From Mycolicibacterium porcinum (GTDB lineage: Bacteria; Actinomycetota; Actinomycetes; Mycobacteriales; Mycobacteriaceae), in NCBI GenBank assembly GCA_001942045.1, contig MSTD01000009.1:44923-91415 (forward strand): 46,493 nucleotides of DNA, in the 5' to 3' direction. This document shows, one piece after another, positions 1 through 46,493 of the stretch; position 1 is the stretch's first letter; each line of letters starts with the position of its first letter. The notes beneath the pieces are model-generated. The model was not told the DNA's origin and did no database searches. It saw only the letters and a list, made by a program, of their open reading frames with translations. A program made the position numbers and the translations under genes.

Positions 1-339
1 AATGTGACCCGCACCGAGCCCCAGCTCAAACCTGCCACCGGACAGTGCTGCCACGCTCACGGTTTCCCTGGCCGTGTCGACCGGATGGCGCAGATCGTTG
101 TTGAGCACCAGCGTGCCGGTGCGCAGAGTCGAGGTGACCGCGCAGGCAGTGGCGGCGCCGCTGAACGGAGCCAGTGTCGGCGCCAGATGATCGGGAATGG
201 TCAGCACATCGAACCCGGATTGTTCGACAGAGATCGCGAACTCGGCGAACTCCGCACCGCGGGGCAGCGCGGTGTGCAGCCCGAAGCGCAAGGGACGGTT
301 GCGGTGGGATTGCGACGCGATGCTCATATATTCCGACAT
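1..339 (-). CDS. LLM-class flavin/F420-dependent oxidoreductase, N-terminal part (3' end outside window)
   Basis: Reading the minus strand from an ATG at 339 gives 113 codons with no stop before the window edge. The protein begins MSEYMSIASQ and continues with RFGLHTALPRG, FAISVEQSGFDVLTIPDH and LSGGRFELGLGAGH. These are the first strands of the luciferase-like monooxygenase TIM barrel; LSGGRFxLGLGAG is a family hallmark. Such mycobacterial enzymes usually use F420 or FMN, and the substrate cannot be told. In M. tuberculosis an oxidoreductase of this kind (Rv2893) lies close to the M23 gene, which supports the call. An in-frame ATG at 327 is an alternative start. The other frames across this stretch are shadows. 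Confidence 0.8.
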   Translation of the reverse strand, partial: MSEYMSIASQSHRNRPLRFGLHTALPRGAEFAEFAISVEQSGFDVLTIPDHLAPTLAPFSGAATACAVTSTLRTGTLVLNNDLRHPVDTARETVSVAALSGGRFELGLGAGHI

Positions 340-358
340 TAGGCCGCACTGACTGCCG

Positions 359-421
359 CGCGAGCGTGCGCAAACCGCTGCTGTTCGGCGGCGCGGCGGG
401 CGGCAGACACGCACGCTCGCG
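359..421. terminator. 12-bp inverted repeat, probable terminator or REP-like element
   Basis: CGCGAGCGTGCG at 359-370 is matched exactly by CGCACGCTCGCG at 410-421, with a 39-base GC-rich loop. It lies just past the stop of the M23 gene (minus strand) and upstream of the LLM gene, so it could end M23 transcription. There is no T-tract. I see only one copy in this window. Confidence 0.45.
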
Positions 422-430
422 GTGCAGGGG

Positions 431-1021
431 TCACCCACCCAGCGGCTTGAGCCGGATCGGGGTTTCGGTGAGCAGCCCGAGCGGATTGACGTACTCGGCG
501 TCGGAGGCCGGCCCCCACATCGCACCCCAATGCAGGCAGGCCGTCACCGGACAACCGGGATGGCCGGCCAGCAGGGAACCCAGCAGCTGCCCGGTGCTCA
601 CCGTCTGGCCGGGTCTCACCGCGGCCTGCACCGGCTCGTAGCTGGTGCGCAGCCCACCGGGGTGGGCGAGTGAGACCACTGGACGTCCGGCCAGCACGCC
701 GGCGAACACCACGGTGCCCGGGCCCGCGGCATAGACGGGCTGTTGCGGCCCGGCCGCGAGGTCGACGCCGCGATGCCCGCGGTTCCAGTTAGGGGACGGG
801 GCATCGAAACCCCTGGTCACCGTGGGTCGTGGAGAGACCGGCCACTGCAGCCGCGACCCTTCGGCGCGGGCGGTGGCGGGCCAGGTCCACACCATCCCCA
901 GCGTGAGTACTGTCGCGGCAAACCTCACGCCACAAGTCCAGCGCCGGCACGGGGCCGGGCGAAAGCCCCAAACCGGGGCCTGTGGATGAATGCGTCCGGC
1001 TCCGCGACGTGGTAAAAGCAC
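431..1021 (-). CDS. Secreted M23-family metallopeptidase-like protein (Rv2891-like)
   Basis: Predicted exported peptidoglycan hydrolase-like protein of up to 196 residues. A hydrophobic segment (residues 33-50) ending in ATARA-EG looks like a signal peptide with an AxA cleavage site. The LytM domain follows: GHRGVDLA supplies the zinc ligands H83 and D87, SLAH holds H120, and CLHWG holds H164. In classical M23 enzymes the last motif is HxH, with its first His catalytic; here that position is Cys162. I recall this CLHWG form in actinobacterial relatives, so it may be a subgroup with changed or lost activity. The gene is divergent from rpsB, as in M. tuberculosis. The GTG at 1021 is the longest start. 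A GTG at 928 would put the signal peptide at the very N-terminus and is equally plausible. Confidence 0.8.
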   Translation of the reverse strand: MLLPRRGAGRIHPQAPVWGFRPAPCRRWTCGVRFAATVLTLGMVWTWPATARAEGSRLQWPVSPRPTVTRGFDAPSPNWNRGHRGVDLAAGPQQPVYAAGPGTVVFAGVLAGRPVVSLAHPGGLRTSYEPVQAAVRPGQTVSTGQLLGSLLAGHPGCPVTACLHWGAMWGPASDAEYVNPLGLLTETPIRLKPLGG

Positions 1022-1035
1022 CCCCCAGCAGCGTG

Positions 1036-1041
1036 TAAACT
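1036..1041 (+). promoter_or_regulatory. Possible -10 element for rpsB-tsf
   Basis: TAAACT fits the mycobacterial TANNNT -10 pattern in the 207-base gap between the M23 gene and rpsB. No convincing -35 hexamer lies 16-18 bases upstream. A short hairpin (CCCGC at 1046-1050 with GCGGG at 1060-1064) follows in what would be a long 5' leader. This is suggestive only. Confidence 0.25.
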
Positions 1042-1228
1042 TCTACCCGCAGCTCGCTAGCGGGCTGACTTCGCGTGTCTGCGCATTCGACTGCCTCAAC
1101 GGGGTCGTACCCGGATGCCGACGGTCCTGACCTGGTATTTGCCAGATCGGGTTCGGCAACCAGCGGGCACCAGGGCCTGGCATCACCCGACGCCGGGCGA
1201 CAACCGACATATAAAGGAACCATTACTC

Positions 1229-2059
1229 ATGGCTGTTGTAACCATGAAGCAGCTGCTGGACAGCGGCGCCCACTTCGGGCATCAGACCCGGCGCTGGAAC
1301 CCCAAGATGAAGCGGTTCATCTTCACCGACCGCAATGGCATCTACATCATCGATCTGCAGCAGACGCTGACCTACATCGACAAGGCCTACGAGTTCGTCA
1401 AGGAGACGGTTGCCCACGGCGGCACCATCCTGTTCGTCGGCACCAAGAAGCAGGCGCAGGAGTCCATCGCCGAAGAGGCCACCCGCGTCGGCATGCCCTA
1501 CGTGAACCAGCGCTGGCTCGGCGGCATGCTCACCAACTTCTCCACCGTGCACAAGCGCCTGCAGCGCCTCAAGGAGCTCGAGGCCATGGAGCAGACCGGT
1601 GGCTTCGAGGGTCGCACCAAGAAGGAAATCCTCATGCTCACGCGTGAGAAGAACAAATTGGAGCGGTCGCTGGGTGGAATCAGGGACATGCAGAAGGTGC
1701 CTTCGGCCATCTGGGTCGTCGACACCAACAAGGAGCACCTGGCGGTCAACGAGGCCATCAAGCTGGGTATCCCGGTCATCGCGATCCTGGACACCAACTG
1801 CGATCCCGACCAGGTCAACTACCCGATCCCGGGCAACGACGACGCGATCCGTTCGGCCGCCCTGCTGACCAAGGTCGTCGCCTCCGCGGTGGCCGAGGGC
1901 CTGCAGGCCCGCGCCGGCCAGGGCGCCGGCGAAAAGCAGGACGCCGAGGGTGCTGAGCCGCTCGCCGAGTGGGAGCAGGAATTGCTGGCCGGTGCCACCG
2001 CAGGCACCGCCGAGGGCGACGCCGCTGCTGCGCCCGAAACATCCACTGACGCTTCGTAA
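1229..2059 (+). CDS. rpsB: 30S ribosomal protein S2
   Basis: Ribosomal protein S2 (276 aa), a component of the small subunit. The start [19 protein letters not shown] and the downstream motifs [36 protein letters not shown] and [12 protein letters not shown] are diagnostic. The ATG at 1229 is preceded by AAAGGA at 1213-1218. The frame stays open back to 1115, but those codons do not resemble S2 and would lack a ribosome site. The C-terminal 40 or so residues form an Ala/Glu-rich acidic tail, common in actinobacterial S2. It is co-transcribed with tsf 19 bases downstream. Confidence 0.98.
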
Positions 2060-2078
2060 TTCCAGGAGAAGTCTTTAA

Positions 2079-2906
2079 ATGGCTAACTACACCGCTGCTG
2101 ACGTCAAGCGCCTTCGGGAACTGACCGGCTCCGGCATGATGGACTGCAAGAATGCGCTGGCAGAGTCGGACGGCGATTTCGACAAGGCCGTCGAGTTGCT
2201 CCGCATCAAGGGCGCCAAGGACGTCGGCAAGCGCGCTGAGCGTGCCACCGCCGAGGGCCTGGTCGCGGCCAAGGACGGCGCTCTCATCGAGCTGAACTCC
2301 GAGACCGACTTCGTCGCCAAGAACGCCGAATTCCAGGAGCTCGCCAACCAGGTCGTGGCCGCCGCGGCAGCCGCCAAGGTCAGCGACGCGGACGCCCTCA
2401 AGGCCGCCAAGGTCGGAGACGCCACGGTCGAGCAGGCCATCGCCGACCTGTCCGCCAAGATCGGCGAGAAGCTGGAACTGCGTCGCGCCGCCTACTTCGA
2501 CGGCACGGTCGAGACCTACCTGCACAAGCGTGCCGCGGACCTGCCGCCGGCCGTCGGCGTGCTGGTCGAGTACACCGCCGGCGACGCGGAGAAGGGCAAG
2601 GAGGCCGCTCACGCGGTCGCCCTGCAGATCGCTGCGCTCAAGGCCAAGTACCTCACCCGTGAGGATGTCCCGGCCGACATCGTCGCCAACGAGCGGCGCA
2701 TCGCCGAGGAGACCGCGAAGGAAGAGGGCAAGCCCGAGCAGGCACTGCCCAAGATCATCGAAGGTCGCGTCACGGGCTTCTACAAGGACGTCGTGCTGCT
2801 GGACCAGCCGTCGGTGTCCGACAACAAGAAGACCGTCAAGGCCCTGCTGGACGAGGCCGGCGTCACCGTGACCCGCTTCGTGCGGTTCGAGGTCGGCCAG
2901 GCCTAA
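2079..2906 (+). CDS. tsf: Translation elongation factor Ts
   Basis: EF-Ts (275 aa) is the nucleotide exchange factor that releases GDP from EF-Tu. The N-terminal UBA-like segment ([19 protein letters not shown]) and the core motif ETDFVAKN are clear, and the length is normal. The start ATG has AGGAGA at 2064-2069. The gene forms the usual two-gene operon with rpsB and is followed by a strong hairpin terminator. Confidence 0.98.
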
Positions 2907-2970
2907 CCCACCAGAAGACTCGGGCGGCACATCACACCCGATTGACGGCTCAGCCGTTGCCGCCCGCTGC

Positions 2971-3015
2971 AAAGCCCCGCGCACATTCCGGCGATCCCGG
3001 AAAGCGCGGGGTTTT
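2971..3015 (+). terminator. Intrinsic terminator of rpsB-tsf
   Basis: CCCCGCGC (2975-2982) pairs with GCGCGGGG (3004-3011), followed by TTTT. A second inner stem, TTCCGG (2986-2991) with CCGGAA (2997-3002), lengthens the hairpin, and the A-run at 2971-2973 pairs with the T-run. It lies 65 bases after the tsf stop. Confidence 0.9.
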
Positions 3016-3128
3016 GTTCATTCGTGACCCGGTCGGTGCCGGGTAGTTGCTCACGCACGGGCGGGGAGCTTTGCCGATGTGGGAGTGTGGCAGGTACGAA
3101 TGGGTTGGGGAGTGGTGTTGGAGGTGAC

Positions 3129-3983
3129 ATGCGCGTAGGTGTGGTGTTTCCGCAGACGGAACTCGGCGGAGATCCGGGAGCCGTGCGCGCATACGGCCAG
3201 CGTGTCGAGGAGCTGGGCTTCACCCACATCCTGGCCTACGACCACGTCGTCGGCGCTGATCCGGCCGTCCACCGGGACTGGGCGGGGCCCTACGACCTCT
3301 ACACCACATTCCATGAGCCCATGGTGATGTTCGGTTACCTGGCCGCCGTCACCTCGCTGGAGTTGGTGACCGGGGTGGTCATCCTGCCGCAGCGCCAAGC
3401 CGTCCTGGTGGCCAAGCAGGCGGCCGAGGTTGACCTGCTCAGCGGTGGGCGACTGCGCCTGGGCGTCGGCCTGGGCTGGAACGCGGTCGAGTACGAGGCG
3501 CTCGGCGAGGATTTCGGCAACCGCGGCAAGCGGTCCGAGGAGCAGGTCGAGCTGATGCGCCGGCTGTGGACCGAATCGTCGGTCACGTTCGAGGGCCGCT
3601 ACCACAGGGTGACCGGCGCCGGCCTGGCGCCGTTGCCGGTGCAGCGGCCCATCCCGGTGTGGTTCGGAGCGGCCTCCGCCCGAGCCCTTGAGCGGGCCGG
3701 GCGGCTGGGCGACGGTTGGTTCCCCATGGTCGGCCCCGGTGCCGAGCTCGAAGACGCCCGGGCCCGGGTCGAACGCGCCGCGGTTTCCGCCGAACGCGAT
3801 CCGGCGACTATCGGGATGGAGGGCCGCGTGAACTGGGCCGGTGATCCGGACCAGACGGCAGCCGACATCGCGGCATGGGCAGAGGCCGGAGCCACCCACG
3901 TCACGGTGAACACCATGGGTGCGGGCCTGCGGACGGTCGACGAGCATCTGGCCGCGCTGCAGAGCGTGGCTCGGACGCAGTGA
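3129..3983 (+). CDS. LLM-class F420-dependent oxidoreductase
   Basis: A luciferase-like TIM-barrel oxidoreductase of 284 residues. It starts MRVGVVFPQTELG and contains VEELGFTHILAYDHVVGAD, TGVVILPQRQAVLVAKQAAEVD, LSGGRLRLGVGLGWN and a C-terminal GATHVTVNTMG. These fit the F420-dependent LLM group that is abundant in mycobacteria; the substrate is unknown. The ATG at 3129 was chosen because GGAGG at 3120-3124 precedes it and the protein begins directly at the first beta strand. The frame is open from 3024 but without family similarity. The gene lies between the tsf terminator and the amidase, 22 bases from the latter, so those two may be co-transcribed. I do not recall it here in M. tuberculosis. 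Confidence 0.88.
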   Translation: MRVGVVFPQTELGGDPGAVRAYGQRVEELGFTHILAYDHVVGADPAVHRDWAGPYDLYTTFHEPMVMFGYLAAVTSLELVTGVVILPQRQAVLVAKQAAEVDLLSGGRLRLGVGLGWNAVEYEALGEDFGNRGKRSEEQVELMRRLWTESSVTFEGRYHRVTGAGLAPLPVQRPIPVWFGAASARALERAGRLGDGWFPMVGPGAELEDARARVERAAVSAERDPATIGMEGRVNWAGDPDQTAADIAAWAEAGATHVTVNTMGAGLRTVDEHLAALQSVARTQ

Positions 3984-4005
3984 CCCCGGCTGCTAGCGTC
4001 GCAGC

Positions 4006-5490
4006 GTGACCAGCAGTCCGCGCCCCGCACGTAAAGCCCCGATCCGCCTGAGCGCCTTCGGCGACGACGCCCTCGGCGAGCATGACGCCGTCGGCTTGGT
4101 AGAGGAACTGCGGGCCGGGCGGGTATCGGCCGCCGACCTGATCGAGGCGGCCATCGCGCGGGCCGAGGCGGTCAATCCGACCCTCAACGGGCTCGCTTTC
4201 GAAGCCTTCGACCGGGCGCACGCCCGCGGCGCCGCACCCAGCAGCTACGGCGGTTTCTTCGACGGTGTCCCGACCTTCGTCAAGGACAATGACGCGGTCG
4301 AGGGCATGCCGACGATGCGCGGCACCGATGCGTGGGAACCTCGGCCGGAACCGGCCAACGGCGACTTCGCCCGGGCCTACCTGGCGACGGGTCTGGTGCC
4401 GCTGGGCAAGACCCGGCTGTCGGAGTTCGGTTTCAGCGCGTCCTGCGAGCATCCGCGTCTGGGGCCTGTCCGCAACCCGTGGAACACCGCGTACACCGCG
4501 GGCGCCTCCTCGTCTGGTTCCGGGGCGTTCGTCGCGTCAGGCGTCGTCCCCATTGCGCACGCCAACGACGGGGGCGGCTCCATCCGGATCCCCGCCGCCT
4601 GCAACGGGTTGGTCGGTCTCAAGCCCACCCGGGGCCGGCTGCCGCAGGACAAGGACATGCGGATGATGCCGCTGCGGATCGTGTCCGACGGGGTGCTCAC
4701 CCGATCAGTGCGTGACACCGCCGCGTTGCTGCGGGAGATGGAACGCGTCTACCGCAACCCCAAGCTGCCGCCGATCGGCGATGTCAGCCGCCCGGGCAAG
4801 CAGCGCCTGCGCATCGCGGTGTGCACGCAGTCCGTCGTGCACGACGCCGGTGTCGAGATGACCGAGCTGACCCACAAGACCGCGGCACTGCTCGAGGAGC
4901 TCGGCCACCAGATCACGGTGATCGGCAATCCCGTGCAGGCCCGGTTCAAGGATGACTTCCTGCTCTACTGGGCGTTCCTGGCCTACGCGTTGGTACGTGG
5001 CGGCAAGCGGTCCTTCGGCCCGAGTTTCGACCGCGACAAGCTCGACAACCTGACCCTCGGGCTGGAACGCCACGCCTCGCGCAACCTGTACCGGGTCCCG
5101 GCGGCGACCGCTCGGCTGGCGCGGTCACGGCGGATCACCGAGCACCTGTCCAACAGCTATGACGCGGTGCTGATGCCGACCCTGGCCGAGCCCACCCTGG
5201 AGATCGGCCAGCTCGACCCGACTGCGGACTACGACCAGATCATCGATCGGCTGCTCGGCTGGGTGGCTTTCACCCCGTTGCAGAACGCCACCGGAGACCC
5301 GGCGATCGCGCTGCCCCTGGCACAGACGGCGGCCGGCCTGCCCGCGGGGATGATGCTGTCGACGACCCGTGGTCGCGAAGCCCTGCTGCTGGAGCTGGCC
5401 TACGAGTTGGAGGAGGCCAGGCCCTGGGCGCGAATCCAGGATCCGGTCCCGGCAGCGCCGCGTAAACGTGCGCGAAAAGCAGTGAAATAG
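4006..5490 (+). CDS. amiC: Amidase, amidase-signature family (AmiC-like)
   Basis: A 494-residue amidase-signature hydrolase that cleaves carboxamides. The Ser-cisSer-Lys triad is visible: K93 in FVKDND, S168 in AGASSSGSGA and S192 in DGGGSIRIPA. It follows rpsB-tsf as the amiC gene does in M. tuberculosis (Rv2888c). It starts at a GTG, 22 bases after the LLM gene. The C-terminus is short and Lys/Arg-rich (RKRARKAVK). No signal peptide is seen, so it is probably cytosolic. The physiological substrate is unknown. Confidence 0.88.
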   Translation: MTSSPRPARKAPIRLSAFGDDALGEHDAVGLVEELRAGRVSAADLIEAAIARAEAVNPTLNGLAFEAFDRAHARGAAPSSYGGFFDGVPTFVKDNDAVEGMPTMRGTDAWEPRPEPANGDFARAYLATGLVPLGKTRLSEFGFSASCEHPRLGPVRNPWNTAYTAGASSSGSGAFVASGVVPIAHANDGGGSIRIPAACNGLVGLKPTRGRLPQDKDMRMMPLRIVSDGVLTRSVRDTAALLREMERVYRNPKLPPIGDVSRPGKQRLRIAVCTQSVVHDAGVEMTELTHKTAALLEELGHQITVIGNPVQARFKDDFLLYWAFLAYALVRGGKRSFGPSFDRDKLDNLTLGLERHASRNLYRVPAATARLARSRRITEHLSNSYDAVLMPTLAEPTLEIGQLDPTADYDQIIDRLLGWVAFTPLQNATGDPAIALPLAQTAAGLPAGMMLSTTRGREALLLELAYELEEARPWARIQDPVPAAPRKRARKAVK

Positions 5491-5578
5491 CCTGTTTTTG
5501 AACCTGTGGGCGCAGGATGACGACGAAATCCGTTGTGCCCGCGACATCATGACGTAACGCCAACCGGCGGGTGTTAAC

Positions 5579-5594
5579 TCGCGGGACACCGCGA
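5579..5594. promoter_or_regulatory. Short inverted repeat upstream of the permease-amine oxidase operon
   Basis: TCGCGG (5579-5584) and CCGCGA (5589-5594) form 6-bp arms around GACA. They lie 42 bases upstream of the GTG start at 5636, in the 145-base gap after the amidase. This could be an operator, but in DNA this GC-rich such a repeat can arise by chance. Confidence 0.25.
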
Positions 5595-5635
5595 TCTGCT
5601 CCAGGTGAAACACACGGCTCGCAGCATTCCCCACT

Positions 5636-6829
5636 GTGGAGACCGTAGCTTCGATACCGTCGTCTCAAGCATCCACAGCGCGTCGATCGCCGGAGATCGC
5701 GCCCACTGCGGTGCGGACCGGAGGCACTCTCGGGTGCCTGATTCGATTCGCGCTGGCCAACATTCGTCGCCGGCCCGAACGGTTTGTGTTGTCGGTGCTC
5801 GGGATCGCGCTGGCCATTGCCTGCGTGACCGTGGTTCGCACCATCTCGGCGAGCTTTGCGATCACCGGGGCTGATTCGGTCGTCGACGTACTGGGTGATG
5901 CCCAGTTGTGGGTGGTGCCGGCCGCCGGGGTGCACTATGACAACGAGGCCCGCGCCCTGGTTGCGGACGGGCCGCCTCCGGCGCTCGACCTGCCCGACGG
6001 CTGGCACGGCCGGCTGACGATCTCCGGTGTGACGGTCATCGACGGCGCTGCGGTGTCGCTACGCGGCAGCGACGAAGTGCCTTCTGGCCAGGCGGTTTTG
6101 GGCTCCGGCCTGGCCGGCCGGTTGGGGGTCGCGTCCGGAGACGTGATCGACGTGGGGGCCCTGCCGCTCACCGCGAAGGTCTCGGGGCCGGGGGAGTCGA
6201 TGTCCGTGGCGCCCGCGTTGGCACGGCTCCTCGTCGGTGACAACGGCTGGTGGACGGTCACGGCGCCGCCGGGCAACGAACATCGCCGCGACCTAGGCCA
6301 GGCCTTCGGGGCTGCGGTAGGGCTACCTGCCACGGCCGACCCGTCGGTGCAGCCGGAGCCCGGCGGTCACGGCCTGATCTACGACACGGTCGGCGGATCG
6401 GGTCCGCTGAGCTTCGAGCAGAAGTTCTCGGCGCTGTTCTCGGGACAGGTCACGGGGTCGACTCTGGGCCTGATCTCCACCATTGGGCTGGCTCTGGGAT
6501 TCGTCATCGCGGTGTCGTCCTTCCTGGCCGCAGTCGCTGAACGCAAACGTGAGTTCGGGATCATGAGCAGCATCGGCCTGGCCGACGAGGTGCTGTACTT
6601 CTTCCTGGTCGAATCGGCGATCGTGTTCGTGACGGCCTACGCGGTCGGAGTTCTGGGTGCGGGAATCGCTGTGGCACTGGTGATTCCGGAGATCGCCACA
6701 CTCACCGCATGGGCTCAGGCCGCCGGAATGGTGGCTGCGTTCCTGCCCGCGATGGCCATCGTCGGCGCTCTGGTGCCCGTGCACCGGCTCCTGCAGCAAC
6801 GTCCGGTCGACCTCCTGGGGGCAAGGTGA
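5636..6829 (+). CDS. ABC transporter permease, FtsX/MacB type, with large extracytoplasmic domain
   Basis: A 397-residue membrane protein. After an N-terminal cytosolic stretch, FALANIRRRPERF leads into a first membrane helix (about residues 48-72). An extracytoplasmic domain of roughly 180 residues follows (about 75-260). Three further helices lie near 268-298, 320-350 and 358-385. This is the MacB/FtsX permease layout. GTG at 5636 is the likely start. It overlaps the next permease by 4 bases (GTGA), and an ATPase follows, so the three form one ABC system. MacB-type systems often act in mechanotransmission or lipid/peptide handling rather than ordinary import. Here the complex is in an operon with an amine permease and amine oxidase, so its cargo may relate to amines; that is inference. 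Confidence 0.85.
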   Translation: METVASIPSSQASTARRSPEIAPTAVRTGGTLGCLIRFALANIRRRPERFVLSVLGIALAIACVTVVRTISASFAITGADSVVDVLGDAQLWVVPAAGVHYDNEARALVADGPPPALDLPDGWHGRLTISGVTVIDGAAVSLRGSDEVPSGQAVLGSGLAGRLGVASGDVIDVGALPLTAKVSGPGESMSVAPALARLLVGDNGWWTVTAPPGNEHRRDLGQAFGAAVGLPATADPSVQPEPGGHGLIYDTVGGSGPLSFEQKFSALFSGQVTGSTLGLISTIGLALGFVIAVSSFLAAVAERKREFGIMSSIGLADEVLYFFLVESAIVFVTAYAVGVLGAGIAVALVIPEIATLTAWAQAAGMVAAFLPAMAIVGALVPVHRLLQQRPVDLLGAR

Positions 6830-7392
6830 GCAGCAAAGGACTGGCTTACGGCTGGCTGTCCGCCCGGCGGCGGATCCGCGAGATGGTGCTGCCCGTGGTG
6901 ACCACTGCCACCGGAGCCTTCCTGGTGGTGCTGGTATTCGGCATGTCGTCGGGGATCCGTGCGCAGTCGGCGGCACTGGGCCATGCCGAGGAGATCAACC
7001 GGGCGGTGATCCTGATCGCGGTCACCGTGCTGCTCGTCGGGGTGGTCGAAGTCGCGGTGGCCACCACCCGCACGGTGGCGCACCGTACCCGCGAACTCGG
7101 GGTGCTGGGAGCCAACGGCATACCCCGCGCGCCCGTGATCGCCGCTCTCCTCGTCGAACCGGTGGTGGCCGCAGTCCTGGGCTCGCTGCTCGGCGCGGTC
7201 TGCGCCGGTGTCACCAGCAGCGTGGTGGCGCTGGTGGGCCTGGCGCCCACCGGGGTGTCCTACTCCGGGTTGGCAGTAGGCGCGGCAGTCGCCGTCGGGG
7301 TCAGCGTCGCAGCAGCCGTCGCAACGAGTTTCGTGCCCACCTTCAACGCCGCATCACGTCCGCCAATTCGATCCCTGACCTCGGGAGGCTGA
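6826..7392 (+). CDS. Compact FtsX-like ABC permease lacking an ectodomain
   Basis: A 188-residue permease with four predicted helices (about residues 18-45, 60-80, 108-135 and 145-172). It contains the FtsX-core segment VAHRTRELGVLGANGIPR, equivalent to AERKREFGIMSSIGLAD in the preceding gene. The loop between helices 1 and 2 is only some 20 residues, so the large extracytoplasmic domain of the partner is missing. It starts at the GTG overlapping the upstream stop; earlier in-frame codons would run inside the first permease gene. The two probably form an asymmetric heterodimer on the ATPase encoded 7 bases downstream. Confidence 0.82.
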   Translation: MSSKGLAYGWLSARRRIREMVLPVVTTATGAFLVVLVFGMSSGIRAQSAALGHAEEINRAVILIAVTVLLVGVVEVAVATTRTVAHRTRELGVLGANGIPRAPVIAALLVEPVVAAVLGSLLGAVCAGVTSSVVALVGLAPTGVSYSGLAVGAAVAVGVSVAAAVATSFVPTFNAASRPPIRSLTSGG

Positions 7393-7399
7393 GCCGAAC

Positions 7400-8128
7400 A
7401 TGACCGCACTTCACGACACCGCCGCTGCCGCATCGGAGGCCGCCGACCCGGTCAAGAAGCCGGTCATCGAGGTCAGCGACGTATGGAAGCTGCACAAGCT
7501 CGGCGACGAGGTGGTCAAGGCCCTTGTGGCCGCCGACCTTCAGGTGATGCCAGGGGAGTTCGTCTGCCTGATGGGACCGAGTGGCAGCGGCAAGTCCACG
7601 TTGCTCAACATCATCGGCGGGTTGGATCGTCCGACCAAGGGTACCGTCACGATCGGCGGACAGGACACCGCACAGTTGACGGAGAGTCAGTTCGCCGCGC
7701 TGCGGCACGACACCATCGGCTTCATCTTCCAGAGCTACAACCTGATCCCGTTCCTGTCCGCGGTCGAGAACGTCGAGCTGCCGCTGATGTTCGAGCCGTA
7801 CGACCGGAAGTCGTTGCGCAAGCGCGCAACCGAACTGCTCGAGCTGGTGGGCCTCGGGCACCGGGTACACCACCAGCCCACGAAGATGTCGGGTGGTGAA
7901 CAGCAGCGCACCGCGATCGCACGGTCGCTGATCAGCAATCCGACCCTGGTATTGGCCGACGAGCCGACGGCCAATCTCGACCACCGCACGGGGGAGACGG
8001 TGGTGCGCATGCTGCGTGACCTGTGCTCGACGTTGGGCGTCACGGTCGTCGCAAGCACCCACGATCCCACGGTGGCCGACGAAGCGAGCCGTGTTGTCCG
8101 GATGCGAGACGGACAAATCGTCAACTGA
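7400..8128 (+). CDS. ABC transporter ATPase, MacB/LolD type
   Basis: A 242-residue nucleotide-binding subunit with every ABC motif: Walker A GPSGSGKST, Q-loop FQSYNLIPFLS, signature MSGGEQQRTAIARSL, Walker B LVLADEPTANLD and H-loop STHD. The sequence after the Q-loop and the signature form place it with MacB/LolD/FtsE-like ATPases, which work with FtsX-type permeases such as the two genes just upstream. An Ala-rich 25-residue N-terminal extension precedes the domain. It is cytosolic at the membrane and energises the two permeases. Confidence 0.92.
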   Translation: MTALHDTAAAASEAADPVKKPVIEVSDVWKLHKLGDEVVKALVAADLQVMPGEFVCLMGPSGSGKSTLLNIIGGLDRPTKGTVTIGGQDTAQLTESQFAALRHDTIGFIFQSYNLIPFLSAVENVELPLMFEPYDRKSLRKRATELLELVGLGHRVHHQPTKMSGGEQQRTAIARSLISNPTLVLADEPTANLDHRTGETVVRMLRDLCSTLGVTVVASTHDPTVADEASRVVRMRDGQIVN

Positions 8129-8153
8129 ATCAACGGTATTGGGAGACGAATCG

Positions 8154-9689
8154 ATGACTCAAGAACTGGAGACCGCGGCGCCGTCAGAGCGAGACAAGCT
8201 GATGACGACCGAGCTGGTCCCCGAACAGATCCTGCCCAAGGTGATGAGCACCTTCGGCCTGACTGCGGCCTACGTATTCATCATCTGTTGGATCACCGGC
8301 TCTTCGGTGATGGCGACAGGTGGCTGGACCGCCATCCCCATGTGGGTGCTCGGCATCCTCACGTTCCTGGTCCCCGCCGGCATGGCGGTGGTGGAACTCG
8401 GGAACCTGTGGCCCGGGCAGGGCGGTGTCTACATTTGGGCCACCCGGACGATGGGGGAGACCTGGGGATTCATCGGCGGGTACCTGTCGTGGGTGCCGGT
8501 GATTCTCAACGCCGCGTCGTCGCCCGCGGTGGTCCTCTCATTCCTGTTGCTGGCCTTCCACACCGAGCTCGGGGTGATGACGAGCGTCATCCTGCAACTG
8601 GTGATCCTGTGGACGGTTGTCGGCTTGGCACTGGCGAAGCTCTCCGCCAACCAGCGGATAATGAACGTTGTCTTCGTGGTGTTCGGCATCCTCGCGCTGA
8701 CGATCTTCATCTCGGGTGTGCTCTTCGCGGTGAAGCACGGTTCGGCGACGCCATTCAGTTGGTCTGAGGCGACGATTCCGAACTTCGCGGTATCGGGCTT
8801 CCTGTACGGCACTGTGCTGCTCTACCTGCTCGGTGTGGAGACGCCGTACAACATGGGCGCGGAGTTCTTGTCGGTGCGCAAGAGCGGCCCGCGAATGATC
8901 CTCTGGGGTTCGACGGCGCTGGTCGCCATCTACCTGATGACGACGCTGGGCACGATGATGGCGTTGCCCACTGCCGAGATCGACGCCGTCACGGGTGTCA
9001 TCGGCATGCTGGGCGTCGCAGGATTCCCCGGGCTGATGGAGATCTGCGCCGTCGTACTCGCTCTGATCATCATCGTGGCTCTGATGACGTATCAGGTGGC
9101 CTACTCACGGTTGATCTTCGTCTCCGGGCTGGAGCGGCACCTGCCGCGCATCTTCACTCATCTCAACCCGCGTACGCGTAATCCTGTGTCCGCCATCCTG
9201 ATCCAGGGCGTGATCTCCTCACTGCTCATCGTCGGCCTGTACTCCCAGAGCAGCTTGGTCAACACGACGATCTTCCTCCAGGGTGGCCTGTCCACCGTGT
9301 GGCTGCTTTCCGGGTTCTTCTTTCTGATCCCGGTGGTGATCGCCCGCAAGAAGTACGCCGATCGCTATGAGAACGAGACGTTCTGGCGCATACCCGGCGG
9401 CATGGTCGGCGTCTGGATCACCGTGATCGTCGGCACCCTCGGCACCATTGGCGGGGTCTACTACTCGTTCGCGAAATCATGGCTCGCCAGTGCCGGGGTC
9501 GGGGACGCCGAGTGGATGAAGTGGGTGGGCAGCATCAGCGTCGGAATGTTCGCTCTCGGGCTGGTGGTGTACATCTTCGGCCGCCGCTCGGCGCACAAGG
9601 TCTCGCAGGAGGATGCGCTGGCCCACCTCGCCGTGTTCGACCTCACCGTCGACGACTCGACTGCAACCAAGGAGGATTCGCCCCGATGA
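8154..9689 (+). CDS. APC-superfamily amino acid/amine permease
   Basis: A 511-residue polytopic membrane protein with about 12 helices. It has the APC hallmark GQGGVYIWATRTMGETWGF after helix 2, plus further motifs such as QVAYSRLIFVSGLERHLPRIF. The family moves amino acids or polyamines by proton symport or exchange. The ATG at 8154 has GGGAG at 8141-8145; earlier in-frame codons lie inside the ATPase gene. The stop overlaps the amine oxidase start as ATGA (9686-9689). This translational coupling strongly suggests that the permease imports the substrate of the oxidase, probably a primary amine. Confidence 0.88.
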   Translation: MTQELETAAPSERDKLMTTELVPEQILPKVMSTFGLTAAYVFIICWITGSSVMATGGWTAIPMWVLGILTFLVPAGMAVVELGNLWPGQGGVYIWATRTMGETWGFIGGYLSWVPVILNAASSPAVVLSFLLLAFHTELGVMTSVILQLVILWTVVGLALAKLSANQRIMNVVFVVFGILALTIFISGVLFAVKHGSATPFSWSEATIPNFAVSGFLYGTVLLYLLGVETPYNMGAEFLSVRKSGPRMILWGSTALVAIYLMTTLGTMMALPTAEIDAVTGVIGMLGVAGFPGLMEICAVVLALIIIVALMTYQVAYSRLIFVSGLERHLPRIFTHLNPRTRNPVSAILIQGVISSLLIVGLYSQSSLVNTTIFLQGGLSTVWLLSGFFFLIPVVIARKKYADRYENETFWRIPGGMVGVWITVIVGTLGTIGGVYYSFAKSWLASAGVGDAEWMKWVGSISVGMFALGLVVYIFGRRSAHKVSQEDALAHLAVFDLTVDDSTATKEDSPR

Positions 9690-11662
9690 CCATGGACAGC
9701 ACCCTGGTGCCGACCGACGCCACCGATGCCGCCGGCCGCTATCCACTCGATCCGCTGACCGGTGCCGAGATCGAGGCGGCCGCGGCCATCATCACCGAAT
9801 CGGACTACGCCACACCGACGTTGAAGTTCGTGATGATCCAGCTGGCCGAGCCGGCCAAGACCGCTGCGCTGTCGTTCACGGCGGCAACCGAGGTGCCGCG
9901 TCAGGCGTTCGTGACGATGTACGACGGCGCCGCCAAGCTGATCTACGAGGCTGTTGTAGACCTCGACGCGAAGGTGATTGACTCGTGGACCCCGATACCC
10001 GGCCGGTTCCCGTCCTATCTCGTCGAACACATGACGGGGGTCGAGGAGAAGGTGCGGGAGGACCCGCGATGGCAGGAAGCCATGCGCAAGCGAGGTGTCA
10101 CCGACTTCAGCCTGGCGATGATCGACCCATGGCCGGCCGGCTACTACGGCGCGCAGGACCACTACGACAACTCGCCGCTGATCTGCCGACCGCTGACCTT
10201 CATGCGCGCCGCACCGTCGGAGAACGGCTATGCGCGGCCCGTCGAAGGCCTGATCGTGACGTTCGATCTGGACAACATGAAGATCATCGACATCGAGGAC
10301 CACGGCGCGGTCCCGTTACCGTCCAAGGGCGGCAACTACTCCGGGCAGTTCATGTTCACTCCCGACAACCGGCCCGCGTTCACGCAGTTTCGCGACGACG
10401 TCAAGACGATCGACATCACCCAGCCCCAGGGGGCCAGCTTCACGGTCGACGGCTGGAACGTCACCTGGCAGAAATGGTCGTTGCGTATCGGGTTCAACCC
10501 GCGCGAGGGACTGGTGCTGCACGAGGTGACCTACACCGACCGTGGCGAGGTCCGGCCCATCATGTATCGCGCCGCGTTGTCGGAAATGGTGGTGCCATAC
10601 GGTGATTCGTCACCGACGCACTGGAACAAGAACGTCTTCGACATGGGCGAGGTGGGAATGGGCTTCTCAGCCAATCCGTTGACCCTGGGCTGTGACTGTC
10701 TCGGCGAGATCTACTACTTCGACGGCACGGTCAACGATTCCAGCGGCAACGCCGTCACCATCCCCAACGCCATCTGCATGCACGAGGAGGACTACGGAAT
10801 CTCGTGGAAGCACACCGATTTCCGCACCGGTGAAGTCGAGGTGCGGCGGTCGCGCCGATTGGTGATCTCGATGATCTGCACCGTCGGCAACTACGAGTAC
10901 GGCTTCTTCTGGTACTTCTACAACGACGCGTCCATCGAGATGGAGGTCAAGCTCACCGGTGTGCTGACGACTGGTGCGGTGCCCGACGGCGAGACCCCAC
11001 GCTGGGGCAAGATGGTGGCACCCGGCATGTACGGTCCCAACCATCAGCACTTCTTCAACTTCCGCATGGACATGAGCATCGACGGACCGGGAAACAGTGT
11101 GTACGAGGTGGATTCGATCCCCGAGCCGGACCCGGAATTGAACCCGCACCACAATGCCTGGATCACCCGGGACACGTTGGTGGCCTCGGAGTCCGAAGGA
11201 GCGCGGGACTGGGAGTACTCGACCGGCCGGTACTGGAAGGTGGTCAACCCCTCCAAGCTCAACGAGTTCGGCGCGCCGGTCGGCTACAAGCTGATGCCCA
11301 AGGACATCGTCCCGGTGATGGTGCAGGAGGGCTCAGTGATCTACGACCGGGCCCGGTTCGTCCAGCACAACCTGTGGGTGACCCGGTATGACCCCAAGGA
11401 ACTCTTCGCCGCGGGGGACTACATGTATCAGTGCGCCGAGGCCCAGGGTCTGCCGCAGTATGTCGCCGACGACGCACCACTGGAGAACACCGACATTGTG
11501 CTCTGGTACACCGTCGGCGCTCACCACGTGGTCTGCCCGGAGGACTGGCCGGTGATGCCGTGCCACTACACCGGCTTCAAGCTCAAACCGGTGGGATTCT
11601 TCGACGGCAACCCGGCGCTGGACGTCCCGCCTTCGCCGCCGGCGGCGTGCCACCACCACTGA
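9686..11662 (+). CDS. Copper-containing primary amine oxidase (TPQ enzyme)
   Basis: A 658-residue copper amine oxidase that converts RCH2NH2, O2 and water to an aldehyde, NH3 and H2O2. All catalytic elements are visible. Y403 in VGNYEYG is the tyrosine that self-processes to topaquinone. D319 in FDMGE is the base, 84 residues before it, as in the Arthrobacter globiformis enzyme. Copper ligands are H453 and H455 (NHQHFF) and H627 (PCHYTG). The protein ends in CHHH, perhaps a copper-loading tail. No signal peptide is seen, so it is probably cytosolic and fed by the coupled APC permease. It is the last gene of the five-gene operon and is followed by a hairpin. Confidence 0.95.
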   Translation: MTMDSTLVPTDATDAAGRYPLDPLTGAEIEAAAAIITESDYATPTLKFVMIQLAEPAKTAALSFTAATEVPRQAFVTMYDGAAKLIYEAVVDLDAKVIDSWTPIPGRFPSYLVEHMTGVEEKVREDPRWQEAMRKRGVTDFSLAMIDPWPAGYYGAQDHYDNSPLICRPLTFMRAAPSENGYARPVEGLIVTFDLDNMKIIDIEDHGAVPLPSKGGNYSGQFMFTPDNRPAFTQFRDDVKTIDITQPQGASFTVDGWNVTWQKWSLRIGFNPREGLVLHEVTYTDRGEVRPIMYRAALSEMVVPYGDSSPTHWNKNVFDMGEVGMGFSANPLTLGCDCLGEIYYFDGTVNDSSGNAVTIPNAICMHEEDYGISWKHTDFRTGEVEVRRSRRLVISMICTVGNYEYGFFWYFYNDASIEMEVKLTGVLTTGAVPDGETPRWGKMVAPGMYGPNHQHFFNFRMDMSIDGPGNSVYEVDSIPEPDPELNPHHNAWITRDTLVASESEGARDWEYSTGRYWKVVNPSKLNEFGAPVGYKLMPKDIVPVMVQEGSVIYDRARFVQHNLWVTRYDPKELFAAGDYMYQCAEAQGLPQYVADDAPLENTDIVLWYTVGAHHVVCPEDWPVMPCHYTGFKLKPVGFFDGNPALDVPPSPPAACHHH

Positions 11663-11683
11663 GTTCGGGCCCCTGACCTGGAG

Positions 11684-11720
11684 CGGGCGCCCCCACAGCC
11701 AGTGGGATCGGGGGCGCCCG
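11684..11720 (+). terminator. Hairpin terminator after the amine oxidase
   Basis: CGGGCGCCCCC (11684-11694) pairs perfectly with GGGGGCGCCCG (11710-11720) around a 15-base loop, 21 bases past the stop. It lacks a T-tract, as many mycobacterial terminators do. Confidence 0.75.
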
Positions 11721-11817
11721 TTGCCGTTCGTGCCCGGATTTCGTCAACTGCCGGGGCCGCAACCCCCTGCGTGCTCTTATGATGACCGGCAGGTGTCGGA
11801 GTTTGCGGGGGGTGTGA

Positions 11818-12372
11818 ATGACGTCTGGGCCGGACGAACAGTGGAACCAGGCCGATCGCGGATCGATTCGCTGGCAGGACCCGGCGACCGCCACGCCGCG
11901 GCCGCCGACCGTGGCCGAGGCGCGCCAGCGGGACAAGATGCAGAAGGAGCGCGAGGCTGCCGAGGAGTGGGCCAGGCAGCAGGAGGCGACGCGCGAAAAG
12001 CGTGCCGCCACCAACAAGAAGATCTTGATGGGCTCGGTGGCCGTGGTCGGCGTGGTCGGAGTCATCGCGCTGGGCTACCACCTGCTGCACAAGGAAGAGA
12101 TCGCGGCGTCCTGCGTCAAGGACGGCACCAACGAGGTGGTCCCGGACTCGTACTGTTCCAGCGGCCACAGCGGTTCCGGGGGCACGTTCATCTACCTCGG
12201 GTCGCCGTACCGGTACTACTACGGCGGTAACAACGGCGGAGTGGGCACGATCGCTCGGGGCGGGACTATCGAACAGCCCAAGGGCACCGTCGCCAAGACC
12301 AAGTCGGGCACGTCGATCTCGCGCGGCGGCTTCGGCTCGTCGTCGAGCTACGGCAAGAGTTCGGGGAGCTGA
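11818..12372 (+). CDS. YgiB/DUF1190-like membrane-anchored protein with Gly/Ser tail
   Basis: A 184-residue protein. A charged, helix-forming segment (residues 30-65, rich in Lys, Arg and Glu) is followed by one membrane helix (about 68-90). Then come a small Cys-containing region (SCVKDGTNEVVPDSYC) and a Gly/Ser/Tyr-rich tail containing SRGGFG near the end. E. coli YgiB/YjfM (DUF1190), as I recall it, also ends with a TRGGFG motif and is encoded next to YgiC/YjfC. The next gene here is the YgiC homologue, directly abutting, so this is probably the actinobacterial counterpart. In published comparative genomics of ATP-grasp amidoligases such tails were proposed as ligation targets. That function is unproven. 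Confidence 0.6.
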   Translation: MTSGPDEQWNQADRGSIRWQDPATATPRPPTVAEARQRDKMQKEREAAEEWARQQEATREKRAATNKKILMGSVAVVGVVGVIALGYHLLHKEEIAASCVKDGTNEVVPDSYCSSGHSGSGGTFIYLGSPYRYYYGGNNGGVGTIARGGTIEQPKGTVAKTKSGTSISRGGFGSSSSYGKSSGS

Positions 12373-13536
12373 ATGCGCCGCCAACGCAGTTCCCCGCGAC
12401 CAGGCTGGGAACAGATCGTCGCCGACCAGGGCATGTGTTACGGGACTCCGGCGCGGGACGCGACCGGGGCCGACCGCCCGTACTGGGACGAGTCGGTGCA
12501 CTACGTCTTCGACATGGATGAGGTGCTGTCGATCGAGGCCTCCGTCGAGGTGTTGCACTCGATGTGTCTGGAGGCCGTCGAGCACGTCGTCCTGACCGGC
12601 CGGTATCGCGATTTCGGGCTGCCCGAGTGGAGCTGGGAGCACATCGAGAAGTCTTGGCGGCGTAGCGATCCGCACCTCTACGGCAGATTCGACCTCCGCT
12701 ACGACGGTCGTCGGCCGCCGGTCCTGCTGGAATACAACGCCGACACCCCCACCACCCTGCTGGAGGCAGCGATCCTGCAGTGGTACTGGAAGACCGACGT
12801 CTACCCGGCCGACGATCAGTGGAACTCGTTGCACGAGAAGCTGGTTGCCCGCTGGAGTGAGATCCGTGACCGCCTCCCGGGTGCCGAGACCTACTTCACC
12901 TGGTCGGGCGCCGAGCACACCGGCGAGGATCACGTCACCGTCGCCTACCTGCAGGAGTGTGCGGCCGAGGCCGGCCTGCACACCGTGGGCCTGGCGATCG
13001 AGGACATCGGGTTCGACCGTGACCTCGACCGGTTCGTCGACCTGGAGGAAGCTCCGATGTCGTCGATCTTCAAGCTCTACCCGTGGGAGTGGATGCTCGA
13101 CGATGATTTCGGTCGCCGGGCCGTCGAACAATTGCCGGCCACCATGTGGGTGGAGCCGCTGTGGAAGACATTGCTGAGCAACAAGGCGATCCTGGCGGTG
13201 CTGTGGGAGATGTACCCCGGACATCCGAATCTGTTGCCCGCGTATGTGGATGACCCGCACGAGCTGACCGACTATGTACGCAAACCCAAACTGGGACGTG
13301 AGGGTGCCAACATCACCATCGTGGGCGCCGGGTACGAAACCGAGACGGGCGGTGTGTACGGCGAAGAGGGCTACGTGTACCAATTGCTCGATCCGTTACC
13401 GCAATTCGACGACATGCGTCCCGCATTGGGGGCGTGGATCGTCGGTGACGAGTCCGCCGGACTCGGGATCCGCGAGACCTCGGGTCTCGTCACCGACAAC
13501 GGCGCCGCCTTTGTGCCACACCGCATCCCGCAGTGA
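12373..13536 (+). CDS. Glutathionylspermidine synthase-like ATP-grasp ligase (YgiC/YjfC-like)
   Basis: A 387-residue stand-alone ATP-grasp protein of the glutathionylspermidine synthase C-terminal family, matching YgiC in length. Visible family motifs are LLEYNADTPTTLLE (residues 118-131), FKLYPWEWM (233-241) and YVRKPKLGREGANI (301-314), which should bind Mg-ATP and the acyl phosphate. The N-terminal amidase of true bifunctional GspSA is absent. The ATG follows the previous stop with no gap. With the flanking YgiB-like and DUF350 genes it forms the conserved YgiBC/YjfLMC arrangement. It may ligate an amine or amino acid to a peptide carboxylate, possibly the tail of its neighbour; the true substrate is unknown. 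Confidence 0.85.
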   Translation: MRRQRSSPRPGWEQIVADQGMCYGTPARDATGADRPYWDESVHYVFDMDEVLSIEASVEVLHSMCLEAVEHVVLTGRYRDFGLPEWSWEHIEKSWRRSDPHLYGRFDLRYDGRRPPVLLEYNADTPTTLLEAAILQWYWKTDVYPADDQWNSLHEKLVARWSEIRDRLPGAETYFTWSGAEHTGEDHVTVAYLQECAAEAGLHTVGLAIEDIGFDRDLDRFVDLEEAPMSSIFKLYPWEWMLDDDFGRRAVEQLPATMWVEPLWKTLLSNKAILAVLWEMYPGHPNLLPAYVDDPHELTDYVRKPKLGREGANITIVGAGYETETGGVYGEEGYVYQLLDPLPQFDDMRPALGAWIVGDESAGLGIRETSGLVTDNGAAFVPHRIPQ

Positions 13537-13553
13537 CCCGGAAGGAATACCCT

Positions 13554-14009
13554 ATGACAACCACTCTGGTTGCGCTCGACTCCGATTACTGGTCGGTGCT
13601 GGGCCACGGCGTCTCGGCGATCGTGTTGTACACGATTGTCGGTGTGGCACTGATGGTGCTGGGTTTCTACGTGATCGATTGGACCACGCCCGGGCCATTG
13701 CGGACCTTGGTGCGCGCCGGCCGGCCCAACGCCGCCGCGGTGACGGCCTCGGGCGTGCTGTCGATGGCGTTCATCATCGTTCTGGCCATTTACTCTTCGT
13801 CGGGTGACCTCATCCAGGGTCTCATCATGACTTTGGTGTTCGGGCTCTTGGGCATTGCGGCCCAGGCGTTTTCCGTCCGGCTCATCGGCGCGATCAAGGG
13901 CATCGACATCGGCATGGTGCTGGCCTCCGAACGATTCACGCCCCAGGTACTGGTCGTGACGGCGTCGTACCTGGCATTCGGGCTGATCGTCGCAGCGGCG
14001 ATCCTCTAA
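13554..14009 (+). CDS. DUF350 (YjfL-like) membrane protein
   Basis: A 151-residue membrane protein with four predicted helices arranged as two similar halves (about residues 15-38, 50-75, 84-108 and 125-150). DUF350 proteins are built this way. E. coli YjfL sits beside YjfM and YjfC, as here. The ATG at 13554 has GGAAGGA at 13540-13546; the GTG at 13533 would overlap the ligase gene and adds seven non-family residues. Its TAA overlaps the stop of the convergent glycerate kinase gene (CTAA). Confidence 0.78.
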   Translation: MTTTLVALDSDYWSVLGHGVSAIVLYTIVGVALMVLGFYVIDWTTPGPLRTLVRAGRPNAAAVTASGVLSMAFIIVLAIYSSSGDLIQGLIMTLVFGLLGIAAQAFSVRLIGAIKGIDIGMVLASERFTPQVLVVTASYLAFGLIVAAAIL

Positions 14010-15133
14010 CGCTCCAAGGTGCGGCACACCGCGGCGGCCGCGCGGGCCAGTGCGGCCGGGCCGTCACGCAGGGCCTGCTCCAGCGGGGTACCCGGCTCGG
14101 TGATGGCCACCAGCTTCTCCACCCCGTTGGTCAGCAGGACGTCGGCGTCGGCTGCCACGCGGCCGGCGAAGATCACCACCCGGGCACCGGTGCCCGCGGC
14201 CGCCTGCGCGACACCGAACGGCGTCTTGCCCAGCATGGTCTGGGCGTCGACGCTGCCTTCGCCGGTGAACACCCAGTCCGCTCCGCGCAGTGACTGCGGC
14301 AGGCCAACGGTCTGCGCGATCAGTTCGACACCGGGGACGCATTCGGCGGCAAGGAATTCCATCAGGCCGAAGCCCAGGCCACCAGCGGCGCCGGAGCCGG
14401 GGCGGTCGGGCCGAGCGTGCCCGAGCGCGGTGTCGGTCACCGTCACCAGTCGCGTCAGCGCGGCTTCGAGCGCCTCGACATCGTCGGGACCGGCGCCCTT
14501 CTGCGGGCCGAAAACCGCAGAGGCACCCCCGGTTCCGAGTAAGGGTGCGGTGACGTCGGACGCGATCCGGATGTGAGTATCGGCAAGTCGGGGATCCATC
14601 CCCGACACGTCGATGTGCTGGAGCCCGGCCAGGGCCGCACCACCGGGCGGCAGGACGGCGCCCGTGGCGTCGGTGAACGAGACGCCGAGTGCGGTGAGCA
14701 TGCCGGCCCCGCCGTCGTTCGTCGCTGATCCGCCGATCCCGATCAGCAGCTCGGTCGCCCCGTGATCCAGGGCCGAGGTGATCAGCTGGCCGACGCCGAA
14801 GGTGCTGGCGCGCAGGACGTCCCGATGTGCGGGCGCCACCAGCTCCAGACCGGACGCCGACGCCATCTCGATGACCGCCAGGTGGCGTTCGGCGACGTAG
14901 CCGTACGTGGCATGAGTAGGCCGCCCGAGCGGATCGCTGACCTCGACGGTGACGCGTTCGCCACCGAGCGCGTCGACGACGGCGTCCACCGTCCCTTCGC
15001 CGCCGTCGGCCATCGGCACCCCGATGCACTCGGCGTCGGGCAGGACCGACCGGACGCCTTCCCGCATCGCCGCCACCGCTTGCGACGCGGTCATCGACTC
15101 TTTGAACGAGTCCGGGGCCAGAACGATCTTCAT
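14006..15133 (-). CDS. glxK: Glycerate kinase (GlxK/GarK type)
   Basis: A 375-residue type-1 glycerate kinase that phosphorylates D-glycerate with ATP, normally to 2-phosphoglycerate, linking glyoxylate or serine-type carbon to glycolysis. It starts MKIVLAPDSFKESMTA and contains PMADGGEGTVDA, GIGGSATNDGGAGML and GAAGGLGFGL, all family landmarks. The ATG at 15133 is used; further upstream codons (to 15175) lack similarity. It converges on the DUF350 gene with overlapping stops and has no evident operon partner. Confidence 0.92.
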   Translation of the reverse strand: MKIVLAPDSFKESMTASQAVAAMREGVRSVLPDAECIGVPMADGGEGTVDAVVDALGGERVTVEVSDPLGRPTHATYGYVAERHLAVIEMASASGLELVAPAHRDVLRASTFGVGQLITSALDHGATELLIGIGGSATNDGGAGMLTALGVSFTDATGAVLPPGGAALAGLQHIDVSGMDPRLADTHIRIASDVTAPLLGTGGASAVFGPQKGAGPDDVEALEAALTRLVTVTDTALGHARPDRPGSGAAGGLGFGLMEFLAAECVPGVELIAQTVGLPQSLRGADWVFTGEGSVDAQTMLGKTPFGVAQAAAGTGARVVIFAGRVAADADVLLTNGVEKLVAITEPGTPLEQALRDGPAALARAAAAVCRTLER

Positions 15134-15197
15134 CCGTCTGGAACTTACCGACTGCGCGGCTGCACGGCGCGGCATGAGCGGCAGGGGAGCGCGCCGC

Positions 15198-15629
15198 TCA
15201 GATCACCGCGTGGGCAAGGAGCCGCTTGAGTTCGCGGCGCTGCTCGGCGTCGAGCCGGTCGAGTACCTCGTCCTCGGCAGCGAGCACGGCGGCTTCGGCG
15301 CGCTTGAGCAGTCCGGCTCCCTCGGCGGTCAGCTCGGCCGGCAGCGCGCGCCCCGAGTTGACGGTGGCCGGCCTGCGCACCGCGCCGCGCTCCTGCAGTC
15401 CGCGCAGCACGTTGTTCATCGCCTGCGGTGAGACGTTGGTGTGCCGGGCGAGCTCGGCATTGGACTGGCCGGGGGCCATCGACAGCACTCGCAGGCAGAC
15501 GAATTCCGGCAGCGTGAGTCCGAGGGGGTGCAACTGCGCGGCGACCTTGGGCTGCAACACCGCGACCACGCGGTACATCAGGTACCCGAGAGGCTGCTCT
15601 TCGAGGATGCCGCCCGTATCGGAATTCAT
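15198..15629 (-). CDS. MarR-family transcriptional regulator
   Basis: A 143-residue winged-helix protein. LGLTLPEFVCLRVLSMAP and NAELARHTNVSPQAMNNVLRGLQERGAV form the helix-turn-helix, RPATVNSGRALPAELTAEG the wing, and dimer helices occupy both ends. It is divergent from a methyltransferase gene across a 45-base gap holding a 19-bp palindrome set inside a strong promoter, so it probably represses that gene and itself. ATG codons at 15629 and 15638 are both possible; I chose 15629 because it leaves a second half-palindrome outside the coding region. The inducer is unknown. Confidence 0.88.
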   Translation of the reverse strand: MNSDTGGILEEQPLGYLMYRVVAVLQPKVAAQLHPLGLTLPEFVCLRVLSMAPGQSNAELARHTNVSPQAMNNVLRGLQERGAVRRPATVNSGRALPAELTAEGAGLLKRAEAAVLAAEDEVLDRLDAEQRRELKRLLAHAVI

Positions 15630-15639
15630 ATCAAGCATA

Positions 15640-16367
<728 letters not shown>

Positions 16368-16513
16368 CCGCGGGCTGACCTGCGCCCGCCGGCGACACTC
16401 GCTCCGCGAAGGCTCCCCCCACTAGGTGTGCTGCCCGCCATAGGGCAGGATAGAGACGCCGTCCAGGGGTAACCCGGGTGGCTCTCTACATGCGAGGAGT
16501 GCCGAGGAGACCG

Positions 16514-17263
16514 ATGGCGGATCCGAATATCACCGGCGAGGGCGCAGCACCGATCCGTCCCTTCTATACGAGGGTTCTGCTGAAGCTTGGCGGAGAGATG
16601 TTCGGTGGCGGCGAGGTCGGTCTCGACCCCGACGTCGTACATCAGGTGGCCCGTCAGATCGCCGCCGTGGTGCGTAGCGGCGTCCAGGTCGCGGTCGTGA
16701 TCGGCGGCGGCAACTTCTTCCGCGGCGCCCAACTGCAGCAGCGTGGCATGGAACGCACGCGCAGCGACTACATGGGCATGCTCGGAACCGTGATGAACAG
16801 CCTTGCGCTGCAGGACTTTCTGCAGAAGGAGGGCATCGACACCCGCGTGCAGACCGCCATCACCATGGGCCAGGTCGCCGAGCCGTACATCCCGTTGCGG
16901 GCCGTGCGGCACCTCGAAAAGGGTCGTGTCGTCATCTTCGGCGCGGGCATGGGCCTGCCGTACTTCTCTACCGACACCACCGCGGCGCAGCGCGCCCTGG
17001 AGATCGGGGCCGAGGTGGTCCTGATGGCCAAGGCCGTCGACGGCGTCTACACCGCTGACCCGCGCGAGGATCCGAACGCCGAGCTGCTCACCGAGGTGAG
17101 CCATCGCGAGGTCATCGATCGCGGCCTGCGGGTCGCCGATGCCACCGCCTTCAGTTTGTGTATGGACAACCGGATGCCGATGCTGGTGTTCAACCTGCTG
17201 ACCGAAGGCAATATCGCCCGCGCGGTGGCGGGTGAGAAGATCGGAACACTGGTCACCACCTAA
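16514..17263 (+). CDS. pyrH: Uridylate kinase
   Basis: UMP kinase (249 aa, amino acid kinase fold) makes UDP from UMP in pyrimidine synthesis. The sequence [40 protein letters not shown] and [12 protein letters not shown] is close to mycobacterial PyrH. The ATG at 16514 follows GAGGAGA (16504-16510); upstream in-frame starts from 16478 add a non-family extension. A short stem (CTGCCC 16431-16436 with GGGCAG 16443-16448) lies in the leader. It is the first gene of the pyrH-frr-cdsA operon. Confidence 0.97.
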
Positions 17264-17278
17264 ACGGGAGAAGCCGAC

Positions 17279-17836
17279 GTGATCGACGAAACTCTCTTCG
17301 ACGCTGAAGAGAAGATGGAAAAGGCCGTGAGTGTGGCCCGTGACGACCTGGCCACCATTCGGACCGGCCGGGCCAATCCGGGCATGTTCTCCCGCATCAA
17401 CATCGACTACTACGGGGCGATGACGCCGATCACGCAGATGGCGAGCATCAACGTCCCCGAGGCGCGCTTGGTCGTGATCAAGCCCTACGAGGCCGCGCAG
17501 CTCAAGCCGATCGAGGACGCGATCCGTAACTCCGACCTCGGGGTCAATCCGACCAACGACGGCAGCATCATCCGGATCTCCATTCCGCAGCTGACCGAGG
17601 AGCGCCGCCGCGACCTGGTCAAACAGGCCAAGTCAAAGGGCGAGGACGCCAAGGTTTCGGTGCGCAACATCCGCCGCAAGGCGATGGAAGAGCTGAGCCG
17701 GATCAAGAAGGACGGCGAAGCCGGCGAGGACGAGGTCGGACGGGCCGAGAAGGACCTCGACAAGTCCACCCACACCTACACCAGCCAGATCGATGACCTG
17801 GTCAAACACAAGGAAGGCGAACTGCTGGAGGTCTGA
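17279..17836 (+). CDS. frr: Ribosome recycling factor
   Basis: RRF (185 aa) works with EF-G to split post-termination ribosomes. The three-helix domain is recognised by [35 protein letters not shown] and [23 protein letters not shown] (in part). It starts at a GTG 15 bases after pyrH with GGGAG just upstream, and its last base is shared with the cdsA start. Confidence 0.97.
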
Positions 17837-18714
17837 TGGCCGATCAGCAAACACCCTTCGTGACAGACACACCGGTCGGAGAACCGCAGAAGAAACAGTC
17901 CCGGGCCGGCCGTAACCTCCCGGCCGCCATCGCCGTCGGGGTCATCCTCGGCGCCATGGCGATCGGAACCCTCCTGTTCGCGCCGATCTGGTGGCTGCCG
18001 TTGCTCGCGGTGGCCATCGCCATCGCCACCCACGAGGTCATCCGTCGGCTACGTGAGCACGGGTACGCGTTGCCCGCCATCCCGCTGCTCCTCGGCGGCC
18101 AGGCGATGATCTGGCTGACCTGGCCGTACGGAGCGGTCGGGCTGTTGGGGGCCTACGGCGGGACGATCGTCGTCTGCATGGTGTGGCGTCTGATCGGGCA
18201 AGGGCTGGATCAGCAACCCGTCAATTACCTCCGCGACATCGCCGCCACGGTCCTGCTGGCCACCTGGGTGCCGTTGTTCGCCGCCTTCACCGCGCTCCTG
18301 ATCTTCGCCGACCACGGCGGCGCCAGGGTGTTCACGATCATCGTGACGGTCGTCTTCGCCGACATCGGCGGCTACGTCGCGGGCGTCCTGTTCGGCAAGC
18401 ACCTGCTGGCACCCGCGATCAGCCCCAAGAAGTCCTGGGAGGGTCTCGGCGGTTCGCTGGTGTTCGGCATCACCGCGGCCGTCCTTTCGGTGGCGTTCCT
18501 GCTGGACAAGCCCGCCTGGGTGGGTGCGCCGCTGGGCCTGTTGCTGGTCATCACCGGCGTGCTCGGCGACCTGGTCGAATCGCAGATCAAACGTGACCTC
18601 GGCATCAAGGACATGGGAACGCTGCTACCCGGCCACGGCGGGATCATGGACCGCATCGATGCGATGCTGCCGTCGGCCGTCGTCGGCTGGATCGTCCTGA
18701 CGCTTCTCGCCTAG
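17836..18714 (+). CDS. cdsA: Phosphatidate cytidylyltransferase (CDP-diglyceride synthase)
   Basis: CdsA (292 aa), an integral membrane enzyme, makes CDP-diacylglycerol from phosphatidic acid and CTP for phospholipids including PIMs and cardiolipin. Eight or so membrane helices follow a 35-residue hydrophilic N-terminus. The signature SQIKRDLGIKDMGTLLPGHGG...DR near the C-terminus is the family pattern. The ATG overlaps the frr stop by one base (TGATG). The 3' end is overlapped on the other strand by the EamA gene for 90 bases. Confidence 0.96.
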   Translation: MADQQTPFVTDTPVGEPQKKQSRAGRNLPAAIAVGVILGAMAIGTLLFAPIWWLPLLAVAIAIATHEVIRRLREHGYALPAIPLLLGGQAMIWLTWPYGAVGLLGAYGGTIVVCMVWRLIGQGLDQQPVNYLRDIAATVLLATWVPLFAAFTALLIFADHGGARVFTIIVTVVFADIGGYVAGVLFGKHLLAPAISPKKSWEGLGGSLVFGITAAVLSVAFLLDKPAWVGAPLGLLLVITGVLGDLVESQIKRDLGIKDMGTLLPGHGGIMDRIDAMLPSAVVGWIVLTLLA

Positions 18715-19575
18715 GCCGCGGTCGCCGCGTGCACCTGACGCGTTTAGCCAGCACGCGACAGCTCCGAGGACCAGTCCGGCGGCGATTCCGAGGTTCACCC
18801 GCTCGCCGAGCATGAACCAGGACAACACCCCGGCGACCGCGGGGATCACGCAGAACAGCATCGCGACCGCCGATGCGCCGTGCAGATTGATGGCCCGCAC
18901 GTACAGCGACACCCCGAGCATGGCATTCAGCAGCACCACGCCGGCCACCGCCAGCACGGCCTTGGTGACGTCGTGCACCTCGACCGGTGTGGTGAGCGCC
19001 AGCGCCAGCGCCGGGACGAACGCCACGGCATTCTGCACCGACGTCGAAGCCCGGAAGTCGACATCGGAGCAGAATCTCTGCTGATAGACCCCGCCGGCGG
19101 CCAGTCCGAGCAACGCCACCAACAACAATCCGACTGCGGGGTCGATCCCGCCCGAGGCCATCAGGCGCGTCGCGCACGCCGCCAGCACCGCCGCGACGCC
19201 CAGCACCAAGGCGAGCACCCGGCGCGGCGTCAACCGGTCGCGCAGGAACACCGCGGCCAGCAATGCCGTCGCGACCGGGTTCATCGCGATGACGACCGCG
19301 CAGAGCACTGCCGGGGCGCCGCGCTGAATGGCGATGTAGAGCGCGCAGAACTGCACGGCCTGCATCAGCAGACCCGCGACCGCGACATGGAGCAGCTTGC
19401 GGCCGGTGGGAAAGCGGACCCGGGCCAGCGCCGCCCAACTGCCGAGGAAGAGGCCCGCCAACCCGAACCGGAAGGCCAGCACGGCCATCGGGGACAGCGC
19501 GTGCACCGCGAGGTTGCCGATCGGATAGCCCAGGGCGTAGAAGAACGTCACGGTTGCCGCCGTGCGCATCGGCAT
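18625..19575 (-). CDS. EamA/DMT-family transporter
   Basis: A 316-residue, ten-helix drug/metabolite transporter made of two EamA halves. It starts at TAATVTFFYALGYPIGNLAVHALSP (in part), with AVVIAMNPVATALLAAVFLRDRLTPRR in the first half and CVIPAVAGVLSWFMLGERVNLGI in the second. Members export amino acids, nucleosides or drugs. The ATG at 19575 has GAGGAG 11 bases upstream; ATGs at 19617 and 19626 are alternatives. It is divergent from a LysR gene, the usual sign of control by that regulator. Unusually, the reading frame runs 90 bases into the 3' end of cdsA on the opposite strand, adding a charged tail with no membrane helix. Confidence 0.85.
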   Translation of the reverse strand: MPMRTAATVTFFYALGYPIGNLAVHALSPMAVLAFRFGLAGLFLGSWAALARVRFPTGRKLLHVAVAGLLMQAVQFCALYIAIQRGAPAVLCAVVIAMNPVATALLAAVFLRDRLTPRRVLALVLGVAAVLAACATRLMASGGIDPAVGLLLVALLGLAAGGVYQQRFCSDVDFRASTSVQNAVAFVPALALALTTPVEVHDVTKAVLAVAGVVLLNAMLGVSLYVRAINLHGASAVAMLFCVIPAVAGVLSWFMLGERVNLGIAAGLVLGAVACWLNASGARGDRGLGEKRQDDPADDGRRQHRIDAVHDPAVAG

Positions 19576-19652
19576 CGGCTGAATTGCTCCTCGCGTGCGC
19601 AGTGCGGTCGTCGCCATGATGCCCATCGTGGGTGAGCCGCGTACCGCCGGTC

Positions 19653-19697
19653 CAACGATTATCAGCAATCGCGATTGATCGCAGATGCTAATCGTTG
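19653..19697. promoter_or_regulatory. LysR operator candidate between EamA and LysR genes
   Basis: CAACGATTA (19653-19661) and TAATCGTTG (19689-19697) are perfect 9-bp inverted arms. Between them sits another perfect palindrome, CAATCGCGATTG (19666-19677), within an ATCA-N11-TGAT pair (19661-19679) of the T-N11-A type bound by LysR proteins. This would be the shared control region of the two divergent genes. Confidence 0.65.
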
Positions 19698-19772
19698 TGG
19701 CGGAATAACCCGGTGTCCACAAGGAACATCCAGCTTTTTGATCGTATGTGCTGATCGGAGTACCTTGGCCGC

Positions 19773-20624
19773 ATGGGTCAGGTGCTGGACATCGCTCCGC
19801 TGCGCAGCCTGGTGGCGGTGGCGGACTGTGGCGGGTTTCACCGCGCCGCGGCGGTGTTGCACATGACGCAGTCCGCGGTCAGCCAGCACGTGCGTCGGAT
19901 CGAGGCCGTCGTCGGCGGCCCCGTCGTCGAACGCTCCGGCCGCGGGGTCGCCTTCACCGAACTGGGTCATCGCGCCCTCGGCCACGCGCGCAGCATTCTT
20001 GACGCGCACGACGCGGCGTTGGCCGATCTCGGTGCGGCCGAGGAGCGGGTGCTGCTGATCGGCGCCACCGAGCACGGCGCCGACGTCATGCTGCCCGCCC
20101 TGACGTCGGCACTGGGTGAGCGGTTGCCCGACTGGCGGTTGCGGTTTCGTCTTGACCGGAACGTGATGCTCGCCGATGCGATCGAACACGGTCTGGTCGA
20201 TCTGGCCGTGATGCTCGACGGCTCCGGACTGGACCCCGCTCATGCGTCCGGAACGCTTGCGCTGAAGTGGGTTTCGGGCCGCAGCTTCGCAGCTCCGGCC
20301 GGTCAGCCGTTGCCCGTGGTGATGTTCTCCGAGCCGTGCACATTGCGCGAACCCACATTCGCCACGCTCGAGCGGTGTGGCATCGACTACCGCATCGCCG
20401 CGGAATCCGCCGACCTGTCGGGCCTGTTCGCAGCGGTGCGCTCGGGCCTGGGCGTGGCACTGCTGCCGATGATCGGCCGCCTGCCCGACGGGCTGTGCCT
20501 GGCCGAGGGCCTGCCGCCGGCCAGCCGCGCATCGGTCTTCGTGCGCGGTCGCGCCGGGGTGGACGCGGATGTCCTGGACACCGTTGAACGCACCGTTCAC
20601 GACGTTCTCGCCGAACAAGCCTGA
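19773..20624 (+). CDS. LysR-family regulator (ArgP/LysG-like)
   Basis: A 283-residue LysR regulator. The N-terminal winged helix-turn-helix reads [35 protein letters not shown] (in part), and a periplasmic-binding-type effector domain fills residues 90-283. The divergent EamA exporter resembles the ArgP/LysG-LysE theme of amino acid export, so it may sense an amino acid or drug; that is inference. The stop lies 13 bases before rlmN, so read-through into rlmN is possible. Confidence 0.88.
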
Positions 20625-20637
20625 TACTGGAAAGAAC

Positions 20638-21729
20638 ATGAAGCAGGAATTGGTCTTCGAAGCCCCCCGACGCGGTATGCCACCGCGCCACCTTGCCGAC
20701 CTCGACGAGGACGGTCGCGCGGAGGCCGTCACCGAACTGGGGTTGCCGAAATTTCGGGCCAAGCAACTGGCAAACCAGTACTACGGCCGCTTGATCGCCG
20801 ACCCGAAACAGATGACCGATCTGCCGGCCGCGGTGCGTGACCAGGTGGCCGACGCGCTGTTTCCGACACTGATCGATCCGGTGAAACAGATCCAGTGCGA
20901 CGCGGGGGAGACCCGCAAGACGCTGTGGCGCGCGGGTGATGGCACGACGTTCGAATCGGTGTTGATGCGCTATCCGCAGCGCAACACGGTGTGTATCTCA
21001 TCGCAGGCCGGCTGTGGCATGGCCTGTCCGTTCTGCGCCACCGGGCAGGGCGGCCTGATGCGCAACCTGTCCACCGCCGAGATCCTCGAACAGGTCAGGG
21101 CGGCGTCGTCGGCCATGCGGCTCGAACACGACGGGCGGCTGTCGAACATCGTCTTCATGGGCATGGGTGAGCCGTTGGCCAACTACAACCGGGTGGTCGC
21201 GGCGGTCAAGCGGATCATCGCGCCGCCGCCCAACGGTTTCGGGATCAGCGCCCGATCGGTGACGGTGTCGACGGTGGGTCTGGCGCCGGCCATCCGCAAG
21301 CTGGCCGACGAGCGCCTCGGCGTCACCTTGGCCCTGTCCCTGCACACCCCCGACGACGAACTACGCGACACCCTGGTCCCGGTGAACAACCGGTGGAAGG
21401 TCGACGAGGTCCTCGACGCCGCGCGGTACTACGCCGACGTCACCGGCCGGCGCGTGTCCATCGAATACGCGTTGATCCGCGACATCAACGACCAGCCTTG
21501 GCGCGCAGACCTTTTGGGTAAGAAGCTGCACAGCAAACTGGGGCAGCTGGTGCACGTCAACCTCATCCCGCTCAACCCCACGCCGGGCAGCAAGTGGGAC
21601 GCCAGTCCCAAACCCGTCGAACGTGAGTTCGTCAGACGTGTTCAGGCCAAAGGGGTGTCGTGCACCGTGCGCGATACCCGGGGGCGGGAAATCGCCGCGG
21701 CCTGTGGCCAGCTCGCCGCCGAAGGCTGA
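20638..21729 (+). CDS. rlmN: Dual-specificity 23S rRNA/tRNA adenine-C2 methyltransferase
   Basis: RlmN (363 aa), a radical-SAM enzyme, methylates C2 of A2503 in 23S rRNA and A37 in some tRNAs. The cluster-binding CGMACPFC supplies C126, C130 and C133. C356 in AACGQL is the cysteine that carries the transferred methylene group. [11 protein letters not shown] is also a family signature. The ATG at 20638 was chosen for its GGAAAGA ribosome site (20629-20635); upstream in-frame codons lie inside the LysR gene. In M. tuberculosis rlmN follows cdsA closely; here two genes intervene. Confidence 0.96.
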
Positions 21730-21736
21730 GTCGCGG

Positions 21737-21799
21737 CGTTGACTTTGAACTGAGGCCGCAAAAGGTCGAGTAGGCGTCTGCGTAGATTCGAAGTCAACG
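21737..21799. terminator. Bidirectional hairpin between rlmN and the SnoaL gene
   Basis: CGTTGACTTTGAA (21737-21749) pairs with TTCGAAGTCAACG (21787-21799), giving 13 pairs with one G-U and a 37-base loop. It lies between two convergent genes and could terminate both. It also marks the boundary between the housekeeping block and the catabolic block. Confidence 0.6.
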
Positions 21800-21810
21800 T
21801 ATCGCCGGGC

Positions 21811-22212
21811 CTAACCCGGCGCGTTGGTGAACCAGAGGTTCTCCTCACGGAGGCTGCGGCTGCGCCAGCCGTCGGGTGTGCGCACCAGTTCGTGGTGGTA
21901 ATACCCGCCGCATGCACTCATCTCCGCCATCCCCGGCAACTGCATGGGGTTGTAGAACATCGCCCGCACCGTCGCGGTCTCCCCGTCGGTGTCCAAGATC
22001 TCGACGTTGGTGATGTAGTGCATGCTCCACGGGATCACCCCGAAGTTGGCGGCGAACCAGTCGACCACCTCGTCACGTGTCCCCACCACAGCGCCAGCCG
22101 AGGAGTAGTCGATGACGGCGTCCTCGGTGAACACCGACCGGTACAGCTCCCAGTCCTTGGAGTCGACGGCCCGGGCATAGCGATACAGCAGGGCCGCGAT
22201 CTCGTCGGTCAC
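21811..22212 (-). CDS. SnoaL/NTF2-like protein
   Basis: A 133-residue protein with the cone-shaped SnoaL-like fold. The pattern EIAALLYRYARAVDSKDWELYRSVF, FTEDAVIDYSSAGAVVGTRDEV and SMHYITNVEILDTDGETATVRA (in part) is typical. Members are ketosteroid-isomerase-like enzymes, dehydratases, hydroxylases or binding proteins, often in steroid, polyketide or terpenoid pathways. Its GTG start overlaps the aldehyde dehydrogenase stop by 4 bases, so the two are translationally coupled and probably act on the same pathway. The exact reaction cannot be told. Confidence 0.82.
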   Translation of the reverse strand: MTDEIAALLYRYARAVDSKDWELYRSVFTEDAVIDYSSAGAVVGTRDEVVDWFAANFGVIPWSMHYITNVEILDTDGETATVRAMFYNPMQLPGMAEMSACGGYYHHELVRTPDGWRSRSLREENLWFTNAPG

Positions 22213-23693
22213 TCCGGCATTCCGATGGTCTTGGACTCGAAGTACTCCTTGAACCCTTCCTCGCCGTTGCGCCGGCCCAGGCCGCTCTGCTTGGAGCCGC
22301 CGAAGGGGCTGTTGATGCCGAAGTGGCTGCGGCTGTTGATGGTCACGTTGCCGGTCCGGATGCGTCGGGCGATGGCGAAGGCCCGGTCCACGTCGCCGGA
22401 CGAAACCTCCCCGGACAGACCGTAAATGGAGTTGTTGGCGATGGCTACCGCTTCGTCATCAGAGTCGTACGGGGTGACCGTCAGCACGGGGCCGAAGATC
22501 TCCTCCTGCGCGACCTGCGAATCGGGGTCGACGTCGGCGAGCAGGGTGGGCTGGGTGAAGTAACCCGTCGGCAGGTTCTCTGGAACACCGCCGCCGGTGA
22601 CCAGCCGGGCGCCCGAATCGATGCCGGATTTGATGAGCCCGAGCACCTTGTCGCGCTGGGTGGCGCTGATCTGCGGGCCCTGCATGATGCCCGGAGTCCA
22701 TGGATCGCCGACCGGGAAGTTCTCCATCGCGCCCTTGAGGAGCTCGATGCCCTCGTCGTAACGGCTGCGGGGGAGCAGGATGCGGCTGGGCAGGATGCAG
22801 GACTGCCCGCTCATGACGCACGCCATCATCGCCGCGATGGGCAGCGCCGAGTTGAAGTCGGCATCGTCGAGCACGATGTGGGCGGACTTGCCGCCCAGCT
22901 CGAGCATGGTCTTTTTGACCGTGGAGGCGCCGGCAGCCAGGATGGCCCGCCCCGTCGCCGTCGACCCGGTAAACGTGATCATGTCGACGCGCGGATCGGC
23001 CGACAGCGCGGCGCCGACCTCGTTGGCATTGGACACCACGACGTTGAACACGCCGGCCGGGATGTCCGTGTGCTCCGCGACGATGCGGCCCAACTCGGTG
23101 CCCGACCACGGGGTGAGCTGGGCGGGCTTGAGCACCACGGTGTTGCCGGCCATCAGGGCCGGCACCGTCTCGGCGATGTTGAGGTAGAACGGCACGTTCC
23201 ACGGGGTGATCGCGCCGACCACACCGACCGGCTCGTAGGCGATCTTGCGCCGCGCCGGGCCCAGCTGGGTCTGGTGAACGCCGTTGTCGACGACGTAGTC
23301 GAAGTTCTTCCCATGCTCTGCCCAGTGTTTGACCTCGCCGATCGGATCCTCGATCTGTGAGCCCGTCACCGTCACCGGGCAGCCGACCTCGGTGACCAGG
23401 ATGCGGCGCAGCCGCTCCTTCTCGGCCTCCAGCGCATCGTGCAGCTGCATCAGGCAGTGGTAGCGGAACTCGACGTCGCGGCTCCAGTCGGTTTCGTCGA
23501 AGGCGCGTCGGGCCGCGCCGACGGCACGCTCGACGTCGGCCACCGTGCCGTCGGTCGCCTGGCCGGCCACCTGCTCGCTGGCGGGGTGGATCACGTCGAA
23601 TTTCGCACCGCTGCCGGTGTATTGGAGTTCGCCGTCGATCAGCATCCGCTCGTCACCGGCGAGCACGCCAGTGTCGCTCTGCACCTGAGTCAT
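22209..23693 (-). CDS. NAD(P)-dependent aldehyde dehydrogenase
   Basis: A 494-residue aldehyde dehydrogenase that oxidises aldehydes to acids. Catalytic residues are visible: N166 in TPWNVPF, E265 in ELGGK and C299 in SGQSC, with the cofactor motif FTGSTATG at 241-248. The ATG at 23693 lies 10 bases from the conserved TTTACA dyad, with no room for a good ribosome site, so it may be leaderless. The frame continues upstream to 23729, but that would run through the dyad. It is the first gene of a two-gene operon with the SnoaL protein and resembles the mycobacterial AldA-type enzymes near P450 genes. Confidence 0.93.
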   Translation of the reverse strand: MTQVQSDTGVLAGDERMLIDGELQYTGSGAKFDVIHPASEQVAGQATDGTVADVERAVGAARRAFDETDWSRDVEFRYHCLMQLHDALEAEKERLRRILVTEVGCPVTVTGSQIEDPIGEVKHWAEHGKNFDYVVDNGVHQTQLGPARRKIAYEPVGVVGAITPWNVPFYLNIAETVPALMAGNTVVLKPAQLTPWSGTELGRIVAEHTDIPAGVFNVVVSNANEVGAALSADPRVDMITFTGSTATGRAILAAGASTVKKTMLELGGKSAHIVLDDADFNSALPIAAMMACVMSGQSCILPSRILLPRSRYDEGIELLKGAMENFPVGDPWTPGIMQGPQISATQRDKVLGLIKSGIDSGARLVTGGGVPENLPTGYFTQPTLLADVDPDSQVAQEEIFGPVLTVTPYDSDDEAVAIANNSIYGLSGEVSSGDVDRAFAIARRIRTGNVTINSRSHFGINSPFGGSKQSGLGRRNGEEGFKEYFESKTIGMPE

Positions 23694-23703
23694 AGCAGAC
23701 AGC

Positions 23704-23729
23704 TTTACAAAAATTACGTGTCGTGTCAC
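23704..23729. promoter_or_regulatory. Conserved dyad, copy A (upstream of aldehyde dehydrogenase)
   Basis: TTTACA (23704-23709), 14 bases, then TGTCAC (23724-23729). The same layout is found at 25578, 29596, 33176 and 42865. On the minus strand it reads GTGACA...TGTAAA, ending 10 bases before the aldehyde dehydrogenase ATG. It is a probable TetR operator overlapping the promoter. Confidence 0.7.
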
Positions 23730-23758
23730 CCCTTTGACGAAAGGATTGACCGGTCGAT

Positions 23759-23782
23759 AAGTCTCTGCGATCGTAGAGACTT
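23759..23782. promoter_or_regulatory. Perfect inverted repeat between TetR-1 and dyad copy A
   Basis: AAGTCTCT (23759-23766) and AGAGACTT (23775-23782) flank an 8-base spacer that is itself nearly palindromic (CGATCG). A GACCGGTC palindrome (23748-23755) adjoins it. It lies after the TetR-1 stop and before the aldehyde dehydrogenase promoter, so it could be a terminator for the APH-TetR operon or a second operator. Confidence 0.5.
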
Positions 23783-23828
23783 GTTGGCGTGCGGAAGGGA
23801 GGTGCGGACGGCGAAATTCAGCGGCGGG

Positions 23829-24386
23829 TCAGTTCGCGTCGGGCTGTTTGATACCGACGGCGTGGCGCAGCTGTGCCAGGAACTGATCCCCGTCATCGCT
23901 GCGCACGATGTAGTGCGAGACGGCGACACGGATCGCGGTGGCGGCCTTGACGGGGGCGTTGGCACCCGACAGGAGCTTGAGCAGCCGGGCCCGCATCAGC
24001 GGGATCACGTTGGCCAGCTGGGCGATCACGACCTCGGGCTCGATGTCGACCAGCCGGACCCCGGAATATGACTGCTGATATTGCACGATGAAACGCAATG
24101 CGGCGTCGAGTTTCTCGGTGCCCCGCAGGCCGACGGTGGCGCGGCTGATGCCTTGGTCGAACATCTCGCGCTCATAGGTGCCGAAGGCGTCGAGCAATTC
24201 CTGTTTGTCGGCGAACCAGCGGTACAGCGTGGGCCGGGATACCCCGGCCTGCAGCGCCACCTCGGACAGGCTCAGCTTGGTCTGGCCGCTGCGGGCCAGC
24301 ACCTCGGCCGTCGCTACCAGGATTCGGTGCCGCGTCGAGGTGTCTTCGACTGATGCTTCCCGCTGCGCGGGTACAGGTTCATTCAC
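23829..24386 (-). CDS. TetR-family regulator 1
   Basis: A 185-residue TetR protein. Residues 18-68 form the DNA-binding domain, with TKLSLSEVALQAGVSRPTL followed by YRWFA as the helix-turn-helix. The ligand domain includes YQQSYSGVRLVDIEPEVVI. It is a clear paralogue of the regulator at 29053-29586: the 24 residues from TKLSLS to YRWFA are identical, so both should read the same operator. It starts at a GTG, 43 bases after the APH-like gene and on the same strand, so it probably shares the dyad-E promoter and regulates itself. It likely represses the five dyad-bearing promoters until a pathway metabolite binds. Confidence 0.9.
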   Translation of the reverse strand: MNEPVPAQREASVEDTSTRHRILVATAEVLARSGQTKLSLSEVALQAGVSRPTLYRWFADKQELLDAFGTYEREMFDQGISRATVGLRGTEKLDAALRFIVQYQQSYSGVRLVDIEPEVVIAQLANVIPLMRARLLKLLSGANAPVKAATAIRVAVSHYIVRSDDGDQFLAQLRHAVGIKQPDAN

Positions 24387-24429
24387 GTCCAGGCCTTGGT
24401 TGATCGTGGTTCACCAAATGGTAGGACCA

Positions 24430-25569
24430 TCACAGCAACTTCTTGAGTATTGCCACAGTCTCGAGGTCGGCCAAAGCCGCCACACCCCGTCTCGCGCCTT
24501 CGAGTGCGATGCCTTCGTCCTGCATGCCGCCCAGCCCGGCGGTGATCACGGGTGCGGCGTACGCATAGATCGCGCCGAGGCGATAGCGCTCCCACAACTC
24601 GTCGTGATCGAGAGCCGGCCCGCCGGCCGCGGCCAGTGCGCGCCGGTATTCGTCGAGCAGGTCACGCTCAGCGGCTTGCCGGTCGGCCGTGGTCATGCAG
24701 GTGACCAGGGTGTATGCCAGTTCCCGGCCCGGATGGCCGCGGCGGACGGCCTGCCAGTCGAGCAGGCCCGCCTCGCCATTGCGGAAGAAGAGATTGCCCG
24801 GATGTGCGTCACCGTGCATCACGGTGTGCGGCGGACGGTCCAGCAGCTGGGCCGCCGCCCGGTAGTTCTCGTCGATTAACCGGCCGTCGGCCACCGGGAT
24901 GTCGGTGTTCTCGGCGAGTCTCTTGGTCGACAGCTTGAGCAGGGAGCCGGTCATCAACGAGGTGTGGTCGCCCGACGCCGAGTACAGCCAGCCGAGCGGC
25001 CCGCTGCCGCTGCCGGCCGGCAGCCTGCCCCAGAATGCCGCGTGTACCCGGGCCAGCAGCTCCACCGTCATGGCAGCCCGGTCCTTGTCCAGCGGGTGCA
25101 GGGTGTCCGGGAACTCGCAGGGACTCAGTGCCAGGTCTTCCAGTACCAGCACGTAGCGCCCGGTGAGGGCGTCGAAGGCCGCGCCGTAGGCGCGGGGAAC
25201 ACCCGGTAGGCCTGCGGCCAGTTGTTGGTAGAAACGGACCTCGGTGTGGCCCAGCCGGCCCAACTCGCCCATCATCCGGGTGGCGGCCGTCTCGGAGGGC
25301 ATCTTGACGAAGACGGATTCCGGCACGTCGGCTCCCGAGAGCGCCAGCCGCGCACGGGACGACGTGCCCGCGTCGCCGCCCATGACCGACACCGATTCGA
25401 CCCGGCGCCCGGTCAGCTCGGACAGGTACGCCGCGTCCAGGTCGGCGATGCGGCGGGGCAGTGAGCGCATGCGCCCGATGGCGGCATCGGTTGCGATACG
25501 TTGCACCCCGTGGCCGATGTGCGCGGCCAGACCGGCGACGGGGATGAGGCTGCGGGCCGGTGCGAGCAT
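24430..25569 (-). CDS. APH-like small-molecule phosphotransferase
   Basis: A 379-residue protein of the aminoglycoside/choline/ecdysteroid kinase superfamily. VMHGDAHPGNLFF holds the catalytic base D254 and Mg-binding N259, LLDWQ holds D271 (equivalent to the DFG aspartate), and K89 in VFVKM is the likely ATP lysine. Similar proteins in actinobacterial lipid or steroid clusters are of unknown function and may phosphorylate an alcohol intermediate. The ATG at 25569 is 8 bases from the dyad, with TAAACT as a -10 and no ribosome site, so the transcript is probably leaderless. It is divergent from the CoA-transferase. Confidence 0.82.
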   Translation of the reverse strand: MLAPARSLIPVAGLAAHIGHGVQRIATDAAIGRMRSLPRRIADLDAAYLSELTGRRVESVSVMGGDAGTSSRARLALSGADVPESVFVKMPSETAATRMMGELGRLGHTEVRFYQQLAAGLPGVPRAYGAAFDALTGRYVLVLEDLALSPCEFPDTLHPLDKDRAAMTVELLARVHAAFWGRLPAGSGSGPLGWLYSASGDHTSLMTGSLLKLSTKRLAENTDIPVADGRLIDENYRAAAQLLDRPPHTVMHGDAHPGNLFFRNGEAGLLDWQAVRRGHPGRELAYTLVTCMTTADRQAAERDLLDEYRRALAAAGGPALDHDELWERYRLGAIYAYAAPVITAGLGGMQDEGIALEGARRGVAALADLETVAILKKLL

Positions 25570-25577
25570 TGGCCAAG

Positions 25578-25603
25578 TTTACAAATCTTCGACTGATTGT
25601 AAA
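25578..25603. promoter_or_regulatory. Conserved dyad, copy E (between APH-like kinase and CoA-transferase)
   Basis: This is the most symmetric copy: TTTACAA (25578-25584) and TTGTAAA (25597-25603) are perfect 7-bp arms. The 55-base gap between two divergent starts holds little else. For the minus strand it also supplies TTTACA-N16-TAAACT as a plausible promoter ending 6 bases before the APH ATG. Confidence 0.72.
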
Positions 25604-25624
25604 GCGGTTTCGGAAAGGGGCGGC

Positions 25625-26803
25625 ATGGCGGGTCCGTTGGAGGGCTTTCGGGTCGTCGAGTTGGGTGTCTGGGTTGCCGCGCCGGCGGCCGGAGCGCTCC
25701 TGGCCGACTGGGGCGCCGATGTCGTCAAGATCGAACCACCCTCGGGCGATCCGGCGAGAACCTTCGGCCGGATGCTCGGCCTGGATCCAGACCTGGGCGT
25801 GGCGGCCAACCCGCCATTCGAGATGGACAACCGGTCCAAACGCAGCATCGTGCTCGACCTCGGTACCGCCGAGGGGCGGGCGATTGCGATCGAATTGCTC
25901 TCCACCGCAGACGTTTTCCTGACAAATGTGCGCCCTGCCGCGTTGCGACGGCTGGAACTGGACTTCGAGACCGTGGCGGCCCGCAATCCGCGCCTGGTGT
26001 ACGGGTTGATCACCGGATACGGATTGACCGGACCGGAGGCGGACCGCGCGGCGTACGACGTCGCCGCCTTCTGGGCCCGTGCCGGGCTCGCCGATCTGCT
26101 GACCCGGCCCGGAGATACCCCGCCGTTCCAGCGCGGCGGGATGGGGGACCACTCCGCGGGCATGACGCTGGCGGCTGCGGTGTGCGCTGCGCTGCTGGCC
26201 AGAAACCGCACCGGGACAGGACAGTTGGTCAGTACCTCGCTCTATCGCCAGGGCGCCTACACCGTCAGCTTCGATCTCAACACCGCACTGATGAGCGGTG
26301 AGCAGATCGCGATCGGCCAGCGCGAGGCGATGGCCAACCCCTGCATGAACAACTACGCGACCGGTGACGGGAAACGGTTCTGGATCGTCGGACTGCAAGG
26401 GGACCGGCACTGGCCGGCGCTGTGCCGGGTGGTGGACCGCGAAGACTGGCTGACCGACCCGCGTTTCGCCACCGCGCGTGACCGGTACGTCAACGCCCGC
26501 GAGCTGATCGCCGAGCTCGATGCCATCTTCGTCGGACATTCCCTAGAGCACTGGGCTGTTGTGTTCGACGCGGAGCCCGACTTCTTCTGGTCGCCGATCA
26601 ACAGCCTCGACGATGTGATCGCCGACGAGCAGTTCCACGCCGCGGGCGGCATTGTCGAAGTGCCCGATGGGATTTCGACGGTGCCGATGGTGGCCAGTCC
26701 GGCCGATTTCTCGGCCACTCCGTGGCAGCCGCGCATGGTTGCCCCGGCGCTCGGCGCGCATACCGATGAGATCCTGGCCGAGCTGCGCGGTCAGGACCGC
26801 TGA
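25625..26803 (+). CDS. CaiB/BaiF-type (class III) CoA-transferase
   Basis: A 392-residue class III CoA-transferase that moves CoA between acids via an aspartyl-CoA intermediate. D175 in GGMGDHSAGM is the catalytic aspartate. The N-terminal LEGFRVVELGVWVAAPAAG and WGADVVKIEPPSGDPAR (in part) are family landmarks. In this cluster it probably activates a carboxylic acid, perhaps the aldehyde dehydrogenase product, for beta-oxidation. The ATG at 25625 is the natural start; the frame is open far upstream but antisense to the APH gene. The 3' end overlaps the convergent glucosidase gene by 13 bases. Confidence 0.9.
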   Translation: MAGPLEGFRVVELGVWVAAPAAGALLADWGADVVKIEPPSGDPARTFGRMLGLDPDLGVAANPPFEMDNRSKRSIVLDLGTAEGRAIAIELLSTADVFLTNVRPAALRRLELDFETVAARNPRLVYGLITGYGLTGPEADRAAYDVAAFWARAGLADLLTRPGDTPPFQRGGMGDHSAGMTLAAAVCAALLARNRTGTGQLVSTSLYRQGAYTVSFDLNTALMSGEQIAIGQREAMANPCMNNYATGDGKRFWIVGLQGDRHWPALCRVVDREDWLTDPRFATARDRYVNARELIAELDAIFVGHSLEHWAVVFDAEPDFFWSPINSLDDVIADEQFHAAGGIVEVPDGISTVPMVASPADFSATPWQPRMVAPALGAHTDEILAELRGQDR

Positions 26804-29016
26804 GCGTTGATGTCTGCGAGTAGTTCATCGAGCTGCTCGCGGGTCACCTTGCCCGCCGAGAAGGCGGCCATCCGACCGATCGGCACCGATTCCAGCATCC
26901 GCAACAGATTGGTGCCGAGTGCGGATACGCCTGTGCCGAACGGGGAAGCGTTACTCAGCACCGTTGCGATCGTCTGTGCGGCCACCGGATCGGCGAGCAG
27001 CTCACCCAGTGTAGATTCGCGAGTGAACGGCTGCGTCGGCTCCTCGCCGGCCACCGTCACCGTCGTTGACAATCGCAGGTCCCGGCTCGACGCGCCGACC
27101 GACACCTCGTACTCGCCGGGCTCGACGACCCACCGCCCGGAATCCGTGCTCCAGTACGCGAGATCGTTTCGGTCGATCGGGATTTCGACGGTCTGTCCGT
27201 GGCCGGGTTCGAGCGTCACCGAAGTGAATCCGGCCAGCCAGCGGACCGGTCTGCCGACGCGGGAGTCGGGTAGTCCGGTGTAGACCTGCACCACCTCACG
27301 ACCTGACCGGGCACCGGTGTTGGTCACCGTCAGCCGCACGGACAGCCCCGCGTCGCCGGAGCTGACCGTCAGGTCGGAGTACTCGAACCGGGTATACGAC
27401 AGGCCGTGGCCGAACGGAAACGCCACCGGCAGATCCCGGGTGTCGTACCAGCGGTAGCCGACGAAGATCCGCTCGCCGTACCCGGTGTGGCCCGATTCAG
27501 ACGGAAAGTTGAGGTAGGCCGGGCAATCCTGCAGCCTCAGCGGCACCGTCTCGGCCAGCCGGCCCGACGGATTGACGACGCCGAACAGCACGTCGGCCAG
27601 CGCGCCGCCCCCGGCCTGTCCGAGCAGGGCACCGTCCACCACGGCAGTGGCCAGCCCGGCAACGGCGTCGAGACGCACCACGCCGCCGTGGGACAGCACG
27701 GCGACCGTGCGGGGCTGGGCGTCGACCACCTCGCGCAGCAGTTCGAGGTGGGCTGGGGGCAGGTCGATGTGCTCGCGGTCGTAGCCCTCGGACTCCTCTT
27801 CGGCGGTGAGACCGAGGAATACGATTGCGGCGTCGGCGGATTCGGCGGCGGCCACCGCAGCCGCGATATCGCTTCCCGAGCAGTAGTTCACCGGCTGATC
27901 GCCCGCGAGTTCGCGGATCTTGTCCAGCGGAATGTCGAGGCGGGTCGGGTTCACATGGGAGCTGCCGCCACCCTGATAGCGGGGCTCCTGGGCGAAACCG
28001 CCGATGACCGCCAGCGGTGATTGGGACAGTGGTAGCAGGTCGCCGTCGTTCTTCAGCAGCACGATCGCCCGCTGCGCCGCCTCGCGGGCCAGATCGTGGT
28101 GGGCATCGATGTCGAATGATGCAGCGGTGGAACCGGTTTGGGTGACCCGCTGGGTGAGCCGAATGACGCGCTCCGCGGCGCGAGCGACGGCATCGGCGCC
28201 CAGGTGCCCGGCGTGCACTGCGCTCACCACCTCGGCATCGGAGACACCGCCGGTCGTCGGCATCTCCAGGTCCAGGCCCGCGTCCACCGCGGCGACCCGG
28301 TCTGCCACCGCGCCCCAGTCGCTGACCACCACGCCGTCGAAACCCCATTCGTCGCGCAGCACTGTGGTCAGCAGCCACGGGTTCTCCGAGGCATAGACCC
28401 CGTTGATCCGGTTGTAGGAACACATCACCGTCCAGGGCTGGGCCTGGCGCACCACGATCTCGAACGTGCGCAGATAGATCTCACGCAACGTGCGGGCGTC
28501 GACGTCGGAACTGGCGCGCATCCGGTCGTGCTCGGCGTTGTTCACCGCGAAATGTTTGAGCGACGCGCCGACACCACGACTCTGCACCCCGCGAACCCAC
28601 GCCGCGCCCAGCATTCCGGACAGCAGCGGATCCTCCGAGTAGTACTCGAAGTTGCGCCCGCACCGCGGGTCACGCTTGATGTTGACTCCCGGGCCCAGCA
28701 GCACATGCACGCCAAGGGCGCGACTTTCGTCGCCGAGTGCCTGGCCGACCCGCTCCACCAGCGCGGGATCCCAGGTCTGGCTGAGCCCGGCCGCAGGGGG
28801 AAAGCAGGTCGCCGGTTCGCTGGCCGAGAGTCCCAGATGATCTGTGGCGCTGCCGGATTGCCTGCGTACCCCGTGTGGGCCGTCGGTCAGCACGATCGAA
28901 GGCACGGGCCCGACCGCCTTGGTGGTCCAGAAGCTCGCGCCGCTGCCGAGCGCGGCCTGATCAGTCAGGTCCAGCCCGGCAACGGGATCAGCGGCGGGAT
29001 CAGCTGAGTCGCTCAC
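26791..29016 (-). CDS. Glycoside hydrolase family 3 beta-glucosidase-like enzyme
   Basis: A 741-residue GH3 enzyme. The catalytic nucleophile is D233 in VVVSDWGA, and substrate-binding motifs LTDGPHGVR, GPGVNIKRDPRCGRNFEYYSEDP (in part), KHFAVNN and MCSYNRING are present. The second GH3 domain follows, then an FnIII-like domain (about residues 570-650) and an 80-residue C-terminal extension after EEPTQPF. No signal peptide is seen, so an intracellular role is likely, for example removing glucose from an imported or conjugated compound. It starts at a GTG 36 bases after TetR-2 and on the same strand, so it falls under dyad B. Confidence 0.92.
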   Translation of the reverse strand: MSDSADPAADPVAGLDLTDQAALGSGASFWTTKAVGPVPSIVLTDGPHGVRRQSGSATDHLGLSASEPATCFPPAAGLSQTWDPALVERVGQALGDESRALGVHVLLGPGVNIKRDPRCGRNFEYYSEDPLLSGMLGAAWVRGVQSRGVGASLKHFAVNNAEHDRMRASSDVDARTLREIYLRTFEIVVRQAQPWTVMCSYNRINGVYASENPWLLTTVLRDEWGFDGVVVSDWGAVADRVAAVDAGLDLEMPTTGGVSDAEVVSAVHAGHLGADAVARAAERVIRLTQRVTQTGSTAASFDIDAHHDLAREAAQRAIVLLKNDGDLLPLSQSPLAVIGGFAQEPRYQGGGSSHVNPTRLDIPLDKIRELAGDQPVNYCSGSDIAAAVAAAESADAAIVFLGLTAEEESEGYDREHIDLPPAHLELLREVVDAQPRTVAVLSHGGVVRLDAVAGLATAVVDGALLGQAGGGALADVLFGVVNPSGRLAETVPLRLQDCPAYLNFPSESGHTGYGERIFVGYRWYDTRDLPVAFPFGHGLSYTRFEYSDLTVSSGDAGLSVRLTVTNTGARSGREVVQVYTGLPDSRVGRPVRWLAGFTSVTLEPGHGQTVEIPIDRNDLAYWSTDSGRWVVEPGEYEVSVGASSRDLRLSTTVTVAGEEPTQPFTRESTLGELLADPVAAQTIATVLSNASPFGTGVSALGTNLLRMLESVPIGRMAAFSAGKVTREQLDELLADINAQRS

Positions 29017-29052
29017 CGAGCCCAGGGTAGCGCCGGGTGCGCCGAGCCCAGG

Positions 29053-29586
29053 TCAGTGATGTTTCGCCCGGGCCGCATGGCGTAGCTGTGCCAGGAAGTC
29101 GTCGGCGTCGTCGCCCCGCACCAGATAGTGGCAGACGGCCACCCGAACCGCGGTGGCCGCGGCGATGTCGGCATCCGGTCCGGTGGTGAGGCGTTGCAGG
29201 CGTTCTCGCATGAGCGGGATCACCTGGGCGAGTCGCTTGATGACGTGTTCGGGTTCGATGTCGACCATGCGCAGTCCCGGGTAGGACTGTTGGTATTCGA
29301 CGACCGTGCGAAGCGCGGCGTCCAGGTGTTCGTCGTCGGGCAGGTCGGTGGTGGCCTGGGCCACGGCCTGTTCGTAGTGCTTGCGCTCCCACACCACGAA
29401 GGCATCGAGCAGCTCCTGCTTGGAGGCGAACCAGCGGTACAGCGTCGGGCGGGAGACACCGGCCTGCAGTGCGACCTCGGACAGGCTGAGTTTGGTCATG
29501 CCGCTGGCGCCGAGCACCTCGGCGGTGGCGGCCAGGATCCGTCCGCGGGTACTGCCGCCGTCATCAATGGACGCGATTTCCGCCAT
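29053..29586 (-). CDS. TetR-family regulator 2
   Basis: A 177-residue TetR protein paralogous to the one at 23829-24386. The helix-turn-helix is identical over 24 residues (here residues 31-54), and the ligand domain is also related (VEYQQSYPGLRMVDIEPEHVI). It starts at the ATG at 29586, nine bases beyond the conserved dyad, so it is probably autoregulated and leaderless. The frame remains open upstream through the P450 gene, but that is antisense noise. It is divergent from the P450-ferredoxin genes and precedes the GH3 gene. Confidence 0.9.
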   Translation of the reverse strand: MAEIASIDDGGSTRGRILAATAEVLGASGMTKLSLSEVALQAGVSRPTLYRWFASKQELLDAFVVWERKHYEQAVAQATTDLPDDEHLDAALRTVVEYQQSYPGLRMVDIEPEHVIKRLAQVIPLMRERLQRLTTGPDADIAAATAVRVAVCHYLVRGDDADDFLAQLRHAARAKHH

Positions 29587-29595
29587 GCCCACAGC

Positions 29596-29621
29596 TTTAC
29601 AAACTATCGATGAACTGTCAC
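29596..29621. promoter_or_regulatory. Conserved dyad, copy B (between TetR-2 and P450-1)
   Basis: TTTACA (29596-29601), 14 bases, TGTCAC (29616-29621), extended to AGCTTTACA...TGTCACGCT. It faces TetR-2 on the left and P450-1 on the right. Confidence 0.72.
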
Positions 29622-29673
29622 GCTCATTTGTGGCGCGACACCGAGGTTGGACGCCCGTGCAGGAGGGAACGCC

Positions 29674-30930
29674 GTGACAGTTGCCAGCTCGACGCAGGCA
29701 CGCGAATACAGCCCATTCGACATCACATCGCACGAATTCTGGAGCCGGCCGTTCGCCGAGCGTGACGAGACGTTCGCGCAGCTGCGCGCCGGTGAAGGCC
29801 TGAGCTGGCATCAGCCGCTGTCGACACTGTTCGACGTGGAAGAGCCGGGCTTCTGGGCCATCACGCGTCGTGCCGACATCCAGTTCGTCAGCCAGCATCC
29901 CGAGCTGTTCACCTCGACCCAGGGCGTCGCGCTCGATCCGATGCCGGCCGACGTGCAGAAATTCGCGACGTTCTTCCTGATGATGGATCCGCCCGAACAC
30001 ACCACCTACCGCCGACTGATCAGCTCGGCGTTCACCCCGCGCAATGTGCGCAAGATCGAAGAGCAGATACACCGCAACGCCGTCGCCATTGTCGATGACC
30101 TGATCGGCGCGGGCGACGTCGACTTCGTCGAGGCCTGCTCGGCGAAGCTGCCGATGCGCACGATCTCCGACATGCTCGGAGTACCCACCGCCGATCAGCC
30201 GGCCCTGGCCAAGGCTGCCGAAAAGTTGTTCAGCATGAGCGATGACGAGTACTCGTCGCTCGAAGAACGAGCCATGGCCACGATCAACGAGATCATGCTG
30301 ATCTCTAACACCGGAGTGGAGCTGGCCAAGTTCCGGCGAGCCAATCCCGGTGACGACCTGATGACGAGCATCGTCAACGCCGAGGTGGACGGCCACCGGC
30401 TCACTGACGAAGAAATCGGGGCTTTCCTGATCCTGCTGGCCTCGGCGGGCAACGACACCACCAAGCAGACCACCACCCACGCGATGATGGCGCTGGCGGC
30501 CAACCCGGACCAAAAGGAATGGCTGCTGGAGGATTTCGACAACCGGATCGGCCTGGCCACCGAGGAGTTCGTACGGTGGGCCACGCCGGTGATCCAGTTC
30601 GCCCGATTCGCGACCGCGGACGTCGAGGTGGCCGGCCAGCCGATCCGCGCCGGTGACAAGGTGGGGCTGTTCTACTGCTCGGGCAATCGCGACGAGTCGG
30701 TGTTCACCGACCCGCAACGGTTCGATCTCAGCCGCTCACCCAACCCGCAGATCGGTTTCGGCGGCGGCGGTCCGCACTTCTGCCTGGGTAACCAGCTGGC
30801 CAAGACCGAGCTGCGACACCTGTTCCGCGAGTTGCTGACTCGGCTGAAGAATGTCGAATTCGGTGAGCCCGAACTGCTGTACAGCAGCTTCGTGCACGGC
30901 ATCAAGCGCGTGCCCGCTCACATCGCATAG
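29674..30930 (+). CDS. Cytochrome P450 monooxygenase 1 (CYP124/125/142-like group)
   Basis: A 418-residue soluble bacterial P450. The I-helix oxygen-activation motif is AGNDTT (258-263), the ExxR pair is E298/R301 and the haem ligand is C370 in FGGGGPHFCLG. The sequence character (FLMMDPPEHTTYRRLISSAFTP, LASAGNDTTKQT) resembles mycobacterial CYP124/125/142-type enzymes, which hydroxylate methyl-branched lipid or sterol side chains; this is a resemblance, not an assignment. The GTG at 29674 has CAGGAGGG at 29660-29667. The ferredoxin encoded 10 bases downstream is its probable electron donor. It is under dyad B. Confidence 0.93.
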   Translation: MTVASSTQAREYSPFDITSHEFWSRPFAERDETFAQLRAGEGLSWHQPLSTLFDVEEPGFWAITRRADIQFVSQHPELFTSTQGVALDPMPADVQKFATFFLMMDPPEHTTYRRLISSAFTPRNVRKIEEQIHRNAVAIVDDLIGAGDVDFVEACSAKLPMRTISDMLGVPTADQPALAKAAEKLFSMSDDEYSSLEERAMATINEIMLISNTGVELAKFRRANPGDDLMTSIVNAEVDGHRLTDEEIGAFLILLASAGNDTTKQTTTHAMMALAANPDQKEWLLEDFDNRIGLATEEFVRWATPVIQFARFATADVEVAGQPIRAGDKVGLFYCSGNRDESVFTDPQRFDLSRSPNPQIGFGGGGPHFCLGNQLAKTELRHLFRELLTRLKNVEFGEPELLYSSFVHGIKRVPAHIA

Positions 30931-30940
30931 GTCGGGCACG

Positions 30941-31132
30941 ATGCGCGTCGAAGTCGACCTGGGCAAGTGCACCGGGCACGGTATCTGCGAGTCGATCGCC
31001 GAGGACGTGTTCGAGGTGTCCGACGAGGGCTGGGTGCAGATCCACGGCGATGATCACCCGGAGAGCGACCGGGAACGGTTGCAGCAGGCCGTGACCCAGT
31101 GTCCGGCTTCAGCGCTGCGGATGCAGGGCTGA
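30941..31132 (+). CDS. 3Fe-4S-type ferredoxin
   Basis: A 63-residue ferredoxin with CTGHGIC near the N-terminus and CPASAL near the C-terminus. This gives the three-cysteine pattern (second Cys of a 4Fe-4S motif replaced by His) typical of P450-partner ferredoxins. It starts at the ATG at 30941, 10 bases after P450-1, and should pass electrons to that enzyme and perhaps to P450-2. No reductase gene is seen in the window. Confidence 0.93.
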   Translation: MRVEVDLGKCTGHGICESIAEDVFEVSDEGWVQIHGDDHPESDRERLQQAVTQCPASALRMQG

Positions 31133-31136
31133 AGGT

Positions 31137-31250
31137 TCAGGCCGCCGCCACCAGCACCCGGCCCGGACCGCGCACCGCCAACTCAATGGAGTGGTCGCCT
31201 CGGTCGACGCGTTGCCCGACATGGCCGACGCCGTTGGAGGAAGCCCTCAC
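31137..31250 (-). pseudogene. C-terminal remnant of an unidentified gene
   Basis: The minus strand reads SNGVGHVGQRVDRGDHSIEL followed by AVRGPGRVLVAAA and a stop, with strongly G/C-biased third codon positions like real genes here. Upstream in the same frame the similarity fades at about 31250 and a stop codon comes soon after (TAA near 31275). It looks like the last 35 or so codons of a protein whose body has been lost, perhaps by the event that left the adjacent transposase-like fragment. I do not recognise the family. A very small intact gene starting at the GTG at 31250 is possible but unlikely. Confidence 0.45.
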
Positions 31251-31280
31251 AAGTCCGAAACACCCTGAAGTGACTTAAAT

Positions 31281-31470
31281 CTCGGATTGCTGCTTGATAC
31301 TGACCGAAATCCGAGGTGTTGATGACTACGCCGGCACCGGAGATCACCGTCGACGCTGTCGGCGGGATTGACAATGCCACGAAGGTGATCGCGGGGTTGC
31401 ATCACGGGGAGAAGCGGCAGGTGTTCGTCGTCGAGCTGTACGTCGAACGTGAGCTTGTTGTCGATCGAGG
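31281..31470 (+). mobile_element. Possible degenerate insertion-sequence fragment
   Basis: The stretch between the gene remnant and the thioesterase has lower GC than its neighbours and no normal gene. A hairpin (CTCGGATT at 31281-31288 with AATCCGAG at 31308-31315) precedes an ATG at 31322 encoding MTTPAPEITVDAVGGID. This looks like the N-terminus of IS110-type transposases (a valine-rich strand leading to the first catalytic Asp), then loses similarity. All three catalytic blocks beyond it are missing. This is a weak call from memory of the family. Confidence 0.3.
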
Positions 31471-31472
31471 GC

Positions 31473-32294
31473 TTAAGAGCTCTTGGCCGGACGCGGGCGC
31501 ACCAGTACCGACTGCTGGATCGCGCCCACCGCGCCGGCCTGGTCGAACAGCGTGCCCACCGTGGCACCGATGCCGTCGGGTCCGTAGTTGGTGTCGGCGC
31601 GGATGCCGATCCACTCTCCGTCGGGCACCCGGTGGATGTGCACCACCAGATCGGTGTTGAGGAACGTCCACTTGCGGATGTCGATTTTGGAGCCGATGCC
31701 GTTGGCGTCGTCGGCGACCGCGAACAACCGCTGCAACGGCGTCATCGGCTCACCCTTGACCACATCGACCGTCGGCCTGAGCCACGACTCACCAGGGCCG
31801 GGCGCCTGCGGCACCGTCAGCCAGCGCCAATCCACGCTGTGCACGTAGTTGGGCTCCCAGTTCTTGGCCATGTCCCGGCTGCGGGCCTGCTCGAGTGGGG
31901 GTAGCGGCGCGACGCCGGTATGCGCTACCGCGGTGGTATCCAGTTGCAGCATTCGCCAGCCGCTGGCCCGCGCCACCACCCTGGGGTCGCCATCGGGCCC
32001 GGGCGCCAGCATTTCGGCGCCGACCAGTTCGATCTGCCGTCCGGGCCGTTCCAGTCGCGCATGCACCCACAGATCACCCTCCGACGGCACCCCGCCCATC
32101 AGATCGATCGCCACCCGGCTCAACCGGGTGTCGGCACGGTGCTCGCAGCGCTCCAGTGCTCGCACCAGCAGTGCCGAGACGGGCGCGCCATGCTGGATCG
32201 CCGCCGACCAGGTGCCTCGCGCCATGTCGGTCGCACGGAACTTCTCACCGATCGCGTCGTTCTCGTCGATCAGTTCGTAGTAAGAGTCAGACAT
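31473..32294 (-). CDS. Acyl-CoA thioesterase-like double-hotdog protein
   Basis: A 273-residue protein resembling the TesB-like (double hotdog) thioesterase superfamily of actinobacteria. The N-terminal half includes WSAAIQHGAPVSALLVRALER and the C-terminal half includes LNTDLVVHIHRVPDGEWIGI and GIGATVGTLFDQAGAVG. Members release CoA from acyl-CoAs or act as hydratases. It lies 9 bases after the SMP-30 gene, so it belongs to the dyad-C minus-strand operon. It may unload a CoA thioester from the pathway; the substrate is unknown. Confidence 0.8.
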   Translation of the reverse strand: MSDSYYELIDENDAIGEKFRATDMARGTWSAAIQHGAPVSALLVRALERCEHRADTRLSRVAIDLMGGVPSEGDLWVHARLERPGRQIELVGAEMLAPGPDGDPRVVARASGWRMLQLDTTAVAHTGVAPLPPLEQARSRDMAKNWEPNYVHSVDWRWLTVPQAPGPGESWLRPTVDVVKGEPMTPLQRLFAVADDANGIGSKIDIRKWTFLNTDLVVHIHRVPDGEWIGIRADTNYGPDGIGATVGTLFDQAGAVGAIQQSVLVRPRPAKSS

Positions 32295-32303
32295 ATCTAC
32301 CGT

Positions 32304-33164
32304 TCAGTGATGATGATGGTCGTCGTGATCGCCCGGTGCGGGGGTTGCGACCATCAGTGCGTCGACCCGCGACAGTTTGGTGCCCACGAGCCGTTCTGGA
32401 TAGGCGTCGGTAGTGGTGACCAGAAACAGGGTGCGTCCCTCGACGCCGCCCAGGGCGCACGCGATCGCGGTGCGCCCGTCGGCGTCGATGCGGTCGGTGA
32501 CGGTGGAGCCATCGGGGGAGAACCGGTGGAACTCCTGAGCCAAGGTCAATGCCGCCCACACCCCACCCTCGGCGTCGATCGCGAGGCCATCCGGCGGGCC
32601 GTCGAGCCCCTCGGCGAACACCCGCCGGTTGGTGAGGCTGCCATCGGGGTCGATGGTGAACGCGCTGAGCCGCCGCGCGGTGGACTCCGCGACGATCAGG
32701 GCGGCGCCGTCCGGGGTGATCACCATGCCGTTGGGGAAGTCGAGTTCTTCGGCGACGACGGCACGGGTGCCGTCCGGGTCGATTCGCACGATCACCCCGC
32801 CGGAACGCGCCTGCGACCCGACATACGCCCGACCGTGCTCGTCGACCACCATGTCACCGAGGGCTGCCGGGACCACATCGCTGAGATCGGCCAGCAGCTC
32901 GACGGTGTCACCGTCGTAGCGCAGCACCTGTCGGCGCTGGGTCGACACGATCAGCAGCGTGCCGTCGGGCCGAAAGCCCAACCCGGACGGGGAATGACCG
33001 GGGACGGGCAGGGTGGTCATGGAGCCTGACAGTGTGACCGTGTGGACGGCTTCGCCCAGCATGTCGGAAAACCACAGCAGGCCTTCGAACCACCGCGGCC
33101 CCTCGCCGAAACAGAATCCATGCGCCAGTTCGGTTGTCCCGGTCTGGTCGGTTCCTGCCGTCAT
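32304..33164 (-). CDS. SMP-30/gluconolactonase-like protein
   Basis: A 286-residue six-bladed beta-propeller of the SMP-30/gluconolactonase/LRE family. It shows FGEGPRWFEGLLWFSDM, SGLGFRPDGTLLIVS, GDMVVDEHGRAYVG, FPNGMVITPDGAALIVAES (in part) and PDGLAIDAEGGVW, where the metal-binding Glu, Asn and Asp residues lie. Such enzymes hydrolyse lactones; a Baeyer-Villiger enzyme encoded nearby could supply a lactone. The last residues are GDHDDHHHH, an unusual natural metal-binding tail. The ATG at 33164 lies 11 bases from the dyad; a GTG at 33170 is an alternative start. Confidence 0.87.
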   Translation of the reverse strand: MTAGTDQTGTTELAHGFCFGEGPRWFEGLLWFSDMLGEAVHTVTLSGSMTTLPVPGHSPSGLGFRPDGTLLIVSTQRRQVLRYDGDTVELLADLSDVVPAALGDMVVDEHGRAYVGSQARSGGVIVRIDPDGTRAVVAEELDFPNGMVITPDGAALIVAESTARRLSAFTIDPDGSLTNRRVFAEGLDGPPDGLAIDAEGGVWAALTLAQEFHRFSPDGSTVTDRIDADGRTAIACALGGVEGRTLFLVTTTDAYPERLVGTKLSRVDALMVATPAPGDHDDHHHH

Positions 33165-33175
33165 CTCCACGCACC

Positions 33176-33201
33176 TTTACAAAACACGCCATAAGTGTCA
33201 C
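33176..33201. promoter_or_regulatory. Conserved dyad, copy C (between SMP-30 and NIPSNAP genes)
   Basis: TTTACA (33176-33181), 14 bases, TGTCAC (33196-33201), followed by GCT as in copies B and D. It should control the two-gene minus-strand operon and the seven-gene plus-strand operon that begins at 33240. Confidence 0.72.
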
Positions 33202-33239
33202 GCTCGCATGGTGCCACTGTCAACTATCGGGGCGCCGTG

Positions 33240-33944
33240 ATGAAGAAGTTCTACGGCCACACGCTGCTGTATCTGCACGAGACCATCGACCTGGGATCGG
33301 GTCGGACCGACCAGTTCACCGAGACGTTCGGTGAGGTCTACCAGCCGATGATGGAAGACCTCGGCGCCCGCCTGTTCGCGATCTGGGAGACCACGCCGTA
33401 CAACGGGCACTGGCCGCAGGTGACGATCATCTGGGAGATCGACGCATTCGCCGACTACGCCCGGATCGGCAGGGCGCAGGCGGCCGGCGGCAGTCACGAG
33501 AAGCCCGCACTGCAGTGGGCGGCATACCTGTCCGAGCTCGAGGCTCGCGGCGAGGGCCGCATCATGTACGCCGGCAAGTACAACCGGACCCTGGCGCAGC
33601 TCCGAGAGGCGAACTTCGGTGCCGGCCTGGTGATCCAGGAGATCATGGAGACCAAGCCGGGGCGCCAGGACGACTACATCCGCGAACTCGAGCGGCTGTA
33701 TGTGCCTTGGTCGGAAAGCACCGGCAAACGCTGGCTGGGCTCGTTCATCACCACCTTCCGGTTCAACGAGGTGATCCACTACTGGGCGCTCGACGACGAC
33801 TGGGACTGCTTCGAGAACCACTACCCGTCGTGGAAGGGCAACCCGCCCGCGGAGATCGTCACTTGGATGAGCGTGGCACCCGCGCTGCGCGACGGCTGGG
33901 AGGATTCGATCCTCTCGGCTCTGCCGCCCTCGCCGCTGAAGTAG
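33240..33944 (+). CDS. NIPSNAP-like protein (two ferredoxin-like repeats)
   Basis: A 234-residue protein of two similar halves. The second half (IQEIMETKPGRQDDYIREL, then WLGSFITTFRFNEVIHYWAL) is typical of NIPSNAP/dimeric alpha-beta-barrel proteins, and the first half (GHTLLYLHETIDLGSGRTDQF) follows the same plan. These proteins often sit in catabolic operons as small-molecule binding or isomerase-like proteins with no fixed reaction. ATG at 33240 is the likely start, with GTG at 33237 just before it. It is the first gene of a seven-gene operon ending at 40114. Confidence 0.72.
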   Translation: MKKFYGHTLLYLHETIDLGSGRTDQFTETFGEVYQPMMEDLGARLFAIWETTPYNGHWPQVTIIWEIDAFADYARIGRAQAAGGSHEKPALQWAAYLSELEARGEGRIMYAGKYNRTLAQLREANFGAGLVIQEIMETKPGRQDDYIRELERLYVPWSESTGKRWLGSFITTFRFNEVIHYWALDDDWDCFENHYPSWKGNPPAEIVTWMSVAPALRDGWEDSILSALPPSPLK

Positions 33945-33951
33945 GCCCGCC

Positions 33952-35181
33952 ATGAATCACCCTGTGCTGCAGGATTTCACCTATGACCCGTTCGATCCGG
34001 ATGTGATGGCGAACCCGCTGCCGTACTACCGGGTCCTGCGTGACGAGTACCCGGTGTACTACATCGACAAGTGGGACACCTATGCGCTGTCCCGGTTCGA
34101 CGACATCTGGAACATGCTCGGAGTCAACGACGGAACCTTCGTCGCCTCCGAAGGGACGCTGCCAGCCGCCAATGTGCTGGCCCATCGCAACGACGGCCCG
34201 GTGCCCGATCCGCCGATGCATCCCATGCCGTTTCACGCCAACTTCGATTCCCCGCTGTACGAGAACGTCCGGCGGTGCACGTCGGCGCAGTTCCGGCCGC
34301 GCTCGGCGGCCAAGCTGGCCGACCGGATCCGGACCTTGGCCAACGAGCGGCTCGACGAGTTGCTGCCGCGTGGGGCGTTCGACCTGACGCAGGACTACGG
34401 CGGCATCGTCGCCGCGGCGATGGTCTGCGATTTCGTCGGATTACCAGCCGATCTCGCGCCGGAGGTCCTGGCCACCGTCAACGCGGGCAGCCTGGCGCAA
34501 CCGGGTGAAGGGGTCGAGGTCGGAAACGCCCGCCCCGGCTACCTGTCGTACCTCACTCCGATCATCGAGCGGCGGCGTGCGGAAGGTCACGACGGCAGCG
34601 TGCCGATCGCCGATGCCCTGATCGACTTCCGGCTGCCCGACGGATCGGCCTTCGGGGACATGGAAGCCGCCGTGCAGATGCTCGGGGTGTTCATCGGCGG
34701 CACCGAGACGGTCCCGAAGATCACCGCGGCCGGGCTGTGGCAGCTGCTGCAGCATCCGGAGCAATTGGCCGCGGTACGTGCCGATCTCGACGGTAACGTG
34801 CCGATTGCGCGCGAGGAGATCATCCGGCACAGCGCCCCGGCGCAGTGGTTCGCCCGAACCGTGCGGCGGCCGTACACCGTGCACGGCACGACCATCAATC
34901 CGGGCCAGCGCATCATCACGCTGCTGGCCTCGGCGGCGCGGGACGAACGGGAGTACGAGAACCCGGACGACTTCGTGTGGGACCGGCGTATCGAACGGCT
35001 GTTGTCGTTCGGGCATGGGCAGCATTTCTGCCTGGGAGTGCACGTGGCCCGCCTGGAGATCACGATCATGATCCAGGAGTTCCTCAAACGCGTGCCCGAC
35101 TACCACATCGACGAGGCTGCAGCATCACGTCCGCCGTCCAGCTTCCAGTGGGGCTGGAACAACATTCCCGTGGAGGTGTGA
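33952..35181 (+). CDS. Cytochrome P450 monooxygenase 2
   Basis: A 409-residue soluble P450. Haem ligand C360 lies in FGHGQHFCLG and the ExxR pair is E289/R292. The I-helix reads GGTETV (249-254), with Glu in place of the usual Asp of the acid-alcohol pair and Val in the last position. The N-terminus FTYDPFDPDVMANPLPYYRVLRDE (in part) is normal for class I enzymes. It lies 7 bases after the NIPSNAP gene and 1 base before the alcohol dehydrogenase gene, so the alcohol it makes is probably oxidised by that enzyme. It is distinct from P450-1 and has no ferredoxin gene of its own. Confidence 0.93.
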   Translation: MNHPVLQDFTYDPFDPDVMANPLPYYRVLRDEYPVYYIDKWDTYALSRFDDIWNMLGVNDGTFVASEGTLPAANVLAHRNDGPVPDPPMHPMPFHANFDSPLYENVRRCTSAQFRPRSAAKLADRIRTLANERLDELLPRGAFDLTQDYGGIVAAAMVCDFVGLPADLAPEVLATVNAGSLAQPGEGVEVGNARPGYLSYLTPIIERRRAEGHDGSVPIADALIDFRLPDGSAFGDMEAAVQMLGVFIGGTETVPKITAAGLWQLLQHPEQLAAVRADLDGNVPIAREEIIRHSAPAQWFARTVRRPYTVHGTTINPGQRIITLLASAARDEREYENPDDFVWDRRIERLLSFGHGQHFCLGVHVARLEITIMIQEFLKRVPDYHIDEAAASRPPSSFQWGWNNIPVEV

Positions 35182-35182
35182 C

Positions 35183-36151
35183 GTGTGGTCATATCGGCTC
35201 GTCGCTCCGTACACCTTTGAGCGGCAAGAGGTTTCAGAACCCTCGCCGGAGTCGTTGGCCGACGGCCAGGTGCTGCTCGACTTCCTGGCCGCCGGGATCT
35301 GCGGCAGCGACCTGCCCGGATTCCGGGGTACCCAGGGAAAACTGCCGGGCGACACCGGGTGCTGTGCGGCGGAGATGACTGGATTCCCGATCCACGAGAT
35401 CGTGGGCGAGGTACTGGCCAGCCGTCATCCGGATCACCGGCCGGGGGAGCGGGTGGTGGGGTGGGCGTCGGGTTTCGACGGCCTGATGGGCCGCGTGATC
35501 GCCGACGGTTCCGGGCTGGTGCGCTATGACCCCGCGCTGACCCCTGAACTGGCGGTGGGCCTGCAACCACTGGCATGCGTCCTGTACGCCGTCGAGCAAC
35601 TGCCGGACCTGGACGGCCGTCACGTCGGGGTCATCGGGCAGGGCTCGATCGGCTTGCTGTTCTCCTATGTGGCAAAGGCTTTCGGTGCCGCTCGGGTGAC
35701 GGGAGTGGACCCGGTGGACCGGTCTTCGGTGAGCGCCCGTTTCGGAGTCGACCACGCGGTCCGGGCCACGAGCGACCGCTGGGTCAGGCATCTGGAGCCG
35801 GACGGTAAGCCTGATGTCGTCATCGAGGCCGTCGGGCATCAGGTCGCCACCCTGAACCACGCGTTGGAAGCCGCGGCCTTCGGCGGCACGGTGTTCTATT
35901 TCGGTGTACCCGATGACGATAGTTATCCGATCAGCATGCGCACCATGCTGCGGAACAACCTCACCCTGAAATCCGGTGTGACGCTGGACCGTCAGCGGGT
36001 GCTGCGCCGGGCCGACGAGTTCGCCCGAGAGCATCCCGAGCTGTTGCCCGGCTACGTTACCCACACCTTCGCATCGGATGACGTGCAGGCGGCGTTCGAG
36101 CTGGCCTGCCGCCCGGTGCTCGAGCGCGTCAAGATTGCGATCACCCGATGA
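35183..36151 (+). CDS. Zinc-type medium-chain alcohol dehydrogenase/reductase
   Basis: A 322-residue MDR-superfamily dehydrogenase. AGICGSDLPGFRG carries the catalytic-zinc Cys and the conserved Asp, and GFPIHEIVGEV is equivalent to the GHE motif with His-Glu kept. The Rossmann segment VGVIGQGSIGLLFSYVAKAFGA binds NAD(P) (quoted in part). The four-Cys structural zinc loop of classical alcohol dehydrogenases is missing. It starts at a GTG one base after P450-2 and overlaps the aldolase gene as ATGA. It probably oxidises an alcohol produced by a P450 in the same operon. Confidence 0.87.
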   Translation: MWSYRLVAPYTFERQEVSEPSPESLADGQVLLDFLAAGICGSDLPGFRGTQGKLPGDTGCCAAEMTGFPIHEIVGEVLASRHPDHRPGERVVGWASGFDGLMGRVIADGSGLVRYDPALTPELAVGLQPLACVLYAVEQLPDLDGRHVGVIGQGSIGLLFSYVAKAFGAARVTGVDPVDRSSVSARFGVDHAVRATSDRWVRHLEPDGKPDVVIEAVGHQVATLNHALEAAAFGGTVFYFGVPDDDSYPISMRTMLRNNLTLKSGVTLDRQRVLRRADEFAREHPELLPGYVTHTFASDDVQAAFELACRPVLERVKIAITR

Positions 36152-36930
36152 CCCCGAGCAGACTGCAGGACGCGCTGGCCGCCAACACCCAGATCTGGGG
36201 CGGCTGGGTGGTCGGCCCGACGATCCTCGGTCCCGAGGAGTTCGCGGCGGCCGGATACCACTACGTCGGATTCGACGTCCAGCATGGATATCTCGACGAC
36301 GCGGACGTGGCGCTGCTGTTGCGTCGGCTCGAGCACGTGCCGATCGCCACTGCGGTGCGGCTGCCCTCGGCGGACCCCGCACCGATCGGCCGGGTGCTCG
36401 ATGCCGGCGCTGACGCGGTGATCATCGCCATGGTGGAATCTGCCGCGCGGGCCGCCGCCGCAGTCGCGGCCACCCGGTACGCCCCGGCAGGCATCCGCAG
36501 TTTCGGACCGCTACGGGCCGGGCTCGGACACAATACCGTCGAGCTCGAAGCGCGGGTGAGTGTGTTCGCGATGATCGAGACGGCGCGTGGCGTGGCGGCG
36601 GCCGACGAGATCTGTGCAGTGCCGGGTCTCGCCGGGATCTACGTCGGCCCAGCTGATCTCGCCATCTCGATGGGTTACCAGCTCCCCGACGCCTGGACTC
36701 ATCCCGAGGTGCGGGCGGCGATGGTAAAGATCCAGGGCGCTGCCCGCGCGGCCGGGCTCATTTGCGGAATCCACGCCGGTGCAGGGAAGCTCGGAAAAGT
36801 GGGGTCCGACTTGGGTTTCCAGATGATCACGCTGGCCTCGGAATCCCAGGCATTGCGCCGCGGTGCCGTCGAGCACCTGAACGAGGCCACCGGAAACGCG
36901 GCCGGCACCGAACGAGGAGGCTACAACTGA
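36148..36930 (+). CDS. HpcH/HpaI-family aldolase
   Basis: A 260-residue class II aldolase-like protein of the HpcH/HpaI family. GWVVGPTILGPEEFAAAGYHYVGFDVQHG (in part) holds the catalytic His, VFAMIETARGVAAADEI carries the metal-binding Glu and GIYVGPADLAISMG the metal-binding Asp. These enzymes cleave 2-keto-4-hydroxy acids to pyruvate (or a keto acid) and an aldehyde. In this operon it could perform a late carbon-carbon cleavage. It is coupled to both neighbours by 4-base overlaps. Confidence 0.9.
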   Translation: MTPSRLQDALAANTQIWGGWVVGPTILGPEEFAAAGYHYVGFDVQHGYLDDADVALLLRRLEHVPIATAVRLPSADPAPIGRVLDAGADAVIIAMVESAARAAAAVAATRYAPAGIRSFGPLRAGLGHNTVELEARVSVFAMIETARGVAAADEICAVPGLAGIYVGPADLAISMGYQLPDAWTHPEVRAAMVKIQGAARAAGLICGIHAGAGKLGKVGSDLGFQMITLASESQALRRGAVEHLNEATGNAAGTERGGYN

Positions 36931-37670
36931 ACGCAGGAGCAAGGCCGGGCAGCCGTGTCGCCCTGGTGACCGGCGCAGCCCGGGGCCAGGGTGCGGCCAT
37001 CGTGCGCCGACTGGTGGCCGATGGCTACCGGGTGACCGCAGCGGATCTGCTGGAAGACGAACTGACCGACAGCACAGCGGAATTCGGTGACCAGGTGCTG
37101 GCCGTGCGGCTGGACGTCACCTCGGCCGAGCAGTGGCAGGCCGCGGTGGGGGCAACGGTGAACCAATTCGGTGGGCTCAACGCACTGGTCAACAATGCCG
37201 GTGTGCTGCACCGGGCGTCGATCGCCGAGGAAACGCCGGCCGGGTTCGAAGGTTCGTGGCGGGTCAACTGTCTGGGCCCGTTTCTCGGCCTGCAAGCCGC
37301 CCTTGAACCGCTGCGTCAGGCCGAGGGCGCCGCGGTGGTGAACACCTGCAGCACCGGCGCGGTGCGCCCGTTCCCGAATCACGCGGCGTACGGCTCGTCC
37401 AAGTGGGCGCTGCGCGGGCTCACCCAACTGGCAGCCGCCGAACTGGGCCGTGACGGCATCCGGGTCAACGCGGTGTTCCCCGGCCCCGTCGAAACACCGA
37501 TGCTCGACGAGTCGACCCAGGCCCGACTGGCCGACCGCGCCACCCTGGGCCGATTGGGCAAGCCGACCGAAATCGCCGATGCGGTGGCGTTTCTGCTGTC
37601 GAACCAGGCCACGTTCATCACCGGATCCGAACTGCTCGTCGACGGCGGCCAATGTCTGCAGATCGGATGA
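36927..37670 (+). CDS. Short-chain dehydrogenase/reductase, probable CTG start
   Basis: A classical SDR of about 247 residues. TGAARGQG (15-22) binds the cofactor, NNAG is at 89-92, and the catalytic S142, Y155 and K159 are in place. The C-terminal FITGSELLVDGGQC is typical of 3-alpha/20-beta-hydroxysteroid-dehydrogenase-like members. The only sensible start is a CTG at 36927, six bases after AGGAGG and overlapping the aldolase stop as CTGA. No ATG, GTG or TTG exists in frame between 36762 and the cofactor motif that would give a normal N-terminus. It probably interconverts an alcohol and the ketone used by the next enzyme. Confidence 0.88.
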   Translation: MNAGARPGSRVALVTGAARGQGAAIVRRLVADGYRVTAADLLEDELTDSTAEFGDQVLAVRLDVTSAEQWQAAVGATVNQFGGLNALVNNAGVLHRASIAEETPAGFEGSWRVNCLGPFLGLQAALEPLRQAEGAAVVNTCSTGAVRPFPNHAAYGSSKWALRGLTQLAAAELGRDGIRVNAVFPGPVETPMLDESTQARLADRATLGRLGKPTEIADAVAFLLSNQATFITGSELLVDGGQCLQIG

Positions 37671-39187
37671 CGCGGGTGCCCAGCTTCAAACCATCAGTCG
37701 GAATCATCGGCGCCGGGCCGGGCGGACTGGCCCTCGGAATCTTCCTGAGGAAGGCAGGTTTCGACGATTTCACCATCTTCGACCGCGAGGATGGTGTGGG
37801 CGGAACCTGGCGGATCAACACCTACCCGGGCCTGGCCTGCGACGTGAAGTCGCACCTGTACTCCTACTCGTTCGACCTCAACCCCAACTGGAGCCGGCTG
37901 TGGGCCGGGCAGCCGGAAATCCTCGAGTACTTCGAGCGATGCGCCGAACGCTATCGGCTGGGCCCACATCTGCGGCTGAACACCGAGATCACGGCGGCGC
38001 GATGGGACGCCGACGCCAACAACTGGGTACTGACCACCAGGTCCGGTGCGCAACACCGTTTTGACGTCGTGGTCTCGGCGATCGGCCTGTTCACCCAGCC
38101 GCTGCAACCGGACCTGGTGACCGAGGAACCGTTCATCGGCACCCTCATGCACACCGCCAACTGGGACCACAACGTCGACCTCGAGGGTGCGCGCGTTGCC
38201 GTCCTCGGAACGGGATCAACTGCCTCCCAAGTGGTTCCGGAGATTGCGAAGGTCGCGGAGAAGGTGTACTCGGTCCAGCGTTCGGCGACCTGGGTGCTGC
38301 CGAAACCCGATCGTCCGTACACCGAGCGGGAGCGCTGGCTGTTTGCCCACGTGCCGTTCGCGAAGAAGATCTACCGGACCCGGCTCTGGCTGCGCAGTGA
38401 ATCCAACATCGCCGTCATCGAGAACGGCAGCGACAAGACTCAGGAGTTCAAGGCGCTCGCGCTTGACCTCCTCGAATCCACTGTGGCCGACGAGGAACTG
38501 CGGGCCCGGCTCACCCCGGACCATCCACTGGGGTGCAAGCGGCTGGTGTTCTCGCCGGATTTCATCTCAACCTTGACCCGTCCCAACGTCGAGGTGGTGT
38601 CCAGCCCGGCGCGTGCGTTGCGGGCCCGGTCACTGGTCACCGAGGACGGCCGGGAGCTCGACGTCGACGTCGTGGTGTGCGCCACCGGCTATGCCGCCGC
38701 CGACTACCTCGGGCAGATCGAGGTGACCGGTGAAGACGGGGTGTCCTTGCGCGACACCTGGAGCGACGGGGCGTTCGCCTACCTGGGAATGGCGGTGCCG
38801 GGCTTCCCCAACTTCTTCATGCTCTACGGGCCCAACACCAATGTCGGCTCCAACAGCGTCATCTTCATCCTGGAGGCCCAGGCCCGCTACGTGGTGCGGG
38901 CGCTGAAATACCTTCGGCGCAAACGCAAATCCTATGCGGCGGTGCGCCCGGGCGCCATGGCCGCGTTTCTCGCCGACATCGACCGGTGGATGCAGGGCAC
39001 GGTGTGGCTGACGCGGTGCAGCAGCTACTTTCGGGCACCCAGCGGCCGGGTGGTCACCCAATGGCCGCGCAGTGCTCGCGCCTTCTGGTCGATGACCCGA
39101 CGGTTCCGCCCCGCGGACTACACTTTCGAACCGCCCACCAAACACCCGGCCCGGGTCACCGCGGCCGCCGATCGGACGGACGGCTGA
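37667..39187 (+). CDS. Flavin-containing Baeyer-Villiger-type monooxygenase
   Basis: A 506-residue FAD/NADPH monooxygenase. GAGPGG (15-20) binds FAD, GTGSTA (181-186) binds NADPH and FIGTLMHTANWD (156-167) matches the Baeyer-Villiger fingerprint FxGxxxHTxxW(P/D). The GxWRxxxYPGxxxD region near residue 46 also fits. Such enzymes insert oxygen next to a ketone to give an ester or lactone. The ATG at 37667 overlaps the SDR stop as ATGA; an ATG at 37652 is possible. The SDR upstream could supply the ketone, and the hydrolase downstream could cleave the ester. Confidence 0.92.
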   Translation: MTRVPSFKPSVGIIGAGPGGLALGIFLRKAGFDDFTIFDREDGVGGTWRINTYPGLACDVKSHLYSYSFDLNPNWSRLWAGQPEILEYFERCAERYRLGPHLRLNTEITAARWDADANNWVLTTRSGAQHRFDVVVSAIGLFTQPLQPDLVTEEPFIGTLMHTANWDHNVDLEGARVAVLGTGSTASQVVPEIAKVAEKVYSVQRSATWVLPKPDRPYTERERWLFAHVPFAKKIYRTRLWLRSESNIAVIENGSDKTQEFKALALDLLESTVADEELRARLTPDHPLGCKRLVFSPDFISTLTRPNVEVVSSPARALRARSLVTEDGRELDVDVVVCATGYAAADYLGQIEVTGEDGVSLRDTWSDGAFAYLGMAVPGFPNFFMLYGPNTNVGSNSVIFILEAQARYVVRALKYLRRKRKSYAAVRPGAMAAFLADIDRWMQGTVWLTRCSSYFRAPSGRVVTQWPRSARAFWSMTRRFRPADYTFEPPTKHPARVTAAADRTDG

Positions 39188-39190
39188 GCC

Positions 39191-40114
39191 ATGGCCTGGC
39201 TGGAGCGCCTCGACCCCGGATTGCGTGGGTTTGCCGAGGCCCGCACCGATCTGTCCACCGCTCAGTTGGGTGCGGCGCGCACCTCGCTCGATCAGCGTCG
39301 CCGGGACGCCGCGCAGGTTCTGGACACGCCCGGAGTGGAGATCGTCGGGGCCCGCGTGGCGCTCGGGCGACGCACCATCGGAGTGCGGATCTACCGCGGT
39401 GGGCCGTCGCCGTCGCCCGCGGTGGTCTACTGCCACTCGGGTGCCTTCGTGCTGGGCAACCTCGACACCGACCAGATCCAATGTGTGGAGCTGGCCCGGC
39501 GGGCCCGGTGCACGGTGATTTCGATGGACTACCGGCTGGCGCCCGAGTATCCCTATCCGGCCGCTTTCGACGACGCGATGGTGGTGCTCAACTGGGCGGC
39601 CACCCTGGCGGGCGAGCTCGATATCGACGCAGGCCGCATCGCGGTGGCAGGCAACAGCGCAGGCGGCGCGCTGGCCGCGCTGCTGGCGCAGCACGCCGCG
39701 GCGGGCTCCGCGCCACCGATCGTGTTCCAGGCGCTGCACCAGCCGGTGCTCGACGACCGGCCCACCCGGTCGAAGGAGGAGTTCGCCGACACCCCGGGGT
39801 TCGACGGTCCGGCGACCGTCGCGATGTGGCGGCACTATGCCGGCGGCCGCAACGTCCCGGAGGCGGCGGTGCCGGCCCGGGCCGCCACGCTGACCGGTGT
39901 GGCGCCGGCCCTGATCACCTGCTCGGAGCTCGATCCGCTGCGTGACGAGGCTCTCGATTACGCGCGTCGGCTGTTGGCCGAGGGCATTGCCACAGAGCTG
40001 CATCTCATCCCCGGGACGTGCCACGGCTTCGATTCGCTGGTGCCGGAGTGGGAGGTCAGCCAGCAACTTTTTGCCCTACAGGGCGCGGCGCTGCGCCGTG
40101 CGCTGCACGGTTGA
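39191..40114 (+). CDS. Alpha/beta hydrolase, hormone-sensitive-lipase family
   Basis: A 307-residue esterase of the HSL (family IV) group. The oxyanion motif HGGG is replaced by YCHSGAFVLG. The catalytic residues are S156 in GNSAGG, D248 in CSELDPLRDEA and H278 in GTCHGF. YRLAPEYPYPAAFDD is the classic post-strand motif. It starts 3 bases after the monooxygenase gene and ends the operon. The pairing with a Baeyer-Villiger enzyme strongly suggests that it hydrolyses the ester or lactone product. Confidence 0.92.
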   Translation: MAWLERLDPGLRGFAEARTDLSTAQLGAARTSLDQRRRDAAQVLDTPGVEIVGARVALGRRTIGVRIYRGGPSPSPAVVYCHSGAFVLGNLDTDQIQCVELARRARCTVISMDYRLAPEYPYPAAFDDAMVVLNWAATLAGELDIDAGRIAVAGNSAGGALAALLAQHAAAGSAPPIVFQALHQPVLDDRPTRSKEEFADTPGFDGPATVAMWRHYAGGRNVPEAAVPARAATLTGVAPALITCSELDPLRDEALDYARRLLAEGIATELHLIPGTCHGFDSLVPEWEVSQQLFALQGAALRRALHG

Positions 40115-40310
40115 GCTGGTAGCTGGGCCGGCCCGGCGGGCGCTGGGCGGTGGTTGTGATCGACGTTGTGGGCAATAATGCAGGTCTGTTGCAAGTGAAA
40201 CTCGCGCGGACAATCGGTTCGGCCGGTGCGACCATGGCCTCGGTGGTGCGTGGCGCACCTGAGGGTCAACCTGGATGCGCCGGGAGCGAGTCAGCGATTG
40301 AGAGGTAAAT

Positions 40311-41549
40311 ATGTCGGCCGACGACGACCGGCTTATGTACTCCGGAGACGCCAGACATGCCAGGGACCCGCTGGCGTACGGCGGGCTTGACGCCCTGCTG
40401 GGCGGACCGGTTGCGGCATTGCCGAACGGCCGATCGCGGCACGGCGACGCCAGGGTGTCGACGCCCCCGGTCGTGCTGACCTCGAATTTCGCTGCTCCCC
40501 ACGAAGCGGAGATCACCACGAAGCTTCCCCCGGTGTCCGGCCGGCCGATCAGCGGGTCATCGACGGCCGGCAGCTGGATCCTGGAACAACCGATCCCGGC
40601 GGCCGCCCCCGGTGAGGCGCGCGCCATCGACAACCTCTCACGCGTCGGCGTGCGCTCCTCGGTAAAAATGCAGCCACGACGCGGATGGCGGCGGGCGGTG
40701 TTTGTCGCCACCCGCCTCAACCTCGGGTTGTCCCGCGATGAACTGTACGAACTGGATCTGTACGCCAGGGTGCGGCGCACGGCCCGCGAGTCTCACCAGA
40801 TCGGTGTGTTCGGCCTGAAGGGCGGCGTGGGCAAGACGGCGGTCACCGTCGCGCTCGGATCGGTGCTGGCCGCGGTCCGTGGCGACCGGATCCTGGCCAT
40901 CGACGCCGACCCGGCCAGCGGCAACCTGGCCGACCGGGTGGGACGGCAATCCGCGGCCACCGTGAGCGATCTGATCGCCACCAAGGACCTGTCGCGGTAC
41001 AACGATGTCCGGGCCTTCACCAGCATGAACGAGTCCAAGCTCGAGGTGCTGGGCAGCGACGAGTACAGCGGCGCGAGCCGCGCGTTCAACGACGCCGACT
41101 GGAATGCGGCGACGTCGGCCGTCTCCAAGCACTACAACCTGGTGCTGGCCGATTGCGCGGCGGACATGTTCTCCCCGGCCGGCCGTGGTGTCCTGTCGAC
41201 GGTCTCCGGTGCGGTCATCGTGGCCAGCGCCTCGATCGACGGTGCCCGGCAAGCCGCGGTGACCATGGACTGGCTGCGCCACAACGGCTACCAGGACCTG
41301 CTGAACCGCTCCTGCGTCGTGATCAACCACATCGGACCGGGCAAACCGAATGTGAACACCGGCGACCTGGTGCACCAGTTCCAGAAGCATGTCGCCCCGG
41401 GTCGCGTGTTCGTGTTGCCGTGGGACAAGCACATCGCCGCGGGCACCGAGATCCACTTCGATCTGCTGCGGCCGAGGTTCCGGCGCCGCACCCTGGAGCT
41501 TGCGGCGGCACTGTCCGACGATTTCGACGGCGGCGCGGCCCTAGCCTGA
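40311..41549 (+). CDS. MinD/ParA-like ATPase related to ESX-associated EspI
   Basis: A 412-residue protein. The first 120 or so residues are Pro/Gly/Ala-rich and look disordered. RRGWRRAVFVATRLNLGLSRDELYE (in part) follows, then a deviant Walker A, LKGGVGKTA (K170 and K175), IDADPASGNLADRVG and LADCAADMF. The linker and the ATPase core resemble the MinD-like proteins of mycobacterial ESX loci (EspI type). No other ESX genes are visible. It could position or regulate a secretion machine or be an orphan. The 196-base upstream gap holds a small stem (GGTGCG 40245-40250 with CGCACC 40254-40259) and no dyad, so I place it outside the catabolic regulon. Confidence 0.8.
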   Translation: MSADDDRLMYSGDARHARDPLAYGGLDALLGGPVAALPNGRSRHGDARVSTPPVVLTSNFAAPHEAEITTKLPPVSGRPISGSSTAGSWILEQPIPAAAPGEARAIDNLSRVGVRSSVKMQPRRGWRRAVFVATRLNLGLSRDELYELDLYARVRRTARESHQIGVFGLKGGVGKTAVTVALGSVLAAVRGDRILAIDADPASGNLADRVGRQSAATVSDLIATKDLSRYNDVRAFTSMNESKLEVLGSDEYSGASRAFNDADWNAATSAVSKHYNLVLADCAADMFSPAGRGVLSTVSGAVIVASASIDGARQAAVTMDWLRHNGYQDLLNRSCVVINHIGPGKPNVNTGDLVHQFQKHVAPGRVFVLPWDKHIAAGTEIHFDLLRPRFRRRTLELAAALSDDFDGGAALA

Positions 41550-42029
41550 GCCGCCGTCGATCAACGCCAACTCTCTGGCCACTGCCGCGTGGTACTTGTC
41601 GATGTTGGCCGGATTCACGACGCGGAACAACGCGTCCGGCAGCGGGGAATCTTTGTACGCCTCGATCGTCATCGTGCGGCTGAACAGCGTGATGCCGTTG
41701 CCGGGACGGGTGAACTGGTACTGCACGGTGATTCGGCCCTCCATGCCGCCGTTTCCGTCGCGATCGTGTCCGAGCCGGCCCACCGAATTGAACACCCACA
41801 TGCGCGGTCGCATAGCGATCGCCAGGTGCCACGTGTAGATCTGTGCCCCGTCGGGCCCGGCCTCGGTCCAGCTGTCGCCGACCTGCAGCGGTAGCCGCTC
41901 GGGCAGTCCGCCGATGTGCGCGCTGCCCGGGTAGGTCTTCACCCAGTTCGCCGGATTGGTGACGAAGTCGTAGACCTCCTCGGCCGACTGGGTGAACGCG
42001 GTCTCGGAGCTGGTGGTCACGATGCCCAA
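41541..42029 (-). CDS. SRPBCC-fold (polyketide cyclase-like) protein
   Basis: A protein of about 162 residues with the START/SRPBCC layout: AFTQSAEEVYDFVTNPANW at the start, a beta sheet with GDSWTEAGPDGAQIYTWHLAI, and a final helix NIDKYHAAVARELALI. These bind hydrophobic ligands; some are cyclases or aromatases. GAGGAAAG lies 9 bases upstream of a TTG at 42029, which is the better-spaced start; a GTG at 42020 is the alternative. It follows the DUF427 gene by 28 bases on the same strand. The 3' end overlaps the MinD-like gene by 9 bases. Confidence 0.78.
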   Translation of the reverse strand: MGIVTTSSETAFTQSAEEVYDFVTNPANWVKTYPGSAHIGGLPERLPLQVGDSWTEAGPDGAQIYTWHLAIAMRPRMWVFNSVGRLGHDRDGNGGMEGRITVQYQFTRPGNGITLFSRTMTIEAYKDSPLPDALFRVVNPANIDKYHAAVARELALIDGGSG

Positions 42030-42057
42030 TGGTGTTCGCTTTCCTCGATTTTGCGGG

Positions 42058-42765
42058 TCAGAGTGCGCAACCGCACGTGTCCGATGTCCCGGATGAGGGG
42101 AGCTCGGCAAGCACGTCGACGCGGGTGCCGTCGAAGCTGAGGAGCCCCTGGATCGGCAGGGACTCGGGCGGGGTGTCGGGGTAGCTCCACGCCACATCGG
42201 CGATGACGACGTCGCCGATGACCGCCGACCAGTAGGTGGCCGTGCCCTTGTAGTTGCAGTACGACGTGGTCTGGCTGGGCTGCAGGAGATCGGTGCGAAC
42301 GCGGGCGGGGTCCACGTAGAGGCGTGGCTCCAGTGCTGTTTCGAACACGATCACGGTTTCGTCGGTGTCGACCAGGACGGTGTCGGCGGCGCTCACCCGC
42401 AAGCCGCGCCGCGTTGGGCGGCAGTCGATCCGGTGGTAGGGGTTGGGCGGATAGTGCACCAGCTTTCGGCCCTCTTCGAACCACGAATCGACGGCATCCC
42501 AGGGCACCGCGGCGTAACCCGGCGCCTCGGCTACCGGCTCGTGTGGAAGGTCGTCGAGCTCATCGGCGGGGAATGCGTAACTGAGCGGATGGCCCGCGCG
42601 GTGCACCATCAGGGCGTGTTCGGTGTCGAGCACTGCGACACCACCGCGGAACGCCTGGATGCGGCGGGGATGCGGCTCGATGTAGACCGTGCCCGCAGCC
42701 AGCGCGGGAGTGAACCAACCGGCCGGTTGTGTACTCAACGGTCCGCGTCCTGCGACGAGACTCAT
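42058..42765 (-). CDS. DUF427-domain protein (tandem)
   Basis: A 235-residue protein of two related halves. The first (GTVYIEPHPRRIQAFRGGVAVLDT) and the second (RLYVDPARVRTDLLQPSQTTSYCNYKGTATYWS, in part) show the DUF427 pattern, where a ligand-strand region is followed by the TYCPYKG-type motif, here SYCNYKG. The function of DUF427 is unknown. It ends CGCAL, a cysteine pair that may bind metal or form a disulfide. It is divergent from the 42972 gene across the region holding dyad D, which may control it too. Confidence 0.8.
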   Translation of the reverse strand: MSLVAGRGPLSTQPAGWFTPALAAGTVYIEPHPRRIQAFRGGVAVLDTEHALMVHRAGHPLSYAFPADELDDLPHEPVAEAPGYAAVPWDAVDSWFEEGRKLVHYPPNPYHRIDCRPTRRGLRVSAADTVLVDTDETVIVFETALEPRLYVDPARVRTDLLQPSQTTSYCNYKGTATYWSAVIGDVVIADVAWSYPDTPPESLPIQGLLSFDGTRVDVLAELPSSGTSDTCGCAL

Positions 42766-42864
42766 TGCAGCACCTCCAATTTGGCTGATGGACCCGGGCG
42801 CGGGCGCGTCTGTGGTACGCGGCGGCGCCGATTGTCCGGCCGGCGGCCGCGTCTAAATAGAAGC

Positions 42865-42890
42865 TTTACAGATTCTCTTGAGAATGTCAC
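42865..42890. promoter_or_regulatory. Conserved dyad, copy D (upstream of the 42972 thioesterase operon)
   Basis: TTTACA (42865-42870), 14 bases, TGTCAC (42885-42890), in the longer AGCTTTACA...TGTCACGCT form. Inside it is a perfect ATTCTC-TT-GAGAAT palindrome (42872-42885). It lies in the 206-base gap between the divergent DUF427 and 42972 genes. Confidence 0.72.
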
Positions 42891-42971
42891 GCTGTTGGGT
42901 GAGGCGGGCCACACCGCAACACCCTGTCGAGAGCGCCGGCCGATCAGGCCTTGGACCGGATTGGATGCCTT

Positions 42972-43556
42972 ATGTCCCCACAGTCAGGAATGTCCGCGCA
43001 GTTGTCCGAGGCACGCGGCGGCGCCGCGCTCGCCGTCCCGTTCGCCCCGCCGCGGGTCCGCCCCGAGAAAACGTTGCAGTATGAGCTGAAGGTGGTGGCA
43101 GGCGATGTCGCCGACGTGGTGTCGGGCATCGGTGGATGGCTGTTCGACCGGGCAATGGCAGGCTGGCGGGTCAGCGTTGCCGCCGACGAGGTGGGCGATG
43201 AGCGTGCACTACGCATCCTCGGATTGAAAGCCGTTGGCCTGAGCGGGCTATGGCGATCGACGGATCCGGATGCCGTCGTGATGACGGCCATCGGCAGCTC
43301 CCGCTTCGAGTCGGCAGACCATGGGCTTGCCGTGCACAATCCCGGTGGCGAGGTGACTTTCTTCGGTTCGCGCGCCCCCGACGGATTCGCGGGACGCATC
43401 GAGCGGGTTCAGTACCGGCCGAGCGCGGCGGCACTGGCCTTCAAAGCTCATGCCCTGCCCCTTGTCGAGGCGGACCCGGGATCGGCTGACGGAGTGGAGA
43501 CGCTGTTCCGGTGCGGGCGGTCAGCGGGACTGCTCGACCTGGTCCCGGTGTGTTGA
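42972..43556 (+). CDS. Hypothetical protein upstream of thioesterase
   Basis: A 194-residue protein that I do not recognise. It has no signal peptide or membrane helix. It contains a VSGIGGWLFDRAMAGWRVSV segment and alternating hydrophobic strands, consistent with a mixed alpha/beta fold. Its base composition and codon use match its neighbours. The ATG at 42972 is assumed; ATG at 42990 or 42951 is possible, and none has a clear ribosome site. Its stop shares a base with the start of the TesB-like gene (TGATG), so the two are translationally coupled. It lies 82 bases downstream of dyad D and probably belongs to the regulon. Confidence 0.6.
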   Translation: MSPQSGMSAQLSEARGGAALAVPFAPPRVRPEKTLQYELKVVAGDVADVVSGIGGWLFDRAMAGWRVSVAADEVGDERALRILGLKAVGLSGLWRSTDPDAVVMTAIGSSRFESADHGLAVHNPGGEVTFFGSRAPDGFAGRIERVQYRPSAAALAFKAHALPLVEADPGSADGVETLFRCGRSAGLLDLVPVC

Positions 43557-44422
43557 TGCAGACGCAGGCGTCGGTCGCCGGCCTGCTGGCAGTATTCGAC
43601 GTGACGCCCGCCGGTCCGGACCGGTTCATCGGCGCGACCGGCCCGGTCGGGACTGACGGCAGGCGGGTGGCTAAAGGTGCGCAGGCACTGGGCCAGGCCC
43701 TCGTTGCGACGGCAAAGCGATTCCCGGACAAGACGATTCGGTCGGCGCACGCGGTCTTCACCCGGCCGGTCGAGATCGAATCGACAGTCGAATTGTCCGT
43801 CAGTGTGATGCACGAGGGACGCTCGACAGCGACAGCCGTGGTGGCCGTGGAGCAGGATTCACGGGTGTGCGCGACCGTGACCGTGTTGGCCGACGTGCCC
43901 TCTGGCGACGTGGTCAGCCACCACGCGCTACGGCCCGACGTCGAGACGCCAGAAGATGCGCAGCCGGCCGGGCCGGCCATGGCCGGCCACGAGTTGCGTC
44001 TCGTCGACGTGGTCGATGTCAACAGCCCCGACGAGGTGGGGCCGCCCGAACTCTATGCCTGGCTGCGCTACGACCCGATCCCGGAACGAGACGACCTGGC
44101 CAAGGCGCTGCTGGCGTATTTCACCGGGCAACTCGGCATCTCGACCACGATGCGACCGCATCGCGGTGTCGGTACCGCGCAGGCGCACACGACGGTGTCG
44201 ACGGCCCTGATGTCGACGTCGGTCAGCTTCCACGAGGCCGTCGAGTGGGACGGCTGGCTGCTTTACAGCCATGAGAGCACTGCGGCCGGACAGGGGATGT
44301 CGTATGTCCGCGGTCAGGTGCACACCGAAGACGGCGAGCTGCTGGCGTCATTCGCGCAGGAGGGGCTGATCCGCCCGGTGCGACCGGGGGATGCCTCGAT
44401 CGATGTGCCGGCCCGGTTGTAG
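43556..44422 (+). CDS. TesB-like acyl-CoA thioesterase
   Basis: A 288-residue double-hotdog thioesterase. The first half (RFPDKTIRSAHAVFTRPVEIES) and second half (VSFHEAVEWDGWLLYSHESTAAGQGMSYVRGQVHTEDGELLASFAQEGLIRP, in part) match TesB/acyl-CoA thioesterase II. The GQGMSYVRGQ...LLASFAQEG block is the usual C-terminal signature. It releases CoA from acyl-CoA intermediates. The ATG at 43556 overlaps the upstream stop, and the 3' end carries a hairpin terminator. Confidence 0.88.
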   Translation: MQTQASVAGLLAVFDVTPAGPDRFIGATGPVGTDGRRVAKGAQALGQALVATAKRFPDKTIRSAHAVFTRPVEIESTVELSVSVMHEGRSTATAVVAVEQDSRVCATVTVLADVPSGDVVSHHALRPDVETPEDAQPAGPAMAGHELRLVDVVDVNSPDEVGPPELYAWLRYDPIPERDDLAKALLAYFTGQLGISTTMRPHRGVGTAQAHTTVSTALMSTSVSFHEAVEWDGWLLYSHESTAAGQGMSYVRGQVHTEDGELLASFAQEGLIRPVRPGDASIDVPARL

Positions 44423-44430
44423 GGCCGGCA
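44406..44430 (+). terminator. Hairpin terminator at the end of the thioesterase gene
   Basis: TGCCGGCCC (44406-44414) pairs perfectly with GGGCCGGCA (44422-44430) around a 7-base loop that includes most of the TAG stop. It lies between convergent genes and could act in both directions. Confidence 0.65.
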
Positions 44431-44444
44431 TGAGCGAGGTGCGG

Positions 44445-44699
44445 CTAGCGGATCCAGCCGCGACGGCGCAGCCAGATGTTGCGGCCCACGGCCAGCAGGA
44501 TGAGCGCCGCGAACGTGATGAGGAACCAGTTCTCGACGTGGCCGATGTGGTTGCCGCGCATCATGACCAGCAGGAAGAGCGCGGACAGGATGCCGCCGAG
44601 GTGGATCACCTTGATGTTCAGCTCCGACCAGCCCCACGCGGCGGACGGCACTTCCTCGACGTCGACGCCGTTGTTGCGCTCCACTTCGGTGCTGGCCAC
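44445..44699 (-). CDS. DUF2631 membrane protein (Rv2876-like)
   Basis: An 84-residue protein with two membrane helices (about residues 30-48 and 57-75), beginning [20 protein letters not shown] and ending RRRGWIR. This matches the actinobacterial DUF2631 family, whose M. tuberculosis member (Rv2876) lies between rlmN and dxr. It starts at the GTG at 44699, six bases after GGAGGAG; the frame runs on to 44744 without a ribosome site. It marks the return of the conserved backbone after the catabolic block. Function unknown. Confidence 0.82.
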
Positions 44700-44753
44700 G
44701 GTTGCTCCTCCGGATCGAACTGGCTTCAGTCTTGGCTTGCGCACATTCTGACA

Positions 44754-44770
44754 TACGACACTGCGTCGTA
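44754..44770. promoter_or_regulatory. Inverted repeat upstream of the DUF2631 gene
   Basis: TACGAC (44754-44759) and GTCGTA (44765-44770) flank ACTGC, 55 bases upstream of the DUF2631 GTG start and just after the photolyase stop. It could be an operator or a weak terminator for the photolyase gene. Confidence 0.35.
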
Positions 44771-44786
44771 CGCGAGCCCTGGGGGT

Positions 44787-46121
44787 TCAACCGAGGAGCC
44801 GGTACCTCCGCAGTGCCTCCAGGCGCTCCTCGGCGTGGTCGGCGATCGGTTCGGGATAGGTCGCCGGTCGGTCGGTGCCGAGTTTGTGCACGTTGGCAAC
44901 GCCTGCCAGCTCCGGGACCCACTGCCGGATGTAGTCGCCGTCGGGATCGAACTTCGCGCCCTGCAGATCGGGATTGAAAACCCGGAAGTAGGGCGCGGCG
45001 TCGGTGCCGCAGCCGGCGGCCCACTGCCAGCCGTGTTGGTTGTTGGCCAGATCGCCGTCGATCAGCTGGTCGAGAAACCAGCGCGCCCCCCATTGCCAGG
45101 GCAGGTGCAGGTCTTTGACGAGGAACGACGCCACGATCATGCGCACCCGGTTATGCATGAACCCGGTCGCGGCCAGCTGGCGCATCCCGGCATCGACGAT
45201 CGGGAATCCGGTCCGGCCGTCCTTCCACGCTTCGAACGCGAGCTGCGCCGTTTCGTCGTCATCCACTTCGATCCGGTCGAAGTCCCCGTTCCAGTTGTGC
45301 CACGCGCTGTCGGGCCAGTGATGCAGCACCGCCGCATAGAAATCGCGGAATGCCAGCTCCCGCAGGTAGGCGTCATCGCCGGAGTCGAGGTCGATCGCCA
45401 TGGTCCGCGGGTGGATGGTGCCGAACTTGAGGTGCGCCGACATCCGGCTGCCGGCGTCGAGGTCGGGGCGGTCGCGCCGGGCCGGGTACTGGGCCAGACC
45501 CTGCTCCACGAACTGACGCCACTGCGTCCTCGCCGCATGCTCACCCGCGGGGAATGCCAGAGATTGTGCGGTGGAAGGAATTTCGATGCGCTGGAAGCTG
45601 GGATCGGGGATGTCCGCGGGGTCGATCCAGCGCGCCGAATCGGGGCCGGAATCCGCGGGAGCGCGCCAGCCATGGCTGCGCCAGGCACGGAAGAACGGGG
45701 TGAAGACCCGGTACGGCGCGCCATCCGATTTCATTATCCGGCCGGGCGACACCAGGTAGCCGGATCCCGTTGCGTGCAGGGCGATCTCGCCGAGGGCCAC
45801 CTGCACCGTGTCGTCGCGGCGCCGTCCGAACGGCGAGTGGTCCTGCGAGATGTGCACCGAGTCGGCGCCGACGGCCCGGGCCAGCGCCGGAATGCGCTCC
45901 TCGGGGCGGCCACGGGTCACCACCAGTTTTCCGTGGAGGCTGTCGGACAGGTCGCGCAACGCCCGATACAGATAGTGCAGGCGACGCGCACCCGAGGATG
46001 CCTCCAATCGCGGATCGAGCACATAGCAGGCCAGTACCTCGCCGTCCTGCTGCGCGGCCTCCAGCAGCGCGGGATGGTCGTGGCAGCGCAGGTCTCGGCG
46101 AAACCAGAGCAGCGTGGGCAT
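44787..46121 (-). CDS. phrB: Deoxyribodipyrimidine photolyase
   Basis: A 444-residue class I DNA photolyase/cryptochrome that uses light to split cyclobutane pyrimidine dimers. The N-terminal antenna domain starts MPTLLWFRRDLRCHDHPALL. The FAD domain holds SAHLKFGTIHPR, ELAFRDFYAAVLHH, GFPIVDAGMRQLAATGFMHNRVRM (in part) and the C-terminal WQWAAGCGTDAAPYFRVFNP, which contain the expected FAD contacts and tryptophan path. The ATG at 46121 was chosen at the start of the antenna domain; upstream codons to 46157 do not belong. It may repair CPD lesions rather than act as a sensor, judging by the intact FAD motifs. Confidence 0.94.
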   Translation of the reverse strand: MPTLLWFRRDLRCHDHPALLEAAQQDGEVLACYVLDPRLEASSGARRLHYLYRALRDLSDSLHGKLVVTRGRPEERIPALARAVGADSVHISQDHSPFGRRRDDTVQVALGEIALHATGSGYLVSPGRIMKSDGAPYRVFTPFFRAWRSHGWRAPADSGPDSARWIDPADIPDPSFQRIEIPSTAQSLAFPAGEHAARTQWRQFVEQGLAQYPARRDRPDLDAGSRMSAHLKFGTIHPRTMAIDLDSGDDAYLRELAFRDFYAAVLHHWPDSAWHNWNGDFDRIEVDDDETAQLAFEAWKDGRTGFPIVDAGMRQLAATGFMHNRVRMIVASFLVKDLHLPWQWGARWFLDQLIDGDLANNQHGWQWAAGCGTDAAPYFRVFNPDLQGAKFDPDGDYIRQWVPELAGVANVHKLGTDRPATYPEPIADHAEERLEALRRYRLLG

Positions 46122-46169
46122 GCGTCCATGCTGCCCATGAAGACACCGAAAACACATGGAAGGTGATCA

Positions 46170-46493
46170 ATGCAGTTCTGGAGCGGCACGGCATTCATGG
46201 ACACCGCCGACGCGCTGAAGGTGGCGCCGTTGCTCGACGATGCCGGCTACCACGGCATGGTGTGCTCGGATCACATGATCTATCCGCGCGAACTGTCCTC
46301 GCCCTACCCGGATTCTGCGACCGGCAAGCCGCCGTGGACGCCGGAGACCGCCTGGCCGGACTCCTGGGTGCTGATCGGAGCCATGGCCGCGCTCACCCGC
46401 CGGCTGCGATTCTCCAACGCCGTCTACGTGGCGCCCGCGCGTCCGCTGCTCGAAGTTGCCAAGCAGGTGGCCACGGCCGCGGTGATCTCGGGT
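46170..46493 (+). CDS. LLM-class F420-dependent oxidoreductase, N-terminal part (3' end outside window)
   Basis: The plus strand from ATG 46170 is open for 108 codons to the window end. It starts MQFWSGTAFMDTADALKVAP and contains DAGYHGMVCSDHMIYPREL and LTRRLRFSNAVYVAPARPLLEVAKQVA (in part). These are the first strands of the luciferase-like barrel; the GVxxxDH-type segment is typical of F420-dependent members. GGAAGGTG at 46158-46165 is the ribosome site. It is divergent from the photolyase gene. The substrate is unknown. Confidence 0.82.
   Translation, partial: MQFWSGTAFMDTADALKVAPLLDDAGYHGMVCSDHMIYPRELSSPYPDSATGKPPWTPETAWPDSWVLIGAMAALTRRLRFSNAVYVAPARPLLEVAKQVATAAVISG

Follow-up and report, generated by a model that had tools for sequence, protein, structure and literature searches.

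Five copies of one 26-base inverted repeat in the window (the whole 46,493-base stretch of DNA that was analysed) are highly likely to be the operator of an autoregulated mycobacterial TetR subfamily that includes the window's own TetR1 and TetR2; judging by sequence comparison, this subfamily would control a catabolic regulon of some 20 genes for cytochrome P450s, a Baeyer-Villiger-like enzyme and CoA-related enzymes, plus at least one remote unit. Because the dyad is conserved before the same genes, and mainly in genomes that encode such TetR proteins, the breakdown enzymes that it marks very probably form a single jointly regulated set.

A search of the window for TTTACA-N14-TGTMAM located five dyads exactly where the first-pass annotation had placed them, at 23704..23729 (dyad 1), 25578..25603 (dyad 2), 29596..29621 (dyad 3), 33176..33201 (dyad 4) and 42865..42890 (dyad 5), none of them assigned a strand; 100 dinucleotide shuffles of the window yielded zero. 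The same annotation had seen no copies outside this block, and indeed tolerating up to two mismatches reveals no additional place in the window, the only extra matches being opposite-strand readings of the same five dyads. TTTACA itself occurs six times on the plus strand of the window, five of these being the dyads. The flanking repeats reported earlier are also present, with AGC ahead of TTTACA at 23704, 29596 and 42865 and GCT behind TGTCAC at 29596, 33176 and 42865. All five dyads are intergenic, as had been claimed, provided that the NIPSNAP gene begins at the ATG at 33241; the GTG at 33195, our gene caller's choice, would place 7 bases of dyad 4 inside the gene. Gene starts came from our own codon-usage caller trained on genes of the window, which mis-called some overlapping frames, so that some sites appear intragenic or neighbourless.

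At four of the five dyads an ATG start codon lies only 8 to 11 bp away. Dyad 1 is 10 bp upstream of the aldehyde dehydrogenase gene (ALDH; 22209..23693, minus strand; Pfam PF00171, resembling TIGR04284 with a score below its cut-off), which is accompanied by a gene for a SnoaL-like protein (21811..22212, minus strand; PF13577). Dyad 1 faces ALDH-SnoaL only, there being no plus-strand gene start within 300 bp on the opposite side. Dyad 2, TTTACA-N14-TGTAAA, is 8 bp from the gene for an APH/EcKL-type phosphotransferase (kinase; 24430..25569, minus strand; PF01636, PF02958), with TetR1 downstream (23829..24386, minus strand; PF00440), and 21 bp from that for a family III CoA-transferase (CaiB; 25625..26803, plus strand; PF02515). 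Dyad 3 lies 9 bp from the ATG of TetR2, the candidate regulator by its co-occurrence with the dyad (29053..29586, minus strand; PF00440), downstream of which is a GH3 glycosidase gene (26791..29016, minus strand; PF00933, PF01915), and 52 bp from the gene for cytochrome P450a (29674..30930, plus strand; PF00067; best PDB match CYP268A2, 6bld), which precedes a ferredoxin gene (30941..31132, plus strand; PF13370).

Dyad 4 is 11 bp from the ATG of an SMP-30/gluconolactonase-like gene (32304..33164, minus strand; PF08450), beyond which lies the acyl-CoA thioesterase-like TEase1 (31473..32294, minus strand; PF20789, PF13622), and 39 bp from the NIPSNAP ATG. The gene caller's GTG starts would put the dyad 3 bp from TetR2 and 5 bp from SMP-30. 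The NIPSNAP-like gene (33241..33944; PF07978) is the first of a seven-gene run on the plus strand that continues with cytochrome P450b (33952..35181; PF00067; best PDB match CYP130, 146 bits), a zinc alcohol dehydrogenase (ADH, 35183..36151; PF00107), an HpcH/HpaI aldolase (36148..36930; PF03328), a short-chain dehydrogenase of uncertain start (SDR, 36966..37670; NCBIfam NF005559), an FAD monooxygenase with putative Baeyer-Villiger activity (BVMO-like, 37667..39187; PF00743) and an alpha/beta hydrolase (39191..40114; PF07859). Dyad 5 is more distant from its neighbours, 99 bp from the start of a DUF427 protein gene of doubtful membership (42058..42765, minus strand; PF04248) and, depending on which start is used, 60 to 99 bp from a hypothetical gene found by the gene caller (42990..43556, plus strand; start uncertain), which is followed by the thioesterase-like TEase2 (43556..44422, plus strand; PF20789, PF13622).

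The spacing of the half-sites is fixed. In 59 mycobacterial loci (1.05 Mb) fetched with TetR2 itself as the query, KTKACA-N-TGTMAM has 158 matches at N14 versus 6 across all 27 of the other spacings between 2 and 29. When the full pattern was not required, all 97 of the ALDH, TetR2, SMP-30 and kinase promoters with a TGTAAA half had a second half, with at most one mismatch, at exactly 14; another nine second halves fell at spacings of 6, 7, 8 and 20. Across 106 distinct asymmetric sites from the window and its relatives the flanks form the mirror pair AGC...GCT, and since AGC and GCT are reverse complements these flanks belong to the dyad, whose conserved form, AGC-KTKACA-N14-TGTMAM-GCT, spans about 32 bp and has half-sites 20 bp, or about two helical turns, apart. 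Because the search pattern constrains the 12 core positions of the site logo, only its flank and inner positions are informative. A palindromic class, TTTACA-N14-TGTAAA, reads identically on both strands and comprises 27 distinct sequences; the kinase/CaiB sites are recognisable as belonging to it.

Loss of the dyad before orthologous genes had been named beforehand as an outcome that would speak against a shared operator; it is instead kept at the first genes of transcription units. Counting only orthologs with 58% or more identity to a gene of the window, and excluding genes that lie within 160 bp of the end of a locus, a dyad with at most two mismatches precedes 31/31 ALDH genes (16 exact), 31/35 kinase genes (25 exact), 35/41 SMP-30 genes (33 exact), 34/48 CaiB genes (25 exact; the other 14 have none) and 19/21 TEase2 genes (18 exact), and exact dyads precede 23 of 30 P450a genes and 21 of 35 NIPSNAP genes. 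At the same tolerance the internal genes (SnoaL, GH3, ferredoxin, ADH, aldolase, SDR, BVMO-like and hydrolase) have none in 148 promoters, and the dyad is nearly absent before the internal P450b (1/34) and TEase1 (2/45). Of 3000 stretches drawn at random from the same loci, with the real sites left in place, 112 contain one, and among 409 other genes, pooled because they fall below 58% identity, 39 have an exact upstream site. The GH3 gene, with a dyad of its own in 0/18 orthologs, may be a passenger, and with exact dyads in just 2 of 21 ortholog promoters the DUF427 gene is a doubtful member.

In six relatives an acyl-CoA dehydrogenase gene lies outside the block, and across its ortholog promoters 25/30 contain an exact dyad; in 16 of those 25 the TGTCAC half faces the start codon at 9 or 10 bp. 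By sequence, then, the dyad travels with the relocated gene. The first-pass proposal of one shared operator for about 18 to 20 genes is thus supported by these comparisons in its essentials, with the amendments that the regulon appears to extend beyond the block to the acyl-CoA dehydrogenase gene and that DUF427 is doubtful; predicted operons suggest a size of about 18 to 22 genes. A conceivable ACAD10/11-like pairing of the kinase with the acyl-CoA dehydrogenase found no support in PDB searches, where the best kinase match had an E value of 0.022 and the dehydrogenase was nearest to Tcur3483.

Copies scattered at random through the genome, the other outcome named in advance as damaging, were sought in the genomes of relatives, and the sites exceed the control: six whole genomes have 13, 9, 8, 10, 6 and 9 sites by a loose pattern versus 1, 1, 2, 4, 2 and 2 for the reversed pattern, and of these 55 sites 31 are within this cluster and 6 precede one remote gene. 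The strict form, GTGACA-N14-TGTAAA, has 312 sites versus 5 control matches in 98 genomes of the genus (completeness unstated), where it is present in 76 of the 82 genomes that encode a TetR relative versus none of the 16 that do not; the Fisher value of 8e-14 overstates independence because the genomes are related. Of the six TetR-positive genomes that have no strict site, G084 and G090 have zero sites even by the loose pattern, the count for G032 equals that of its control (2 and 2), and G048, G069 and G076 have 5, 3 and 3 loose-pattern sites, those of the last two looking different. A family-wide draw gave strict sites in 9/10 genomes with a TetR relative versus 1/111 without, the one being G212, which has a single site and no detected TetR relative. 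The 41 sites in this draw compare with 10 reversed-pattern matches, all in genomes lacking a TetR relative, which means that chance alone can produce an isolated strict site. As an explanation of the repeats as a whole, chance is ruled out by the shuffles, the spacing specificity and the reversed-pattern controls; the dyad, its spacing, its conservation and its co-occurrence with TetR can be read directly from the DNA.

TetR1 and TetR2 are paralogs, 64% identical, each with an N-terminal TetR HTH domain (PF00440 above the gathering score). Their recognition-helix motif, GVSRPTLYRWF, is identical, a match that carries less weight if, as is possible, the motif is widespread in the TetR family. 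TetR2 is a single unit of 177 residues whose predicted model has nine helices (mean pLDDT 83.6); TetR structures are its best Foldseek matches, consistent with an all-helical C-terminal TetR fold. A palindromic candidate operator occupies the gene's own promoter in 19 of 20 TetR2 orthologs, all 19 exact, and in other contexts dyads also lie 2 to 22 bp before the genes of less closely related TetR proteins (L085, 52% identical to TetR1; L057, 53%; L106, 43%). A wide protein search with TetR2 (E up to 0.001) returned generic TetR/AcrR-type names and no function among the best 120 of 2067 matches.

The geometry near the start codons raises the question of whether the repeat is instead the core promoter of leaderless genes, with GTGACA, similar to TTGACA, as the -35 element and TGTAAA as the -10 element and with no operator at all; a TGTAAA half 8 to 11 bp ahead of four start codons is plausible for such genes. 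We consider this very improbable, mainly because the orientation flips before the acyl-CoA dehydrogenase gene while the spacing stays fixed. In addition, the TTTACA-N14-TGTAAA class is the same on both strands, the AGC...GCT flanks are a mirror pair, and a sigma-factor promoter is not expected to disappear along with one TetR subfamily. The chance is slimmer still that the dyad is bound by a regulator from outside this subfamily, such as the putative LysR-type protein encoded at 19773-20624, whose gene lies near the block. None of 12 orthologs of that gene has the dyad in its promoter, on which ground we reject the protein as the binder, and TetR genes carry upstream dyads in several contexts, with site presence tracking TetR presence.

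Accepting the sites as real operators, TetR1 and TetR2 might still control different subsets with different ligands, as two overlapping regulons, which we regard as possible though rather unlikely. The 64% identity of the paralogs, their common helix motif and the division of the sites into recognisable classes would suit this arrangement. Against it, many genomes have a single TetR relative and yet several strict sites (e.g. G007, with 1 and 3), so that a lone TetR protein may act at several sites. A more speculative suggestion, which we rate as improbable, is that several paralogous mycobacterial TetR sensors have one operator code in common, so that different ligands open one catabolic set, and that this set oxidises an isoprenoid-like or cyclic compound, a hydroxyacyl-CoA being phosphorylated on the way before it is dehydrated. 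The set marked in that reading comprises the Baeyer-Villiger-like monooxygenase, the lactonase-like protein, the CoA-transferase, the APH-type kinase and the remote acyl-CoA dehydrogenase.

Under the preferred reading, a single operator of the TetR subfamily, we infer binding, repression, ligand, substrate and pathway as follows. The repressor, when bound, would lie over one gene's promoter and start region and also over the promoter of the gene transcribed divergently. All units, the TetR genes included, would open together once the repressor binds a compound of the pathway, perhaps an acyl-CoA or a hydroxy acid. The products resemble a single oxidative route, with the P450s and ferredoxin, the alcohol dehydrogenases, the Baeyer-Villiger-like monooxygenase, the lactonase-like protein and the hydrolase, together with the aldehyde dehydrogenase, CoA-transferase, kinase and remote acyl-CoA dehydrogenase. 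This reading gathers about twenty genes whose roles are unknown or guessed into one testable unit, gives orphan P450s (P450a being nearest to CYP268A2 among solved structures) likely partners, and names the remote acyl-CoA dehydrogenase as a partner that the neighbourhood in the window alone does not suggest. The operator could also guide a search for additional members in the genomes of other mycobacteria and act as an inducer read-out.

Among the matches listed, the regulon was not itself found described and appears to be a further case of a known TetR-operator type; the titles and abstract openings listed contained no description of the dyad or regulon, subscription papers being mostly outside the literature search. 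An excerpt of PMC4482099 tabulates motifs, Rv0767c included at low significance. The regulon resembles that of mycobacterial BkaR as described in part of PMC3920632, where a TetR repressor is autoregulated and a conserved palindrome precedes its gene, a divergently transcribed operon and few others, but the 16-bp BkaR core there, GTTA(N)T(N4)A(N)TAAC, differs by eye from the KTKACA/TGTMAM half-sites 14 apart found here, as do the pathway genes. FasR and FadR-type TetR regulators of acyl-CoA metabolism are among the nearest Foldseek folds, FasR with C20-CoA first, although identities are 14 to 24% among the 50 matches listed. In sequence, the HTH region of TetR2 is matched best in the PDB by Mce3R (9b7y), which, according to an excerpt of PMC11667970, is a double TetR unit with a nonpalindromic operator, unlike TetR2 with its single unit and palindromic candidate site. 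QacR, CgmR, Ms6564 and CprB, TetR proteins that bind as two dimers, have operators of 22 to 32 bp in the portion of PMC4150764 consulted, and the 32-bp span of conserved positions here agrees with this class in length.

In agreement with the first-pass annotation, TTTACA-N14-TGTMAM occurs exactly at 23704, 25578, 29596, 33176 and 42865, and the remark that none was noticed outside the block also stands: the window holds no other copy, whether exact or with two mismatches allowed. The exact pattern is absent from shuffled windows. For comparison, we used 59 loci of relatives chosen for encoding a relative of TetR2 (29053..29586, minus strand), the candidate regulator. This protein marks the DNA as mycobacterial, sharing 93% identity with its counterparts in Mycolicibacterium septicum and M. 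porcinum. With the pattern loosened to KTKACA-N-TGTMAM, these loci contain 158 matches at a spacing of 14 vs 6 in total over the remaining 27 spacings between 2 and 29. To avoid circularity, the promoters of the ALDH, TetR2, SMP-30 and kinase orthologs were collected without requiring the full pattern: the TGTAAA half was present in 22/31, 18/20, 32/41 and 25/36, respectively, and all 97 promoters bearing it had a second half (at most one mismatch) at a spacing of exactly 14, with nine additional second halves at spacings of 6, 7, 8 or 20. The repeated flanks remarked on earlier are real and meaningful: among 106 distinct asymmetric sites, AGC is conserved 5′ of the core (84, 94 and 88% for the three bases) and GCT 3′ of it (98, 53 and 68%), a mirror pair implying an element of about 32 bp.

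The dyads stand before the first genes of units. Conservation in orthologous promoters, set beforehand as a test, held at those genes and nearly vanished at internal ones. Scanning the 150 bp upstream and the first 40 bp of each gene and allowing two mismatches, we found the dyad at all 31 ALDH orthologs (16 exact) and at 19/20 for TetR2, 31/35 for the kinase, 35/41 for SMP-30, 19/21 for TEase2 (a thioesterase), 23/30 for the cytochrome P450a, 34/48 for the CaiB CoA-transferase and 22/35 for NIPSNAP. It was found before none of the orthologs of the internal genes SnoaL (29), GH3 (18), ferredoxin (16), alcohol dehydrogenase (28), aldolase (21), SDR (16), BVMO-like monooxygenase (12) and hydrolase (8), and before only 1/34 for P450b and 2/45 for the thioesterase TEase1; at the same threshold, 112 of 3000 random stretches of 190 bases drawn from these loci, without masking the real sites, gave a match. 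Counting against this reading, only 2 of 21 orthologs of DUF427, which adjoins the dyad at 42865, have an exact copy (3 within one mismatch). Among TetR1-like genes, 19 of 62 have an upstream dyad (8 exact); TetR1 itself (23829..24386, minus strand) lies downstream of the kinase gene, without a dyad of its own. The loci hold 409 other genes, of which 39 also have an exact dyad upstream; some of these 39 are further members or divergent-promoter partners of further members. In nine loci, an extra dyad between ferredoxin and TEase1 separates a P450 gene from another enzyme gene (gene order inspected in L003, 5108-8450); the corresponding interval in the window is only about 340 bp (31133-31472).

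Many equally good copies at random genomic positions would have counted against a shared operator. In the whole genomes of six relatives the loose pattern has 13, 9, 8, 10, 6 and 9 sites, its reversed control 1, 1, 2, 4, 2 and 2, and 31 of the 55 sites lie inside the cluster. One remote site, common to all six, is upstream of an acyl-CoA dehydrogenase gene. In 17 of the 59 loci, mostly from other Mycobacterium species, an acyl-CoA dehydrogenase sharing 67 to 76% identity with its product is encoded close to the TetR gene; in the four with gene order inspected (L024, L034, L038 and L043), the gene lies inside the cluster. The dyad thus follows this gene across different locations. The gene has a match in 71 of 98 genomes, and 25 of the 30 matching loci examined carry an exact dyad within 200 bp (the other five have one mismatch in one case and three or more in four). 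In 16 of the 25 the gene start is 9 or 10 bp from the dyad and the TGTCAC half is the nearer one (the distance is 37 to 54 bp in six others and 3 or 4 bp in three), whereas at ALDH, TetR2 and SMP-30 the nearer half is TGTAAA. A symmetric operator can face its gene with either half at one distance; a fixed promoter cannot.

In three loci (L122, L132, L136) the dyad reads GTTACA-N14-TGTAAC and sits 3 or 4 bp ahead of the acyl-CoA dehydrogenase start. In four others (L078, L079, L082, L083), the remote gene is followed by a further gene, presumably thioesterase-like, and accompanied by one on the opposite strand that we take to resemble a PucR-type regulator. A loose-pattern site of different look, ending in ACTGACATGTCAA or CTACTGACATGTCAA, recurs in five genomes (G001:C2:1362832, G002:C1:5574927, G003:C13:4294, G006:C5:924713 and G069:C21:75772) and perhaps belongs to another regulator.

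Co-occurrence points to TetR2 relatives (E up to 1e-15). Among 98 genomes of the genus, 76 contain the strict form GTGACA-N14-TGTAAA and 82 a TetR2 relative: strict sites occur in 76/82 genomes with the relative vs 0/16 without (Fisher 8e-14, a value that ignores kinship among genomes), with 312 sites vs 5 reversed-control matches. Of the six genomes that have the relative but no strict site, two (G084, G090) also lack the loose pattern. Among 121 genomes of the family, the strict site occurs in 9/10 with the relative (seven of these ten genomes are also in the genus set) vs 1/111 without. This draw gave 41 sites vs 10 reversed-control matches, all in genomes without the relative, which puts a lone strict site within chance expectation and slightly lowers our confidence in the operator reading. 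The strict site of G212, where no TetR relative was detected, is surrounded by unrelated genes; in G216, with a relative and no strict site, the loose form TTTACA-N14-TGTAAC lies at a distance of 2 bp from the TetR gene. The genes of more distant TetR relatives in other contexts (L106, L085 and L057; 43 to 53% identity to TetR1) are each preceded by the dyad, at 2 to 22 bp.

The helix motif GVSRPTLYRWF is common to TetR1 and TetR2, and TetR2 is predicted to adopt an ordinary TetR fold, nearest, among the 50 matches listed, to FasR and other TetR proteins (14 to 24% identity). Half-sites two turns apart would fit binding by two dimers, a class of TetR proteins with operators typically of 22 to 32 bp (PMC4150764). 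A repressor occupying the start region would block both divergent units until released by a ligand, and TetR genes under the same dyads would provide negative feedback. TetR regulons over catabolic genes are well known in mycobacteria (BkaR, PMC3920632; KstR and KstR2, named in PMC4482099); the operators described for BkaR (PMC3920632) and Mce3R (nonpalindromic; PMC11667970) are unlike this dyad. A literature search yielded no description of the dyad or regulon among the matches listed. Given the strong comparative support, the candidate operator very probably defines another such TetR-type catabolic regulon.

The closest solved structures are CYP268A2 for P450a and CYP130, at only 146 bits, for P450b. 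Beside the P450s stand ferredoxin, dehydrogenases, a Baeyer-Villiger-like monooxygenase, a lactonase-like protein, a hydrolase, a CoA-transferase, a kinase and thioesterases, a gene set suggesting that the compound oxidized is hydrophobic and perhaps isoprenoid or cyclic.

G073 encodes four TetR relatives and carries 18 strict sites, far more than the 3.8 that TetR-positive genomes have on average, a possible expansion of the regulon. A second P450-rich island (L103, L104, L105; G055:C5:1-46000) encodes a kinase relative (65%) and three TetR relatives (53, 47 and 42% identical to TetR2). It has three exact copies of this dyad, and two of the TetR genes adjoin variants with one mismatch.
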